DNA of 64,000 bases, taken from assembly GCA_037042185.1 (NCBI GenBank), contig JAXQJY010000021.1, forward strand, positions 124,001 through 188,000, read 5' to 3'. The notes beneath the pieces are model-generated. The model had not been told where the DNA came from. It searched no databases and saw only the letters and a program-made list of their open reading frames with translations. Source of the stretch: Sordariomycetes sp. S80-01Y. Its lineage: Eukaryota; Ascomycota; Sordariomycetes. The translations under genes and the position numbers were made by a program. Positions 1 to 64,000 of the stretch are shown piece after piece (positions within the stretch are counted from its first letter, which is position 1; each line of letters starts with the position of its first letter).

Positions 1-1
1 G

Positions 2-142
2 ATCCAGAAACGCCTCGCCCAAGCCAAGAAGGAGCTCGAGTACTCCACTACCCCCGGCGTCCACGACATCATCATCGTCAATGACGACCTAGACTCCGCT
101 TATAAGAAATTGGAAGACTTCGTCTACGGCGCAGCGCCATAG
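2..142 (+). CDS. GUK1: Guanylate kinase, C-terminal end (partial)
   Basis: The window opens inside this gene; the last 46 codons and a TAG stop are present, read from base 2. Guanylate kinase phosphorylates GMP to GDP with ATP in the cytosol and supplies GTP and GDP-mannose precursors. The visible tail contains [12 protein letters not shown] followed by [18 protein letters not shown], the characteristic end of eukaryotic guanylate kinases: the last helices of the core, with the conserved VNDDLD segment. The nucleotide-binding P-loop and GMP-binding region lie left of the window. The call rests on this tail only, but the motif is distinctive. Confidence 0.85.
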
Positions 143-850
143 GGGCGTGACTAGTGTATGGCGTGAGAGTCTTTGGGGGGAGAGATGTTGGACTATAATG
201 GGTACGACGACTGGGGAGGCGTTAAAGAAAGCTGGGCCTCCCGTAAGTGGCTAGTCCTATAGACGACGAGTTGAACCACGAGGATCAGATAGCGGGTTCA
301 AAAGAGCTACGACCGTATTGGATCGACGCTCGCTTCGGTTATGAGTAGTGGAGATAGTCCTTCCCAACACAGCGTTGCCTCCGATCAAAGCCGGCGAGAC
401 TGCAGCACCGTTAATAATCGTATCGAATAGCCTAAACTTTGGGTTGGTGAGTAGGCCGGAGAGCGGTCTTGGCCGAACCTTTGGAAAATGGCACGTTCTT
501 CGACAATGCTCAATTAAAGAGTAGAAAATGGTAAAAGCTCTTGGGTAACAATAAAGACAAAGTAAAAGATCCCGTTCGGAGGCGTCCAGCTGCGCGGAAA
601 AGTTGAAGCAACACAGGAACGCCATGCCGAGACAAAACCGGGCCAACTAGACTTGTATCTTCCAGAGCGATACAGTCTCCCCTTTTCAACAAACTTGATA
701 TACTTCCACTGCCTCCTTGCATTAGGTATTTAGAAGGCTATCCGTGATCATCATACCGCACTAACGACCACCCGTCCAGGCGGGCATGTTGTAACCCAAC
801 ATCTCGGAGTGACTGCGCCCAAGACTCCATCGCTCCCCGGCTCACGTAAT
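143..850. other. Intergenic, convergent 3' flanks
   Basis: About 0.7 kb between the ends of GUK1 and the septin gene. It should carry both 3' UTRs. Open frames up to 129 codons exist but show no family motif. Nothing else seen. Confidence 0.6.
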
Positions 851-2009
851 CTAGTAGCCGTTCATGGTCATGCGTTGCGAGTTGCGGCTCAGCTCGCGAT
901 CGGCGGCAGGGCTGATGGGACGGCTGCCGCCGCCAGCACCATGAGCGCTGCTCTCCTTGAGCGCGAGCAATTGCTTGGCGCGGAAAGTCTCGTAGTGAGT
1001 CTGCGAGGTAGTCTCGATCAGGTCCTGGAGGTGGGTGCGGAGCAGGAAATCCCGGAGATAGATAAACTCGCAGTGCTTCTCATCCTCGACGTTGATGACG
1101 CCCCATCGGTTCTGGCGACCGCGGACCTGCTTGCCATCGACGATGATGTTCTTCTCGGAGCCGACAACGGCAAAGGGCACGAGGCTCTGCTTTTCGTTAG
1201 CCAAATTGATACTCCCCCTATCTAGGGATATGCCCTACCTTGATCTTCTGGCTCAAAGCACGCTCCTCGTCGTCAAACTCCTCGTTATCGTACGGGAACA
1301 TCTTGAGGTTGTGGAAGGCGAACTCCTCCTTGATACGCTCCTTGAACTCCAGACGCTCGTCCACGGTCAGAGTGTCGGCCTTTGCAATGACAGGCACAAC
1401 ATTGACAACATCCGACAGCTTCTTCAGGACGACAATATCGATGGGCTTGAGGGAGTGGCCGGAGGGTTGGATGAAGAACAAGCAGCAGTGGATGCGGGTG
1501 TCCTGGATGTAACGCTCTCGTTGGGCTGTGAGCTCCTTTCGCAAGTACGCGGAGTGCTGATCCTTGATGTACTTGACGATAGGGTCCCAGCAACGGTCGT
1601 TGTTGACAAGGTCGCCATACCCGGGGGTGTCGACGATGTTCAGCCTCAGGCGGACGCCATTCTCCTCGATGATGTGGGAAGCGGCCTGGATCTCGGTAGT
1701 GGAGCGGATGGGCTCATCGGGCTGGAGGCGACCCTTCGAGTCGATGAGGTGCGAGGCGAAGATGGTGTTAATCAGAGTCGACTTTCCGAGACCGGTCTGG
1801 CCTACATGGAGAGATGCTCGTTAGCAAGTCCTCGAGTTGAGCTACGTAGCACCATGACGGTGCAGCGCGCGAAGCGTGTCCAACGTACCAACGCAGATGA
1901 CATTGAACTGGAAACCACGCTTCAGGAGCTTGCGCTCAATCTGCGAGGTGATGCTGTCGAAACCGACATGGCTGTTGGGATAGATGGTGGTGGGAGGAAC
2001 GGTCGCCAT
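851..2009 (-). CDS. CDC10: Septin, Cdc10 class
   Basis: A GTP-binding cytoskeletal protein that joins other septins in hetero-oligomeric filaments at septa and hyphal necks. Three exons on the minus strand (1889-2009, 1239-1801, 851-1186) give 339 residues, the usual size for Cdc10 orthologues (AspD in Aspergillus). The N-terminus reads VGFDSITSQIERKLLKRGF and is followed by the P-loop GQTGLGKST. The switch motif DTPGYGD, the AKADT specificity motif and the septin-unique C-terminal element are all present. There is no C-terminal coiled coil, which is typical of the Cdc10 class and separates it from Cdc3, Cdc11 and Cdc12 types. Intron 1 (87 nt) splits the P-loop glycine codon. Long open frames on the opposite strand are shadows. 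Confidence 0.93.
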
Positions 2010-2633
2010 CTTGCTTCGAGTTCGTAAGGGAGATCGAGGAGGCGGTGCGGTTCGGTGTGTCGTGGATCTGACGACTTATTCCAAAAAGAAGGAGTGGAAG
2101 AGATACAACGAAGTGGAACGCGAGCGTGTCACTATTGACTGAGTGTCTGTCGGAGGTGGGAGTTGGGTTGACGGAGATGAGGTTACGAGCAGCAACTTTT
2201 CAGGCCCCTTCTCTTGCCGTGCAATCGTTGGTCTTTCCTCGAGGAGCAGCAGCAGCAGCAATAATTTCGGTGCTGGGGGAGGTGCAGGGACCAAGAAAGG
2301 GGGAAGGCGCAGGGGTTAGCTTGCCGTGGTCCAACTTAATTGGTCAGACACGCGTCCGTGCGCCAACCGTTGCTGATTGGCCGGTCGGCACATTGGATGT
2401 CTCGAGGCCTAGAAGTTTTTGAGGTCCATCACGCGAAGCTTCAATTTCGATGTGCCATTGACCGCGACCGGCCTTGCTAGCATTTGCGATCGTCCAGTTT
2501 CGGGCTCTTTTTTTGTCTGTCTCGGCCCTTGTGTCTCTTCATAAAGACAGAGGTGAAAACGACAGCAACGGCGCGGAGCGCCTACGTTTTGCCCACCTCG
2601 TTTCGAACCGTTTCATTGCCGCCAACCGACATC
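2010..2633. promoter_or_regulatory. Divergent promoter, septin / MRPL32
   Basis: Shared upstream region of two divergent genes. It holds two inverted CCAAT boxes (ATTGG at 2339-2343 and 2376-2380), an ACGCGT hexamer at 2350-2355 and a short AGC trinucleotide run near 2244-2260. These are motif matches only; no activity can be inferred. Confidence 0.4.
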
Positions 2634-3077
2634 ATGGCTGCCATTGCTGCTCCTCTCCTCCCTCGACTGGCCGTCCCGGCTTTCCCTGCAGTTCAACGAT
2701 GGGCGACCTTCTACACCACCCGGTACACAACCAAGCTCTTCCCAACGCTCTCGATCGCGCTGCCTGGCATCAGCTTGAACATCCCCGGTCTGCTGGGCGA
2801 TATCTGGGAGGGTCTCCTGCGGGCTGTACCGAAGAACAAGACCTCCCACTCGCGCAAGAGGCATAGGCAAATGGCGGGCAAGGCACTCAAAGACGTCAAC
2901 AGTCTGTGCAAATGTCCTGGGTGCGGGGCCACGAAGAGGACTCATAGACTGTGCCAAAATTGCCTAGAGGGTACGGTACTTTGTCCAAACTGTTCAAGAG
3001 CTCGCTAATTCTTGATAGATTTCCGAAGAATATGGAAGCAGGATGGCGGTGGTATCCCGACAGATCTTGGGGCATAA
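2634..3077 (+). CDS. MRPL32: Mitochondrial ribosomal protein bL32m
   Basis: A component of the large mitochondrial ribosomal subunit. Two exons, 2634-2970 and 3019-3077, encode 131 residues. The N-terminal ~65 residues are a hydrophobic, basic mitochondrial presequence; in yeast the equivalent segment is removed by the m-AAA protease, which controls ribosome assembly. The mature part starts near SHSRKRHRQM and carries a zinc ribbon, with C94-x2-C97 and C107-x2-C110. I split the end with a 48-nt intron because reading through gives an unrelated tail, whereas splicing yields FRRIWKQDGG, as expected for the family. A longer upstream reading exists, but this ATG gives the normal targeting sequence. 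Confidence 0.85.
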
Positions 3078-3524
3078 CGCTACAAAGCTAGGGACAGGCG
3101 GCTAGACGGCATGTGGCTGCCTAGGACTGGTTGCATCGAGTTGGCGTTAGGATCTTTCGGATGTAAATTATGTATAAACTGTACAATGTCTACTAAGTTG
3201 GCGTTTCAACTTGACTCTCGTGGTCTACTACCTTGACATCGGTGACGAGGGTGAACAAAGATGGTCTATCGAGAGCCTGAGATGCTGGTTTCACATTTGA
3301 CAAAAACACAAAAAGAACAGCATGAGCGTCGTAAATATTAATTCAAACTGTCCATGAGTGTTCGGGCGACTTCAGAAGCGCATGTCGACCGTCTGAAGTC
3401 GTGTTTTTCGCTCCATCTTGACTGAGCTATGACAACTTGAACGCTTGCCCCACCATCACCACATCGGTCACTCAGATTCCTCACCTGCTTCAACATACCC
3501 ATACCCAATGCCCGGCAGGCCAAG
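3078..3524. other. Intergenic, MRPL32 3' / SKI8 5' flank
   Basis: About 0.45 kb in a head-to-tail arrangement, holding the 3' UTR of MRPL32 and the SKI8 promoter. No further gene or repeat was seen. Confidence 0.5.
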
Positions 3525-4635
3525 ATGGTAAGACCTCTTCATCCAGAGCTCAGGAAAAGATACTGAACTTATTTCTAAGTCTAAACAATACCTTACCACC
3601 CACACGGTGGACAGCGGTCTGTGTACCCCGCCAACGTCATGACAGAAGAACTCACTGACGGCCTTCAGCTCACGTAACCGATATCTACACTCTCGCCACA
3701 ACATCAAAGCACGTGCTCTCCGGCAGCGGCTCTTCAACTCTTCACGTACACGACTCAACCGACCCTTCTTTCCCACTCAAGCAATCCATTACAGACGCCC
3801 ATAAGCTAGGCTGCCACCACATCACAACATCGCACAATGGCCGCGTCGCCGCAAGCGCAGGCTTCGGCGGAGAAGTCAAGACATGGAACCTGAATCAAGA
3901 TACAGCAGAGTGGTCCTTGAAGGCTGAAATTGCCGCTGCAGGCAACAAGCCCGGGGAGGCTTGGGCTTTGGCCTTGAGTGAAGACGGATCGTACTTGGCC
4001 GCGACAACCAACGATGGAAGAATCAATGTGTGGGATATTGCAGATGAGAGCAGACCCAAGATTCAAGAGTACGAAACTGGAAGTCCTGGGTCCGGGAGCT
4101 TTGGCATTAGCGTCGACTTGAGCACAGATGGCAAGTTGACTGCAAGTGGACATCAAAACGGCGCAGTCTACATCTTCAACAACGATACCGGAAGAATACT
4201 CTTCTCGCTTTCCGGTAAGATTTTCTTGGTGATTCTCTACCAGGGCTTTGACTGATTACGGCAGGCCTGGCAAAGCCCGTCCGCGCTGTAGCGTTTTCTC
4301 CTGGCAACACTCGCCTCGCCGCCGCAGGCGATGCTGGCATCATCGCGCTCTACGACATGAAGCACGGCGAACACGTTGCAAACCTAACAGGTCACACCTC
4401 ATGGATCACGTCCGTTGACTGGAGCGACTCTGGTGAGTTCCTACTGAGTAGCTCGATGGACGGCAAAGTCAAAGTGTGGTCGGTCGAGAGAAGTGCCTGC
4501 GTCGCTACACACAGTGAGACAGATAAGGCCCTTTGGTCGGCGAAGTGGCTGCCCAAGACCGGGAAGGCAGAGATGTTTTGTACGGCGGGTGCGAATAGGA
4601 GCATCTCGTTCTACAGGGAGGCTACTGGTGGTTAG
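3525..4635 (+). CDS. SKI8: Ski8-type WD40 protein (Ski complex)
   Basis: A seven-bladed beta-propeller scaffold of the cytosolic Ski2-Ski3-Ski8 complex, which feeds mRNA 3' ends to the exosome; yeast Ski8/Rec103 also acts with Spo11 in meiotic recombination. Four coding exons (3525-3527, 3580-3616, 3669-4214, 4265-4635) give 318 residues, the length expected. The start is unusual: the ATG is the whole first coding exon, followed at once by GTAAGA. Splicing then gives SKQYLTTHTVDSAHVTDIYTL, the typical Ski8 N-terminus. Repeats such as GRINVWDI and GKVKVWSV mark the propeller blades. Introns are 50-52 nt. Without the first two introns the N-terminus could not be read. Confidence 0.87.
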
Positions 4636-5069
4636 GTTAATTTCGGAGTCGGCCGAGTGAGTTTGGAGCAGCAATGAGACCCAGGCATAGACCTTTCTCC
4701 AGCAAAATATCGGATTCTCAAGGCAAATTAATAGCCAAGACAGTTCAGTAACGAGTGTGTTTCCACTATGCCTGGGAATTAGTGAAGTGCTGAACGGACT
4801 CACGTGATTTCGCGGTGCGGTCGCGTTGCCCCGCCAAATTCCCCATCTCAGTCCTTGTCGTCATGGGAGTTACCCGAGATTCACTCAAGAAACAACCATC
4901 TGAACAATTGCAACCAACATTCGGGACCTCTGCATCTCTCGATCTTTACTCACTATTTCAGCGGACAGATTTACAAAGTCTCTCAACCCGTAGTAGGCGA
5001 AGTAACATTCGTCAGCTCCTCAACGCTCGATCTTGTTACTCAAAACCCCTGTCGGTCTCTCAAGCAGCG
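4636..5069. other. Intergenic, SKI8 3' / CDM1 5' flank
   Basis: A 0.43 kb spacer. A CACGTG E-box lies near 4802, ahead of the polymerase subunit gene. An ATG-led frame upstream of the CDM1 start (from 4863) is open in the same frame but lacks family similarity and is probably leader sequence. Confidence 0.4.
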
Positions 5070-5697
5070 ATGCCCTCAACAAGACACTCAACGGGCAGCA
5101 CCCGCGCGACAGGGCCGTCCAAGGGCCAATCAACACTGAGCTTCCACAACAAAGTCACTAAAAACATCAATCACGACGCCAAGAAATCCTCTGTCGTGTC
5201 CCCTTCAGTGACGAAAGTCACGCCGCCAACCCCAGTGGAGGTTGAGCCAACCAAAGACGAAGTTGAGGAGATCGAGAACGAGGAACCAGACGAGGAGGTG
5301 AAGCCCGAGAAGTCAGAATCCGAAATCAATGCTGAGAAGGTCTCGGATGCTCAGATTGGGAAGTACTGGAAGGGTATCGAGAAGGAGAGGCGTGCGCCGC
5401 GGATCCACCAACAGGGCCTGTCAGACCACGAGAAGATTTTACGATACTTCGATGTCAGCTCCCAATATGGAGTAAGCCCCCAATCCTCGCAGCTGAAACA
5501 AAAGACACTGACGAAATTAGCCATGCATTGGCATCGACCGCCGGAAGCGATGGGAGCGTGCCGACCGCCTGGGCTTGAACCCACCCATCGAGGTTCTCGC
5601 GGTGCTCTTGCAGGAGGAGCAAAATAACGTCAAGGGTTACCGGACGTCTCAGATGGAGAAGATCATGGGGTCTATTGCTGTTGGGTCTAGCGACTAA
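5070..5697 (+). CDS. CDM1: DNA polymerase delta small subunit, Cdm1/POLD4 type
   Basis: The fourth, smallest subunit of replicative DNA polymerase delta, which stabilises the complex and contacts PCNA. Exons 5070-5471 and 5521-5697 encode 192 residues. The N-terminus has a PCNA-box-like QSTLSFH next to HNKVTK. The middle (about residues 40-95) is acidic and charged, and the conserved C-terminal domain reads HEKILRYFDVSSQYG, then, across a 49-nt intron, PCIGIDRRKRWERADRLGLN and PPIEVLAVLLQEE. The unspliced frame loses this ending, so the intron is well supported. The start was chosen at the ATG giving MPSTRHS, as in other fungi. The gene converges on QNG1 with a gap of about 150 bp. Confidence 0.86.
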
Positions 5698-5845
5698 GTG
5701 ATTTTGCGATTCTGTATGACGTGAGCCTTCTGTTTAGTGGCGCAGGTAACACGGCGTTTGAGTCCGAGCAATAATTGAGTGTCATTTTCCACATTTCCCT
5801 CTGCAGACTGTGCGACCCCATTGAAGTGGGTAGTCAATCCCCGAA

Positions 5846-7007
5846 TCAGTACCAGATGCTTCTCGTCCGGTGGTGAGGCAGAGCTTCCTTGCCTTCACTC
5901 TCCAGCTCCTTCATAGTATCATACAAATAAAAATCAATCAAGATGGCGTTGATGTTCGTCCCGGGGTGTTGCCTCTTGATCTCCCTCCTAATCAACTCCA
6001 CGGCCCAGATGCTGCAAGCTCTCAGCTGCATTTCCCACCTTGACCCGCTGGGTAAGATCTTCTTGTCGTTGATCGCCGCGGCGACAGTAGGACTGCAGTA
6101 CAAAGCGCCAAGAGATATTAGAATCTGAGGGATACGGTAGTCGGCGAACATGGTGATCTTGTCGATATCGTAGAAGTCACCGTAGTCCTCTCCATCAAAG
6201 CAAGCCCAAATATCTGCGACGAAGATCTGCGCCCGCTTCAGGAAACGCACTGGTTTCTCCCAGCCTTCGTATATGTGTTCATCACGGAAGCACTGGAAGT
6301 CTCGAGCCAGCATGTTGACGAGACGGGCAGCTGAGCCTTCGGCAGAGTCGATGAGGTTGGCAACGGAGCTTCCATAGCGCTCAAGCAGGACGTGCGCCGC
6401 TTCCTGAAGACAGTCCAGGCGCTCTTTGATCATGGGCATCGGCTCCTCGGTGCATGATCTGAAGATGTAGTTCATCTTTTCCAAGCTGCATTCTTCCTCG
6501 TTTTGCCAGTACGTTGGGTCGGTGATGGGGATGCCTACGAAGGTTCTATCAGAATGAAAAGTACATCACGGAACCAGAAAAGTGAGACCAACCCTCTTCT
6601 AATGCGCGCTGCAGCGAAGCCACGAGACTCCAGTAACCAGTCCACCGCTTGTCCTTGTATTCCACGGCAAACCTCTCGTCCTCTTCTTCCGTTTCTGACC
6701 AGAAAGAGAAATTCAAGAGGTCCATAGTGAAGATGAAGTTGACGGTAGCCTCATCCTTAGACTTGGGATGCAGCTCATGCTCTGACCATGTCTTTGTAGA
6801 GTACCCCTTTTCCATCATCTTAGAATATATCATCTCAGCGGCTCGTTTCGACGCCCTCATGTCCAGAGCCACATCGATGCAGTTATCGTAGATCCACTCG
6901 CAGCCCTCGAGAACGCCGGTCTCAGGTTCTGTCTCCACAGCCGGTTGACCTTGCAGGTGCTGCCGGAGGAGCTCAAGGAGCTCAGGATCGGGCTCGTCGT
7001 CAGACAT
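5846..7007 (-). CDS. QNG1: Queuosine 5'-phosphate N-glycosylase/hydrolase (Qng1, DUF2419)
   Basis: This family releases the base queuine from queuosine 5'-phosphate so it can be reinserted into tRNA by the eukaryotic transglycosylase; fungi cannot make queuine and must salvage it. Exons 6593-7007 and 5846-6534, separated by a 58-nt intron, encode 367 residues. Signature segments are YSTKTWSEHELHPK, TVNFIFTMDLLNFSFW, KRWTGYWSLVASLQRAL, FLKRAQIFVADIWACF, ITMFADYRIPQ and the C-terminal PHHRTRSIWY. All are typical of the C9orf64/Qng1 family. The ATG gives MSDDEPDPE; an upstream open extension is out of character. It is divergent from UBA2. Confidence 0.9.
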
Positions 7008-7571
7008 CTTGCACTGTCTCAGAGCTGTGCGATGTGCCTGAAACGTGCAAAAAGAAGAGCTGTTGGGTCTGGTGGTGAGGAAACACCCAGTAACAAGGCC
7101 AAGCGGGAAACTCTGAGCGGAACGCGTGTTGAGAAAGACTAGACGCGGGGCATAGATTCTGGAACCCAGTCTCATCCCATTCCGAAATTGTTCGTGACTC
7201 GACCAGAGATCCAAGTTGATGGAATTCACCTTGAAGTCACTGTGGATCGTAAAGTTCCTGACCTAAGGGACAGTAGGCGGCCAATTAGATCTGGCAAAGA
7301 TCAGCTCCAGTGGCCCGTGCGTTTGACCCCTGCCGCTGGTGGATCGAGCCCATTGGCCGGCCTGGGTGCCGGTCTTGTGCTTCTCACCTCGTCGCAACGA
7401 CTCGGGCCTTCACTCGAGTGCCTCGCGAGCTGCATCAGTGCCGCTCCCGCTTTTGTCTTCTTCTCCTCCATCCCTTCGCGACCCACCACGACTGCTTCCT
7501 CTCGATATCCGTGGACTCTTTGCGACTGAGGCGTCTTGTCTGATCGAACTGGACAGCGAGTGGTGACGGCG
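7008..7571. promoter_or_regulatory. Divergent promoter, QNG1 / UBA2
   Basis: A 0.56 kb shared upstream region. It contains an ACGCGT hexamer at 7122-7127 and an ATTGG (inverted CCAAT) near 7350. The 3' part is pyrimidine-rich, as is common just upstream of fungal start codons. Confidence 0.4.
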
Positions 7572-9828
7572 ATGGAGGATCCGTCCAGCAACGCCGCTGC
7601 CGAAGCTGCGGCTTCTGCAACCGTCGATGCCAACCCTGCGCCATCGCAGCCGTCACAGTCGCAGTCTGAAGCCCCTCAGGAGCAGCAGAAGCAGGCAGCC
7701 CAGATGCCCCCGCCACAGCAGCCCGTTGCCGAGCAAGCGAAATCGAACGCGACTGCGAACGTGCCCCAAGCCGCGCCACAGCAGCGACGTCAGGTCGCGC
7801 CGCGCGATCGCTACAATCACCAGTCGCTCGGTGTCTCGCTCAACTCGACAGTCAAGCAAGCCCGCGTGCTTATGGTTGGTGCTGGCGGCATCGGTTGCGA
7901 GCTCCTCAAGAACCTCGTCCTTAGTGGTTTCGGCGAAATCCATGTTGTCGACCTGGATACGATCGATCTATCGAACCTGAACCGACAATTCCTCTTCCGA
8001 CACGAACACATCAAGAAGTCAAAGGCGCTAGTTGCAAAGGATGTTGCGCAAAGGTTCAATCCAAATGTCAAGATCATCTCGCATCACGCCAATATCAAGG
8101 ATGCGCAATTCAGCGCATCGTGGTTCTCTGGGTTCAAGGTTGTCTTCAATGCGCTTGACAACTTGGACGCTAGGCGGCATGTGAATAAGATGTGCCTTGC
8201 TGCGGATATACCTCTTGTTGAGAGCGGCACGACGGGTTTCAATGGACAGGTGCAGGTGATAAAGAAGGGTCTCACTGCCTGCTACGACTGTAGTCCAAAG
8301 GAGGCGCCCAAGTCTTTTCCTGTGTGCACGATCCGGAGTACACCCAGTCAACCTATACACTGCATTGTCTGGGGGAAAAGCTATCTGTTGAACGAGGTTT
8401 TTGGTACGAGCGAAGATCAGTCGGCGTTCGACCACTCAGAAGATGCGGAGAACGGTACGTCAGAATATTCGCGTGGTCCAGAACTTTGCTAACCACCATG
8501 ACCAGCACATGAGATTGAGGAGCTGAAGCGAGAGTCTGATGCTCTCAAGAAGATTCGCGAGGCCATTGGCACGCCCGAGTTCCCTCAGCTGCTGTTCGAC
8601 AAGGTTTTCAATGCCGACATCGAAAGGCTGCGATCAGTGGAGGATATGTGGAAATCGAGGCGGGCGCCCGAGCCCCTCAAATACGACGCACTGATGGAAA
8701 AAGCTCAGGATGCAAGCGAGAGGAAAGCAGCACTCCTCGCAGACGACCAGAGGACGTGGTCGCTAGAAGAGAACCTGGTGGTCTTCAAAGACAGCCTGGA
8801 GCGGTTGAGCCAGCGCTTGGCGGACATGCGGAAGTCCAAGGCCGAGGACGTCGCCGAGCCGGTCATCACCTTCGACAAGGATGATGTGGATACTCTCGAC
8901 TTCGTAACGGCAGCTGCAAACATTCGCTCTTTCATCTTTGGAATCGAGCTCAAGTCTCGTTTCGACGTGAAGCAGATGGCGGGGAACATCATCCCCGCCA
9001 TCGCCACCACTAATGCCATCGTCGCCGGCCTTTGTGTCCTTCAGTCTTTCAAGGTCCTGAAGGGAGACTACGGACAGGCAAAGGAGGTCTTCTTGACGCC
9101 ATTCGCACCGCAGCGATTGCTGGCGCCCGATCGTTCGCGTGAGCCAAACCCTGAATGCCCAGTCTGCAGTGTGTTCAACGTCACGGTCACGATCGATCCC
9201 ACACGGACGACGTTGGGTGATCTCGTCCAGGGTTTGTTCAGGGAGCATCTCGGCCTTGCGGACAAGGAATTTTCGCTGAACAACGACGTCGGCGTCCTCT
9301 ACGACCCAGACGAGACTGATAACCTGCCCAAGAGGCTGAGCGAGCTTGGTAAGAAACACGCCCCTCCTTGCAATTATTGTACACGATTATTTATTGTACA
9401 CGAGCTAATCCTCTACAGGCATCAAGGCAGGCAGCTTCCTAACGGTCATCGATGACGATGACGATGATACATGGGTCAACATTGTTGCCAACATCGAGGA
9501 AGGGTATGTAGCACAGCTGCCATGCCCCAGAAAAGAAGGAACTGACTTTCATAGCACTCTTGCAGAAAATGAGCGTTTCAAGGCCTCCTGCTCCGAAAAG
9601 CCCGAGATCGCTCGCAAGCCCAAGAAGCAATCTGAGCCTGCCGAGGCCAATGGTCACAAGGAGCAGAATGGCAACGACGACGTAGTTGTCGAGGAGGGGG
9701 CTGCCAAGAATCTCAAGCGCTCAAATCCCGACGAGGGTGACCAGCCCGCGAAGAAAGCCAAGATTGCAGCCTCGAAAGACGACATTGTTGTCGTTGAGGA
9801 CGCTGGCGGTGCTATCGTAATCGACTGA
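7572..9828 (+). CDS. UBA2: SUMO-activating enzyme E1 subunit Uba2
   Basis: The catalytic half of the nuclear SUMO E1 (Aos1-Uba2), which adenylates SUMO and carries it as a thioester. Four exons (7572-8454, 8506-9348, 9419-9503, 9555-9828) give 694 residues. The ThiF adenylation domain starts near residue 83, with the nucleotide loop [18 protein letters not shown]; zinc-binding cysteines lie in ACYDC and in CPVC; the active-site cysteine is C252 in [11 protein letters not shown] ubiquitin-fold domain ends near [11 protein letters not shown], followed by an acidic/basic tail with the NLS-like PAKKAKI and a final [13 protein letters not shown] that could be a SUMO-interacting motif. The first ~80 residues are a low-complexity Gln/Pro/Ala extension. 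The gene ends 38 bp from the convergent reductase gene. Confidence 0.93.
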
Positions 9829-9866
9829 GCGCTCACCCTGCCCACACATTTCCACATCTGACCGGC

Positions 9867-10920
9867 TCATACAGCACTGAGCCCCCCATCGAGATTCACC
9901 ACACAGTTGTTAGCGTATTGATTGGCAGCTAGGAAGAGTGCTGCGTCCGCGACCTCGTCTGGGGTGGCTACGCGTCGCAACGGGATCTCAGCAAGATACT
10001 TCTGCTGAAGCTCCGGTTTAAGATCTGCAATGCGCGATTGTACATTAGCTACCATGTATGAGGGGAAGAGGACTTTTGGCGCACGGCGATATAGGGCGTA
10101 TAAAGGACAGGGGATTTTTGCTTTCACGAGGCCACGAGAGGGTTGACATTGACATACCGTTCCACATAGGGCTGTCGACCCAGCCCGGGAGCAAGGCATT
10201 GACGCGCACGAAACGAGGTTGCATTTCGAGAGAGAAGGCCTTGGTGAAGGCTTAGAGAAGATTAGCTCTTGTTCGTTGGATGAGGACTTAGTGCATAGGG
10301 AGCCATGATCTCCGCGAAGAAAGGCATGAATCAAAGGTTGACGTACCATTTACACCAGCTTTGGCGGCTGTGTATGCAGCAGCGCCGACTGCAGCCTTCT
10401 CGGCCATGAGGCTCGACACGTTGATGATGCATCCTGAGAGGAGTGAGTGACGGCCCGGTGGTGGTGCTCTTGGGGTCGTCTTACCGTGGCGTTGCATTCT
10501 GGCAAACTTGCACGCTAGCATAGTAGCAGTCAAATTCGTCCCTATAATGTCCCCGATCTTCTCAGGTGACGTCCGCTCCATTACAGTCGTCTGTGATATC
10601 CCAGCACAGTTCACCAGCAGATCCACGTTACCAACCTCCCACTCAGGGTCCTTGCCTCTGAGCTTGCTCTTGATATCTGCAGGATCCGCGACATCGAGGT
10701 TGATGAAGCGATGTTCAGACTCCCCGGCTTGGGTTCCTGGGTTTCCTGCGCCTTTGAAGGACGCGAGGCTGGGCTGTAGCTGGGGCCGTTTTGACTGGGC
10801 ACTGCGGCTGAGAATGGTGAGACGGGCGCCGTGAGAGGCGAATAGCCTCGCTATTGGGAAGCCAATTGCGCCTGTGCCTCCGACAATGGCAGCATGTTTG
10901 CCGGCCAGCAAACGAGACAT
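9867..10920 (-). CDS. OAR1: Short-chain reductase, probable mitochondrial 3-oxoacyl-ACP reductase
   Basis: An SDR expected to reduce 3-oxoacyl-ACP in mitochondrial type II fatty-acid synthesis, the route that supplies octanoate for lipoate. Four exons (10485-10920, 10347-10433, 10158-10250, 9867-10024) give 257 residues. Landmarks are the nucleotide motif GGTGAIG near residue 14, NCAGIS, the catalytic serine in NVSSLMA, the AAYTAAKAG Tyr-Lys pair, and a C-terminal RVATPDEVADAALFLAANQYA. Each splice junction keeps phase 1. The SDR assignment is certain; the OAR1 role is inferred from overall likeness to fungal 3-oxoacyl-ACP reductases, and no clear mitochondrial presequence is visible. Confidence 0.75.
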
Positions 10921-11982
10921 GGTTTGTCGCGAGTCTGGATTTCGATTGATGTCAGCTGTGGTATTTGAGAATGCAGATTGAACAGAGCGGGCTTCACTAA
11001 TTTTCCAAGACCATTACGGCATAAGTTTCCAAGAAGCAATTTGATGTCGATGATGTTGCCATCATCCAGAGAGAGGCCAGGCCAGGGCAGTCTCGCCGCG
11101 TCAGGGACTCGAACCTTGGCGAAAATGTACCAAACAGGCCCTGCACTCCAGCCAATCGCGTGACGTAGGTGAGCCGTCGCACTTAGGTAGGTTCCAAATT
11201 CCATGGTACCTAACAGATCTCGTGCCCCTTTGTTCTCCTTTGCTAAGGACATTCACCCTTCTGTAAATCTACTTCGTGCCGATTTGACTGATCATGTTAC
11301 TCAAGAGAACCTACTTGGTCTCATCCGAAAGTTGGTCAAGGAGAGCAGAAGTTACAGCGTATGCCGGCCACATGGCGCGTGCTTCCATTGGAGCGACAGG
11401 CTGGTACGGTAGTACTAGGCGGCCTTCCACCTCGGCCTGGATGTTAAAGTTACGGGGCTTAACAACCCCTGTGATGACCAACTCTCCTCCCTGTAAGGCT
11501 TGTTCCTTAGTAGTCGTAGGTACAGAATTTAACACAAGTAAATCAAACACATTTTTGGAACGGAAAGTCATCCAGATATCGTAATTGAATCGCTCGAAAG
11601 TATGAAAGAGAAACACCTGATTCGAGCTTTTACGTACTGTTGCCGAGTCGCGTTTCAATCTCCATCACCAGCCGTCCCACCCTAGGTACTTAGTAGGCAA
11701 TTCAGTTGCCAAAGGCTGAAATCGCACTGCATCCCAGATGGTGGGGGACTGCATCCTCCTCCACGCCAACATGAAATTGAACCTGGAACGTCTCCTTGCG
11801 AACCCCTCCCAACCGATACAGTCCGCACATGGCGCACGGCTAAGCTGCGCTTGATAACTTTGTTACCTCGACGCTCGTCCTAGCTGTAGCCGGTTCCCGC
11901 GTGGCTCAATGTTGCACCAGTCCCTACGAGCAAACGACGCCGCCTTCATCACCGCTCCCTCCACGCCCACGCGCCGTCCGCC
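10921..11982. promoter_or_regulatory. Divergent promoter, OAR1-like / LCB3-like
   Basis: About 1.06 kb between divergent genes. A CCAAT box (11152-11156) lies directly next to a CRE-like TGACGT (11161-11166). Open frames of up to 133 codons on either strand have no recognisable domain. No tRNA-like fold was found. Confidence 0.4.
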
Positions 11983-13759
11983 ATGACCTCCCCACCCACC
12001 GAAGTCCCGGACGCGGGGCTTCGCTCTCATGATCACTGTGCGTATCAGGACCCTCGGCTTGTGTGTAGAAGGATAGCTGATGCGGTCCCACAGACAAACG
12101 CGCCCTCCCCAAGTGGCGGTACGCCGTGCGCCAATCCGCCCTCCCACTGATCCGCTGGGAGACGCCCTACCTAGCCTGGATGCAAGAGAAACTGCGAACG
12201 CCGGCCCTCGACTCCTATTTTGCCATTACCGCGAACCTGGGCACACATACGTTCTTTATGATTGGGTTGCCGATGCTGTTCTGGTGTGGATATCCTGCGT
12301 TCGGCAAGGGGTACGTCTCGACGGATATGGAGGCGTTTCAGTACTGATTAATGTTGGCAGATTAGTACATATCCTTGCGCTGGGCGTGTTCTGGTCGGGC
12401 TTCATCAAGGACGGGTGCTCGTTGCCGAGGCCGTTGAGTCCGCCATTACATCGAATTACCATGTCTGGGTCTGTGGCACTCGAGTACGGATTCCCCTCGA
12501 CGCATAGCGCCAACGCTGTGTCGGTTGCGGTGTATGGGCTGTTGATACTGAAGGACCCTGCGAATACCTTACAGCCGACTGTCAGATTCGGTCTAGAGAT
12601 CATGGCCTACTTTTACGCTGTCTCGATTGTGTTTGGCCGGTTATATTGTGGCATGCACGGCTTTCTGGACGTGATTATCGGGTCCATCCTGGGGGCTGTT
12701 ATATCGCTGGGCGAATTCTACTACGGTCCTCCGCTGGATGAATACATGCACACGAGCTCGTGGATCGCGCCCTTGATAGCTGGGCTGGTCGTCGTCATCC
12801 TGGTGCGCATACACCCAGAGCCAGCGGACGACTGCCCCTGTTTTGACGACAGTGTTGCCTTCGCAGGCGTTGTCATCGGGCTCGAGATCGGGACCTGGAC
12901 GTATGGCAAAATCCCAGGCGACCCTTGGGAGACCCACGCTCATGGCCACGAGACAGTAGATGTGGCGCCGTTGGGTTGGGCGATGAACGTTGCGCGGATA
13001 GTGATCGGCGTTCTCATAGTCTTTCTCTGGCGGGAAACGATGAAGCCGTTCTTGCTCAAGACACTGCCATCGCTTTTCCGTCTGATTGAGAACTCACCCC
13101 TGAGTTTACCGCGTCGGTTCTTCACCTCGGCGAGCGAGTACAAGTCAGTACCCCCGGGCACGAGGATGGACAACATGTTCCCTTCAGCTTCCGACTTCCC
13201 TCGCATGGTGGAGAGTATCCGCCACCCCACGACCCGTGGCCGCTCCGTATCTATTGGTCCGCAGAGCGCAGCCGACGTCTACGAGACCCTCGCATACCGA
13301 GAACGTCGACGACGGGATAGCATGAACAGCAACCCCAGCTTACGGAGCAAATCGAGTAACGTTGAGTTGGCGAGCACCAAAGAGGAAGACGGCTCGGGAC
13401 GAGCCCTGACTTCCGGGGCAAAGTCGCCATTGAACCGCTACGAACAACAGATGGGCGAGGTCACAGAATCTCCGACAGAAAACGGGGCCACTGCCTTCCC
13501 AGAGTACAACGAGGACGAGATGGACGAAAGCAAGGTGTTTTCGCAGCTAGTGAAACCGCGGGTACGGTATGATGTCGAAGTCGTCACGAAGCTAGTCGTT
13601 TATGCAGGTAAGTGCCCCCAAAATTGGCATCACATCTTCCATCGGGTCGACTGCTGACGGGTTGAAGGAATCGCATGGTTCGCCACGGCGGGAATTCCAA
13701 TCATTTTTGAGGTGATAGGTCTAGGGACGAATCACCTGATGGAGCAAGACATCGCTTGA
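11983..13759 (+). CDS. LCB3: Sphingoid long-chain base phosphate phosphatase (Lcb3/Ysr3-like)
   Basis: An ER membrane phosphatase that removes phosphate from dihydrosphingosine and phytosphingosine 1-phosphate, setting the balance between these signals and ceramide synthesis. Exons 11983-12037, 12094-12310, 12361-13607 and 13668-13759 give 536 residues. The three PAP2 motifs are present: KDGCSLPRP (K-x6-RP), YGFPSTHSAN (PSxH type) and RLYCGMHGFLDV (Rx5Hx3D). Several hydrophobic segments flank them. The C-terminal third is hydrophilic and Ser/Arg-rich, then a last membrane segment (AWFATAGIPIIFEVIGLG) is added by exon 4. The 56-nt intron 1 is needed to join the ATG to DHYKRALPKWRY. Confidence 0.87.
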
Positions 13760-14180
13760 TGGATGAATCCGGAGCTCTAGGTACTGTTCTTGTACATACA
13801 GTTTTGTGAGGCGTTTTGATCTGGAGCGAAATGTTGGCATGAGGCACGTTAGACATTTACTTTCTGGTGTCGATATTTATATGGGAGGAATCCAACTCCA
13901 TGAAAATGTTGTGTTCGAATCAATGGATCCCCGTTATTCTCAAGTGCGTACGTCGAGTGATTCCGAGAGACCAAGGTCATGAGGCAATGCGACGGTTCAG
14001 GGAGCACGTGATCGAGCGCGAAACGTGCTGGGATTTTAATGGGGCGACGCGGTCCGACGCGTCGTCGACAGCAGCTTCACCGAGACCAGCCCCTCCAGAA
14101 TCATACAGCGTTTGCTGCACCAATTCGACTGAACCGCCGCTTAGCTTTCCCACAGCAGCATCCGTACAGCGTACCACACA
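13760..14180. other. Intergenic, LCB3 3' / RFC3 promoter
   Basis: A 0.42 kb spacer in tandem orientation. Apart from the MluI-type box listed separately, it shows a CpG-rich patch around 14040-14075 and nothing else. Confidence 0.45.
14057..14062. promoter_or_regulatory. MluI cell-cycle box (ACGCGT) upstream of RFC3
   Basis: A palindromic ACGCGT inside GGTCCGACGCGTCGTCG, about 120 bp before the RFC3 start. MBF-type factors bind this hexamer in yeasts and drive replication genes in G1/S, so the placement is plausible. The hexamer also occurs at 2350 and 7122 here, so the match alone is weak. Confidence 0.4.
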
Positions 14181-15397
14181 ATGTCGGACTACGAGGATGA
14201 GATGGACGTGGATGCCCCTGCGGCGACCTCCAACGACGTCGTTTTCTCTTCAGAAGCGAAGCAAGGAAAGCGCAGCGCCGCCAACCTCCCAGTCGAAGCA
14301 GAAGACAATTTACCATGGTAAGCTACCTGGTGAATCTGAGGTTCACCACCACTGACATATCAAGGGTCGAAAAGTACCGTCCCGTGAGCCTCGCCGACGT
14401 CTCCGGCCACCAAGACATCCTCGCCACGATCAACAAGTTCATCGATTCCAACCGGCTCCCTCATCTCCTTCTCTACGGGCCGCCGGGTACCGGTAAAACG
14501 TCCACTATCCTCGCCCTCGCACGTCGAATATACGGCGCTTCCAACATGCGCCAGATGGTACTGGAGCTAAACGCCTCCGACGACCGCGGTATCGATGTTG
14601 TCAGGGAGCAAATCAAGACCTTTGCCAGCACGAAGCAAATATTCAGCGTCGCGGGCGGAAGTAAAGGCATGGCTGGGTTTAAGCTGATTATTCTGGACGA
14701 GGCGGACGCGATGACGAACACAGCGCAGATGGCGCTGAGGAGAATCATGGAGAAGTACACAGTGAACACGCGCTTCTGCATTATCGCGAACTATGCGCAC
14801 AAGCTGAGTCCGGCATTGCTGAGTCGATGTACCAGATTCAGGTTCAGTCCACTGAAGGAGGGCGATATACGGCAATTGGTGGAGAAGGTGGTTGAGGAGG
14901 AGAATGTCAAGATTGGCGGGGAGGCGGTCGATGCGTTGGTCAATCTGAGTAAGGGTGACATGAGAAGGGCGCTGAACGTGTTGCAAGCCTGCCACGCTTC
15001 GAGCACACCATTGCGGCCGAGAGATGCACCCAAAATTCCCGACAGCGAGATTGTCCGCGAGAACATCACAACGGAGACCATCTACAACTGCATCGCCGCC
15101 CCGCCGCCAGACGCTATCAAGGAGATCATGGCAACGCTGCTCAAGACGTCGGATGTCACTAGCTGTCTCAACACAATCAACTCCCTCAAGGTATCTAGGG
15201 GGTTGGCTTTGGCGGACATCATCACGGCGCTCTCGGAGGAGCTGACGAAGCTAGAGGTCAAGCCCGAGGTTATGATTCAATGGCTGGATGGACTAGCGGA
15301 CATTGAGCACAGAGTCGCTGGTGGTGGCAGCGAGGTCGTGCAGACGGGGGCAGTTGTGGGCGTTGTGAGGAACGGGGTTGAGCTCATGGGCAAATGA
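14181..15397 (+). CDS. RFC3: Replication factor C subunit 3 (yeast Rfc3 / human RFC5)
   Basis: A small AAA+ subunit of the clamp loader that opens PCNA on primed DNA. Exons 14181-14317 and 14365-15397 encode 389 residues; the 47-nt intron splits the tryptophan codon of LPWVEKYRP. Visible motifs are RFC box III GPPGTGKTST, LELNASDDRGIDVVREQIKT, Walker B IILDEADAMT, sensor 1 IIANYAHKLSPALLSRCTRF with the SRC arginine finger, and sensor 2 GDMRRALNVLQ. The NASDDRGIDVVR wording fits Rfc3 rather than Rfc2 or Rfc4. The acidic N-terminal ~40 residues are not conserved. Confidence 0.93.
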
Positions 15398-15802
15398 GCC
15401 TGGTCTACTCCGTACTTATGTGCTTATGGAAATGAGGGCCGTCCTGTTTAGAAAGTTCCGCCCGAACAAAGGGGTTTGGCGTTGGTTGCTTACGGCGAGT
15501 CTGGGACAACTTGAACTCAATTGAAAATCGAAGAGTAGTTAAGGCTCTGCCTTTCTATTGACCAAATGCCAGCGGGTACTCTTCACTCTTGTCTTTTATC
15601 CTCATTTGGTGGGATCATCAGCAGGTCCCAAACAGGTGTGATGCAGCGCTGAAGGCGCAGACCGACCACACCGAGATTAACCTCCCAACCATCCCGAACG
15701 GGACCCCCTTCGCTGCCTGTCCGCGACCGCTCTGCTGGACAAAAACATGAAAGCCCTGTGATAAGACACAAAATCGCTCGCAAACCATCCGCGACACCGG
15801 CA
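15398..15802. other. Intergenic, RFC3 3' / BTB gene 5' flank
   Basis: A 0.4 kb tandem spacer; no motif, repeat or RNA gene recognised. Confidence 0.5.
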
Positions 15803-17305
15803 ATGGCTCCTGCGAGCTCCCGCGACGGCTCCGCAGGTCCTGGCGCGAACAATCACAGGCACACCCCCGTCGGCTCGCTGGCTCCCACCACGGTGGATGA
15901 CCACCCGATCAGCAGGATACCACACATCTTGCCACACGAGCGCGTGTTTCCGATACAGATTGGAGGGGAGCTTTTCAAGCTTTCCGGCGCTTCACTGTCA
16001 TCTGATGGTGCGTCGCGCGTTCACCCCAGCGTGTTTGGTCACCGCTAACGTCGCGTCGCAGCACCGAGCTACTTCTCCCAGTATTTCCTCTGCCAGATCA
16101 AGACCGCCGAAGAGAACAGAGTCGAGGATCTCTGCTCCGCCATCAAGACCCTCTATATCGACCGCGACCCCTCTACGTTCCGAGATATCGCCCTCCACCT
16201 CCAGGGATACCACGTCTCGCCGCGCGACGGGACGCACTTCGTCCGCCTCTTTGCCGATGCGCAGTTCTACAGCCTGCCAAAGCTGATATCTCAGCTTTAC
16301 GAGGAGTCGATATTCATATCGATCGGGCATCGGGAGTTCCAGATCCCGAGGGATATCTTCCTCGACCCTGGCAACAGCCCGAACTTCTTCTCGCTCGGAT
16401 TTGCCGCCTTCTTCTCGAGGCCCGACGATCTATTCCCCGGGCTGGACAGGGATGGATTGATCCGACCACCGAGTATCATCCCGCCGAGTGTGCCCAACAA
16501 GAGCGCTGAGACGTTCGCTGAGCTGCTGCGGCTTCTTCGCGGATATCCGGTTCAGATCGAGAACGAGAATCACCGACAGGAGTTGCTGAGGGACGCTAGG
16601 TATTTCCATTTCAAAGGACTTGAACAAAAGTTGGTGGCACACGAGATTACGTACAACCAGATACGGCAACGGGAAGAGATCACACTGCGGTTGGAAAATA
16701 TTCAGAAGAGTGGCGTTTCTGTTAAAGACGAGGGAAGTGATCCTACATCTGGATGGGTGAACTATGCCAGGCCGTTTGTGGATGATAGGCCAATGGAGCT
16801 GGTCCTTGAGATTGGAGGGGAGACGACCAAGATTCACTTCACGAACGGAGAACCGAGGGCTGAGTTCTTCAAGGATACGAAGGCCCGTGTGGCACGGTTC
16901 TTCGAGGTCATAGCCACCAAGCTGAATCTTCCACCAACGACGCAGCCGCTGGGCTTGTTGATGGCTACTGGTGGAGCCGGCAGTCAGCCTGCCACACCCG
17001 GCAACACGCCCCTGAGCGAAGACCTCGTTCGCGTGTCCTTGCCTCCCGAAGCAAGCATAACGCTAGACGGACAGGAGTACATCGAGCCGAGCTTAATTTC
17101 GGAGCCAGAGCCCGACAACCCTAGGAAAAGACGGCGCACAGCGGAATCGGAGGAATGGGTCGTCAGGACGGGCCAGTGGAGGCTGAGGATACAGCCCTCG
17201 AGAGGAGGGAAGAGCGCGGTTGAGTGTGTCCTTGTGGCGGTCAAGATTGACGCCGTGAGTTCAGAATTGAGGAGGAATGCAGCTAGGGGGTTCTTGGGAA
17301 GATGA
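15803..17305 (+). CDS. BTB/POZ domain protein (YLR108C/YDR132C-like)
   Basis: A putative adaptor or transcription-associated protein with two BTB/T1-like folds. Exons 15803-16007 and 16062-17305 give 482 residues. The first fold spans about residues 49-150 (FPIQIGGELFKLSGASL ... LHLQGYHVSPRDGTHFVRLF) and a second related segment begins near 152 (IFISIGHREFQIPRDIF). Near the C-terminus is a basic RKRRR stretch that could be a nuclear signal, just before a conserved EEWVVRTGQWRLRIQ block. The ATG is the first in frame. Budding yeast has related uncharacterised proteins, one of them zinc-responsive. The partner, if it acts through Cul3, cannot be read from the sequence. Confidence 0.8.
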
Positions 17306-17621
17306 GGGGGTTTTCAATGGTGTTTGGCGTTTTCGGTTGGCTCCGGAGGAACGGATGGGTATACGCGTTGTACTTGTGTCACGAAGCTCTAGAAGGTTGG
17401 CATCAACTACATCACGCACATACCACGACTAGGGGCTCGGAGCTTCAAGACGCATCAAGATCGGCTGGCTTAGTCCCCTTTGTCGAGGTTCCCCACATAA
17501 GGTCACCCACCCGCAGCCTCTATGTTGCCTGCGCTTGCGTGTGTGGCATGATCTTGCTGTGAAGTTTTATTATAGATTTGTGTAGGCACCAACCTCGCAA
17601 ACCAGGATCTCCAATTTTTGA
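17306..17621. other. Intergenic, convergent BTB gene / bioDA
   Basis: A 0.3 kb convergent 3' spacer. Nothing seen. Confidence 0.5.
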
Positions 17622-20212
17622 CTAGATCAAGTTTTCCTCCAGCAAGCTCACTATTTGCTGGACGGTCGTTCCTGTCGTTGTCTGGCTAGTCATGATGTAC
17701 AAGACATTGCCTAGAACCCTAGCTTGGACGTTCCATGGCCCGCCGGCGCCACCATCTTTCCCCTTGGCGATTGCATCTCTAAGATCCTGAGCCGCGTTGC
17801 TGTTGTAGCCCGCGCCAGTGTCGTCTCTCAGATGGATTGCGAGGACGCTTCCCAACGCCCAGACACCCGTGATGCCGTCAGTCTGCCGAGATAACCTTTC
17901 GACAAACTCACGCGGCCACGACGACCATACAAGATCGCTGTTGCTGTCAACTGAATTAGGTCTCTGCCAGCCTTGCGATTTGGCCCAGTTCCAGTCACCT
18001 CGTCGATCCATGGATCGCATCTGCCGCAATGATTCGAGAGCGACTTGACATCCAACAGGGTGGGCGGTGTAGCTGTGACCGTGAAGCAGCGCATCAGTCT
18101 TGTCTTGGCTGCCGAACACGTTGAAGATATGCTCCGAAGATAGCGTTGCGCAGAGTGGAAGTAACCCTCCCGTGAGCAGCTTGGCGTGAACCGAAATGTC
18201 CGGATGCAGTCCGAGCAACGACGACGGGGTGAATCGACCGAGACGATAGAGCCCCGTGAACACTTCGTCGAAAATGATAGGCAACCCGCTCCAGTCCTTC
18301 GAGTCTTTGGGGGATGGCGAGACAGTAGAGGTGAATAGCTGCGGCGATCGGCGTACGACGTTCACGAGCGTGCGTTGGAACAAGGGATCACTACCAGGGT
18401 CAGCTGGACGTAGGGGCAATACAGGGAACGGACTTACACAAGCTCCATGCCTCCAGCACCGATGACTATTGGTTCAATAATGACAGATCCAAACTTGAAA
18501 CCACGCTTTTGAAGGGCAGCCAGTGTCTTCGTAATATACTCTTCGTACTGGTTGTGCTCTCCGCGTTGCTCTCTGGCCTGGACATCGAAAATACCACTCA
18601 GAGATTCGTAAGTTTGGCCTTTGCCAATATCTCCACATAGATTGTCGTTCACCGTGACGGACCATTTTCCGTCCTTGCAGAGTACTGTCGGGTAGTCGAA
18701 CCAGTACCCCTTCCCCTCGTACCACTCGGTCTTCTCATTAAACGCACACGGCTCCGACATGTCCATGGCGCCAATTGTATCTCCGTGATACCCGCCCTTC
18801 AGACCTAGCACGCCAAGCTTCTGGTCGGTCCCCCAGCCGTAGCGTAGACGCGCCGCCCGAAGGCCCATCTTGACAGCGACCTCGGTGCCGGTGCTGCCGT
18901 TGTCGGAGTAGAAGACGCGGTTTAGGCGCGGGTTGCCCATACCCTCAAGAAGGGTCGAGGCGAGCTCCATGGCGGGCTTGTGGATGTAGCCGGCGAACAT
19001 GACGTGTCCATAGCGGCCAGCGGCATAGGCGGCGGCGAGCGTGAGTTGCGGATTGGAGTGGCCGAGACCTTGTGTCCACCAGGAAGCAGAACCATCGAAA
19101 GATGACCTGAGGACCGAAGAGTCTGGCTGTGCGTCCGTCGAAGTAGACAGGGTCTGGAAGTAGTCGCCATGAGCGGAATCAATAGTGGTGATGCTCTCGG
19201 GGCTGAGCAAGCTCTGCTGTGTAAATGGGTACCAGATATGCTGATGCGCCCTGGGGGCAAGAGAATCGATAGAGTCTAACCGTTCACCATGACGGCGATC
19301 CAGAAGCTTGAGAACCTGTCCCGCAACGGCTTCGCAGTCCTCTCTTCCATAGTACGCGATCATGGCTTCTGCATCTCTTTCGGCGTTATCTGACCGCTCA
19401 GGGGGCTCTGGGATGCTTGTTACCGGAACGCCATGATGCTTGTCGAAGTAATCAGCGAGGTAGAGGTAGTTTTGGTATTTGGTGTCCTTGAAGAGCAGCA
19501 CCGACTCAACATCATAGCCTCGCATGTGAAGCGACTCGAAAGCGGCAATGGTCTGAGAAATACCGCCAAGACGAGAATCACCAACCAGCAAGGTTGGGAC
19601 GCGGAGGGGGATGTACATGTTGCCCTGCGTGCTTCCAGAAGGGCTTGGGGAGTGCACGCCGCCGGCCGTCTCGAGAAACAACCAGCCTTTGCCTCGGGCG
19701 GCGCGTTCGGTAGCAACTTCCCGGCATTTCAGAAGGACATCCTCGTCAGAGGGAATTGGCTATCAGCTGTGAGAAGGCTATTGCATCCTGTAAGGGCATC
19801 GGTTTACCTTGCCTGATGCAGCGGCGGCTATATGGGGACTTGTGGGAATATCATACTGAAACAGCGTTTTGTGCTCGACACCTTCCGCGAAACGACGGAT
19901 GTGACTTCAGCACATCAGTTCAATGATCACAAGGTTGCTAATATTGTGAGGAGGCTTCTGCCCTTGTCAAACCCCTTTCCCGTAGACGAGACAGTTCGGG
20001 AAGCTGGGAATCGACTTACACTAATCGTCGGCTTCATTTGGTGCACCCGTAGACACGGGCTTCAAAAATGACACATTTTCGTCGCTCCAGAGCTTCTTAG
20101 CTGTCTTACCTAGAAGAGTCGTGAAGACAGTCTTGCCAACCTCAGTGTTGGCCCCAAACACCTGGTACACCCTAAGCGAGCGCCAGAGCAGAGAAGCAAC
20201 ATGCGAGTTCAT
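17622..20212 (-). CDS. bioDA: Bifunctional dethiobiotin synthetase / DAPA aminotransferase (BioDA)
   Basis: Carries out two consecutive steps of biotin synthesis: BioA transaminates 7-keto-8-aminopelargonate to diaminopelargonate (DAPA), and BioD closes the ureido ring to dethiobiotin. Four exons (20022-20212, 19808-19904, 18438-19741, 17622-18390) give 786 residues, normal for the fungal fusion. The BioD part starts with the P-loop GANTEVGKT (20-28) and FLKPVSTGAPNEADDYHIRR; the BioA part starts near APRAHQHIWYPFTQQ and has the aspartate of FDEVFTG (D572) and PLP lysine K601 in VHAKLLTGG. The first intron leaves TA + T, reading through an apparent TAG. Divergent from bioF across a 446-bp promoter. 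No biotin synthase gene (bioB) is in the window. Confidence 0.92.
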
Positions 20213-20658
20213 GGCGTTATTGCTGACCGATGAATACAACAGCCGAGGTTGGACTTGTTGCCGGCATAGGACTGTTATAAGTCACGGCTTATTGCTCACT
20301 CGTTGTGAGTCACGCTTCCCAAAGTTCTGTTGGGGACTCATTCTAATGTTGCCGTGACCCATCACGTTTGCCGACAGACGTTAAGCCGAGCCCCCCGAGC
20401 GGCATTTTCCCCTGCAGATCATGCCTAGTGCGGGTCTTGATGCAGTACTTTCGAATTGCGCATGCAGGTGCGGCACGGGTATCTAGAGAGCCTAGCAATT
20501 TGTAGTCTCGACCAGAGTCTCAACGTTTGGGGCGTGTCGCCAGCTCGGGGGAAGGGAAATGCGCAAAAGTCCCACTAGTTTGTGCTCGCATTCGACTGTA
20601 ACCTACTTCAATTGGGACCTGTCCCTGTTGATTTGACACAGACTGAACAGCCTTCGCT
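20213..20658. promoter_or_regulatory. Divergent promoter, bioDA / bioF
   Basis: A 446-bp shared upstream region for the biotin pair, suggesting joint control. I see no convincing factor site. Confidence 0.5.
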
Positions 20659-22037
20659 ATGGTACACGAAACGAAACGACTAGACAAAGTGTACGCCACG
20701 ATACTCGCCCGTCGTGGCAACGAGGGTCGTTTACGCCGTCTCACGGTCCCAACACCGGACACTGTCGATTTCTCCTCCAACAGCTACCTTTCCCTCTCTA
20801 CAAACCCAGAAATAAAAACCAACTACCTTCAAAGGGTTCAATCGGCCACTCATGGATTTTCCTTAGGGTCTGGAGGCTCACGGCTGTTGGACGGCAACAG
20901 TGCCGCGGCCGAGGCACTTGAACTCTCTATCGCGGCATTTCACGGCGCGCCGGCAGGGTTGCTCTTCAACTCAGGATTCGAGGCGAACACGGGCCTTTTC
21001 AGTTGTGCACCGCAGCCCGGGGATGTCATCGTGTACGATGAGCTTATACATGCGAGTGTGCACGATGGGATGAGGTTAAGCAGGGCGCGAAGGGTCCCAT
21101 TTGCGCACAATTGCGTGAGAGGCAGCCGAGCTCCCGCTCAGGCGACCAAGAGCTTGGATGACGTGCTTTCTGGGCTTCTCCATGGACAGGACGGTGAGAA
21201 GCTCAGAACCGGCCGAACCAACGTGTTTGTCGCCGTCGAGAGCGTGTACAGTATGGATGGAGACCTTGCGCCACTTGCAGACATTATCAATTGCGTGGAG
21301 GGGAGGCTGCCCAACGGGAATGGGCACATCATCGTCGACGAAGCGCATTCAACTGGCTGGTTGGGGAACCGTGGAAGAGGGTTAGTCTCTCAACTAGGCC
21401 TTGAAGATCGCGTATGGGCAAGAGTGCATACATTTGGCAAAGCCATGGGATGTGCTGGTGGTGAGTTTGTCTGATTCCGCTGAGTCTGACGCGTACTAAA
21501 ATGCTAGCCATCGTTCTTTGCTCGCCAACGACACGACTATACCTGATCAACTATGCCCGTAGCTTCATTTACACGACAGCTATGGGTTATCCTTTGCTTG
21601 CCGCCATCGAGACCGCTTACGAGTACCTTGGAGGCGCTCAAGTAGAGCCTCACCTCAACCACCTCCGCTCACTGATACAATACGCCCATCGCCTCCTCGC
21701 CTCTCTTTGCGCTGCAACTCAGCCTTCCAGAAGCCTTTTTCATATCAATGAAGAGCTTCCCACATCCCCCATCATCCCTCTATTTACACTGTACGCCCGG
21801 AGTCTTGCGCAGCACTGCCAGCAGAAGGGATTTATGTTGCGGCCGATTGTGGCCCCAACGGTGCCTGCTGGACAGGATAGAGTCAGGCTATGCTTACATG
21901 CCGGAAACACATTTGAAGAAGTTCAAGGCTTGTGCAAGGAGATAGCGGTATGGGTTTGCCAGCAGCGGTCAAAAACCGAGTCAGATGCAGAATCACGGAC
22001 CGTGGAGGAGCGACCCCGACAGCCTAGTAAATTATGA
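20659..22037 (+). CDS. bioF: 8-amino-7-oxononanoate synthase with C-terminal SKL
   Basis: A PLP enzyme of the alpha-oxoamine synthase family that condenses pimeloyl-CoA or its equivalent with alanine, the first committed step of biotin assembly. Exons 20659-21460 and 21508-22037 give 443 residues. Motifs: FSSNSYLSL, SGGSRLLDGN, VDEAHSTGWLG and the PLP lysine K261 in VHTFGKAMG. The protein ends QPSKL, a canonical peroxisomal targeting signal (PTS1). BioF import into peroxisomes has been reported for Aspergillus and other eukaryotes, where peroxisomal beta-oxidation supplies the pimeloyl donor. The downstream neighbour, convergent at 250 bp, also ends in SKL. Confidence 0.92.
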
Positions 22038-22289
22038 GCACAAGCACAAAACAGAGGCACCCCCAAGCCCACAAGAATACCGTATCGGATGATGTTTCTC
22101 TCATTTGGTCTCCATAGATCTAAACAAGTCTCTGATACTGATCTGACGGGCCTTGCAGGAGCGATCTTTGTAATAGCCGTGACGTCTGTGGTAGCAGCCT
22201 TAGGATTCCCAGTCCCAGTTGTTCTGGTCTTGTTGGTCTGATATATGTCCAGAGAAATATCATCAAGGAGCCATGCTGCTAAGGCTCAC

Positions 22290-23264
22290 TCACAGTTTCG
22301 AGGACGGTTCTGTTGCGCCGGGAACTAGCTGCTGCACAAGATGTAGAGTCCTGTCCACTACCCGCGCGTCAATCTCACGCTCCATCCAAAGGGTAGCTTG
22401 TGCAATTACCACACGAACCAATACCGTGCTCCCAAGGATTACATGGCAGCCCTCCCTTTCCCCCAGCTTCGCGAGTCTCGTCATTGGGCTCGGCATGTAG
22501 CACATGTCCAGCAAGACCCCAGTCCCTCCCATTCGAGACAGAAGCTTTTCACCTATTCGCCAGGTCAGTCGTTCGTTTGAAGCCTGCGGCTCCAGATCGG
22601 GGACCGTCCCGACGCAAATGACCGGCGACAGCAGCTTCTCTGTATCCCTAAGGGTTTGCACGTGTCGCAACTTCACACCAGGAAGCGATTCTTCCATGCC
22701 TGCTACCAACACGTCGACCTCCTCTTTTAGTCGGTTCACAATATAGATCTCAGACGGGCCGAACCACGTGAACAGCGCATAAATGGCACTCCGAGCTGCT
22801 CCTCCGGCTCCAAAGATGAGTGCAGGGCGACCTTGTTGACTTTGGCAAACCGATGGTACCTGGAGCAGGGATTCGCGGATGCCGACGCAATCTGTATTGG
22901 TTCCGATCAGTCGACGCTTCCCATCTTCCCCAAGCCTCATGTAGCATGTGTTGACGGCTCCGATACCCCTGACTTTCTCGTCCAAGACATCGAAGCGTGG
23001 CATGAAAGTGATTTTGTTGGGCATAGTGATTGAGCCACCAATCGTGGCAGGATCTCCCATAACGGCAGCGAAATCATCCGGATGCGCTGTCCGACTGAGT
23101 TGAGCCGTCCACGGTAATCCATAAGTGTGGAATAGGAAAGAGAGGATTAATGGCGATAATGATTTGGAGATGTGAGTTCCGAACAAATGTGTTCGTACCG
23201 CGAGGATGCCGTCCGAAGGCAACGCAGATGCCCCATGCCGGTAGGAGTCATTCAGTGTTTCCAT
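22290..23264 (-). CDS. Quinate/shikimate dehydrogenase-like enzyme, C-terminal SKL
   Basis: A single-exon, 324-residue member of the AroE/QutB shikimate-quinate dehydrogenase family, which oxidises or reduces a ring hydroxyl with NAD(P). Substrate-domain features are SKSLSPLILS (about 33-42), the catalytic lysine K84 in TMPNK, N105 in GAVNT and D125 in NTDCVGIRESL. The cofactor loop GAGGAARSA lies at 152-160, followed by IYIVNRLKEEVD. It is a stand-alone protein, unlike the pentafunctional AROM arm, so a catabolic role like QutB/Qa-3 is likely. It ends EPSSKL, a PTS1, which is not a known feature of QutB. The start is the first in-frame ATG; an upstream extension would need a GTG. Exact substrate unknown. 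Confidence 0.83.
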   Translation of the reverse strand: METLNDSYRHGASALPSDGILAVRTHLFGTHISKSLSPLILSFLFHTYGLPWTAQLSRTAHPDDFAAVMGDPATIGGSITMPNKITFMPRFDVLDEKVRGIGAVNTCYMRLGEDGKRRLIGTNTDCVGIRESLLQVPSVCQSQQGRPALIFGAGGAARSAIYALFTWFGPSEIYIVNRLKEEVDVLVAGMEESLPGVKLRHVQTLRDTEKLLSPVICVGTVPDLEPQASNERLTWRIGEKLLSRMGGTGVLLDMCYMPSPMTRLAKLGEREGCHVILGSTVLVRVVIAQATLWMEREIDARVVDRTLHLVQQLVPGATEPSSKL

Positions 23265-24234
23265 AACGGGACTGTGGTTGACAGATGTTGAACGGGTCTG
23301 TGTAGCACGAAATGAGGAATCTGTGGTATATGTCACTGGATGCCTATAGCCGCGGTGACGGCAAGTTGTTGGGTAAATGAGGCCTTACATTGAGACGAGC
23401 GCATCACGGATGTCACGCGGCCGGCTTCTAAATCAAAGCACCGGATCTCTAAACTACCTACCCCAATCTGGTAGTCTCCGGTCCTAAACCACCGTTGAAA
23501 TCGACGATTGCTTTTACCAGAAGCTTGGCTTCTATACTCGGGCTGAGGCTTTTCTCTTCCTCGCTGGAAGAGCACCCTCCACAGAGCATCTGTGGTAACT
23601 GTTTCAGTGCGAGGCAACAAACCCTTAGAACTCTCATGTTCTGTCAATAGGATCGGCATCCTTGTATTAGGCTACCCCAAGTCACTTAAATAGAAACCCC
23701 GCAACCCCAGTTTAGAACTCAATCTTACACCAATCTGACTCCAGCAGGACAGGCCCCAATTGTGGCTTCAAGCCTAGCCAAAGACCCGTTGCTTCGCCTT
23801 TCTAGTTAACAAACGACTCGAATAGAGATGCACGAGGCATCAGCGTGGACTCCCAAAACACCACCCTGTTTATTGACACGTTCAGGCTTGGGAAATGAGT
23901 GAATATTACTCATTCGTCCAGGTAGCAATATGTAGGTGACAATACACTCTGATGACGGATACTGTGTCACAGAGCTGGTCAATGGGTGGTAGCCTGTTTG
24001 CTTAAAGTGGCTAGGAGTCATGGCGAGTGGTTGACCATAGGTAGCGGTACGGGCTTTAAAGATCAAGACGTAGGATATTTCCGGTGCCTCGCGTCGGTGG
24101 CTTTTTCTAGGCAACCTGCTAAAGAAATAACCGGAAACCCGCACTAGTCTACCGGTGATGCAGACGTAAGTAAAAGGCATAACCCCGCGCTTAAGACGAG
24201 CTCCCTGTGCATCGTCTTTAATAATACCGCCAAA
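23265..24234. promoter_or_regulatory. Divergent promoter, shikimate DH-like / Gfo-Idh
   Basis: 0.97 kb between divergently transcribed accessory genes. Short open frames only. No match to the QUTA/QA-1F palindrome was found by eye. A purine-rich stretch and AT-rich segments are present around 23640-23760. Confidence 0.4.
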
Positions 24235-25350
24235 ATGACAGCGCAATCCCCAATTTCTGTCTCCATCCTTGGTGCTGCTGGTCTCATTGGGAGGAAGCAT
24301 CTTCATTACATACTTCAAAACGATCAAACATGTATTCATAGCATTGTCGATCCTACACCAGAGGGTGCCAAGCTTGCCGCCGAGGTCGGCGCTCCCGTTT
24401 TCACATCCCTTGAAGGCTTGGTGGACTCCTTCGGCACATCGAAGCCTCGAGCAGCCGTCATTGCGACGCCTACCCATATGCACGTCGGTCAGGCAATCGA
24501 ATTGATGAAACATGATATCCATGTCCTCATTGAGAAGCCGGTCTGCGACAGTGTTGAATCTGGCGAAGAGCTATTGAAAGCAGCAGCGTCCTCAGGATCC
24601 GGGACCGTCCTGGTCGGGTATCACAAGAGATTCAACCCTTACATCGTTGCTCTCAAGTCTCTGCTCGAGTCAGGTAAACTGGGGACAATAGTTGCCGTTC
24701 AGGGTACCTGGGCCGCCCGCAAACCTGACGAGTACTTCTCTCAGACCCCGTGGAGAAAACTAAAGGGCTCCGGTGGGCCGATTTTGACCAACATGAGCCA
24801 CGAAGTTGATATGCTACAATACCTGTTTGGAAGCATGACAAGAGTCTTCATGGAATCGGGCCCTCGCTTGCGCGGACATGATGTGGAGGAGACCGGAGCA
24901 GCTGTCCTCAAATTCGCTTCCGGGACAGTAGGTACTTTTGTGTTCAGCGATAATGCGTCCAGCCCCTTCACCTTTGAAGCCGCTACGGGGGAGAACGCAG
25001 AGCTGATCTCGTATACTGGGAAAGACGTGTACCGCATTATGGGCACTAAAGGAAGCGTGGAACTCCCGAGCCTAAAGCGTTACTTCTATGATGGGGAGAG
25101 CGCAGGTCATTGGTCGCTCCCCATTTCCGAAGATGACACTTTATCCCCTACCAAACATCCCGAGCTGTTCCAAAATATCGAGGCGAATGCCCCTTTCAAG
25201 AAGAGGCTGGAACATTGGGTTGATGTGATTGACAACGGCGTTCCAGTCAATTGTACGTTGAAAGACGGGGTCAACGTAACGAGGATCCTCAACGCCCTCT
25301 CTGAAAGCGAAGCGACGGGGTTTCCGGTAGCGATAGATCCACTTCTATAG
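24235..25350 (+). CDS. Gfo/Idh/MocA family NAD(P)-dependent oxidoreductase
   Basis: A 371-residue single-exon protein. The Rossmann N-terminus is SILGAAGLIGRKHLHYI (10-26), then AVIATPTHMHVGQAIELM, the family's conserved EKP (100-102) and the catalytic-type histidine region TNMSHEVDMLQYLFG (185-199), followed by a beta-sheet C-terminal half. Members oxidise or reduce sugar or cyclitol hydroxyls such as myo-inositol at C2, or act on their acids. Its position between a shikimate dehydrogenase-like gene and a QUTA-like regulator suggests a polyol or hydroaromatic substrate. There is no targeting signal at the C-terminus (DPLL). Specific substrate not deducible. Confidence 0.87.
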   Translation: MTAQSPISVSILGAAGLIGRKHLHYILQNDQTCIHSIVDPTPEGAKLAAEVGAPVFTSLEGLVDSFGTSKPRAAVIATPTHMHVGQAIELMKHDIHVLIEKPVCDSVESGEELLKAAASSGSGTVLVGYHKRFNPYIVALKSLLESGKLGTIVAVQGTWAARKPDEYFSQTPWRKLKGSGGPILTNMSHEVDMLQYLFGSMTRVFMESGPRLRGHDVEETGAAVLKFASGTVGTFVFSDNASSPFTFEAATGENAELISYTGKDVYRIMGTKGSVELPSLKRYFYDGESAGHWSLPISEDDTLSPTKHPELFQNIEANAPFKKRLEHWVDVIDNGVPVNCTLKDGVNVTRILNALSESEATGFPVAIDPLL

Positions 25351-25776
25351 AAGAAATATTAATTGGACTTTCCCCGCTACTTTGGTAAGAAGCTATTGCA
25401 GAAAGGACTCTTGAAAAAGAGCGAACGAATCGCCTTCTCGCCTGCAAACCTCCTGCGTAGCTATGAGTCGGCAACACGTTCTCTGAGGAGTGAATTAGTG
25501 CGAGAAGTCTTTGTACAGCGTGAAGAAGGCGATGGCTTCCGGCTTCAGTGACAAAGTGGCAGAGTTCCCCTGATAGAACATTGATCCCAGATCGTAATCA
25601 ATACAGTCAAGACGGTGGTGCGGGCCGTTTCATCCGGCTCAGGATGCATATAACTTTCATTGATTGTCATCATCTTGTAGTAGTTCGGGGAAGAGTCTTA
25701 TTATATGGCTATTTCGCCACATCGAACAACGCATTTGAATTGTATACCGGGTCTCGACAGTCATCCGGAGCCATTT
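25351..25776. other. Intergenic, convergent Gfo-Idh / QUTA-like regulator
   Basis: A 0.43 kb convergent spacer with AT-rich 3' flanks. Nothing else seen. Confidence 0.5.
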
Positions 25777-27804
25777 CTAAACAAACACCGGACCGAGATC
25801 TGATTCATCTATGTCAAAACTTCCGATGAGACCCGAATCCTCGCCATTGTCGGACAAGCACCAAGAAGCGTTGGGCTCTTTCAGTACATCCTCCGTTGTT
25901 TGCTTGGCTGCTGGGCTTTCGCTTGAGCCCAAGATGCTCTCAAACGAATACACCGGATCAAGCCTGGGGAAAGAGAAATGCTCCCCGAGGCTGGACTCCC
26001 ATCCCGACTGATGGAGAGCAGAGTTGCTTGATGTCTCCGAAAGAGAGGGGATACCCGGCCACAAGCTTTGTGATTGGACCGTCTCGCACTCTGCGTTGGA
26101 TGTTGTTGAATCTTGAGGGCTCGGCAAGCCACATAGAACTCCTATTTCATGGCTAAGCATGTAATTGTGTGGTTCACATGTGGGAGTCCTGATGCCATAT
26201 TCTCGCCTTTGATGAGCCCAGGCGGCCGTCATAGCGTTTGTAGTCGTGTGCAATCTCGCCTTCTCACGCGCGTGCAGGAGTCTGAAGTGCTGGCTTCGGC
26301 GGAAGACTGCCAACAGTCCTAAGACAAGTGGCGGCGTCCCTGTCGGACCGAGCGAAGTCTCGCAACATTCAACAACTTCTATTAGGTTGGTGGCCAGTGA
26401 TGTGCTACAGCGATTGTCGCTATTGAGCTGTACTGTCGTGACAAGGAAGGCTACTTGTATGAGGAACGCAGATGGGGATGTGGTGTCTAAGTCTCTCAAG
26501 ACGCTATTGCAGGAGGCAAAAACGGGGTCAAGTGACCGGACGATGTCACCCATGCTGGGCAGGGAGGACTGGGTCCCACGAGCATGTCGTCCAAGAAAGC
26601 AGCAAAAGCGAAAGAGCTGGAGAAGGCTCTTCTGTGGCATCCGATCGGAGGACTTATCATCCCGCCATCGACGAAGCTGGCTCTCAGTCTCATGCACGCT
26701 GGAGGAGTCCGGATTGAACATGCTCGGGTAGCCTAGGCCCGTGGATGCCAATGTGTCCAAGATAAAACATGCCGCACGCATACGATGTTCGATAGAAGGG
26801 CCACCACCATCTTGAAGCAGTCCAGTGTACTTCAGATGCAGTGACAACCTGGTAGCCGTCCCAATGAGCAACCATGCGGCCAGGCCCGCCCCTTGACCCA
26901 TCAGTACTAGAGAATGCAACAGCAACGCCCGCAAGTGCGGTAAAGCAAGAGTCTCTCCATCCCAGGGGACCAAGCTGCGAGCTTTTGAAAAGAGCTTCTG
27001 CGATTGGAATGTTGAATCTTGGGTGCTAAGCAAAGGTTCATGGAAAGCTGCGATTGCCATAACCGCCCATAACTCTGCAATTGCTGGTGATATATCCAGG
27101 GATCCAGGATCGATGCCTTCTTTGGGATATTCCTGAGCAGTGTTGACAACCTCTGAGATTTTGACCAGTGGAAACCAGGAGTGCGTATGTATTCGATAGA
27201 TCTCGATTAGAGCTTGCCAGTTCGAAGGTAGCATAACGAATACTTGTGAATCCGTGGTCTCTGGCAGCATTGGCGTCAATTCCAAGTGTGATGTGTTAGG
27301 ACTGCTTTTGGAAAAAGAATCCTGGCTGAGAAGACTTTTTGAGTCATACTCAGCCTCCGAAGATTCGCAAGATTCGTACCGCTGGTCGTGTTTGCTGGTC
27401 AAAAGGCTTACAATCGACTTGTGAACGGCGCCTTTGGACCACCGCTGGTGCAACTGATGTCCTTCTTGAGTTCGACACTGCAATAGCCTGGCAGATAGTG
27501 TCCCATCGGCAAGGAAACAATGCAAAACCTTTTCACAGGTTGGGTTCTGTTCCATCAACCACGCAAGGGACAGCTCAATGGTCTTCAGGTAGCCCCTCGG
27601 AACACCCCTCTTTCTGACGGTACCCGTATATTTGCATTCTCGCTTCTGGTTTGTGCAGCTTAGGCACCTTGGTCGGGATCCATCGCATCTTTCTCTGGCT
27701 AGGCGACATGAGTCGCATGCGCACGTCACTCTTTGACGTTTGCTTGGCTTCTGAGAAGCAGATGAATTGCCCTTGTTGCTCGCTTGGCGTTTCTTTGCGA
27801 CCAT
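25777..27804 (-). CDS. Zn(II)2Cys6 transcription activator, QUTA/QA-1F-like
   Basis: An uninterrupted 675-codon gene. The binuclear zinc cluster is C30-x2-C33-x6-C40-x6-C47-x2-C50-x6-C57, preceded by KPSKRQRV. What follows resembles the quinate activators QUTA (Aspergillus) and QA-1F (Neurospora): RKRGVPRGYLKTIELSLAWL after the cluster, LHQRWSKGAVHKSIVSLL, then LPSNWQALIEIYRIHTHSWF and AELWAVMAIAAFHEP at the start of the regulatory domain. That likeness is from memory of the QUTA sequence, not alignment. The classical partners (type II dehydroquinase, QutR repressor, QutD) are not next to it, so I read it as a QUTA paralogue controlling this block. The C-terminal ~100 residues are acidic and Ser-rich, suiting activation. 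Confidence 0.8.
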   Translation of the reverse strand: MVAKKRQASNKGNSSASQKPSKRQRVTCACDSCRLARERCDGSRPRCLSCTNQKRECKYTGTVRKRGVPRGYLKTIELSLAWLMEQNPTCEKVLHCFLADGTLSARLLQCRTQEGHQLHQRWSKGAVHKSIVSLLTSKHDQRYESCESSEAEYDSKSLLSQDSFSKSSPNTSHLELTPMLPETTDSQVFVMLPSNWQALIEIYRIHTHSWFPLVKISEVVNTAQEYPKEGIDPGSLDISPAIAELWAVMAIAAFHEPLLSTQDSTFQSQKLFSKARSLVPWDGETLALPHLRALLLHSLVLMGQGAGLAAWLLIGTATRLSLHLKYTGLLQDGGGPSIEHRMRAACFILDTLASTGLGYPSMFNPDSSSVHETESQLRRWRDDKSSDRMPQKSLLQLFRFCCFLGRHARGTQSSLPSMGDIVRSLDPVFASCNSVLRDLDTTSPSAFLIQVAFLVTTVQLNSDNRCSTSLATNLIEVVECCETSLGPTGTPPLVLGLLAVFRRSQHFRLLHAREKARLHTTTNAMTAAWAHQRREYGIRTPTCEPHNYMLSHEIGVLCGLPSPQDSTTSNAECETVQSQSLWPGIPSLSETSSNSALHQSGWESSLGEHFSFPRLDPVYSFESILGSSESPAAKQTTEDVLKEPNASWCLSDNGEDSGLIGSFDIDESDLGPVFV

Positions 27805-28947
27805 AGCTTCCGCCAGCGTATGAGTTTGTTGTGATTAAGAGGAGTTTTCGATCAAAAATGCAATAGAAGTCTGTCGAATTCAAACTCAAGTTGATGGTGG
27901 TGACACAAGTCCTGGAAGACATTTGCCAGATGAAGCAGTTGGTAGTAGGACCTCGCACGCCACGTGACAGCATGCAACCACATGAACCAAACGGGCAGAT
28001 CTTTTTTTCCCTTCTTCTCTTGGCCTATAATGGGCTCGGCATATTGATATCCTTCCAAACTCAACCGATATGATCGAGTGTTGGTGTTGCCCGTGTGTCC
28101 GGCCAAATCTTCAAAGCGCCGGTCGTTGGCAGAATAGAAAGAAGCAATGGAGCACATGTGGATCAAGCGGTCGAGTAGAGGAGGTATACCTTTGATCTGA
28201 CTCGTCAAAGTCCCTTAGCGCCATCAAGCCTTGATAACGGCGTGCCTCCGAATTCGACTTGCCACGGCATTCTTTATCTCGCCACTCACGGTGTCTTCGA
28301 TACATTGAGGCCTGTCATTAAACTGTATTGCAAGTTGGCCACTTCCCTTGAAGTGGAAGAGCAAATTGTCCAGGCATTCCTCAATGTTGTGATACAGTTA
28401 GAATTGTGGCAATGGAACGAATATCCGAAGAAGCTCGTCCAATTCTCACCCAGTTGACGCCATCAGCAGAGACGAAGCTCGAGAATGATCAGTCGAGAGG
28501 ATCACAGAGAAACGAATGTGTAGTTTCCCGGTGCAATCCAGCCCAAACTTGCACGCGAGACACAGCCCTCGGGGGTCAAATTAATTCACCGGACGCGAAG
28601 TGGCGAAACGTACTCCCCGCTTCCTGTGTCCCACGAGACTTCCGCGGCTTGCTAATTGCGTGTCGGAGTTCTTCCACGATATCAGCAGCGATATCCCGGT
28701 TCGCGCGTGATGTACACTGTTGTGGAGAGGTTCATGGGTGATTTATACGACAAGCTGGGTTGTCCCCCGCAGGAACGGGTGACAGGCACGCCCATAAAAG
28801 TCGTTTGCAGCGTGTTTGCAACATACCTCCCTTATCAATAACTGTTGTTCATTCAGCACTGCGTTTTGATTCAACTCGTGAAGGGATCCATTGTAATTAA
28901 GCTCTTTCTTTGACGCTACCTGTTCGCTAATACGGCGTTAACCGAAG
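27805..28947. promoter_or_regulatory. Divergent promoter, QUTA-like regulator / OYE-type reductase
   Basis: A 1.14 kb region with only short open frames (up to 118 codons) without family likeness. CGG and CCG triplets six bases apart lie at 28933-28944, immediately before the reductase ATG; too close to the start to be a confident operator. No QA-1F-type palindrome was seen. Confidence 0.4.
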
Positions 28948-30497
28948 ATGCCTTCAGCCGAACATCGGACTCTAGGACAGGTTAGTGCTCAACAACAACC
29001 TCGCAAGAGTCGCCCGACATTATTGCTTAGAGAGACTCTGTAGTCCATCACACTTCAGCTGTCCGGGAAGATTATTCCTAATAGACTGTATCGTACTCCG
29101 CTCAGCGAGTACGCATCTTCCTACGATGAGAACGACATAGAGAAGACGGGCATCCCGCAGGAAGAATACACACAGCTATATAAAGGTATGTGATAAATGA
29201 TACCCTGGGGAAGTTCCTGCAGCTCACCTGCCTTTAGAGTTAGCGGATGGCGGCGCTGGTCTCATCTGTTTTGGAAACATCCCCATCGATCGGCATAATC
29301 TTGAGAACTATGAGAATGCTGTGCTAGACCCGCGGAACCCATGGGATCCTGTTCGGGCGTTCGCACCGGCTATTCGCGCAGCCAAATCACGTGGCGCCGT
29401 TTGCCTTCCCCAGCTTCAGTATCCGGGCCGTCAGGTTCCTGAATTCTTGAACAAATCTCCCAAGTCAGCTTCTGATGTGCAGTTGAGGCCTTGCCTCAAC
29501 AAAACCTACGGAAAGCCTACGCCCTTGACCTTAGAGGAGATTCGTGAGCTCATTGCCCGCTACGTTTGGGCCGCAGAGTCTCTTCACAAAGCTGGTGCCG
29601 ATGGCATAATCGTAAGTTCTTTCTCGCTTCTGGCAATTTGTGTAGAGCGTAGATTAGTTCAAATATTATACATCTCATCTGACTCACTTCACAGATCCAC
29701 GGCGCACATGGCTACATTATGAACCAGTTCCTATCCCCGTTGACCAACCAACGGACCGACCAGGTAAGGAACAGGCCCGTTGCTTCCAGCACAGCACCAA
29801 TCTGACAATCTACTAGTATGGTGGAAGTCTAGAAAATCGAGCCCGTTTCATCCTCGACGTCGTAAATGCAATCAAAGCCAAGCTTCCGTTGGACAGGTTT
29901 GTCATTGCTGTAAAGTTCAGCTGTCAAGACTGTGAGTGTCCTTGGTTCTACAAGCCCCGTACCTTCCATTGCAAAGCGCGCATGTTAACTAGACTCCATC
30001 GGGAAAGTCATCGAAGGTGGGCAGAGCTTTGCTGAGCAATGCGTTGTGATCAAGTGGCTAGAAGAAGCTGGCGTGGACTTTTTTGACATCTCCGGCGGCA
30101 CCTACGAGTCTCCCGCCTGGAGAGGGAACATCATGACCGAGCTTGCAGACCGCCCGAGTCAAAAGCAGAGAGGAAGGTTCGCGAAGTTCTTTTAATGCCA
30201 GCATATCTCGCCACTAACAGATCTCATCTCAGTTATTTTATCGAATGGGCTCAAGAATTGAAAAAGGTTCTCGTGAGTACACTGATTACGGCTGCTTTCT
30301 GGTTGACAATTCGTAACACAATTGTTCAGTCTCGAGCCGTTATGGGAACCACTGGTGGATGGCGCGATCCCCTGCTAATGGAAGAAGCTGTCGCTAATGG
30401 GCACATTGATATGTGTGGCCTGGGCCGTCCCCTTCGAGAGGAGCCTGACTTTGTAAACAAAATACTGGAAGGAAAGGCTGTGAAAGCTAAGCTGTAG
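28948..30497 (+). CDS. Old-yellow-enzyme-type NADH:flavin oxidoreductase, C-terminal AKL
   Basis: An FMN-dependent ene-reductase or dienoyl-type oxidoreductase. Eight exons (28948-28980, 29044-29185, 29238-29611, 29695-29763, 29817-29931, 29993-30176, 30233-30272, 30330-30497) give 374 residues. The hallmark is [15 protein letters not shown] with [17 protein letters not shown], the substrate-binding His/His pair and flavin-site region of the family; a C-terminal [12 protein letters not shown] matches the phosphate-binding end of the barrel. It reduces activated C=C bonds, or aromatises rings in reverse. The protein ends VKAKL, a canonical PTS1. The many small exons resemble the FAD and MFS genes downstream. 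All exons join in frame. Confidence 0.85.
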
Positions 30498-30889
30498 GGT
30501 GATCCCCAGTGGTACTTCTCCCTTCGCCCGAGTTGGAAATAGCACGAGGGGAACTTACAAGGACAATGTTGTTTCTTGCATGGTTTGGACTTAGACGCTG
30601 GCTAATTGAAATTGGTTATGCTACTTGGATCATTTGAGCATGGGTCTGTGTGAGCACGAGGGTGGCGTAAAGAAACAATGGGAATTTGCTCAAAACGAGC
30701 AGACTCTATACGAGCTAATCCCCAAATGAACTTCATGAGAAAATTAAGTAGTCCAAGGCATTCTTAGAGCCAGCTACTAAAGAGACCGGTAGCGCGCAGT
30801 TACTCCTGAGCTCTTATTCTTGAACGCGCAATAGGGTACCTTGCTGTGCTTACATGTCCCAATTAAGCTCACGGAGCACAAAGAAGATA
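30498..30889. other. Intergenic, convergent OYE / zinc-cluster regulator
   Basis: 0.39 kb of convergent 3' flank; nothing seen. Confidence 0.5.
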
Positions 30890-33455
30890 TCAGAATGCAC
30901 CATCAAATGGTAATCCTCCCCACTCCTTCATCATATCAGCAAAAGTCTCTTGGGCTGCATCAACCCCTCCAGGAGACAGCCCGCTAAAGAGGAACGGATC
31001 CGTGAAACTCATGGAGAAGTTCGAGGCCTGCTCCTGTTGAACAGCACCTTCAAAAGATGGGCGCAGCGTGCTGCTTGACGGCTCTAGTTGCGGGAGGGTG
31101 AGTAGACCTGAGAGAGGATCGACACCACCTGTCGCTGCGTCCTCTGTAAGCGTACTCAACCTCTGTCGGAGAACCAGAAGTAAGTGCTGCCCAAGCAGAG
31201 CCGCTATACCAAACCTATGGCTTGGGGTTGTGCCCGCCGCTTCTAGTTGCAAGGCAACCTCCGCGAGAAGGGCCAACAGCTCAACTTGCTGGCTCGGTCG
31301 ATCACCATAAAGCTGAGGGAACAGCTTCAACGCCAGAACGGCTGCGTATGAGCTCATAGCCCAAGTAGGAGCCATCATGCAATACATTGGCCTGCCAATT
31401 TCCCGCAGGTCTTTGACCGTCACTTCACAGCAGTTCACCGCGGCTTCGAAACAATCCTCTTTCATGGCGGTAGCGTCTTGCGAAGTGTTTGATGAGTCGT
31501 GCAGCGCAAATGACAAGGTCCAAAGTCTCCCATGCATATAAACGTAATGAAGGAAAAGGTTGCGTATCCGATCTGCCATAGGTGCTTCAGCGTCGAGAGT
31601 GCATATCCAGGCTCGCCTCCAGGGATCCAGTGTTGCATCCACGAGATCTTTCACCCAGTGACGGGGGTTGTTTGAATGAGTAAACCTTTCCTTGACTTGG
31701 TAGTACAGAGTTGAGAGATGACGACGGAGAATCACAAATGCGCACGTGTATCTGTCGGTCGGGTCCGCCAAAGGATGCTGCCACCAGTCCTCCACGCGTC
31801 TTGTGAGATTATTCTCAGGAAAAGGGGTAACTTTCCCGCATGCTGCGCTATGAGCACGCTCCCAGAGAAGAATTCGGAACCATGTACGCTCTCGATTCCG
31901 TACCAGTCGCCACTCAAGCTGCTGTTCTGGCAAAGATGCCCACTCGGTCCCGTTGAACGTGTCTGTAGCCCTGTCGAGAGCCGGGTTCCTCGATGGCCCA
32001 TAGCTGCCTCCTTCATGCGGTCGCTCACCATAGTTCAACGAAACACAATAGCCGCTGTTACCTGGAGAGGTGTCTGATGGTCCCGGTATCGGCTTTTCTA
32101 ATCCCAAATCCGAGATTAAGCTCAGGGCATAGTTCGTGTAAATCCAGCTGTGATCCTCAGCCAAGGTGTTAGCTGGCACGGCTGCTAATAGGGAGATGTA
32201 GTAGCCTTGCGCAATCTCCACAGACTTATAACCAGATGAGTGGACATGCTTAGAAAGTTTCTCTCCGTGTAAACGGAGCCTCTTAGCGAGTGCCCCAGAG
32301 GCTTCGTCGAATTGTGCCGTGATGGCGAGGATCCAAGTGAAGAGAAGAGCAGAACGTGGCCGAACAAAATCTGGATTGTGTAAAACGGGGTCCAGAATGC
32401 CGTTAATCGGATGCAGTCTGTCGAAGAAACTAGCCCATACATATCAGCGAATGGGCTTGCACTTGCTGGAAGGGTGAGGGACTTACATGGGAAATAGGTA
32501 CCAGACCTCTTCCATTGAGACCAGTCCAAGATCGACGGGATCAACATCAGGACCTGTGTCCTGGGCATGCTTGTGATGCCTAGTCTTGAAATAATTCGCA
32601 TATAATCCTATGCGCCCTGAGCGCGAGAACAGACTGCCAAGGGCTGTCTCGAGGATCCCCCGGTCTAGACTCAATCCCAAGGAAACGTAGCCAGGACGAC
32701 GTAGCAGATTTCGTGACAAGTCCTCAGCCTGACCGACTTCTGGCATTGAGATAATGGAATCGAGCGGCTGAACCTCAAGGAGTGACAAGGCGGTAGATGA
32801 GGAAGGATCCAAGGGGGCGGTGTGCTCCTCGCCGGCCTGTGCCTCATCGGATGCGTTCGCGAGAAGTCCCAAGGGGTTGCTAACGGAATCATCCGTCCTA
32901 TGTGGACTCGTTTCCGGGGGGGTTCGGTGGAAGTGAGCTTGGCCAGGTGCTATTTCCCGACCCGGCGACGCATTGTTCGGTGGCTGGTCAACAGGTTGGC
33001 TCGCAGTTCTATGACAGCGCGGAGGGCTGTTGGACTTGAGATTCGCAAGAATGTCGAGCACTTCAGTGTCGACAGGGGTACAGAGTCCCCCGTTTTGCTC
33101 GTTTGAGCGTCTCGATGCTTTGCGCACTTGGGTTTGTATCTGCCGCACAGCTTTCTCTACACCTGAGTAGCGCCCGACCGCACCAGGACGTCGACCTTGA
33201 GGCTTGCGCTCAGGGATGTTGCACGCCCGGTCGTTACGCCGACAGCGATCGCAGGGAGAACCACGCTCATTGGAAGTCTGCAATAGGCGAGTACATCGCA
33301 TCTGGAGTGCTCATGGTCAGCAACGGTGCCTGCGGCTGTCCGCAAAGATGACACAGGGTTGGGCCAACCTTTTGCTTGCGGCAAGCTTCGCAGGCCGCAG
33401 GTGGGTTAGGACGCCACGGCTGTCCTCTTGAAGATTGCCCACCTGAGGTGGCCAT
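30890..33455 (-). CDS. Zn(II)2Cys6 transcription factor with long zinc-cluster loop
   Basis: Three exons (33369-33455, 32487-33301, 30890-32429) give 813 residues. The zinc cluster is split by intron 1 after CEACRKQK. Its spacing is C22-x2-C25-x6-C32-x13-C46-x2-C49-x6-C56; the 13-residue central loop is longer than the usual 5-9. A Ser/Pro-rich linker is followed by the fungal-specific regulatory domain (FFDRLHPINGILDPVL, FTWILAITAQFDEASG, RNRERTWFRILLWERA). A QA-1F-like palindrome lies about 290 bp upstream of the start, so this gene may itself answer to the QUTA-like regulator. Target genes unknown; it is probably a second, pathway-specific regulator of the block. Confidence 0.82.
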
Positions 33456-34021
33456 GGTGATGTTGGCTGGGGGTACAAGCAGAGCAACAGGATACACTAA
33501 TGTTACATAGAAGCGTAGCTGCCAAAGTAGAGCGCTGTGCGTGCTCCCACGGGGTTTGGGGCGGCCAAGATCCGTTGTCGGGATCGAGAAACCATTACTT
33601 CATACAATATGTACAGTCGCTGGCCCACTTCGGTCAGCTTCCGTATTCCTTTCCGAGCTAAGTACATGGTATGATTGCGGGGGAGGAGGTCATGAAAGCC
33701 ATGGCGTCCCATGCGGGGATCGTTGGACTATGGAGAAGTGGATAAGACTTTACCCACATGTAAACTTGCGTCCACTGACGAGGATGTCGATATAACCCTT
33801 GCAATTTCATTCACTGGCAACACTGGCTCTCATGCAACACGATACATGTTGATGGTATGAGACAATGGCGTCGGCAATCCTGCTGTCGAAGCCGAAGGCC
33901 CTGGCAAACTTGGGAAAACCTATTGACAGACTGCACAAGAGTGAGAGCGCGACTAACGCGCGTTTGGCCTCAATTGAGTAGACTAAGTAAGATGATGTCT
34001 CTGTAATATACAGCTCTGTAG
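33456..34021. promoter_or_regulatory. Upstream region of zinc-cluster regulator / SDR 3' flank
   Basis: 0.57 kb lying upstream of the regulator gene and downstream of the SDR gene (both minus strand). It contains the palindrome listed separately, and no gene. Confidence 0.45.
33740..33755 (-). promoter_or_regulatory. QA-1F/QUTA-like operator candidate (16 bp)
   Basis: GGATAAGACTTTACCC; on the minus strand it reads GGGTAA-AGTC-TTATCC. Both half-sites and the four-base spacing match the published Neurospora QA-1F consensus GGRTAA-RYRY-TTATCC; two of the four central bases do not fit RYRY. It lies about 290 bp upstream of the regulator gene. GATA factors could also use the GATAA core. Confidence 0.5.
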
Positions 34022-35194
34022 CTAAATCCCTCGGCCTCCGTCGACATCCAGTGTAGTTCCAGTCATGAAGGAACTTTGATCCGAGGCTAGGAACCAAGCT
34101 GCGTTGGCAATGTCGGTCGGCCTTGTGAGCCTCTTCATTGGCAGCGTGTTAACGAGATTGCGACGGCGCTCCTCTGACTCCTCATCAGTGCCAATGCTCA
34201 TTTGAAGCCTTGAAAGAGTCAATACATTAACCGAACTTCCCAGAAGTCATTGTGAGATCAAATTGACTCCTTTGCGTTCGAACACTTACATTGATGTCTC
34301 CCCCACTGCCGGGCAGATGCAGTTGAAGCGAATTGTTGGAGCATACTCCAACGCCATGGTTTTCGTGGCCACCTGTATTAGTCTGCGTCAATTCTGTTTC
34401 TGGGATGTTTTCGTTCTGGTTTCTTCCTACGTGGACAGCAGCCTTGGAAGCATTGTAAAAGGCGAATCCGGGTCGAGGCCGCGAACAGCCAGTGCTGAGT
34501 TGAGGTGAGCTCCTGGGTTTTCTTGGTAGCACGCTTGCACTAACCTCGTCAAGTTGATGAATATGCCGGTTCCCTGTCTCTGCATATAGGGGCAAATTAT
34601 CTGAGCGCTCAGAAAGATCGGCTGCGTCATACTCAGTAAGAAGATAGATCCAGCCACCAAGTATCTTGTGTGCCAAAACATACCTTGACGTTGACATCAA
34701 ACGTCTTCTGATACTGGTGAATCGGCTTCGTGTGAACCGGCTACCGGCATGTTAGCAAATAGATTGCGGTGCGAGACGAGCACTAACCGACGGAGGTAAT
34801 GTTATACCTAAGGATAGATGTTAGCAGCCGTATTCCAGAGCCATTTCACGATCAACTTTGCTCACCAGCGTTGTTGACCACCACGTCCACTCTCCCGTAC
34901 TCCCTGTCGGCCAACGACAAAGCTCGCTCCCAAGTGTCTTGGCTGGCGACATCCCCTTTGAGAAATTCAAGGCGTTCATTGCCCGAGACTCTGGCGAAAC
35001 CCTTCTTTTCATCCAGATCAATCAATATTACCTTGCATCCTTCTTGCTGAAAGCGGTCCACAATGGCAGCGCCGAAACCATCTGCCCCTCCTGTGGCAAC
35101 CGATTAACTTTGGACGTACTTGCAACAGGTCGTTTGAAGGGAAGAAAAGGAACGAACCTGTCACTATAGCTACCATTCCCGTATATGACCCCAT
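34022..35194 (-). CDS. Short-chain dehydrogenase/reductase (SDR), eight exons
   Basis: A classical SDR with NAD(P) cofactor. Exons 35158-35194, 34866-35090, 34788-34807, 34684-34740, 34545-34621, 34431-34494, 34290-34372 and 34022-34208 join in frame to 249 residues, the normal family length. Motifs are [31 protein letters not shown] (residues flanking the 20-nt exon 3), the catalytic serine region [21 protein letters not shown] with the Tyr-Lys pair, and a C-terminal [15 protein letters not shown] typical of gluconate/3-oxoacyl reductase-like enzymes. Seven introns of 47-81 nt in 0.75 kb of coding sequence is very high. Divergent from the first TIM-barrel gene. No PTS1. Substrate unknown. 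Confidence 0.83.
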
Positions 35195-35572
35195 GGTGAG
35201 AATTAGACAGTCAAAAACTATATTTGGAAGCTACTCTCTTGTACGTGCAGGGAAGATCACGGGCAAGGTCTAGACGGCGCAAGTTTTCTTATGGGACCGC
35301 CTGAGGAGACCGTGAATGATGAGTGATGCGCCTTTTCAGTTGGAGCAGCTGCTCCTTGGGTTCCGGTCTCCAAGATCGCGACATCGCCCTTTGGGAACGC
35401 CCGGCGTGTTCTTCTAAGCGCCGGGGAGTGACCTCCAACAGTCACCTGAGTTGCAACCACCGAATCTCGTGCCAAATCTTTGTCTTGTATTTGAGAATGG
35501 TATGAGAAAAGAGCGTCCGGACCTGCAAATCCCACCCCATGGACAGACAATCGGGACCTGATTACCAGAATC
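35195..35572. promoter_or_regulatory. Divergent promoter, SDR / TIM-barrel gene 1
   Basis: A 378-bp shared upstream region; no clear operator was recognised. Confidence 0.45.
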
Positions 35573-36739
35573 ATGGATCACCAAGACATACGCATTGCCA
35601 TCGGCACGAACGCACTAGGCAAACCTGGAGCTGGTCACGACATTGAATCAAAACTCGCAGCAGCCAAAAAGTATGGCTTTGATGGAGTTGAAGTCGCGAT
35701 TGAGTGTCTTAATGCTCACGCAGAACTCGATCTATTTTCCAGCTATGATTCATGGCCTAGCCGTCTACGAGCGGCTGCAGCTGACATTTACGACCGAGCC
35801 AGTGCGCGTGGCCTGGAAATAGTCGCGTTGAATCCATTCGGCGCTTTCGATGGGCTTTCAAATGAACAAGACATCGTGTCGCGGCTGGAGGAAGCAGAGC
35901 TGTGGCTGCAACTCTGCGACGAATTGCACGCCCCTATCCTGCAGGTAATTTATGTTGATTGCCAGACGAGGGAACCGGCTCTCACACTTCTTATAGATCG
36001 CTTCGTGCATTTATCCCTTGCAGCATCAGAAGGCTCTCACGGCAGACCCAAAGCAAATCGCTGAAAACATGAAGAGGCTTGGGTTGATGGCTCAGAAGCA
36101 CGACAAGATAGTAGCATTCGAAGGCGTTGCATGGGGCATTGACGTCAACACGTGGCAGCAAGTCCACGAGATTCTGCGGCATGTCGAACTTGCCAATGTC
36201 CGTCATTGTCTCGATACTTTCCACATCGCCGCAGTGGCTGCCGGTGATCCTTTCAACACTACATCACCAATTCGACCCGATGGAATTGCCAGACTGCAAA
36301 GCAGCCTTTCAGAGATGAGGCAAAATTTGAAAGCGAGGGACATAGGTTACTTTCAGCTGAGCGACGCGGTGGCTGCTGATGAGCAACAGAAAAACTACCC
36401 TGTCAGGGACCTCAAGCAACCACCGTTCATGACGCAGTCGCGCAATTGTCGCGTTTTTCCCGGCGAGGGCGTGCTACCAGTGATGCCAGTGGCCAAGGCC
36501 GTATTTGAGACTGGCTATCGTGGCTGGGTGTCTATGGAAGTCTTTCACCCAGACTTCTGGAAGCAAGACAAGTCGTGAGTCCATCGCGCCAGCTTACCAC
36601 ATTTTACGAGAACCATATGGCTAAATTTCCCCTTTTCCACCGTGGCAGCATACCGGATCAATGGGCACGGAGAGGTATGGCGTCTTGGAAGAAGGTTGCA
36701 AAGCACTGCTTTGGTGGCAGTTCCGCACCGCGCATTTGA
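35573..36739 (+). CDS. Xylose-isomerase-like TIM barrel protein (3-dehydroshikimate dehydratase family) 1
   Basis: Three exons (35573-35944, 35997-36574, 36649-36739) give 346 residues of the AP-endonuclease-2/xylose-isomerase-like superfamily, which includes the 3-dehydroshikimate dehydratase QutC/Qa-4 and many sugar or inosose epimerases and dehydratases. The opening IAIGTNALG ... LAAAKKYGFDGVEVAIEC is as in QutC. The four metal-ligand positions are visible: Glu in AFEGVAWG, Asp in CLDTFHIAA, Gln in YFQLSDA and Glu in SMEVFH. The C-terminal WARRGMASWKKVAKH is typical of QutC-like proteins. The end (APRI) is not a PTS1, unlike its partner at 43 kb. Whether it dehydrates dehydroshikimate or a relative is unknown. 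Confidence 0.82.
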
Positions 36740-37072
36740 ACACGGTGCACTCCCATTTTACCTGAAACTTAGCAAAACTAGACCTGAAAGAAATTCGCAG
36801 TAGTATCAATGATGATCCCTGGAATTTTCGACGCTCTTTGAGGAGACGATTTGACCCGTGCTGATCTGATTTGAGCCGGTTGTCCGGGCTTCAAAATAAT
36901 CAGCCGGATGGGTCCGTAATTCAGGGAATCTGCGGGTCTCTGACGCGAGTGTTCTTTCATGTCGCCTAACCGGGGAGACACCATTTTACAAAAGATGAGT
37001 TAAATACAATGGACTCCCATTTCACGCTTTCCGGACAACGTGACGTGAAGCTCTTCGATAGATGACATTAAC
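36740..37072. other. Intergenic, TIM-barrel 1 3' / FAD gene promoter
   Basis: A 0.33 kb tandem spacer; no motif recognised. Confidence 0.5.
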
Positions 37073-38865
37073 ATGTCACCAGGAAATACGAGCATGGACG
37101 TGGACGTCCTCGTCTGCGGTGGGGGCATGTCAGGCATGTCCTGCGCTACCTTTGCCGCGGAATCGGGAGCAAAAGTTCTAGTTGCAGAGAAGCAGCCACA
37201 TCTTGGCGGTTCTTCTGCGTACTCGGCTGGAATGTTGTGAGTAATGACTCGCTTCTGTGATTGCCCCAGAAGGCCATCTCGTGCTATATGGGAGGTATCA
37301 CTGACGTCTGTTCCATCCAGTTGGGCTCCTCGGACACTCGAACAGCTTCATGAATGGATCCCAGATGGTGAACCCGAGTTACAGAAAGCATGGCACCTAG
37401 ACTATCTACGAGCAGTCCAATGGATGCGGCAAATGGACGTGCCCACAGCCGCGCAATATGGACCCATCATGACTATTGGTGAGTTAATCAATATACATGA
37501 CGAAGGTTACCGCCAACGCTTGCTAAATGTATTATACAGGCATTGGCTATCCGATCAAGATACCAATGCTCTACCAATTACATGCGAAACGGCTTCGAGA
37601 AAGCAATACCGGCTCCCAGGTCTGGGTCAACACCCAGGTGGTTAAGCTCATACAAGAGAATGATGGTGTTCAAGGCTCTCGCATTGTCGGCGCGGTGCTT
37701 CAACGAAGTAATGGAGCCCAGAGCACGTACATCGAGGTTAGAGCGAATGTCGTTGTCATGGCCACTGGAGGTTTCCAAGGCTCCAAGGAGATGCGAGCGA
37801 GATATCTCGGTCCCGGTGCCGACAATCTCTTCGTGAGGTCCAATACAGGCTCAGTGGGCGATGGCCTAAGGCTTGCTGGATTGGTGGGTGCCGGCTCAAG
37901 CAGCGGCCTCGCGACATACTACGGCCACCTCATGGCTGCTCCTTTGAGACGTGCAGATATCACCCCAAAGGAGTTTTTGCTTCTTGCTCAATACCGTGGG
38001 TAAAAGTCGCTCTAGGAATAACCAAGGCTGACCTATCGTAGACAGTCGACGATCCATACTCATCAATGAGGCCGGTAGGCGGTTTGCCGACGAATCTACA
38101 GGCGATGAAGTTGTCAACCAGTATTTGACCAAGCAGGAAAATCGGCGTGGGTTCATTCTTTTCGAGTATGTTTCTCATCCAAGCATACCTATATCTGCTT
38201 TGCATCATTTTCAGCTAATTCTCAGCTCAGCGAGCATGTCCGCACCCAGTATTGCATATCATCGCCGTTTCCCAACGCAGGCAATATTGATCGCCTTGCG
38301 TTGGCTCGGAAGTATGGTTGCAACGTGGTTGAGTCACCTACTTTGGCAGGCCTGATTGAGGCACTTGGAGAATTTGGCGTTAACACCAATGAGGCAAAGA
38401 GGACCATCGAACAATACCACAAATCAGTTGCCTTGGGCGATTCCTCCATAGTCCTCGACGCACCGACTGGCCGCGGGGGTGAGCCGGCGGCACCGCTCGA
38501 GGAGGGCAAAGGTCCATTCTTTGCCATGGAGGTCCAGCCATCGTGAGTCTTCCAGCTATCTTAGGACTTAAGCCATGTACAATTTCTAATCACGTTTTAG
38601 AATCACTTTCACGTACGGCGGGATCTCCATCGACACAAAGGGCCACGCTCTGACTCCTGACAACATGCCCATCCCGGGACTTCTGGTTGCCGGCGTAGAT
38701 GCTGGAGGTTTCAGCAACCTTGGATACGCTGGTGGACTGGCGCTTGCGTTCGTGACGGGATTTTGGGCTGCCCGAGAAGCAGCGTATCAACTCAATATGC
38801 CCGCTCCATCGTTACCCGAGCCGAATGCGAAGGATTTGGAGAGTGCTACCAATAGCCGGCTATGA
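37073..38865 (+). CDS. FAD-dependent dehydrogenase/reductase, fumarate-reductase type, C-terminal SRL
   Basis: A flavoprotein of the FAD_binding_2 family (fumarate reductase, 3-ketosteroid dehydrogenase). Exons 37073-37236, 37321-37478, 37540-37995, 38042-38165, 38231-38542 and 38601-38865 encode 492 residues. The dinucleotide fold is VLVCGGGMSGMSCATFAAE with VAEKQPHLGGSSAYSAGMF; the second FAD segment NVVVMATGGFQG and the C-terminal GGFSNLGYAGGLALAFVTGFWAA are typical. Such enzymes desaturate or reduce C-C bonds next to a carbonyl or carboxylate, which suits ring chemistry on a cyclohexene carboxylate. It ends TNSRL, a canonical PTS1. Acceptors D and E in the splicing were chosen to keep INEAGRRFADE and EHVRTQYC in frame. 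Confidence 0.83.
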
Positions 38866-39092
38866 GTGGTTTTCATTGCTTGTATAGACTCTAAGGTACA
38901 TGATGAAAATAGACCGCATTGAGCATCAGCTCGTAAAAACACATCTAGCTATTTGCAAAAATTAGCCCGCGATCTAGGCCAGGCCTAGTCATGTCTGAGG
39001 GCGTTGGCACTATCTTGGCGCCCATAATTCCTTGCTAGTCATTTCTTGGCTCTTGCTTGAAATGAAGCTATACGTAAAGCCAATCTGGTCAT

Positions 39093-39107
39093 GGATAAAT
39101 ATTATCC
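39093..39107. promoter_or_regulatory. QA-1F/QUTA-like half-site pair (15 bp)
   Basis: GGATAAATATTATCC: half-sites GGATAA and TTATCC separated by three bases instead of the four in the QA-1F consensus. A third GGATAA follows at 39120-39125. The pair lies about 650 bp before the permease ATG. The shorter spacing weakens it, and GATAA cores could equally serve nitrogen GATA factors, which control many Dal5-family permeases. Confidence 0.4.
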
Positions 39108-39661
39108 CTTCATCCATGCGGATAAACATAATTACAATAGGGTCTAGGATGAAGCTACGGCTCCATTTGATGCTAGTTCTGAGCTCGTGCGGACGATATT
39201 GGGACAAGAGCAGTCATGCAAATGCGCTCTAATCCAATACTTCGTTTGAGATATTCACATTCGTGTCATCTCAGCGCTTTGCTGTCAGGCGAGGGCCTGC
39301 CACGCTGTAAAATGTAATTGCCGCGGAGCTCACCACTGCCGAGTCATGCATGTGAGCTCAGGCCAACCGACATAGACCCTTCTCAGACTAGTGCTTCCAG
39401 CCAACACCCGCCGGGACAATAATTTAGACGACCGGTATATGGTCTTACCCCAGACAGTCGCCTACATGCCTTTCGAGGTGCGGGGTGGTCTGGGATGCTT
39501 CTCCACGGGGCGCACCTCCATGTCTGTTGACGCGGCTTTCTCCGGCACTCTAGCCCACGCTCCATTGACCGACTGCGCCAAAACCAGCAGTGATTCCCTT
39601 TTCGCCAAGGTTGCCCCAGGCCAGCGCTCAGAAGTGCTGGCGGAAGCCCGCGTTGGAAGCA

Positions 39662-39668
39662 TATAAGG
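39662..39668 (+). promoter_or_regulatory. TATA box of the Dal5-type permease
   Basis: TATAAGG about 90 bp before the ATG, at a sensible core-promoter distance. Confidence 0.4.
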
Positions 39669-39755
39669 AGCTGACCCGACCATATTGTTTCTCAAGTCCA
39701 CAGTCTTTCACTTGGTTTTCTCTCCTCATCTCATTGTTCTCGCGAATTTATCACC

Positions 39756-42247
39756 ATGACTGCTGCCAGAAGAGACTCCAATACAGACGCAGTCGACGCT
39801 GAGATAAGTGAGAAGACAGGCGGTGTTGAGCACCACGATGACAACGCCAGTGAATACCAAAACGCGGTGGTTGACGGCGTGGCTCCCGTGTACTCTACCA
39901 AAGGTTCGTTTGACTATGCATTTTTCGAGACTTTGAGCCTTTCTGCAAATTCGGAAGCTGACCAAACAATCAGAGATGAATGCCGTGCGCAGAAAAATTG
40001 ACTGGCGCATTATGCCCTTGGCAGCCTGGACTTGCGGCCTGCAATTTGTAGACAAGGTTTGTTTCATTTATCAGACCTATAATTGATCTTTCTAATATTG
40101 TTGCTAGTCTGCTCTTGGAGCCGCTGCTACCTATGGACTCCGTGAGGATTTAGGTCTTCATGGACAGGAGTATTCATGGTGTGTCTCAGTGAGTATGCTA
40201 ATTGATTGAGGTGCTCTTGTCTTGAAGTGCCTCATCTTCCCCGAAAGCATTGTTTCAAGTTTTAGGATGGTTCTAAGACTCGCTGATAGATCTTTTACTT
40301 TGGCTACCTCGCCGGATCCTTCGTCTCCGGCCGTGGACTTCAATACTTCCACGCTGGGAAGTTCATGGGAGTCGCCTTCTTCATCTGGGGTGGAACCCTC
40401 CTTGCCTGTATAGGAGCAAAGGGCTTCGCATCCTTGATGGCTCTTCGATTCTTGCTTGGGTAAGCATAGCAGAGCTCCGGGAATGGTAGGACTGAGCGTT
40501 GACAGCGCCCTCTAGACTTTTTGAATCTTGCGTGGTTCCGGGGCTGTTGCTCATGTAAGTATATTGACCGATCCCAACGTGCGCATACGAACCATTTGCT
40601 AACTTATTTTCAAGCACTACAATGTGGTACGTTCCGGTGGCGAGAGGGTTCTCGGCCTTCATGGCTTACATCATTCTAGGTACACGCAGAGGGAGCAGCC
40701 ACTTCGCTTCGGTTTATGGACGGTGTTGAATGGTTTTCTGCCCGTACCATTTCTCGTTATCTACTACGGTAAGCCTCACAAAGTGCGCTCGCTTCATGAA
40801 TAGAAAAGAATGCTGACGCAAATTCAAGGTCTTGGTCATATCAAGAGCGGTCCACTTGTAAGGATCAAGATTCATCTGCAGCGTCACACGTGCATTTTAG
40901 CTGACCTTTTTATGTAGATCTCGTGGCAGCTGATCTTCCTTCTTCTCGGACTCCTTAGCTGCGTAACTGGGGTCTTACTTGTACGTCAAGCCTTGGAGAC
41001 TTCGGAAATCCATGCCATCATTGATCTGACCAGACAACACTAGTACTTTATTATGCCAGACTCTCCCGAAAACGAAACTTGGCTCAACGAGCGCGAGAAG
41101 GCCATTGCTATCAAGAGAGTCGCGGACGACCAACTCGGTGTGAAAGAGAGTGAGCAACACCATCACTGCTACAAATACCGCATGAGCTGACGTCTTTGAT
41201 AGCCACTTTCAAGCGGACACAAGTAGGTTTGCGTGCGCGCTTGATCACGTCATTTCGTTACTGATAGGAGACCTAGCTCAAAGAAGCCATCACAGACTAC
41301 CGCGTCTGGATGATCGTGTTCCAGATGTTCTTTTCCCAGGCAATGGGAAATGTGACGACCAACTTCCTCGGCATCATCATCAAGGTACTATCCCGTCACA
41401 GTATCCCGTGCCTAACGCGTGCCTTTGTGCGGAGTTGCAATGCTAATCACAGGCTTTCTACAACAGGGTTTTGGGTACTCCGATCTGACTGCCCAGCTAT
41501 TCACTGCCCCCAACTATGCTGTTCAGGTATTTCAACAATCTTTTCTTCTATGAATGTATGTAAAGCAGCAGCTAATGTGTTTACAGGGTGCATCTCAACT
41601 TATTGTCTCAGCACTCCCGACTTTTTTCAAGCCCTTCCGATCGATGAAGCAACCCCTTACGGCAGCGGCGAGCATCATCTCACTTGTCGGCATCGCGATT
41701 TTGTACGTGACTCCTGATGAGGTGCAATACCAGAGCCGCAGGCTTGGAGCCATCATTCTCATCTCATGCTCTGGCGTCAACTACACTGTCATCATGTCTG
41801 TCATCGGTAGCAACATCACTGGTACGACCAAGAAGCAGATGACAACCTCGGCTACCTTTGTTATGTACTGTGTCATCAACATCATCACGCCGCAGACTTT
41901 CATCGGAACGGAATCTCCTCGCTACCCGACAGGACTGACGTTTGTTATGTCGTATGTTGATATCCCCGCGCTTCGACTTCAATAAATCAGACTCTAACGG
42001 AAGCAGGTTCTGCTCAGTTTTCATTGCTCTGACTCTTTCTACCTGGCTCTGTATGAGACTTGAGAACTCGCGAAGGGATAAGTTGGCGATAAGCGATCCT
42101 AGCTACGACCGCCACGGTGCTACTGATGGGGATATTGCCAATCCAAAGTGAGTCAATTTCACTATTTGGCCGCGCTTTATACTTTTCTGACACATATTTA
42201 GGGATGACACAGACAGGGAGAACAAGCGATTTCGGTATTCTGGTTAG
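39756..42247 (+). CDS. MFS permease, Dal5/allantoate (anion:cation symporter) family
   Basis: A plasma-membrane transporter for small organic anions. I assemble sixteen exons: 39756-39903, 39974-40056, 40108-40188, 40290-40459, 40516-40554, 40615-40626, 40680-40768, 40829-40857, 40918-40980, 41044-41149, 41203-41222, 41277-41384, 41467-41526, 41587-41951, 42007-42147, 42202-42247. They join in frame to 519 residues. Family features: hydrophilic N-terminus, RRKIDWRIMPLAAWTCGLQF, GQEYSWCVSIFYFGYLAG, LFESCVVPGLLLITTMWYTQ, and GFGYSDLTAQLFTAPNYAVQ in the second half; twelve hydrophobic helices are expected. Exon 6 is only 12 nt and exon 11 only 20 nt. It probably imports the cluster's substrate (a hydroaromatic or similar acid). 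Small-exon borders are the least certain part. Confidence 0.8.
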
Positions 42248-42975
42248 TTGGGCAGGCTGTAGTGACGTCTTGGGACCGTTTGCCCAGGGACTTGTGGAGA
42301 TACCGTTCGAAGTTGAGAGGCCACTGTGTAGGCAAAATGAAGCTTGATGCCTTGTTCCTTCTTGGAACAGGCGGAGCTCATTTGCCTTTACTTCTGCCTT
42401 GGATTGCTGTATGGACTAATCGCCTGCATTATGTGTATGCGCGGGGGCAGTTACTGGATGTTAGCAGACTGAAGATGTTGTTTGATGAGACCATCCAAGC
42501 TCTGAGTACCGAGCCCAAAAACTTCAGCTCTAGTAAGCGAGTGGAGATTAAATTTACAATCGTCTTACGAGCAATTCTTTCGACTGCAAATGCACAACGC
42601 GATTACCGTTGAGTCCGTTGAAGCGATGCAAACATGATTCGTATTCGCCTCTGGGCAACGCATTTAGCTAGCCAACGCCGAGAAGCCCGCCCTGTAGCGA
42701 ACATCCGGCTTGGCGGTAGGTCCGGCCTGGACTATTGTAGGAGCCACGGGGAAGCTTGTGGAGAAGGAGGGGTATGACAACGCCGGTTGGTACTCGACGT
42801 TGCTCTACCCAGACTCGGCCGCAACATAAATCAATTGACCGGAGTGGGTGGATCCAAGGCCGGCCGTTTACACGAGTCTTGGCCGGCTAGATACCTGACA
42901 CTTTTCCATGAGATGCCACCACACCTTGATAACATTTGAAAACGCTCCCTACTCGGAAAACACAGCTTCTTCGAG
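42248..42975. promoter_or_regulatory. Intergenic, permease 3' / TIM-barrel 2 promoter
   Basis: A 0.73 kb tandem spacer. A 116-codon frame (42262-42612) has no recognisable domain. Several CGG triplets cluster at 42709-42728 (CGGCTTGGCGGTAGGTCCGG), which zinc-cluster regulators might use. Confidence 0.4.
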
Positions 42976-44154
42976 ATGAATAGACCCGCCGATTACGACA
43001 GCGGCACAATGCCCGTTCACACCCTCTCACACCGGTTTGGAACAGCCACTGTCTCTCTCGGTCATCCGGAAGCTCAAGGTCTAACACCGAAACTGAAGGC
43101 AGCTGCGGCAGCAGGCTTCAAGTATATTGACCTCTTTGACGAATGCTGGGCCTCATATCTTACTCAACATGGTCAGAACAGCGAGCGATTGTGGGATGCG
43201 ACGCCCGAGAACCTGGCAATAGCAAGACAGCTGGGCGATGAAGTAAAGGGATTGGGTATGGAGATTGTCTGCACCCAGCCCCTTCGTATGATCGAGGGGC
43301 GTCGAGAGCCGAAGGAGAGGGCTCGTCAACTGGAATTGGTCGCCAAGAGATTCCTTTTCATGCGAGCCTTCGACACCGACCTTGTCTTCATGTGCTCGAG
43401 CATTGACAAGGAGCCCTCATCTACTATGGATTTTAAAACGGTGGCCAAGGACTTGAGAGAGATGGGCAGGATGGCCGAGGAATTCTCCAAGGCAGATGGC
43501 GGCCGCATGCTCAAGATTGGCTACGAAGGCCTTTCTTGGGCCCAGCGCAACACGTGGGCGTCGAGTTGGGAGGTGGTGCGAGCGGCGAACCGACATAATG
43601 TTGGACTCATCGTGGACTCGTTCAACCTCCTAGCAGTTGAATATGCGGACCCATACAATCCTGAAGGGCACGGACGTTTGTATTCGACAGAGGAGGAATC
43701 CCTCGATGTTTTGAGAATGTCCTTGGCATCCTTCGTCTCAACAGTTCCGGGAGATCGCATCTTCCTCGTGCAGCTAGGCGACGCACAGAAGATGGACCCC
43801 GTTCATTTCAAGCGACCGGCAGATGAAACGACCCCTGAGCTGCTACCCTGGTCGAGGAAACATCGACTGTACCCTTTGGAGAAGCATCTTGGGGCTTATA
43901 TGCCAGTTCATCTAACGTTGGCTGCTGTAATCGCAACGGGGTATGCTGGCCCATTATCCCTTGAGGTTTTCACGGCATCTCTACATGATTCGGGACCTTC
44001 TGTCCCAGAAGATCATGCCAAAAGGGGGATCCGAGGACTCAGCAGGTTGTGCGATGCTGTAGCAAAGGTTGAGCCCTTTTGGGGGACCACAGCCTCCGAA
44101 ACCACGGCATATAAAGTGTGGAAAAGGGGCAACACTGCAAGTGCTCGACTTTGA
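42976..44154 (+). CDS. Xylose-isomerase-like TIM barrel protein 2 (QutC-like), C-terminal ARL
   Basis: A single-exon, 392-residue relative of 3-dehydroshikimate dehydratase and sugar/inosose isomerases. It opens with FGTATVSLGHPEAQGLTPKL and a helix AAAAAGFKYIDLFDECW, as in QutC-type N-termini. Metal-ligand positions are Glu in GYEGLSWA, Asp in IVDSFNLLA, Gln in FLVQLGDAQ and Glu in SLEVFTASL. FKRPADETTPELLPWSRKHRLYP matches the conserved loop of fungal QutC. It ends TASARL, a canonical PTS1, unlike the cytosolic-type end of TIM barrel 1. The lack of introns contrasts with its neighbours. It is a candidate for the ring-dehydrating step of a peroxisomal pathway. Confidence 0.83.
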   Translation: MNRPADYDSGTMPVHTLSHRFGTATVSLGHPEAQGLTPKLKAAAAAGFKYIDLFDECWASYLTQHGQNSERLWDATPENLAIARQLGDEVKGLGMEIVCTQPLRMIEGRREPKERARQLELVAKRFLFMRAFDTDLVFMCSSIDKEPSSTMDFKTVAKDLREMGRMAEEFSKADGGRMLKIGYEGLSWAQRNTWASSWEVVRAANRHNVGLIVDSFNLLAVEYADPYNPEGHGRLYSTEEESLDVLRMSLASFVSTVPGDRIFLVQLGDAQKMDPVHFKRPADETTPELLPWSRKHRLYPLEKHLGAYMPVHLTLAAVIATGYAGPLSLEVFTASLHDSGPSVPEDHAKRGIRGLSRLCDAVAKVEPFWGTTASETTAYKVWKRGNTASARL

Positions 44155-45555
44155 CTCCGCGTATCTGAAGTCTGCGTGAACTATTCGTGATGAAGATTGT
44201 TATTACATGGCAAGCTTCTCCTCTCTGGAACTCATGTACATGCACTCTTGCAGGATTCCATGTCTAATACTCAGAAGAGAGAGTTAAGATCCTATGTTAG
44301 AAGTTGAAGAAGCCATGGAATCGGCCCGAGACTCATTACGACGGTTGAAATTGAGAGAATCACAGTAATAAAGCTTTGCTTATTTCAAGTCTCCTTTGTC
44401 CTCGAGCTCACGAGACCGACTTCGCTTACTGCGTTTCTTAGCTTCGTAGACCTCACTCCTAGTATTTGCATTCTGTATCCTACGACCTATTCTACATGTG
44501 CGGAGACTCAGATTTTACCGCCATGGCACAATGAACCTTTTTGGCGAGTCTGCAGTCAGTGGCTTCTCCAGGGCTTAACTCTCGTTCGAGCCCGTGCTTC
44601 AGTTGCCAAATCGCGAAGTTGTCCCACGACCAACCCTGAGCCCATCGCTCATGGAACGAGTTCGGGTCCAGCGACTGAGATAGAGAACATGTCTCTTCCT
44701 TACCTTCTACAGTCTCAACGGTGGGATGTGTCAAAAAATAGTCCGCAACCCACCCACCAGTCTGGATCAGGTTTATATGAACCTATACGTGAGTCTCGCA
44801 AGCTCCGGGCTAGATGCGGCAAATCTTTCCAGAAGTCTGTGACAGCCAGCGGACGCGTTACCTTCACAAAAAGTTCTTGGCCAGTATTTCGGGAGTGGAT
44901 CTGCAGAACCATGCCAATGAAAGTGTCTCATATTACTTCAAACGGATCATTCGGTAGGTCTGGGGATACGAGCATTTGCAATTCCAAAGCGGTGCGCCGC
45001 GCTTCGCCATCCGGGGTCAAGCCAGACGATAACTCAAATACGGATCGTGAAATCCGCATCAGGATATCGAAAGATGTGGGGAAAAAAAATGAAAAGAAGC
45101 GGGGACCAAAAAAAACATACAACAGCCGGTATTCGCTGGTCGTCACCGACCCAACTACTAATCAGCCCCTCAGCGGCTTGACTATGGGAGAGCGGACGGG
45201 ATCCCGTATTTTCCACTGGGTATGGTCGTATGTGACAGAGAGCAGTGCACATGGTACCTATAGAGCTACTGAGAGGACGGTGGCAATTTATCACAGATAT
45301 GGCGAAGGGACATATTCTTCTTCCGCCGGGGAGTTCGGAGTTTACCTATCGTAGATTGCGTATTTGTGATTTTAGTTTTCATTTGAATATACTTCAAATT
45401 TTATTACGCCGTACGGGAGGCCGTTCAAATTTTCAAAAATCAAGCCTCTATCTAGTCGTTGTCGAATTTACCTGGTCAGACTGACGGCCTTCTATCTAGA
45501 CACACCGTTGTAATCCCCCAGACCTTCACCGACTCTCAATATCACGTCCGATACA
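44155..45555. other. 1.4 kb without an assignable gene
   Basis: A 221-codon open frame on the plus strand (44689-45354) and two minus-strand frames (44492-44734, 44715-44912) exist. None shows a domain, signal peptide or clear splice pattern that I can place. An A-rich stretch lies at 45078-45120. One CGACGG occurs at 44339-44344. Could be a boundary between the two accessory blocks. Confidence 0.4.
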
Positions 45556-46007
45556 ATGAGCAACAGCGTATCAGGAGTGATCCCGGCTCTGGGCGAGCTC
45601 GGCATCGATCTGAGCTCTCTCGAAACCGCCGTCTTTGAAGTCCTCCATCTCGACCCCAATCTCTACTTTCGCACGGTGCGCCAATCCCGAGACCCGTTGA
45701 CGAAGAGCTTGTCACAGAAGCAAAAAGACTCTACAAATCAAAAATATTCCTCTTCTGCTTCTGGATTCTGGTTTGGACCTTTCCCCTCTATACTTGTGCT
45801 AGCCCGCGGCACGGTAGCTTGACTTTTGCAGAAGGGTTCGTGGCGAAGGTTACCTTGGTGCTTATCAAAGTATGGATCTTGTATGCTGGGATGGGATTTC
45901 TTGTCTTTGGAGCTCATATGGAGGGAACATTCCCAGACCGCGATGCTGAATATCCTCTCACCATGATCAAGGTCTTTGCCTGGATTGTGTTCAATTTCAA
46001 GTTTTAA
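45556..46007 (+). CDS. Putative small membrane protein with an unresolved frame change
   Basis: The first part (45556 to about 45690) reads MSNSVSGVIPALGELGIDLS and continues LETAVFEVLHLDPNLYFRT. A second frame two bases over then reads EELVTEAKRLYKSK, a hydrophobic segment IFLFCFWILVWTFPLYTCA, GSLTFAEGFVAKVTLVLIKV, a second hydrophobic segment and a TAA at 46007. Both parts look protein-like, but no ordinary intron joins them: the only donor (GTGCGC at about 45678) would need an intron of ~32 nt. So this is either a very short intron, a frameshifted gene, or a sequence error. Product would be ~145 residues with two membrane spans. Family not recognised. Confidence 0.45.
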
Positions 46008-46337
46008 CCGATTCTTGAAGCAGTGTACAAAACCGTCACGCTAGTGACGCATTGATGTTGCATGCATGATAGAAATGTCTGCGCGGGCCAATCCAACAGA
46101 CGTGCATTTTCCTAAAATGGCGATTTTGTTCGTTGAAACTAAGGGTGCATCCTGTTGAAGCCGCGGGTATGCGACGGGGTGGAGGCACACCGCGGACGAT
46201 GGACCCGCACCGGACCGCCCTCCGTCGAACGTCTTTATTGAGCAGTCTGATAGCACAAGTGCCGATGGCCGTCATTCCTTCTATGCTTACAATCAACTCA
46301 AGACCATAGGCAGCAACACTCAATTTGCTACGACAGA
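46008..46337. promoter_or_regulatory. Promoter region of the tandem zinc-cluster regulator
   Basis: 0.33 kb upstream of the regulator gene. It contains one CCGTCG at 46222-46227, about 110 bp before the ATG, matching the motif that is repeated in the other promoters of this block. Confidence 0.45.
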
Positions 46338-48199
46338 ATGGGCCGCAGACCAACCGCGTGCCAGAAGTGTGCGACAATCAAGGCCAAGTGTACAGGACAA
46401 GTTCCCTGCTCCAGGTGCCAGAGGCTTGGTCTACCATGCAGCCTCTCAAAGACACCAGCTCAGCTGGCTAGGGCGGCTGTGTCATCTGGTTCGGGAACAG
46501 GAGCAACAGCGAGATCATCGCGTCTAACTCACCGGCCTCTACTTGATGAGAGCAACGGTAGCAAGCTGAGGGCCCGGCATTCCAAGTCGTCGACAGGCTG
46601 CGCGAATTGCCGCCGTCGTCGAAAGAAGTGTGACGAGAAATGGCCTACATGCGGCGACTGTGATCGGCTCAGCCTTCAGTGTCTCCCACGTCCAGAATCT
46701 TCTGCTCCTCATGGCGTGACTGGCTCAGCGCCAACAGTGGAAATGCCTCGAGATAGGAACGAAAATGTCGAGTATCAAGACACCGGCAGTGACGATGGTC
46801 ACGGCAACAAAAATCGTAGCAGCGACGAAGATGACGACGTATCTCCCATCATCGATTGGCTCGATATCGTCGACAAGGAAAACTTCGCAGACCTTTCCTA
46901 CCCCTTATCGAGCCTCGCCCATAGCAGCGCACTAAAGGTTCTCCCCGATAAAAGAGCTAGCGATACAGCCCCCTCCGAAGAAGGCGTCACTCTGCCGCCG
47001 ATAATTCTGAGCAACTACGCCGGCATCGATCCAGCGGCCCAAGACAGCTGGACCATCGGCGAAAGACATTTGCTGAACCACTTCCTCCAATCCGTTGCCC
47101 GATCAATGTCCATGGTGGAGGACAAACACAACCCCTTTATTCGTCTGATTGTGCCGATGGCATTTGAAAGTACGGGGGTGAGGAATGCCTTGGCTGCCCT
47201 TTCCGCTACTCACCTGTCCAAGATTTATCCGGACTTTGAAAGGAACCACCTGATACATCGAAACATGGCACTGGAGGATTTGAAATGGCAACTCGGGAGC
47301 CCGGAGACAGCAATTTCTGCCCTCACGGCGACCCTACTCCTATGTCTAGGCGAGGTACGTCAAGCACTGCGCCACTCCTTCGGGACTGTTTTTTTGAAGG
47401 GCTATTTCCTGAGAGGATTTAGATTTGCGAATGCCGCTCTAGACGATGGCTTTTATATCTTCATGGTGCCCGGGCTCTTCTGGAACAGGTCGCCAAAGTC
47501 AAGCCGGCGCCCCTAAGGCATTTCCTCATCGACCTGTACAACTACATTTGTTGCGTCGGCTCCGTGACAACAGGCGACGTTCCTCGTCCATGGGGCAAGA
47601 AGTTCGGCCTTCACATGCCAGGATTAGAAAGAACCCATGCCTTGTTTGGCTGTGAGCCGGGGCTGTACAGATATCTGGCGCGCATCAACAGACTATCCCG
47701 CCAGCGATCGCGATTGACAGGATTGGATTCCCTCGAGACGATTCAACTCCAAGCTCAGGCGTTCGAGGCAGATCTTCAGAGCTGGGGAGGCCTGAGTGAC
47801 CTCGACTCCGAAGAAAAAGCAGCTGCTTGTGCTGTCCGCTGGGCACTCATTCTACGGTTGCGAGAGGTCGCGTGGCCGTGCGTGGAGACGACGAGCACAT
47901 ACATACAAGGCCCAGTCAACAACATCAACATGGCACTCTCGCTCATCCGACCTGGCTCCCAGGCTGAATCTCACCTCCTGCTCCCCATCTTCATGGCAGG
48001 TGTGAACAGCGTCACGAAAGCTAGCAGACTCGTGATAGAGTATCGAGTCAATGTTGCGGAGAAGACAATAGGGTTCGGCTCAGTCGCAGCAATACATCAT
48101 CTTCTTGATGACTTATGGCGGAGAGCGAATAGTGGGAGAGAGCCGGTGTTGTGGCATGATGTTGTGCAAAACCAAATGCCGGGATTGATGTTATTCTAG
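46338..48199 (+). CDS. Transcription factor with two tandem Zn(II)2Cys6 clusters
   Basis: Two exons (46338-47354, 47423-48199) give 597 residues. It has two complete binuclear zinc clusters: C8-x2-C11-x6-C18-x5-C24-x2-C27-x6-C34 and C88-x2-C91-x6-C98-x6-C105-x2-C108-x6-C115, joined by a Ser/Thr/Arg-rich linker of about 53 residues. The second has the basic RRRRKKCD core. An acidic stretch (about 150-165) follows, then the fungal-specific domain (ERHLLNHFLQSVARSMSM, IRLIVPMAFESTGVRNALAAL, ICECRSRRWLLYLHGARALL). The 68-nt intron restores that last segment. Most family members have a single cluster. It converges on the PhyH gene with a 57-bp gap and probably controls the neighbouring catabolic genes. 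Confidence 0.87.
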
Positions 48200-48256
48200 C
48201 TTATAGTATACACGGAGCAAAACTTCGACTACCTACAACAATTCTTCCTGATACCC

Positions 48257-49338
48257 TTAATAAGCCATTGCCCCCGCGAGCCTCAGCAGCTGATCAGTCA
48301 TCTCTGGCAATTCCAGAGGGGAGTCTCTGTCGCGAGGATCCCTAGTGCCGTCCTCCAAAAGTGTCTCCGTAGGTCGCGCTACAATATTGTCATGTGGCCA
48401 GTTGGTCGTTCCTCCGTAAGCTTCGAAGACTTGCTTCTTCAGACTGAGCTGCTCGGGGGTTGCTAATCTGGCCGGGGTGTAGGCAGCGTAGATTACCGTC
48501 CTGATTTGGCTGCTCTGCTCGGTAGGCTCAGCACCGTAATGAATGGTGCGGCTGTCCCAGATGATAAGGTCGCCGACGTCCGCGCAGACCTTGTGAGGCT
48601 GGATGCCTCGGTCCTTGAAGAATTGCAGCTGCTCTGCGGAGAAGAGGTAGCGGTCCAGTGGATCCCAGCTGTGCTTGTCGGTCTGCGTATCGAAGAATTC
48701 GTCGAACAGGGCGTGGCTGCCCGGGTAGACCATTAGACCTCCATCTTCAGGTCCTGCGGTAGAGAGATTCAGGATCCCTTGAACACAGTGCAGACCTCGT
48801 CGCAAGGGGCTTTGGTCGACGTGCTCCCACGCCTCCTTTCGCGGAACATCTTTCCTGTTGGGGAACGTCACGTTCAGGCTGTCGAAGCTCGCCAGGAGCT
48901 CATCCGTGCCCCAGATCTTTGCAAAGACGTCCAAGACGTCGGGCTCCATGCGGGCATCCCACATGAACTTTTCATGCGCGACACAGTATGAGTGGAAGGT
49001 GTTGATTTTGCTCTGCACAGGCAGGTTCTGCTTGATCCACGTCGACGGATCGTTGAAGTCGAGGTCCGTGCCAAAGGACTTCAGCCATTTGTAGGCCTTC
49101 TCCTGGTAGGCAACGGCATGGTCCTTGGGAATCGCGCCTTTCACGACAGCGAATCCATTCTTCTCGAGATCGACTTGCCAATCAGCGAGAGGGGCCCTGG
49201 GAGGGAAACAGAGTCAGCCTGCACTCGCTTTTGACAGGACTCGGGGGAGTAACTAGGCACGAACTTGGATGCAATGGCCTTGACTGGAGCAGGCACCAGT
49301 CTTGGGGAAGACTCGGGTGAAACAGCAATTGGTGCCAT
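48257..49338 (-). CDS. PhyH-family Fe(II)/2-oxoglutarate dioxygenase
   Basis: A phytanoyl-CoA-hydroxylase-like non-haem iron oxygenase. Exons 49265-49338 and 48257-49196 encode 337 residues; the 68-nt intron begins GTTCGT and rejoins K25 to APLADWQVDLEKNGFAVV, the usual N-terminal part of fungal members. Iron ligands are H150 and D152 in EHVDQSP and the distal H244 in TIHYGAEP; the arginine of QIRTVIYAAY is placed to bind 2-oxoglutarate. LPGSH-type MVYPGSHALF and DVGDLIIWDSRT are typical. Substrate unknown; no PTS1 or PTS2, so not a peroxisomal phytanoyl-CoA enzyme. Divergent from the transporter gene over a 1.1 kb region rich in the CCGTCG motif. Confidence 0.86.
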
Positions 49339-49558
49339 AGTGAGTGAAGAGGCGACTGCTCTTGGTGCTGTGTCGATATTTGTCTTCTTTCTTTCGGAAG
49401 ATTGTCGTTAAACACCTGTGGCGTTGTCTTGTTTAGGTTGCTAAGAATTTAGACTTTTGGGAAACTTGATCGATCCTCACTTATCCTTTTGATTAGAATT
49501 GAAGACTAAAGATAAGGGACAGCAGATGGCAGGTTGATATAGCTCTCCCGATCAAATG

Positions 49559-49908
49559 CCGTCGTCATGTTCATTGCCCCTTCGGGGCCGTTCCCCGTCG
49601 CGATGACTTTGGAATCCGGTCCCCGACCCCGGTTTCTTTGTCTGGAGTTCGAATGAACTTTGTTATCTCTGAGACAAGCGGAACTGCGTGTTGTGTTATG
49701 CAACGAGCCCGTCGGATCTCAAGTCTGGAGTGTGGGCCATTGCCACCAGCATATCAGATTATAATCCGTCGTATAGCTCACGTTGTGGGCAAAAGATACA
49801 TATTCCGTCGCTGATTCCTTCAGTATCCAGCTTTCAAATTAGGGCCACGACATTGGTCAAGTTCGGGGCCGGCGGAGTCATGATTCCCGTCGTGTCGGTA
49901 CCCCGTCG
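49559..49908. promoter_or_regulatory. Seven-copy CCGTCG cluster
   Basis: CCGTCG starts at 49559, 49595, 49709, 49767, 49805, 49887 and 49903, all in the same orientation, within 350 bp. Chance would give about 0.1 copy. Two copies extend to CCGTCGTATA or CCGTCGTATAC. The complement CGACGG contains the CGG triplet read by zinc-cluster factors, so I infer an operator for the regulator at 46.3 kb. Confidence 0.55.
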
Positions 49909-50293
49909 TATACTAGTCAAATTTCGTAGCCAATTCCTCGTCAGATAAGGGTCCAGCTCATAATCAAGGGCAAGCTAGTAGAACTTTACCCCAGACTTAT
50001 CACGAGGCCACATGGCCTTATCCAAGAAAGCTGGGATAATTGCCTCGATAGCCTCGCCCCATACCTTGTCCCGGGGTCCAAGTGTTCCCTATCGCTTCGG
50101 ATCTCATTTCCCGGCGCGCACCATACGGCTAGATGGCTATCAGTTGTACTTGGCAGCCCGGAGACTCTCTGTCTCAACCCCGTCTTTGAACAGTATCCTA
50201 CGCTTTGTTTGCTATCCTGGGTTCCAGAAGCGCCCTACTATGCCCCTATCCGACCCTGATGTCGCCCGTTGGGCCACACACTACCCAGCTCAG

Positions 50294-50301
50294 TATATAA
50301 G
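50294..50301 (+). promoter_or_regulatory. TATA box of the transporter gene
   Basis: TATATAAG about 120 bp before the ATG at 50418. Confidence 0.5.
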
Positions 50302-50417
50302 CTGGCAAGCACCCTCGCCGGTCAGCAACTTTGCACAAGCCAGGAGACATAGACTTGGGAAATCATTCCATCTTTCACCTCTTGTATCCTTAGTCCAGTT
50401 CAAACTCCCTGACGAAA

Positions 50418-52176
50418 ATGTTGCGCCCCGGCAAGGTAGTTAGAAGGCAATGGGAGGAGCCTCCTTCCGCTGTTATCGCCGTAGACGATGGCCACCCACC
50501 GTGGTACAAAGATGCTGGTATCAGAAAGATGATGTTTCCCATTATCCTGATCTACCTCACGCAAGTTTGTACCGGATTCGACGCCACGTTGACGGCCAAT
50601 CTGCAGAGCTTCCAAGAATGGAAGCGTGGTATGCTCTTCAACCTGACCAGTGACAGAAGAAGGAATCATTGCATGCTGACCATTCGCAGAGATGGGTGAC
50701 CCTGAGCCCTCAGAGCTGGGTCTTATCACAGCTATCTACTTCATCGGATGCTTCTGTGGGAGTGTGCCAGCGCAGCTCATCACTGACAAGTTGTAAGCAA
50801 GCTTGCTTTTCCCCGCCCACGCAGGGGCTCGATACCAAATAAACGCTAACAGAAGTATACAGTGGCCGAAAATGGGGCTTGATCGCAGGTCAGGCTCTGA
50901 CTATTGTCGGTGCCGGTTTCCAGGCTGGCTCGCATGGCCGTGGTCAGTACATGGGCTCTCGATTCATCCTTGGATTTGGTATCGCCTTCATTACATGCGC
51001 TGGCCCTGCGCTACTGTCCGAGCTTGCCCATCCTCGCTTCCGCGGCACTCTCGTGTCGTTCTTCAACCCTTTCTGGTACGTGGGTTCCATTGCAGTGGCA
51101 TGGACATGCTTCGGCACCAGCCACATGGATCCGACCAATACCTGGAACTGGAGAATTCCGTCCTGTCTGCAGGCTGTGTGCCCTCTCGTCGTCCTTTCTT
51201 GCTCTTACTGGATCCCAGAGTCCCCTAGATGGCTCATGTCGAAGAATCGCAAGGAAGAAGCGGCGGTGATTGTTGCCAAGTATCACGGCAGTGGGAACTC
51301 TGCCGACCCCCTCGTTGCCGCCCAGCTTGAGGAGATCGAGGGTGCCATCGAGCGAGCACAAGAGGGTATCACCTGGAGAGCACTATTCTCCCAAAAGGCG
51401 AATCTGCAAAGACTTTTCATTGTCATTTCGATGACACTGATGACACTCTGGTGTGGTCAAAACATCATCACCTACTACTTCAGCCCCATTCTCACCAGCA
51501 TCAACATTACGGAGACTACCCAGCAGTAAGTCAAAGAACACCTATCCAGGACTTCGAGAGCGTTGAGATACTGACTCTGAACACTAGGACTGGTATCAAC
51601 GGCGGCTTGAATATCATCAACCTTTTGGCCTCGTTCGCAGGCGCCCTCCTGGTTGACCGCCTCGGTCGACGCAAGCTATGGATGACTTCCTATATCGGCA
51701 TGATCACTATATTCGTCCCATTCATTGCTCTTTCGGCGGTCTACGCACAAACCGGCCGAAAAGGCGAGGGCTACGGCGTTGTCGTCTGCCTTTTCCTCTT
51801 CGACATCATGTACAACGTGGCTTGCAACCCGCTTCTGTACTCATACGTCACAGAGATCATGCCCTTCTACATGCGTTCCCGAGGCTTGGCGGTCAAGAAC
51901 TTGGTCGGCCAGCTCGCCCTTATCACCAATATGTATGTTAATCCAATCGCTCTTGCAGAGATTGGATACTACTATTACATCTTTTTCCTAGGGCTGAACT
52001 GCGTCTGGCTTGCGATCATTTGGTACTTCTTTGTTGAGACCAAGGGGTACACTCTCGAGGAGATTCAGCAGTTCTTCGAGACTGATATTCTCGGACATCG
52101 TACAGACATTATCGAAAGCAAAGACAGCCTGGACAAGAATGGGATGCGATCGGACGCGAGGGCCATCAAGACTTAG
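50418..52176 (+). CDS. MFS transporter, sugar-porter family
   Basis: A proton-coupled plasma-membrane transporter. Exons 50418-50628, 50690-50792, 50863-51525 and 51588-52176 give 521 residues with about twelve hydrophobic helices. Sugar-porter signatures: TGFDATLTANLQSFQEW near helix 1, DKFGRKWGL between helices 2 and 3, PESPRWLMSKNRKEEA at the end of helix 6, DRLGRRKLWM between 8 and 9, and VETKGYTLEEI at the end of helix 12. It resembles fungal lactose/hexose-type permeases, but many such proteins in catabolic clusters carry aromatic acids or other solutes, so the cargo is open. It converges on the FAD monooxygenase gene. Confidence 0.88.
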
Positions 52177-52605
52177 AGAAACGCGGAAAACTCCGTTAGG
52201 CTATGCCCATACTCCTCAGATTGACTGCTTAGGCATCATGCTCTCAAGCAAATATATATGGTTGCGCTTTATGTATCTTTCTCAATCGATAAGTGTTTTG
52301 AAAATTTATTGAAGCATCTCATCGCCACAAATCAATGTCGGGGGAAAAGAACTGCCACAAGTCTGAGCTTTCCGAGGTAGTGATTTCACTGTCGATAAAT
52401 ACGCCATTGTGAAACCAGCCTGCTCGCGTGGATGAAAACAAGTCACAAGAAGTCATAGGCTCAAGACTCCATTACGTGATCCAAACGCTTGAGCGGACTA
52501 TGTTTACGCTTCGAAAAGATGGATACTTTCAGTATTTCAAGTAGTGTTAGCCAGATATAGCGTTTTCTATTTGCATTTACGGTTGTTATGTACAGAAATA
52601 TATTC
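52177..52605. other. Intergenic, convergent transporter / FAD monooxygenase
   Basis: 0.43 kb of convergent, AT-rich 3' flanks. It lacks the CCGTCG motif, which makes it a useful internal contrast. Confidence 0.5.
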
Positions 52606-53956
52606 TTAAGCCGCCACCTCTACCTCCGCCACCGCTGGCTCGGTGCGTACTGCTCTCTTCTGAATCAAGGGACTATCGTCGTTGATTCTTTCATACGTGT
52701 GTGCATCCAGACAAGCCTGTCGACTCTTGAGCACTGCCGGAGCCGCTCTCCCCACCATATCCAGTGTATAACTTTTACATGCCTCAGCCACACCATCATG
52801 ACCATATTCACTGAGCTTGCTCGCGATAGGAAGGATATGAGACACGAGCAAGTCCACGTCTGCAATGCCGTGGTTTGCAGCCTCACCCCTATACATTGTC
52901 ATCGCATGCGCGGCGTCGCCGATTAAAACAACTCGCTCAGAACCGGGAACGTCGTTCCAGTGATCTGGAGGGGGCACCCAGTCCTCGAGAGATATAGTCT
53001 TCACCTCGGTATCTTCCGGAAGTGACTGAACAATCGTGCGGAACGGGTCAGCCCAATTTCTGGAGATGGTTTTCATCAATTGCACGCGCTCGCTGCTATT
53101 GCTTGGCACCTCTAGTGGCTTTGTCCTGCCCATGAAGCCTGGTCGATGTGGCCAAGAGACGAGGATTTGACAGTCGCGGCTATCATCCCCTCGACCGCTG
53201 GATGACGGGCTATCCAAGAATGAGAACCAATGCGCAGCGTTTGTCTCCGGGTCGCCACCTTGGAAGAAGAAAGGGTCTAGGGAACGGACAGCAGAGGTAA
53301 CACTGCCGGGGTAGATGGTGCTTGCGCCGAGCAGTCGCACTGGTAGGCTATAGTTTGAGTGCATCTCGGTACTAGGGAAGAGACAAGACCGGACACGGGA
53401 GCGAGAGCCGTCACAGCCTACGACCATGCAGCCCTTAACAGTGTGCGAGCCAGACGGCCCAGTAAATGTGACGCTCATACTTCCATCAGCAGCTTGCTCA
53501 AAGGAGTTGAAAGCGTAGCCCCACTGAAACGGCCTGTTAGCCCAAGGGACTCCGGGTGAAGGCGTAGGAGTATAATCTTACGTTGATGGAAATACCGTTC
53601 ATCAGGACTCGGCGGAACTTCTCCCTGCCCATGCGAATTCGCTTGCTCGGGGGGACCTGCCAAAGCGCCTCGGCTGTGCGTAAATTGAAGAAGAGAAAGT
53701 TGCCATTCTCCCCATTGCGTGTAGCCTCGCCGTCAACGAAAGCCTCAGGCAGGCGGTCGATGATGTCCTGAGGCAGCAGACCGAGGAGAGAGTTCAGAGC
53801 CCAGTGGATGGTAATGCCCCAGCCCTTGCCGCGGTGTAGAGGATCGGGATCTCGCTCGTAGATGACGAACGGAATCGAAAGCTTAGTGAGGGCCTGAGCC
53901 AGGACTAAGCCCGTGATACCGGCCCCAGCGATGATTATTGGACTTTGGGTGGACAT
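52606..53956 (-). CDS. FAD-dependent aromatic monooxygenase
   Basis: A class A flavin monooxygenase of the salicylate/PHBH-type family, which hydroxylates aromatic or heteroaromatic rings with NAD(P)H and O2. Exons 53582-53956 and 52606-53523 (57-nt intron) give 430 residues. Motifs: the FAD fold IIIAGAGITGLVLAQAL (7-23), the DG motif VVGCDGSRSRVR, and the GD motif VVLIGDAAHAMTMYRGEAAN. The overall form resembles fungal FAD-binding domain proteins of tailoring and catabolic clusters. Its divergent neighbour is a HOD-like ring-cleaving dioxygenase; in bacteria a monooxygenase of this class makes the 3-hydroxy-4-quinolone that such a dioxygenase opens. Confidence 0.88.
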
Positions 53957-54879
53957 GGTGTCTGGGAATGCGCGTCGGTGCGCACCTAGGAACACAGCTT
54001 ATATGACAGTGCTCAAGAAGTCAAGCCACGAAGACGTGGGATAGACGGTGAGGTTGAGGTTGACCGGAAAATGTTGGATAAGCGTTATGCCTACGGCAGG
54101 AAACTGCATTTTCATCAAAAACAACCACGCCGGTGGACGTGTTAGTATCAGATATAGGTGCATTGCCACATTGCGGTGGCCAAGGGGCTCAATAGTCCTC
54201 AGGTATCGGTACGACGGCAATGGTTCGGATTCTCGCGATCAAGCACAGTCTAATTGGACCGTTGCGGTTAAGGGCATTTCTTGTCGGGTGTAGTCCGCGG
54301 GTACGACCACATATCGTAGCCGCGCTGTTGACTTGCACGAGACAACGCGCGCGCCCCATAAAGGCTGTATCCGACGGCTTTCGAAGCGGCTTTCTCCACC
54401 TGCGCATCGTCAGCGGACCGCGTGAGGTGCATGTCCTAGAGATCCAGTTACCATGTGGGGGAAGGCGTCTCTACGAGCCTATCAATTTCCCCGCTGCTCG
54501 ATACGACGGGATTCGACAATCCGCCGATGGAGATGATTTCAAATGGTTCCGCGGGCGTGGAATCTATCATAGTCACGACGCAATTGCACTATCTACCGGC
54601 GGATCATGAGCGTCGGAAAGAGAGTTGAAGGCGGGCAATTCGCCTCGTCATCCAACACGTGTTGACCATGACCATCACAAAGTATCACCGGCGGGTAGCT
54701 GCGCTGGTTGTTTAGGCACTTTAGCGGGATGCGATGCTGGCGGTGGTCTACAGAGATGAGGCTGCTATTCTTATTAACTGAACTCAATCTTGCTTGAAGT
54801 CTTTGTCGACTATCACTCGTCAATTCCATCTCTCAATCAACATTCATACTACCTCAGCACATCCTTATCTGTCGCCATC
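53957..54879. promoter_or_regulatory. Divergent promoter, FAD monooxygenase / HOD-like dioxygenase
   Basis: 0.92 kb shared upstream region. Three CGACGG hexamers start at 54212, 54372 and 54504, the complement of the motif in the PhyH/transporter promoter; one extends to CGTATCG-type context (ATACGACGGGATTCG). A TATAAG on the minus strand around 53998-54004 may serve the monooxygenase gene. Confidence 0.5.
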
Positions 54880-55692
54880 ATGTATCTCACCAAGTCCATC
54901 AATGGAGTTGATATTTGCTACGACCAGAGCGGCTATACCGAAGGTCCCCCAGTCGTCCTCGTGTCAGGCTGGGCGCACGACATGCGCCTCTATGACCATA
55001 TGCTCCCATACCTGACACCCAAGCACCGGGTCATTCGATTCAATTGGCGTGGACATGCTCCGGCGCGGGATTACAACGAAGATTTCGGCGTCGAGGAGCA
55101 AGTGAGCGACAGCATCGCCCTCTTACGAGCACTAGGAGTTGATAAATTCCACCTTGTCTCACACTCCCACGGCGGGTGGCCGGCTCTTGAGCTCGCAGAC
55201 AGGTTAGGGAAGAACCGCGTCTTGTCTCTGCTCATGATTGACCAGATCATGTCGCCTCCTCCGCCGGAATTTGCTGCTGGACTTGAGGCCATGCAGGGCA
55301 CCGACACGTGGCTGGCAGCCAGAAAGGGCTTGTTTGAGAATTGGCTCAGTGGAAGTCAAAACAAGAACGTCCAGGACCATCTGACGTACTGCATGGGAAG
55401 CTACGGGCATGAAATGTGGGCATTGTCGTGTCGAGTTATTGAAGCTGCGTACGCGGCTCACGGCTCACCCATGGACCGTATGCGCAAAATTGCCAACCCG
55501 CCGCCTATTCGGCATGTGTTCTCACACCCACTGAACTCTCCGAAATACCGTCAGCTGCACGAGGATTTGGCAAAAGAGGGCTCCTGGTTTTCATATACGG
55601 ATTTAAAGGGGGAGACTCACTTTCCAAGTGTCGAGATCCCTGAGAGAGTGTGTGAGGAAATCGAGGACTTGATTAGAATAAGTGGGAAATAA
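54880..55692 (+). CDS. Cofactor-free 2,4-dioxygenase, HOD/AqdC-like (alpha/beta-hydrolase fold)
   Basis: A single-exon, 270-residue protein close to bacterial 1H-3-hydroxy-4-oxoquinaldine 2,4-dioxygenase (HOD), which opens the N-heteroring of 3-hydroxy-4(1H)-quinolones with O2 and releases CO without metal or cofactor. All key positions are present: W31-A-H33-D (HOD W36/H38), H95-S96-H97 in VSHSHGGW (H100/S101/H102), D121 in LMIDQIM (D126), W155 in FENWLSG (W160) and H247 in GETHFPS (H251). NWRGHAPARD, RVIEAAYAAHGSPM and PPIRHVFSHP also follow HOD closely. HOD numbering is from memory. It could have another substrate, but an ordinary esterase would not need this histidine set. Confidence 0.88.
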   Translation: MYLTKSINGVDICYDQSGYTEGPPVVLVSGWAHDMRLYDHMLPYLTPKHRVIRFNWRGHAPARDYNEDFGVEEQVSDSIALLRALGVDKFHLVSHSHGGWPALELADRLGKNRVLSLLMIDQIMSPPPPEFAAGLEAMQGTDTWLAARKGLFENWLSGSQNKNVQDHLTYCMGSYGHEMWALSCRVIEAAYAAHGSPMDRMRKIANPPPIRHVFSHPLNSPKYRQLHEDLAKEGSWFSYTDLKGETHFPSVEIPERVCEEIEDLIRISGK

Positions 55693-56000
55693 ATAGCTAT
55701 TAGGGGAGTCAATGGGGACAATATATTACAGCTTCACAATGCTATCAAAAAGGGCTGCAAGCGTCATGATCGGTTCAGCCTTCAGCCTCGGCCACCCAAC
55801 GGGGCTCGGAAAGATTAGGTATTCTCGTCTAGACATTTTGATGTAGTCGTCAAGATTCGAACGATAATAACTCGTACAAATTACGCGAATACCTTGATTT
55901 AACAAGCTTTATTCCATAAAAAAGAATTCTCGACATGCTTCCAAACGTGTCACGCGGATATTTCGACTCATGAACCCTCGAAAATTGCTCGCTATCGTGA
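55693..56000. other. Intergenic, convergent HOD-like / carboxylesterase
   Basis: 0.31 kb of convergent, AT-rich 3' flank; no CCGTCG motif; nothing else seen. Confidence 0.5.
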
Positions 56001-57299
56001 TCAAGAAGGAAATACAAAGTCCTTGTCAATTACATATCTACCAGATCCAAGATCTTCGCCCTTGGCGAAAGACACCCACATGTTCCGGACAGAATCCCCC
56101 AGCTTCTCGAGCGTTGCCTCCATGCCTGGCCCCTGAAGCATAGGTGCGTCTTTCCACGCGGACCAGTCACCTAGGATGAGTGGGAGATCAATACAATGAG
56201 CAGCCTTCAGCTTCTCACTTCCTTCCGGGTGCCACACGACCTCGTAAGTTGGAGGCAGTTTGCCGACTTCCCCGGCAAGCTTTTGCGCCAGGTGCGCCGT
56301 AGAACCCTTGAACAGGTTGTGAAGGTAGTCGTCGGCGTCCTCTTTCGTGTAGAGCTGTGTAAACGCGGTGTGTTCGTGAGACGTCCAGCCAAAGAGCAAT
56401 GGGCACCTTCTGCAAGCTGAGACGAAGCGTTCCCAGACCTTGTCCGCGGGCGGTAACGGATACTCGCCCATTATCGGGCCGTAGGCGAGAAGGGCTGGGG
56501 AAACCGATCTCGCTACACCGAGAAGCTCTTTTTGCAAGGTGAGGAGTGATGACAAAGACAGCGTCGACGCATTCTCTGGCGTCACCGAGCCCTGAGCACG
56601 CTGAGACATAGCTAGCGTCATCTCTTCTCGATTTTCGTCCTCCCGCATCGCCGTCGGAGGGCTCTGAAGAATTCCCTTGTGAAACAGGCCCGCTGCGTCG
56701 TCTGCCACACATAGACAGAAGATGGCATCGGCTCCAGCTGACTGACCAAAAAGGGTGACGTTGTGGGGATCTCCTCCGAACGAGCTGATGTTCCGCTGTA
56801 TCCATCTCAAGGCCTCAATCTGATCCAGGAGTCCGAGATTCGCGGGAGCCACGTTATCTATGGGAACGTAGCCAAATATGCCAAGACGGTGCGTGACCGT
56901 AACACCAACAATCCCCTTACTGGCTAGTTTATGAGGGCTGTAGGCGTCCAGGTCACCACCCCCTGAGACCCATGCCCCTCCGTGAAGGAAGACCATGACG
57001 GGGGCATCTTGGGCTGACTTAGGCGCCACGACGCTGACATGAAGGCAGTTTTCGTCCTGCTCCTTGCCCTTCTCCAGGTCTCCGTTCACGAGACCTAGTC
57101 GGGATGGGTTCTGGGGGCATATCGAGGCAGGCCCGGTGCAATCTTGGGCTTCATCCCACGTTGTGAGTGCTCGAGGCTTGTGGAAGCGCGCGGCTGTCGC
57201 ATACTTGATTCCCCTCGCACGTACGAATGTATCGTCAGAGAGCGCGATGATGGGACCGCCGTCCAGGCGAATAGTGGTGCGCTGAGCAGACTGGTCCAT
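56001..57299 (-). CDS. Type-B carboxylesterase
   Basis: A single-exon, 432-residue alpha/beta hydrolase of the carboxylesterase/cholinesterase family. Oxyanion-hole glycines are in VFLHGGAWVSGGG (104-116), the nucleophile is S187 in LFGQSAGAD, HRLGIFGYVP and LGLLDQIEALRWIQRNISSFGGDP are classic, and a histidine in AHCIDLPLILG is placed to complete the triad. At 432 residues it is shorter than typical secreted type-B esterases (~540) and has no signal peptide, so it should be cytosolic. In a quinolone-type pathway an esterase or amidase could release anthranilate from the N-acyl product; that role is inference from position only. Confidence 0.87.
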   Translation of the reverse strand: MDQSAQRTTIRLDGGPIIALSDDTFVRARGIKYATAARFHKPRALTTWDEAQDCTGPASICPQNPSRLGLVNGDLEKGKEQDENCLHVSVVAPKSAQDAPVMVFLHGGAWVSGGGDLDAYSPHKLASKGIVGVTVTHRLGIFGYVPIDNVAPANLGLLDQIEALRWIQRNISSFGGDPHNVTLFGQSAGADAIFCLCVADDAAGLFHKGILQSPPTAMREDENREEMTLAMSQRAQGSVTPENASTLSLSSLLTLQKELLGVARSVSPALLAYGPIMGEYPLPPADKVWERFVSACRRCPLLFGWTSHEHTAFTQLYTKEDADDYLHNLFKGSTAHLAQKLAGEVGKLPPTYEVVWHPEGSEKLKAAHCIDLPLILGDWSAWKDAPMLQGPGMEATLEKLGDSVRNMWVSFAKGEDLGSGRYVIDKDFVFPS

Positions 57300-59398
57300 T
57301 GTGAGTGATGGCGATGAGAAGTGCAGTTCCTTGGATTGATACAGAGGTTGTTTTCTCTCACATGTCTACTTCAACAGGCTCAATTTTTGTAACATGAGAA
57401 TTTCTGGGTAGTTGGTAAGCTCCGCTGCGATCTGCTCATTGTTGTCGGAACCAACAATAGGAACGCAGCCGGCGATAGCGCTTCCATAAGCGCCCGTCGC
57501 AGCTCCAACACCGACCAATTTCCCGTCGCATTCATCGGCAAACCGGCGCATGCGGTTAAGAGCGCATGTTGTGGGGTTTGCATCAGAGCCTCGCGCAATC
57601 TGTGTATCGCGAGTTACCTGAGTATCGATTCGGTGCGTATGTAGCCTGGGTTCCATCACGCTCTGACCTTGAGAAGGACATAGTTGCTGTGATAACCAGC
57701 ACCTCGGCGCTCGGGCCGCTGTCCATTATCCGCGACTCGCGGTTGGTCTCCAATGTTCGGAAAACGGACTTGCTATCTTTATTCTGGTCTCGGCCTCTTG
57801 CGCGAAGAGCACCAACTAAAACACTCACTTTTAGACTCGTGGAACTCCTGTAGCTCTCATGATACCCGAGCTGAACTTATTCGCAACGCCGGCTCGGACG
57901 CCGCACAGGAACAATGAACCGCTACATCAGCTTCGACAAATATCTTGCCGCCGCCGACTTGGCAGCTGGAACTTCCAAAGCCATGCCATAGCCCCCATAA
58001 TCCATCTGCACCCTCGTTGTCAGCAGCGCTGTCATTTCATGCTCTTCACGTCCAGAATTAGTCCACTCCGTGCTCTAAGGGTGCAGAAATGGGCTCAGCG
58101 GGTCCACTGCCGCTGCCTGACCGCCCACGCTGTCATGCGGCAGATTGAACCAGGCTGGAAACACCGTGATCAATTTGGTTAGAGATAAATCTGCCCAGTG
58201 AAAGAAGTATTTCGGATGATCCACATCCGCGAAATTCAAGACGTTGATGAACCATGCGGGACACCCCTAGCTGAGGCCGTTGGGGGCCTTCAAAAAGCCG
58301 TTACCAGGCTGGGAGGCTTCTAGAAGGCTATACCTGCATTGCTAACATATAGATTGCGCTCTGCAATCAATCACCTCGGTCACTTCTCTTTGCAGTCCCA
58401 CCGGCTCGAGAGCTACCTCTATATTGAGAAATCGTAAGACAAATACTGAGGTTTCTCAAGGTCTGCATGTAAGATGGAACGCTGCAGCGTATCACAGCAC
58501 CATTGGGGAATGACATCGAACTCGAGCCAACTACATGCTTCGGGCCTCTTCCTCCAGTATAAATATGTCCCTGACTCCTTCCATATTGCTCTCTTCTGCT
58601 ACCTTTTGGTCTTCTATTCGGCATTGTCCAGTCCTGCAAGCTTCTGGTTCACTCCAAAAACACCCTGCACCACAAGTCCAGCATACTATTCGACCACTTC
58701 GCCGTCACACCCCTCGCAGCCTGCACCTTCTGACCGCAAAATCTCTCGGAGGCACCATCAGCTCTAGGCGGGAACTTCAAAGGCTTAATTCCTATGTCGG
58801 ACCCGAGACTCCAGAAGCTGCATCCGCACGCTGCGCTACAATCTACAGGCTCTTGACCGACCATCTCCGGGCACTGTTTCCTGTACTTATTTTGAATCTC
58901 AAATCAACCGTGCTTTCACATTAGGCTGGGAGGCTTTTTCAGCATCTTGATATACTGGTACCCTGTGCTGAAATACCATGGGCTAGTGTACCTTGCCCAC
59001 GTAAAAGATAGGTTGCCGGGTCGCCACAAATCGCGAAGCACCGTCTAGAAGTAGAACGTACTGGTCGGTGAGAATCAACAAGGCAGCTCTTGGAGCCATC
59101 CGGCAGCCAGAATTAAGACATGATGAAAGGCCCGCTGGGAAGTGGACGCATGCAGTCGACATGAACCTCGAGACAAACACAAAAGCCATGTTCGTGACGT
59201 GTGAAACCCGCAGGGACCAATATGGAAATACTAGCCCTTGCGATTATGCAACTGAATGTGCCGTCGTCAATCCCAGCTTCAATGCCCGCCCTTCAAGGGT
59301 AGAAATCATGCCCCGACCGCCCTTATTCAGTTTGATGAACAACAACCCCAAAGTCCTCAACGACCGTGGACCCTCGGAAATCAAGAACCTTTTCCTTC
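57300..59398. other. 2.1 kb sparse region
   Basis: Upstream of the esterase gene, CCGTCG occurs at 57494-57499 and 57523-57528, about 200 bp before its ATG. A minus-strand frame (57366-57659) reads RFADECDGKLVGVGAATGAYG but I cannot place it. A plus-strand TATAAATA near 58558 precedes a 129-codon frame without a known domain. A 14-bp direct repeat (AGGCTGGGAGGCTT) sits at 58306 and 58923. No gene is supported. Confidence 0.4.
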
Positions 59399-59803
59399 TT
59401 AGACATTGTCACTGTCGTTGATAGCTGCTAAAGATTCCTCGATGTCATCCCTCGTCTGGATGTAAGAATCATTGAGATCCTCACGTTCTTCCTCAAGCAT
59501 ATACATGGCGTTGGTAAGTGTAAGACGGGCATCGATCTGGTACTGCTGGTCACCGTCGCCTACTAGATCCATTAAGCGTTGCGTATCCTCAATTCTGTCC
59601 TCCAACTCCGTCCTCAACTCATCGAGTTCGCTCAAGGTGTTTTCATATGCAGAGATCATCTCCTGTCCCTCGGCTGTCCCGGCGAAGGGCATAGAAGCAA
59701 GTAAGTCCAATAACTGCTCCAGCCGTTCCCGGTCAGAAACAGCGGTCGGCGCCGGACGAATTGGTAGTGTCATGGAATATTGATTTTGATTTTCGTTGGC
59801 CAT
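59399..59803 (-). CDS. Small acidic coiled-coil protein of unknown function
   Basis: A 134-codon single-exon frame. After a short Gln/Pro-rich start (MANENQNQYSMTLPIRPAP) it is almost wholly helical and acidic: RERLEQLLDLLASM, ISAYENTLSELDELRTELED, RIEDTQRLMDLVGDGDQQYQ and MYMLEEEREDLNDSY form heptad-like repeats. No signal peptide or membrane segment. The composition is that of a real coiled-coil protein rather than a chance frame, but I recognise no family. A CGACGG lies upstream at 59927-59932. It could be orphan or lineage-specific. Confidence 0.5.
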   Translation of the reverse strand: MANENQNQYSMTLPIRPAPTAVSDRERLEQLLDLLASMPFAGTAEGQEMISAYENTLSELDELRTELEDRIEDTQRLMDLVGDGDQQYQIDARLTLTNAMYMLEEEREDLNDSYIQTRDDIEESLAAINDSDNV

Positions 59804-60355
59804 AGTGAGATGCTATCGGTGGATGACTTGGCCTAGTGTGGCTAATCCGTCAGTCAGTTTGTCTGGTTCCAAATCCACGAGAAAGAGGGCTAATATCCGA
59901 CCTGATACTAAGTTTAGAACGTGTCTCGACGGTTTTAATGGTCGACTGGGGGGTCAATCCTTGGTATCGTTGACCAAATCGTTGCCTGAGATGAGGACAG
60001 GCTTTGGGGAATCAAGCCATGTATATAAGGGGCAGGTATCATCTATGAAGCATGCCATGACAATGAAAAGAGATCCATGCCCGTGAATCATTGCAGTTTT
60101 TGCCGAAGAAAGACAGCCTTTGAAGGCCAAAAACGGCTTCGGGAGCCGCGCTGGTTGAGTCCAGTCGATTTCAGTCTAGTACTGGCGGTGAAACTGACAT
60201 GGGATGGAGGAAGAAAATAAGTGAGACCTCATCACATACTATCAGTGGCTCTCTGAACACGAAACCAGACGACTTGCTACCATACTGCCCTTCTCTCGTA
60301 GTTCAATGATTCTACTTTATGATGTCTCCGTTGAGAGTCGACTAATCCACCCAGC
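59804..60355. other. Intergenic, coiled-coil gene 5' / SDR 3' flank
   Basis: 0.55 kb. A strong plus-strand TATATAAGG lies at about 60019-60027, followed only by a 14-codon ATG frame; no plus-strand gene is recognised downstream. Otherwise nothing seen. Confidence 0.4.
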
Positions 60356-61376
60356 TCAGTTCGTCTTCTCAGCAATCCTGCCGAAAACCTTCCTTATGTC
60401 CACATATTCGACGCCTTGTACTCCTATTTTCAAGAGGCCTTCCTCGGCCTTGATTTCCGCCTTGCGTCGAGAAAGCTCCTCTACGTCCCAATTAGCCCAG
60501 ACAAACCTTCCATGTAAGAATGACGCCGCCGGGGTCGACGCCCAGACGCAGTAGTCACCAGGAAGGCTCCCTAATGCGTATTGAAGATTAGCTGCTGCAA
60601 CGAGAAACTTGCGGATACTGGAGAAGCAGGTTTGTGGAGACTGACCGTCGTCAAAAGGTAGAGTATCTCTGGTGAAGCCAGCGGTACGTGCGGCGTCCGT
60701 GAAGATGGCACCAGGGTGAACGTTGATGATTGTGGCTTTATCAGAGGGTACTTCTTCGGCAAGATGCTGGAGGAGGTTTGCAAAGGCGGCTTTGCTTGCT
60801 GAATAGGCGCCTTGGAGTGGTGCGGGATTGGAGTGGGCCATGAATGATGATATGTTGATCAGTGCCTGTGATCGTTCGTCAGCCGGCCACCAGACGGGAT
60901 GTTTAACTTCAAACACTCACATGGCCCTTTCTGTCTCCCATCTGAGCTACAAACTCCTGAGCCATCCTGAGGTTTCCCAACACGGTGGTCTCAAAGGAAC
61001 CCCAGATTGTATCCGCCCCTGTTTTCAAACTTCCCGTCACAGTCAGCGCCGCATTCAGCACCAGTACGTCGATGTGGATGTCTTCTGTTCTGATCCATTC
61101 CCATAGCTCCTGGATCTGTGGCGTGGAGGAAATGTCGCAGACTCGTGCCTCGGCGTTGGGCAGCTCGGCAGCGGCGGCAAGGAGCGTGGACTGCGTACGG
61201 CCAAGTAGGATGATGCGTGACGCGGACGCATCGGAGAACGATTTGGCAATGGAACGGCCAATGCCGGCCGAGGCCCCTGTGATGAGAATTGTGCGGTTGG
61301 TCTGCGCATTGAGGGCGTTTGAAGATGAAATGGCCGGGTACGAAGTTCGGTGGTAGATGGATGTGAAGTCTGCCAT
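60356..61376 (-). CDS. Short-chain dehydrogenase/reductase
   Basis: Exons 60921-61376, 60646-60865 and 60356-60570 give 296 residues. SDR features: the cofactor motif ITGASAGIGRSIAKSF, LGRTQSTL, NAALTVTG in place of the usual NNAG, the catalytic serine region LINISSFMA, and the AYSASKAAF Tyr-Lys pair. Introns are 55 and 75 nt. The C-terminal half (GDYCVWASTPAASFLHGRFV, WANWDVEEL) is the form seen in many fungal NAD(P)-binding proteins of this family. No link to the block at 46-57 kb is visible apart from proximity. Substrate unknown. Confidence 0.83.
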
Positions 61377-63584
61377 GGTGTACGTTCGGGTAGATGAAGT
61401 TGTGTCGATTGTGCTGGAAGTTCTCGAGGGATTGCTTTGTGTAATGAGTGCGGTTCAATCGATCACTTATACCAAAACACATGATGTGTCCTTCTCGAAG
61501 CTCGGCAATAAGCATTGATAATGCCCTGTTCCACCGACTAGCTTCTCAGAAGCTAGTACGAGTAGTTTGTAAGCAAATTATTGTTTGTAATAAAAGTGTG
61601 AAGATGTGCCGAGAATCGTGCATCAAGACACCAATGTAGTGTAACTGACAAACAGACTGCCACTTCAGTGTGCGCGTGAATTGTTAGCGGGCCCACGGGA
61701 ATGGGGGCTCCCCGTCACGCGATACACGACGACCCCGACGGTCGCACACACTGTTATAAGTGCGGATTGAGCGATAGGAGACTGAAAGCAATGGTGGACT
61801 AATTTTGGCGACGTGAATAAATTTACAGAGATGACAGCAGCACTGGCCAAGGAATTGGATGTGCCAATGGTTCATCGCGGAACATGTTGCATCCTTTGAT
61901 CGGCCATCGGCTCTTCGTCTAGAAACATCATCCTGGCTATATATATACAAAGCTTCAGTTTCGACAATCGGAGTTCTGCCTTCATGGGAGATCTTGACCT
62001 ATGGGATGGTTGACTGGAGCTATCATAGTGTCCCATCCGATGAACCCTAGCGATTCTCTCACCTACTGTGGAACACGCTTTAACTATTTGGGGTTTCTCG
62101 GCGTCTTTGAGCTAGTGCATATGGCCTCCCGCCGTACTACTACCCTAATTACGCTAGATGCAGTCGAGTCTATGCCCCATGACTTGCATCGGCTGGGGGC
62201 AGGGCATTTCTAAGGCCGATCGTGCCCGCACTCCCATTCTTAGGCATCCCCTATTTCCAACAATACGATTTTCCACGTTTTAGATCGGCAAATAGCCCTC
62301 AAACCTAACCAAGATGGCGACAAGTTCAATGCGTCATGATCGGCCGCGTGTCATGAACGAGATTGAGCGAGGGCGGATCGTATCACAAGTGCGACAAGAA
62401 CGACTACAGGAAACAGAGTACGGAGTACAGAGGCATGGATTTGCTTACACTCCTCGCTCGTAGAAGGCAATGTTTCAAATGCATTGGATGGCGACCCCTT
62501 GGAGTCCTCAACCCCTCGGGCTCCAGTGGATATCAACGTATCTGGTTCTGTGTTCTCATCAGGAGCGTTGGTATTCTTGACGCGCCATGGATTCATGAGG
62601 TTGCGATAGTTGCTCTTCGCCACTCGCTGCTGGAGTTGTCATTGAAGCTTACCCTACCTCATGGTGTCAAAAGCCGGCATCGTCGGCGCCAGTCCATTGC
62701 CATCTCCATTGCTTGGACCATGCGAGACCTGTTCCGGACTCCTGATCATAAGCCTCATAGGCTTCGCAAGCAGCTGGCTTGCTGATCGTTCAAGAATAGC
62801 ACCAGGAACAATTTAAACCCGAGTTGCAAAGATCTGGCAGATGGTTCACACCTTTAGCCCCTTGATCGCTAATTATGTAAGCAGATCCATCCTCAAGACC
62901 CTGCTTGCCTACCATGCCTTTGAACCCGAGACGATGCTCGATACGGAGTAGCACCCCATCTTTCTGGTGCGTTGATTGGCCCGTCCGCCCAGACTGAGAA
63001 GCTAACCACTGGCTAGCTGCGTGCTAGTGCGTCGGTCCAAGAAGCAAGGCGATTTGGAAAGCCACACCGGTGAGCTAAAAGCAACGATTGTCACGTCTTG
63101 AAACATGTCGATCGGAAGCTTACGATGCCGAGATAGGAAGAGCGAGAAATCGAACTGCGGTCAGCACGAGCGACGCACTTCAGACACGGCATGGGCAACG
63201 AGCAGGGGCTGGATTTTACAAAAGCACAACCACTCAATTGTCGATACGGGCTGTGGAAGAGGAAAATATGATCATTTTGACATTCGACCTTTTCGGGAAG
63301 CCTTCGTATTATTTAGGATGCCCTTGCCTGCGCCTCAGTAGTGCGTCGGGAAGATCTCGTATGCACGGGACGGATTGGGCTCGTGTTGACATTTGGCTCA
63401 TTTGCTAATCAGTTAATTCTCCACAAGATGACAGTGAGACTGGGGCAGCACAGACTTCATTGACTCGATCGCCAGTCGGTCCCTGATCCCATTTTCTGCA
63501 TCTTCTTGCTGTCCAGTTTCTGCTTTGTCTTCGTTGGCATCACTCCGTGTAACACATAGACGTCATCGCATGTTCTTTGTGACC
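61377..63584. other. 2.2 kb without a recognisable gene
   Basis: Open frames up to 140 codons on both strands carry no domain I can name. A plus-strand TATATATATA lies near 61936, and AT-rich stretches alternate with ordinary sequence. No terminal repeats, transposase or reverse-transcriptase motif, and no tRNA, were seen. The last ~300 bp should hold the endoglucanase promoter. Confidence 0.4.
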
Positions 63585-64000
63585 ATGTCTTTAATTTTCC
63601 GCATCTGTGTTTCATTGGCGCTCGTTTCATCCGTGTGGGGTCGCATCAAATATCTGGTTCGTTCAATTGCGAAGAGTGAAGACGGCAGAGGCTGACGGAG
63701 GGCTAGGGCGTCGCCATTCCCGGCATCGACTTTGGCTGCGATATCGATGTTTGTGAAACCACCGAACATTATGAGGTGCTACGGGAAAGTTGCTGACGCG
63801 AACGACACAGGGCTACTGTGCACTGGATAAGGTCGAGTTCCCGCTCACCTCATTCGGGGGCGGCGATGGAGAGGGCCAGATGAAGCACTGGGTCGAGAAC
63901 TTCGACATGAATGTCTTCCGTCTCCGTGAGCTTCTATCGTACCTCTCAAGATGGATCCTGTTTCTGACTCCGTTGTGAAGCCGTCCCATGGCAGTACCTC
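63585..64000 (+). CDS. GH5 endo-beta-1,4-glucanase, N-terminal part (runs off the window)
   Basis: A secreted cellulase whose first exons are here. The ATG gives a signal peptide, MSLIFRICVSLALVSSVWG. Exons 63585-63656, 63707-63748, 63811-63925 and 63981-64000 splice to RIKYLGVAIPGIDFGCDIDG, then YCALDKVEFPLTSFGGGDGE, GQMKHWVENFDMNVFRLP and VPWQYL. This follows the start of fungal GH5 subfamily 5 endoglucanases (GVAIAGFDFGC..., FRLPVGWQYL), with proline replacing glycine in the last motif. The catalytic glutamates lie beyond the window, so integrity cannot be judged. Introns 1 and 2 use GTTCGT and GTTTGT donors; intron 2 could alternatively start 27 bp later but fits less well. No cellulose-binding module is seen at the N-terminus. 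Confidence 0.8.

What the first reader, a model, noticed from the sequence alone, without database searches (positions are those of the whole stretch)
20659..44154. Candidate peroxisomal catabolic cluster: five of nine enzymes end in a PTS1 tripeptide
The sequence shows C-termini SKL (BioF), SKL (shikimate DH-like), AKL (OYE-type reductase), SRL (fumarate-reductase-type flavoprotein) and ARL (second QutC-like TIM barrel). The other enzymes from bioDA to 44.2 kb (BioDA, Gfo/Idh, SDR, TIM barrel 1) lack one, and so do all other complete genes in the window. [S/A/C][K/R/H][L/M] at a random C-terminus is expected in well under 1% of proteins. BioF import into peroxisomes is reported; a peroxisomal set of quinate-type enzymes is not one I know. 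I infer a partly peroxisomal pathway for a hydroaromatic or cyclitol acid, with FAD and OYE enzymes desaturating or reducing the ring and possibly generating H2O2.
Basis: partly seen in the sequence, partly recalled or inferred. Interest (0 to 1): 0.9.

Follow-up and report, generated by a model that had tools for sequence, protein, structure and literature searches.

The report
Partly peroxisomal fungal catabolic gene cluster
A fungal gene cluster that looks built to break down a quinate- or shikimate-like plant acid carries peroxisome address tags on four of its seven enzymes, which suggests that part of this pathway runs inside peroxisomes.

Summary
The five C-termini are real: BioF -SKL, quinate/shikimate-dehydrogenase-like -SKL, OYE -AKL, FAD_binding_2 flavoprotein -SRL, second QuiC-like TIM barrel -ARL, and chance does not explain them. 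Corrections: BioF is a known peroxisomal biotin enzyme and not a member; TIM barrel 1 has another 3' exon and ends -PRI, not -DKS. New here: seven CCGG-N16/17-CCGG dyads lie in six cluster intergenic regions, upstream of QutB-like, Gfo/Idh, TF1, SDR/TIM1, FAD, MFS and TIM2 (imperfect copy for OYE; none at bioF/bioDA); with free spacing, simulations put at most 3 there (0 of 400 reach 7). So this is a candidate regulon with PTS1 ends on 4 of 7 enzymes. Gfo/Idh relatives lie near QuiC, 3-dehydroquinate dehydratase or shikimate dehydrogenase genes in 8 of 20 bacterial loci against 1 of 20 controls. The FAD protein lacks fumarate-reductase catalytic residues; a ketone-ring desaturase is likely but unproven. 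I read it as a partly peroxisomal pathway for a hydroaromatic acid. Substrate, step order, localisation and conservation in other fungi are untested: no fungal genomes were available. It extends known partial peroxisomal catabolism (HxnX).

The parts
22290..23264 (-). QutB/AroE-like NAD(P) dehydrogenase, 324 aa, ends -SKL
   Evidence: Lys (TMPNK) and Asp (NTDCVG) align with bacterial shikimate DHs (catalytic roles recalled)
24235..25350 (+). Gfo/Idh/MocA dehydrogenase, 371 aa, no PTS1
25777..27804 (-). TF1, fungal transcription factor (Fungal_trans above cut-off; Zn2Cys6 cluster just below Pfam cut-off)
   Evidence: start codon read; no intron assumed
28948..30497 (+). Old-yellow-enzyme family reductase, 374 aa, 8 exons, ends -AKL
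30890..33460 (-). TF2, probable Zn2Cys6 transcription factor (exons not resolved, start approximate); no dyad upstream
   Evidence: Fungal_trans just below cut-off
34022..35194 (-). SDR dehydrogenase, 249 aa, 8 exons, ends -RGI, no PTS1
35573..36739 (+). TIM barrel 1 (AP_endonuc_2, QuiC-like), 346 aa, 3 exons, corrected end -PRI
37073..38865 (+). FAD_binding_2 flavoprotein, 492 aa, 6 exons, 26-residue C-terminal tail ending -SRL
39756..42151 (+). MFS transporter, 505 aa, 15 exons, nearest NCBIfam models D-galactonate transporter and HpaX
   Evidence: NCBIfam hits below cut-offs
42976..44154 (+). TIM barrel 2 (QuiC-like), 392 aa, ends -ARL
23421..23444 (.). CCGG-N16-CCGG dyad upstream of the QutB-like gene
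24131..24155 (.). CCGG-N17-CCGG dyad upstream of Gfo/Idh (same intergenic region as the previous one)
28099..28122 (.). CCGG-N16-CCGG dyad upstream of TF1 (between TF1 and OYE)
28569..28592 (.). imperfect TCGG-N16-CCGG upstream of OYE
35401..35424 (.). CCGG-N16-CCGG dyad between the divergent SDR and TIM1
36884..36907 (.). CCGG-N16-CCGG dyad upstream of the FAD protein
39411..39435 (.). CCGG-N17-CCGG dyad upstream of the MFS gene
42839..42863 (.). CCGG-N17-CCGG dyad upstream of TIM2
20659..22037 (+). BioF (biotin synthesis), ends -SKL; a neighbour, not a member
   Evidence: no dyad at its promoter

Best explanation
A co-regulated fungal catabolic cluster (QutB-like, Gfo/Idh, OYE, SDR, two QuiC-like TIM barrels, FAD enzyme, organic-anion type MFS importer, regulator TF1; possibly TF2) that oxidises and aromatises a quinate/shikimate-like hydroaromatic acid, with four enzymes (QutB-like, OYE, FAD protein, TIM2) imported into peroxisomes by PTS1/Pex5. 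Inferred working order: MFS takes up the acid; Gfo/Idh and/or SDR oxidise a ring alcohol in the cytosol; in the peroxisome the FAD enzyme desaturates the ring next to the ketone, passing electrons to O2 so that H2O2 forms beside catalase; OYE adjusts a C=C; the QutB-like enzyme interconverts alcohol and ketone; TIM2 (and cytosolic TIM1) dehydrates towards an aromatic such as protocatechuate. Shown by sequence: gene models, families, the four tripeptides, the shared dyad. Inferred: localisation, substrate, order, O2 as acceptor.
For: Tripeptides -SKL, -AKL, -SRL, -ARL, beyond chance. AKL, SKL and ARL are the only ends found in more than two Pex5-dependent proteins of Histoplasma, where ARL and SKL drive a reporter to puncta (PMC13343957, passages); SRL is the PTS1 of A. 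nidulans HxnX (PMC9304392, passages). The FAD tail is 26 residues against a median of 7 in 82 bacterial relatives, shorter in 78 of 82, and 0 of 82 end PTS1-like. Seven dyads in the cluster intergenics, 0 of 400 simulations with free spacing reaching 7 there. Gfo/Idh relatives near QuiC/DHQase/ShDH in 8 of 20 loci against 1 of 20 for weaker paralogues (Fisher p 0.02). Both TIM barrels keep the four metal-ligand positions of QuiC (residue roles recalled). FAD protein: Fcc3 residues H365, R402, H504, R544 (numbers recalled) align with A241, D281, T407/F408, Y447; ketosteroid dehydrogenase and ChcC1/ChcC2 desaturase models are among its hits, below cut-off. MFS is nearest to organic-anion transporters, below cut-off.
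Against: No localisation, expression or orthologue data. Gfo/Idh and SDR have no PTS1 and TIM1 at most a weak one, so intermediates would have to cross the peroxisomal membrane. No 3-dehydroquinate dehydratase in the window. The best NCBIfam hit of the FAD protein is tricarballylate dehydrogenase TcuA (141.8 bits, cut-off 369), ahead of the ketosteroid model, and its best PDB hits are flavocytochrome c3 fumarate reductases, so the desaturase reading rests on residues and lower-ranked hits. 12 of 20 strong Gfo/Idh loci show none of the hydroaromatic genes. Bacterial relatives of the FAD protein have 0 of 80 QuiC-like or shikimate-DH neighbours, 2 of 80 a weak Gfo/Idh and 13 of 80 an OYE. The OYE -AKL comes directly after the barrel with no extra tail, so it is the least certain of the four. 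With free spacing the whole-window dyad count alone is not significant (19 of 400 simulations reach 8); only its concentration in the cluster intergenics is.
Confidence: 0.6

Rival explanations
1. The enzymes form a hydroaromatic-acid cluster, but the peroxisomal ends are mostly incidental or give only dual localisation; the pathway runs in the cytosol.
For: Half-tagged set (4 of 7 enzymes); the OYE end lies directly after the barrel; functional but silent PTS1 motifs in non-peroxisomal proteins are reported (PMC545800, start of abstract in search listing).
Against: Four canonical tripeptides together are improbable by chance; the FAD tail is longer than in 78 of 82 relatives.
Confidence: 0.2
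2. The cluster degrades a different cyclic acid (for example a cyclohexane-carboxylate, a cyclitol or a plant/fungal polyketide ring) and the QuiC/AroE likeness is only fold-level.
For: No DHQase in the window; NCBIfam below-cut-off hits include ChcC1/ChcC2 for the FAD protein, ChcB2 among many for the SDR, and inositol 2-dehydrogenase as best for Gfo/Idh; FAD relatives sit in other contexts; one Gfo/Idh relative beside a shikimate DH lies among sugar-transport genes; peroxisomal myo-inositol metabolism is reported in Entamoeba (PMC8629394, title and start of abstract in listing).
Against: Four genes (two QuiC-like barrels, QutB-like, Gfo/Idh) point to quinate/shikimate-type acids.
Confidence: 0.3
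3. A biosynthetic (secondary-metabolite) cluster with peroxisomal steps rather than a catabolic one.
For: OYE, SDR and FAD enzymes also occur in secondary metabolism (recalled); peroxisomal steps there are known (PMC12316961, passage).
Against: No backbone synthase among the cluster genes modelled; an organic-anion type MFS and a dehydrogenase/dehydratase set fit uptake and breakdown.
Confidence: 0.12

Closest known systems
hxn nicotinate cluster of Aspergillus nidulans (HxnX peroxisomal, SRL)
   Same: Catabolic regulon with MFS transporters, an OYE (HxnT) and a PTS1 flavoprotein ending SRL shown in peroxisomes (PMC8478523 and PMC9304392, passages)
   Different: HxnX is the only hxn enzyme with a localisation signal; the substrate is a pyridine; most enzyme families differ
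qa/qut quinate utilisation cluster
   Same: Quinate-DH-like and dehydroshikimate-dehydratase-like enzymes, permease and regulator (PMC12610400, passages)
   Different: Here no DHQase in the window; extra Gfo/Idh, SDR, FAD and OYE enzymes; PTS1 ends; a permease of another MFS type (type of the quinate permease recalled). The word peroxisome does not occur in PMC12610400
Bacterial QuiC-aroQ-Gfo/Idh-shikimate DH clusters (Rhizobium, Marinovum plasmids)
   Same: Same dehydrogenase and dehydratase families close together
   Different: Bacterial, with DHQase; no compartment; the FAD protein in the Marinovum cluster is only 26% identical over the matched part
KstD / ChcC1 / ChcC2 ketone-ring desaturases
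   Same: FAD_binding_2 family; significant but sub-threshold model hits
   Different: A shorter protein with its own near-invariant YGH (235-237) and Tyr447; TcuA is its top model; activity unknown
Peroxisomal CoA-dependent beta-oxidation of hydroxycinnamic acids in Aspergillus niger
   Same: Breakdown of plant aromatic acids in peroxisomes (PMC8140964, title and start of abstract in listing)
   Different: Side-chain shortening of CoA esters by beta-oxidation, not hydroaromatic ring chemistry
Peroxisomal BioF
   Same: PTS1 enzyme next door
   Different: Biotin synthesis, separate pathway, already known (PMC3713238, passages)

Membership tests
PTS1 peroxisomal matrix proteins | C-terminal tripeptide of the canonical type | tested here: met
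   QutB-like, OYE, FAD, TIM2 and BioF
PTS1 peroxisomal matrix proteins | Extra C-terminal tail carrying the tripeptide | tested here: inconclusive
   FAD: 26 aa against median 7, though 4 of 82 relatives have 26 aa or more; QutB-like and TIM2 show extra residues in small alignments; OYE does not
PTS1 peroxisomal matrix proteins | Pex5-dependent localisation | not testable with these tools
   needs microscopy
PTS1 peroxisomal matrix proteins | Conservation in orthologues | not testable with these tools
   no genome held for the window and no fungal collection; single-sequence scans of prokaryote and viral collections gave no relatives
qa/qut quinate cluster | Quinate dehydrogenase and dehydroshikimate dehydratase homologues | tested here: met
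   family level only; all below NCBIfam equivalog cut-offs
qa/qut quinate cluster | 3-dehydroquinate dehydratase in the cluster | tested here: not met
   one type I and one type II query gave no significant hit in the window
Fumarate reductase flavoproteins | Catalytic Arg402/His365/His504/Arg544 (Fcc3 numbering, recalled) | tested here: not met
   aligned residues D281, A241, T407/F408, Y447
KstD/ChcC desaturases | Score above the curated family cut-off | tested here: not met
   PRK12844 135.7 against 789; ChcC2 112.7 against 900; ChcC1 87.5 against 1000 bits
Tricarballylate dehydrogenase TcuA | Score above the curated family cut-off | tested here: not met
   PRK08274.1 141.8 against 369 bits, the best NCBIfam hit of the FAD protein
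QuiC-type 3-dehydroshikimate dehydratases | Four metal ligands (Glu, Asp, Gln, Glu) | tested here: met
   TIM1 and TIM2 aligned with 4 QuiC domains; ligand roles recalled
Single regulon | Shared cis element at member promoters | tested here: met
   OYE only an imperfect copy; which factor binds it was not tested

The most novel reading that the evidence does not exclude
A fungal hydroaromatic-acid pathway in which the ring-desaturating, H2O2-forming flavoprotein, an OYE, a quinate-type dehydrogenase and a dehydratase are gathered in the peroxisome, giving a second, compartmented route beside the qa/qut pathway and keeping reactive dienone intermediates and H2O2 away from the biosynthetic shikimate pathway.
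Probability: 0.4. Interest if true: 0.75.

Novelty: new variant of a known kind. Interest (0 to 1): 0.55.

Why it matters
If the four enzymes are imported, fungal peroxisomes would host a multi-enzyme block of hydroaromatic ring catabolism, beyond the known nicotinate step (HxnX), purine catabolism, BioF and beta-oxidation of hydroxycinnamic acids. It would also offer a reason for a second quinate-like enzyme set apart from qa/qut: separating catabolic from biosynthetic shikimate intermediates and confining H2O2. The shared dyad gives a direct handle for finding the inducer.

Tried and rejected
BioF as part of the block: rejected (known biotin enzyme, no dyad). Hidden PTS1 by read-through and PTS2 N-termini: none found for the seven enzymes. 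Fumarate reductase function: rejected on residues. Bacterial neighbourhood of the FAD protein as a guide to substrate: led nowhere (SDR and OYE neighbours, 0 of 80 QuiC/ShDH). Relatives by single-sequence scans of genome contigs and viral contigs: none. Promoter dyads: a scan of 84 CGG/CCG dyad types drew my eye to paired CCGG; I then tested it with free spacing because the choice was post hoc. OYE with a longer C-terminus by extra splicing (its relative 7fev has 448 aa): considered by eye, no plausible intron seen, not tested by computation. Paper searches bearing on a peroxisomal quinate/dehydroshikimate or aromatic pathway showed no report of one among the titles listed; listings were capped (20 of 63, 15 of 31, 15 of 18, 12 of 164, 12 of 48), the library is open-access only, and of the papers I saw only the listings and the passages cited.

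Full report
What was given.

Checking the genes. I spliced the genes by hand from exon borders and reading frames and checked them against family models. All five C-termini hold: BioF -SKL, QutB-like -SKL, OYE -AKL, FAD protein -SRL, TIM barrel 2 -ARL. The model of TIM barrel 1 was wrong at its end: a 74-base intron (36575-36648) leads to a further exon whose product (IPDQWARRGMASWKKV...) aligns with TIM barrel 2 and bacterial QuiC domains, and the protein ends -PRI. That fits only the permissive relaxed formula (quoted in PMC12316961, passage), so I count it as not PTS1. Gfo/Idh and SDR lack a PTS1. No PTS2-like motif and no read-through PTS1 were found in the seven enzymes.

Chance. In six frames, 22 of 3911 stop codons are preceded by [SAC][KRH][LM]; 8 of the 22 end ORFs of 60 codons or more, five being the claimed ones. 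At 1% per gene, 4 of 7 (without the biotin genes) has p about 3e-7. AKL, SKL and ARL are the only ends seen in more than two Pex5-dependent proteins of Histoplasma (PMC13343957, passages), and SRL works in A. nidulans HxnX (PMC9304392, passages). As a family-specific control, 0 of 82 prokaryotic relatives of the FAD protein end PTS1-like, and their tails after the shared fold have a median of 7 residues against 26 here; 4 of 82 are 26 or longer (86 loci were given, 85 gave a protein with a stop, and 82 remained after frames with internal stops were dropped).

Which genes belong together. A scan of zinc-cluster-type dyads drew attention to paired CCGG. The pattern CCGG-N16/17-CCGG occurs 8 times in the window (1.7 expected, 0 of 100 shuffles reach 8). 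Seven lie in six cluster intergenic regions: two between the divergent QutB-like and Gfo/Idh genes, one each upstream of TF1, between SDR and TIM1, and upstream of FAD, MFS and TIM2; the eighth is at 16977 inside an ORF. An imperfect copy at 28569 is upstream of OYE. Because the spacing was chosen after looking, I let the spacing float in simulations: the whole-window count is then not significant (19 of 400 reach 8), but no simulation put more than 3 in the seven cluster intergenics examined, where 7 are seen (0 of 400). There is none at bioF/bioDA or upstream of TF2. BioF is therefore a neighbour; its peroxisomal role is established (PMC3713238, passages).

What the enzymes are. Pfam and NCBIfam: shikimate/quinate dehydrogenase kin with Lys and Asp positions kept, Gfo/Idh, OYE, two QuiC-like TIM barrels, FAD_binding_2 flavoprotein, SDR, organic-anion type MFS. 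All NCBIfam hits shown except one SDR subfamily are below curated cut-offs, so functions are family-level. Both TIM barrels keep the four metal-ligand positions of QuiC; TIM2 has Asn where QuiC has His after the metal Asp, and TIM1 lacks the Arg of the QPFR stretch (roles recalled). The FAD protein's best NCBIfam hit is tricarballylate dehydrogenase TcuA, followed by a ketosteroid dehydrogenase model, flavocytochrome c and, lower, ChcC2 and ChcC1 (oxocyclohexane-carboxylate desaturases), all below cut-off; its best PDB hits are flavocytochrome c3. It lacks the catalytic residues of those fumarate reductases and has its own near-invariant set (YGH 235-237, T407, Y447).

Bacterial relatives as a guide. 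The five plasmid loci opened that hold a relative of the Gfo/Idh also hold 3-dehydroquinate dehydratase, QuiC or shikimate dehydrogenase genes close by, but three of the five were opened because their record had come up with a TIM-barrel query; the fifth lies among sugar-transport genes. A less biased test: of 289 genomes of the class of a Caulobacter genome, 50 have a match. Of 27 strong places I took the best 20, and of 32 weak ones 20 as control. Hydroaromatic genes lie nearby in 8 of 20 strong and 1 of 20 weak loci; QuiC-like in 6 and 0 (Fisher p 0.02 each). Twelve of 20 strong loci show none, some stretches being cut short by contig ends. For the FAD protein the same approach gave no substrate clue: of 80 loci (the best 80 of 193 relatives), 0 have QuiC-like or shikimate-DH neighbours, 2 a weak Gfo/Idh and 13 an OYE.

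How it most likely works. The MFS takes up a hydroaromatic acid; cytosolic Gfo/Idh or SDR makes a ketone; the peroxisomal FAD enzyme desaturates it, probably with O2 and H2O2; OYE, the QutB-like enzyme and TIM2 complete conversion to an aromatic acid. Only the sequences are shown; localisation, order, substrate and acceptor are inference. The window has no DHQase, so if the route goes through dehydroquinate the fungus must take that step from elsewhere.

Compared with what is known. The nearest case is hxn of A. nidulans, where one enzyme of the regulon is peroxisomal. Peroxisomal beta-oxidation of hydroxycinnamic acids is reported in A. niger (PMC8140964, listing). In A. niger, paralogues of the quinate and dehydroshikimate enzymes exist that quinic acid does not induce (PMC12610400, passages), so second sets of unknown substrate are no surprise. 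I saw no report of a peroxisomal hydroaromatic pathway in the listings. I rate this a new variant of a known kind: partial peroxisomal catabolism, here with several enzymes of a hydroaromatic set.

Limits. The OYE end is the weakest of the four.

Noticed in passing
window 52606-57365: A fungal gene for an AqdC/HOD-type cofactor-free dioxygenase (54778-55692+, 297 bits to PDB 6ra2, 45-54% identical to its three best plasmid hits, all from actinobacteria) beside a carboxylesterase gene (57365-56001-) that matches the esterase next to aqdC2 in R. erythropolis (34% identity). The nearby FAD monooxygenase (53998-52606-) did not match the one beside aqdC2 at E 1e-5. A possible fungal alkylquinolone-degrading set.
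   Followed up: partly
window 46254-49213: A Zn2Cys6 transcription factor whose first ORF has two zinc-cluster matches (46254-47516+) and a PhyH-family protein (48257-49213-) next to the quinolone-type genes.
   Followed up: no
window 36575-36648: An in-frame stop right at the donor site makes TIM barrel 1 look complete without its last exon; automated annotation could make the same mistake.
   Followed up: yes
window 57366-60350: About 3 kb in which I recognised no gene apart from a small acidic ORF (59399-59812-); a 97-codon ORF ending -ARL at 57583- has no support as a gene.
   Followed up: partly
L003 8937-13392: In the haloarchaeon Natrinema versiforme a relative of the FAD protein (32%) lies near a type I 3-dehydroquinate dehydratase and a 4-carboxy-4-hydroxy-2-oxoadipate aldolase, a hint of a link to hydroaromatic or gallate-type chemistry.
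   Followed up: no
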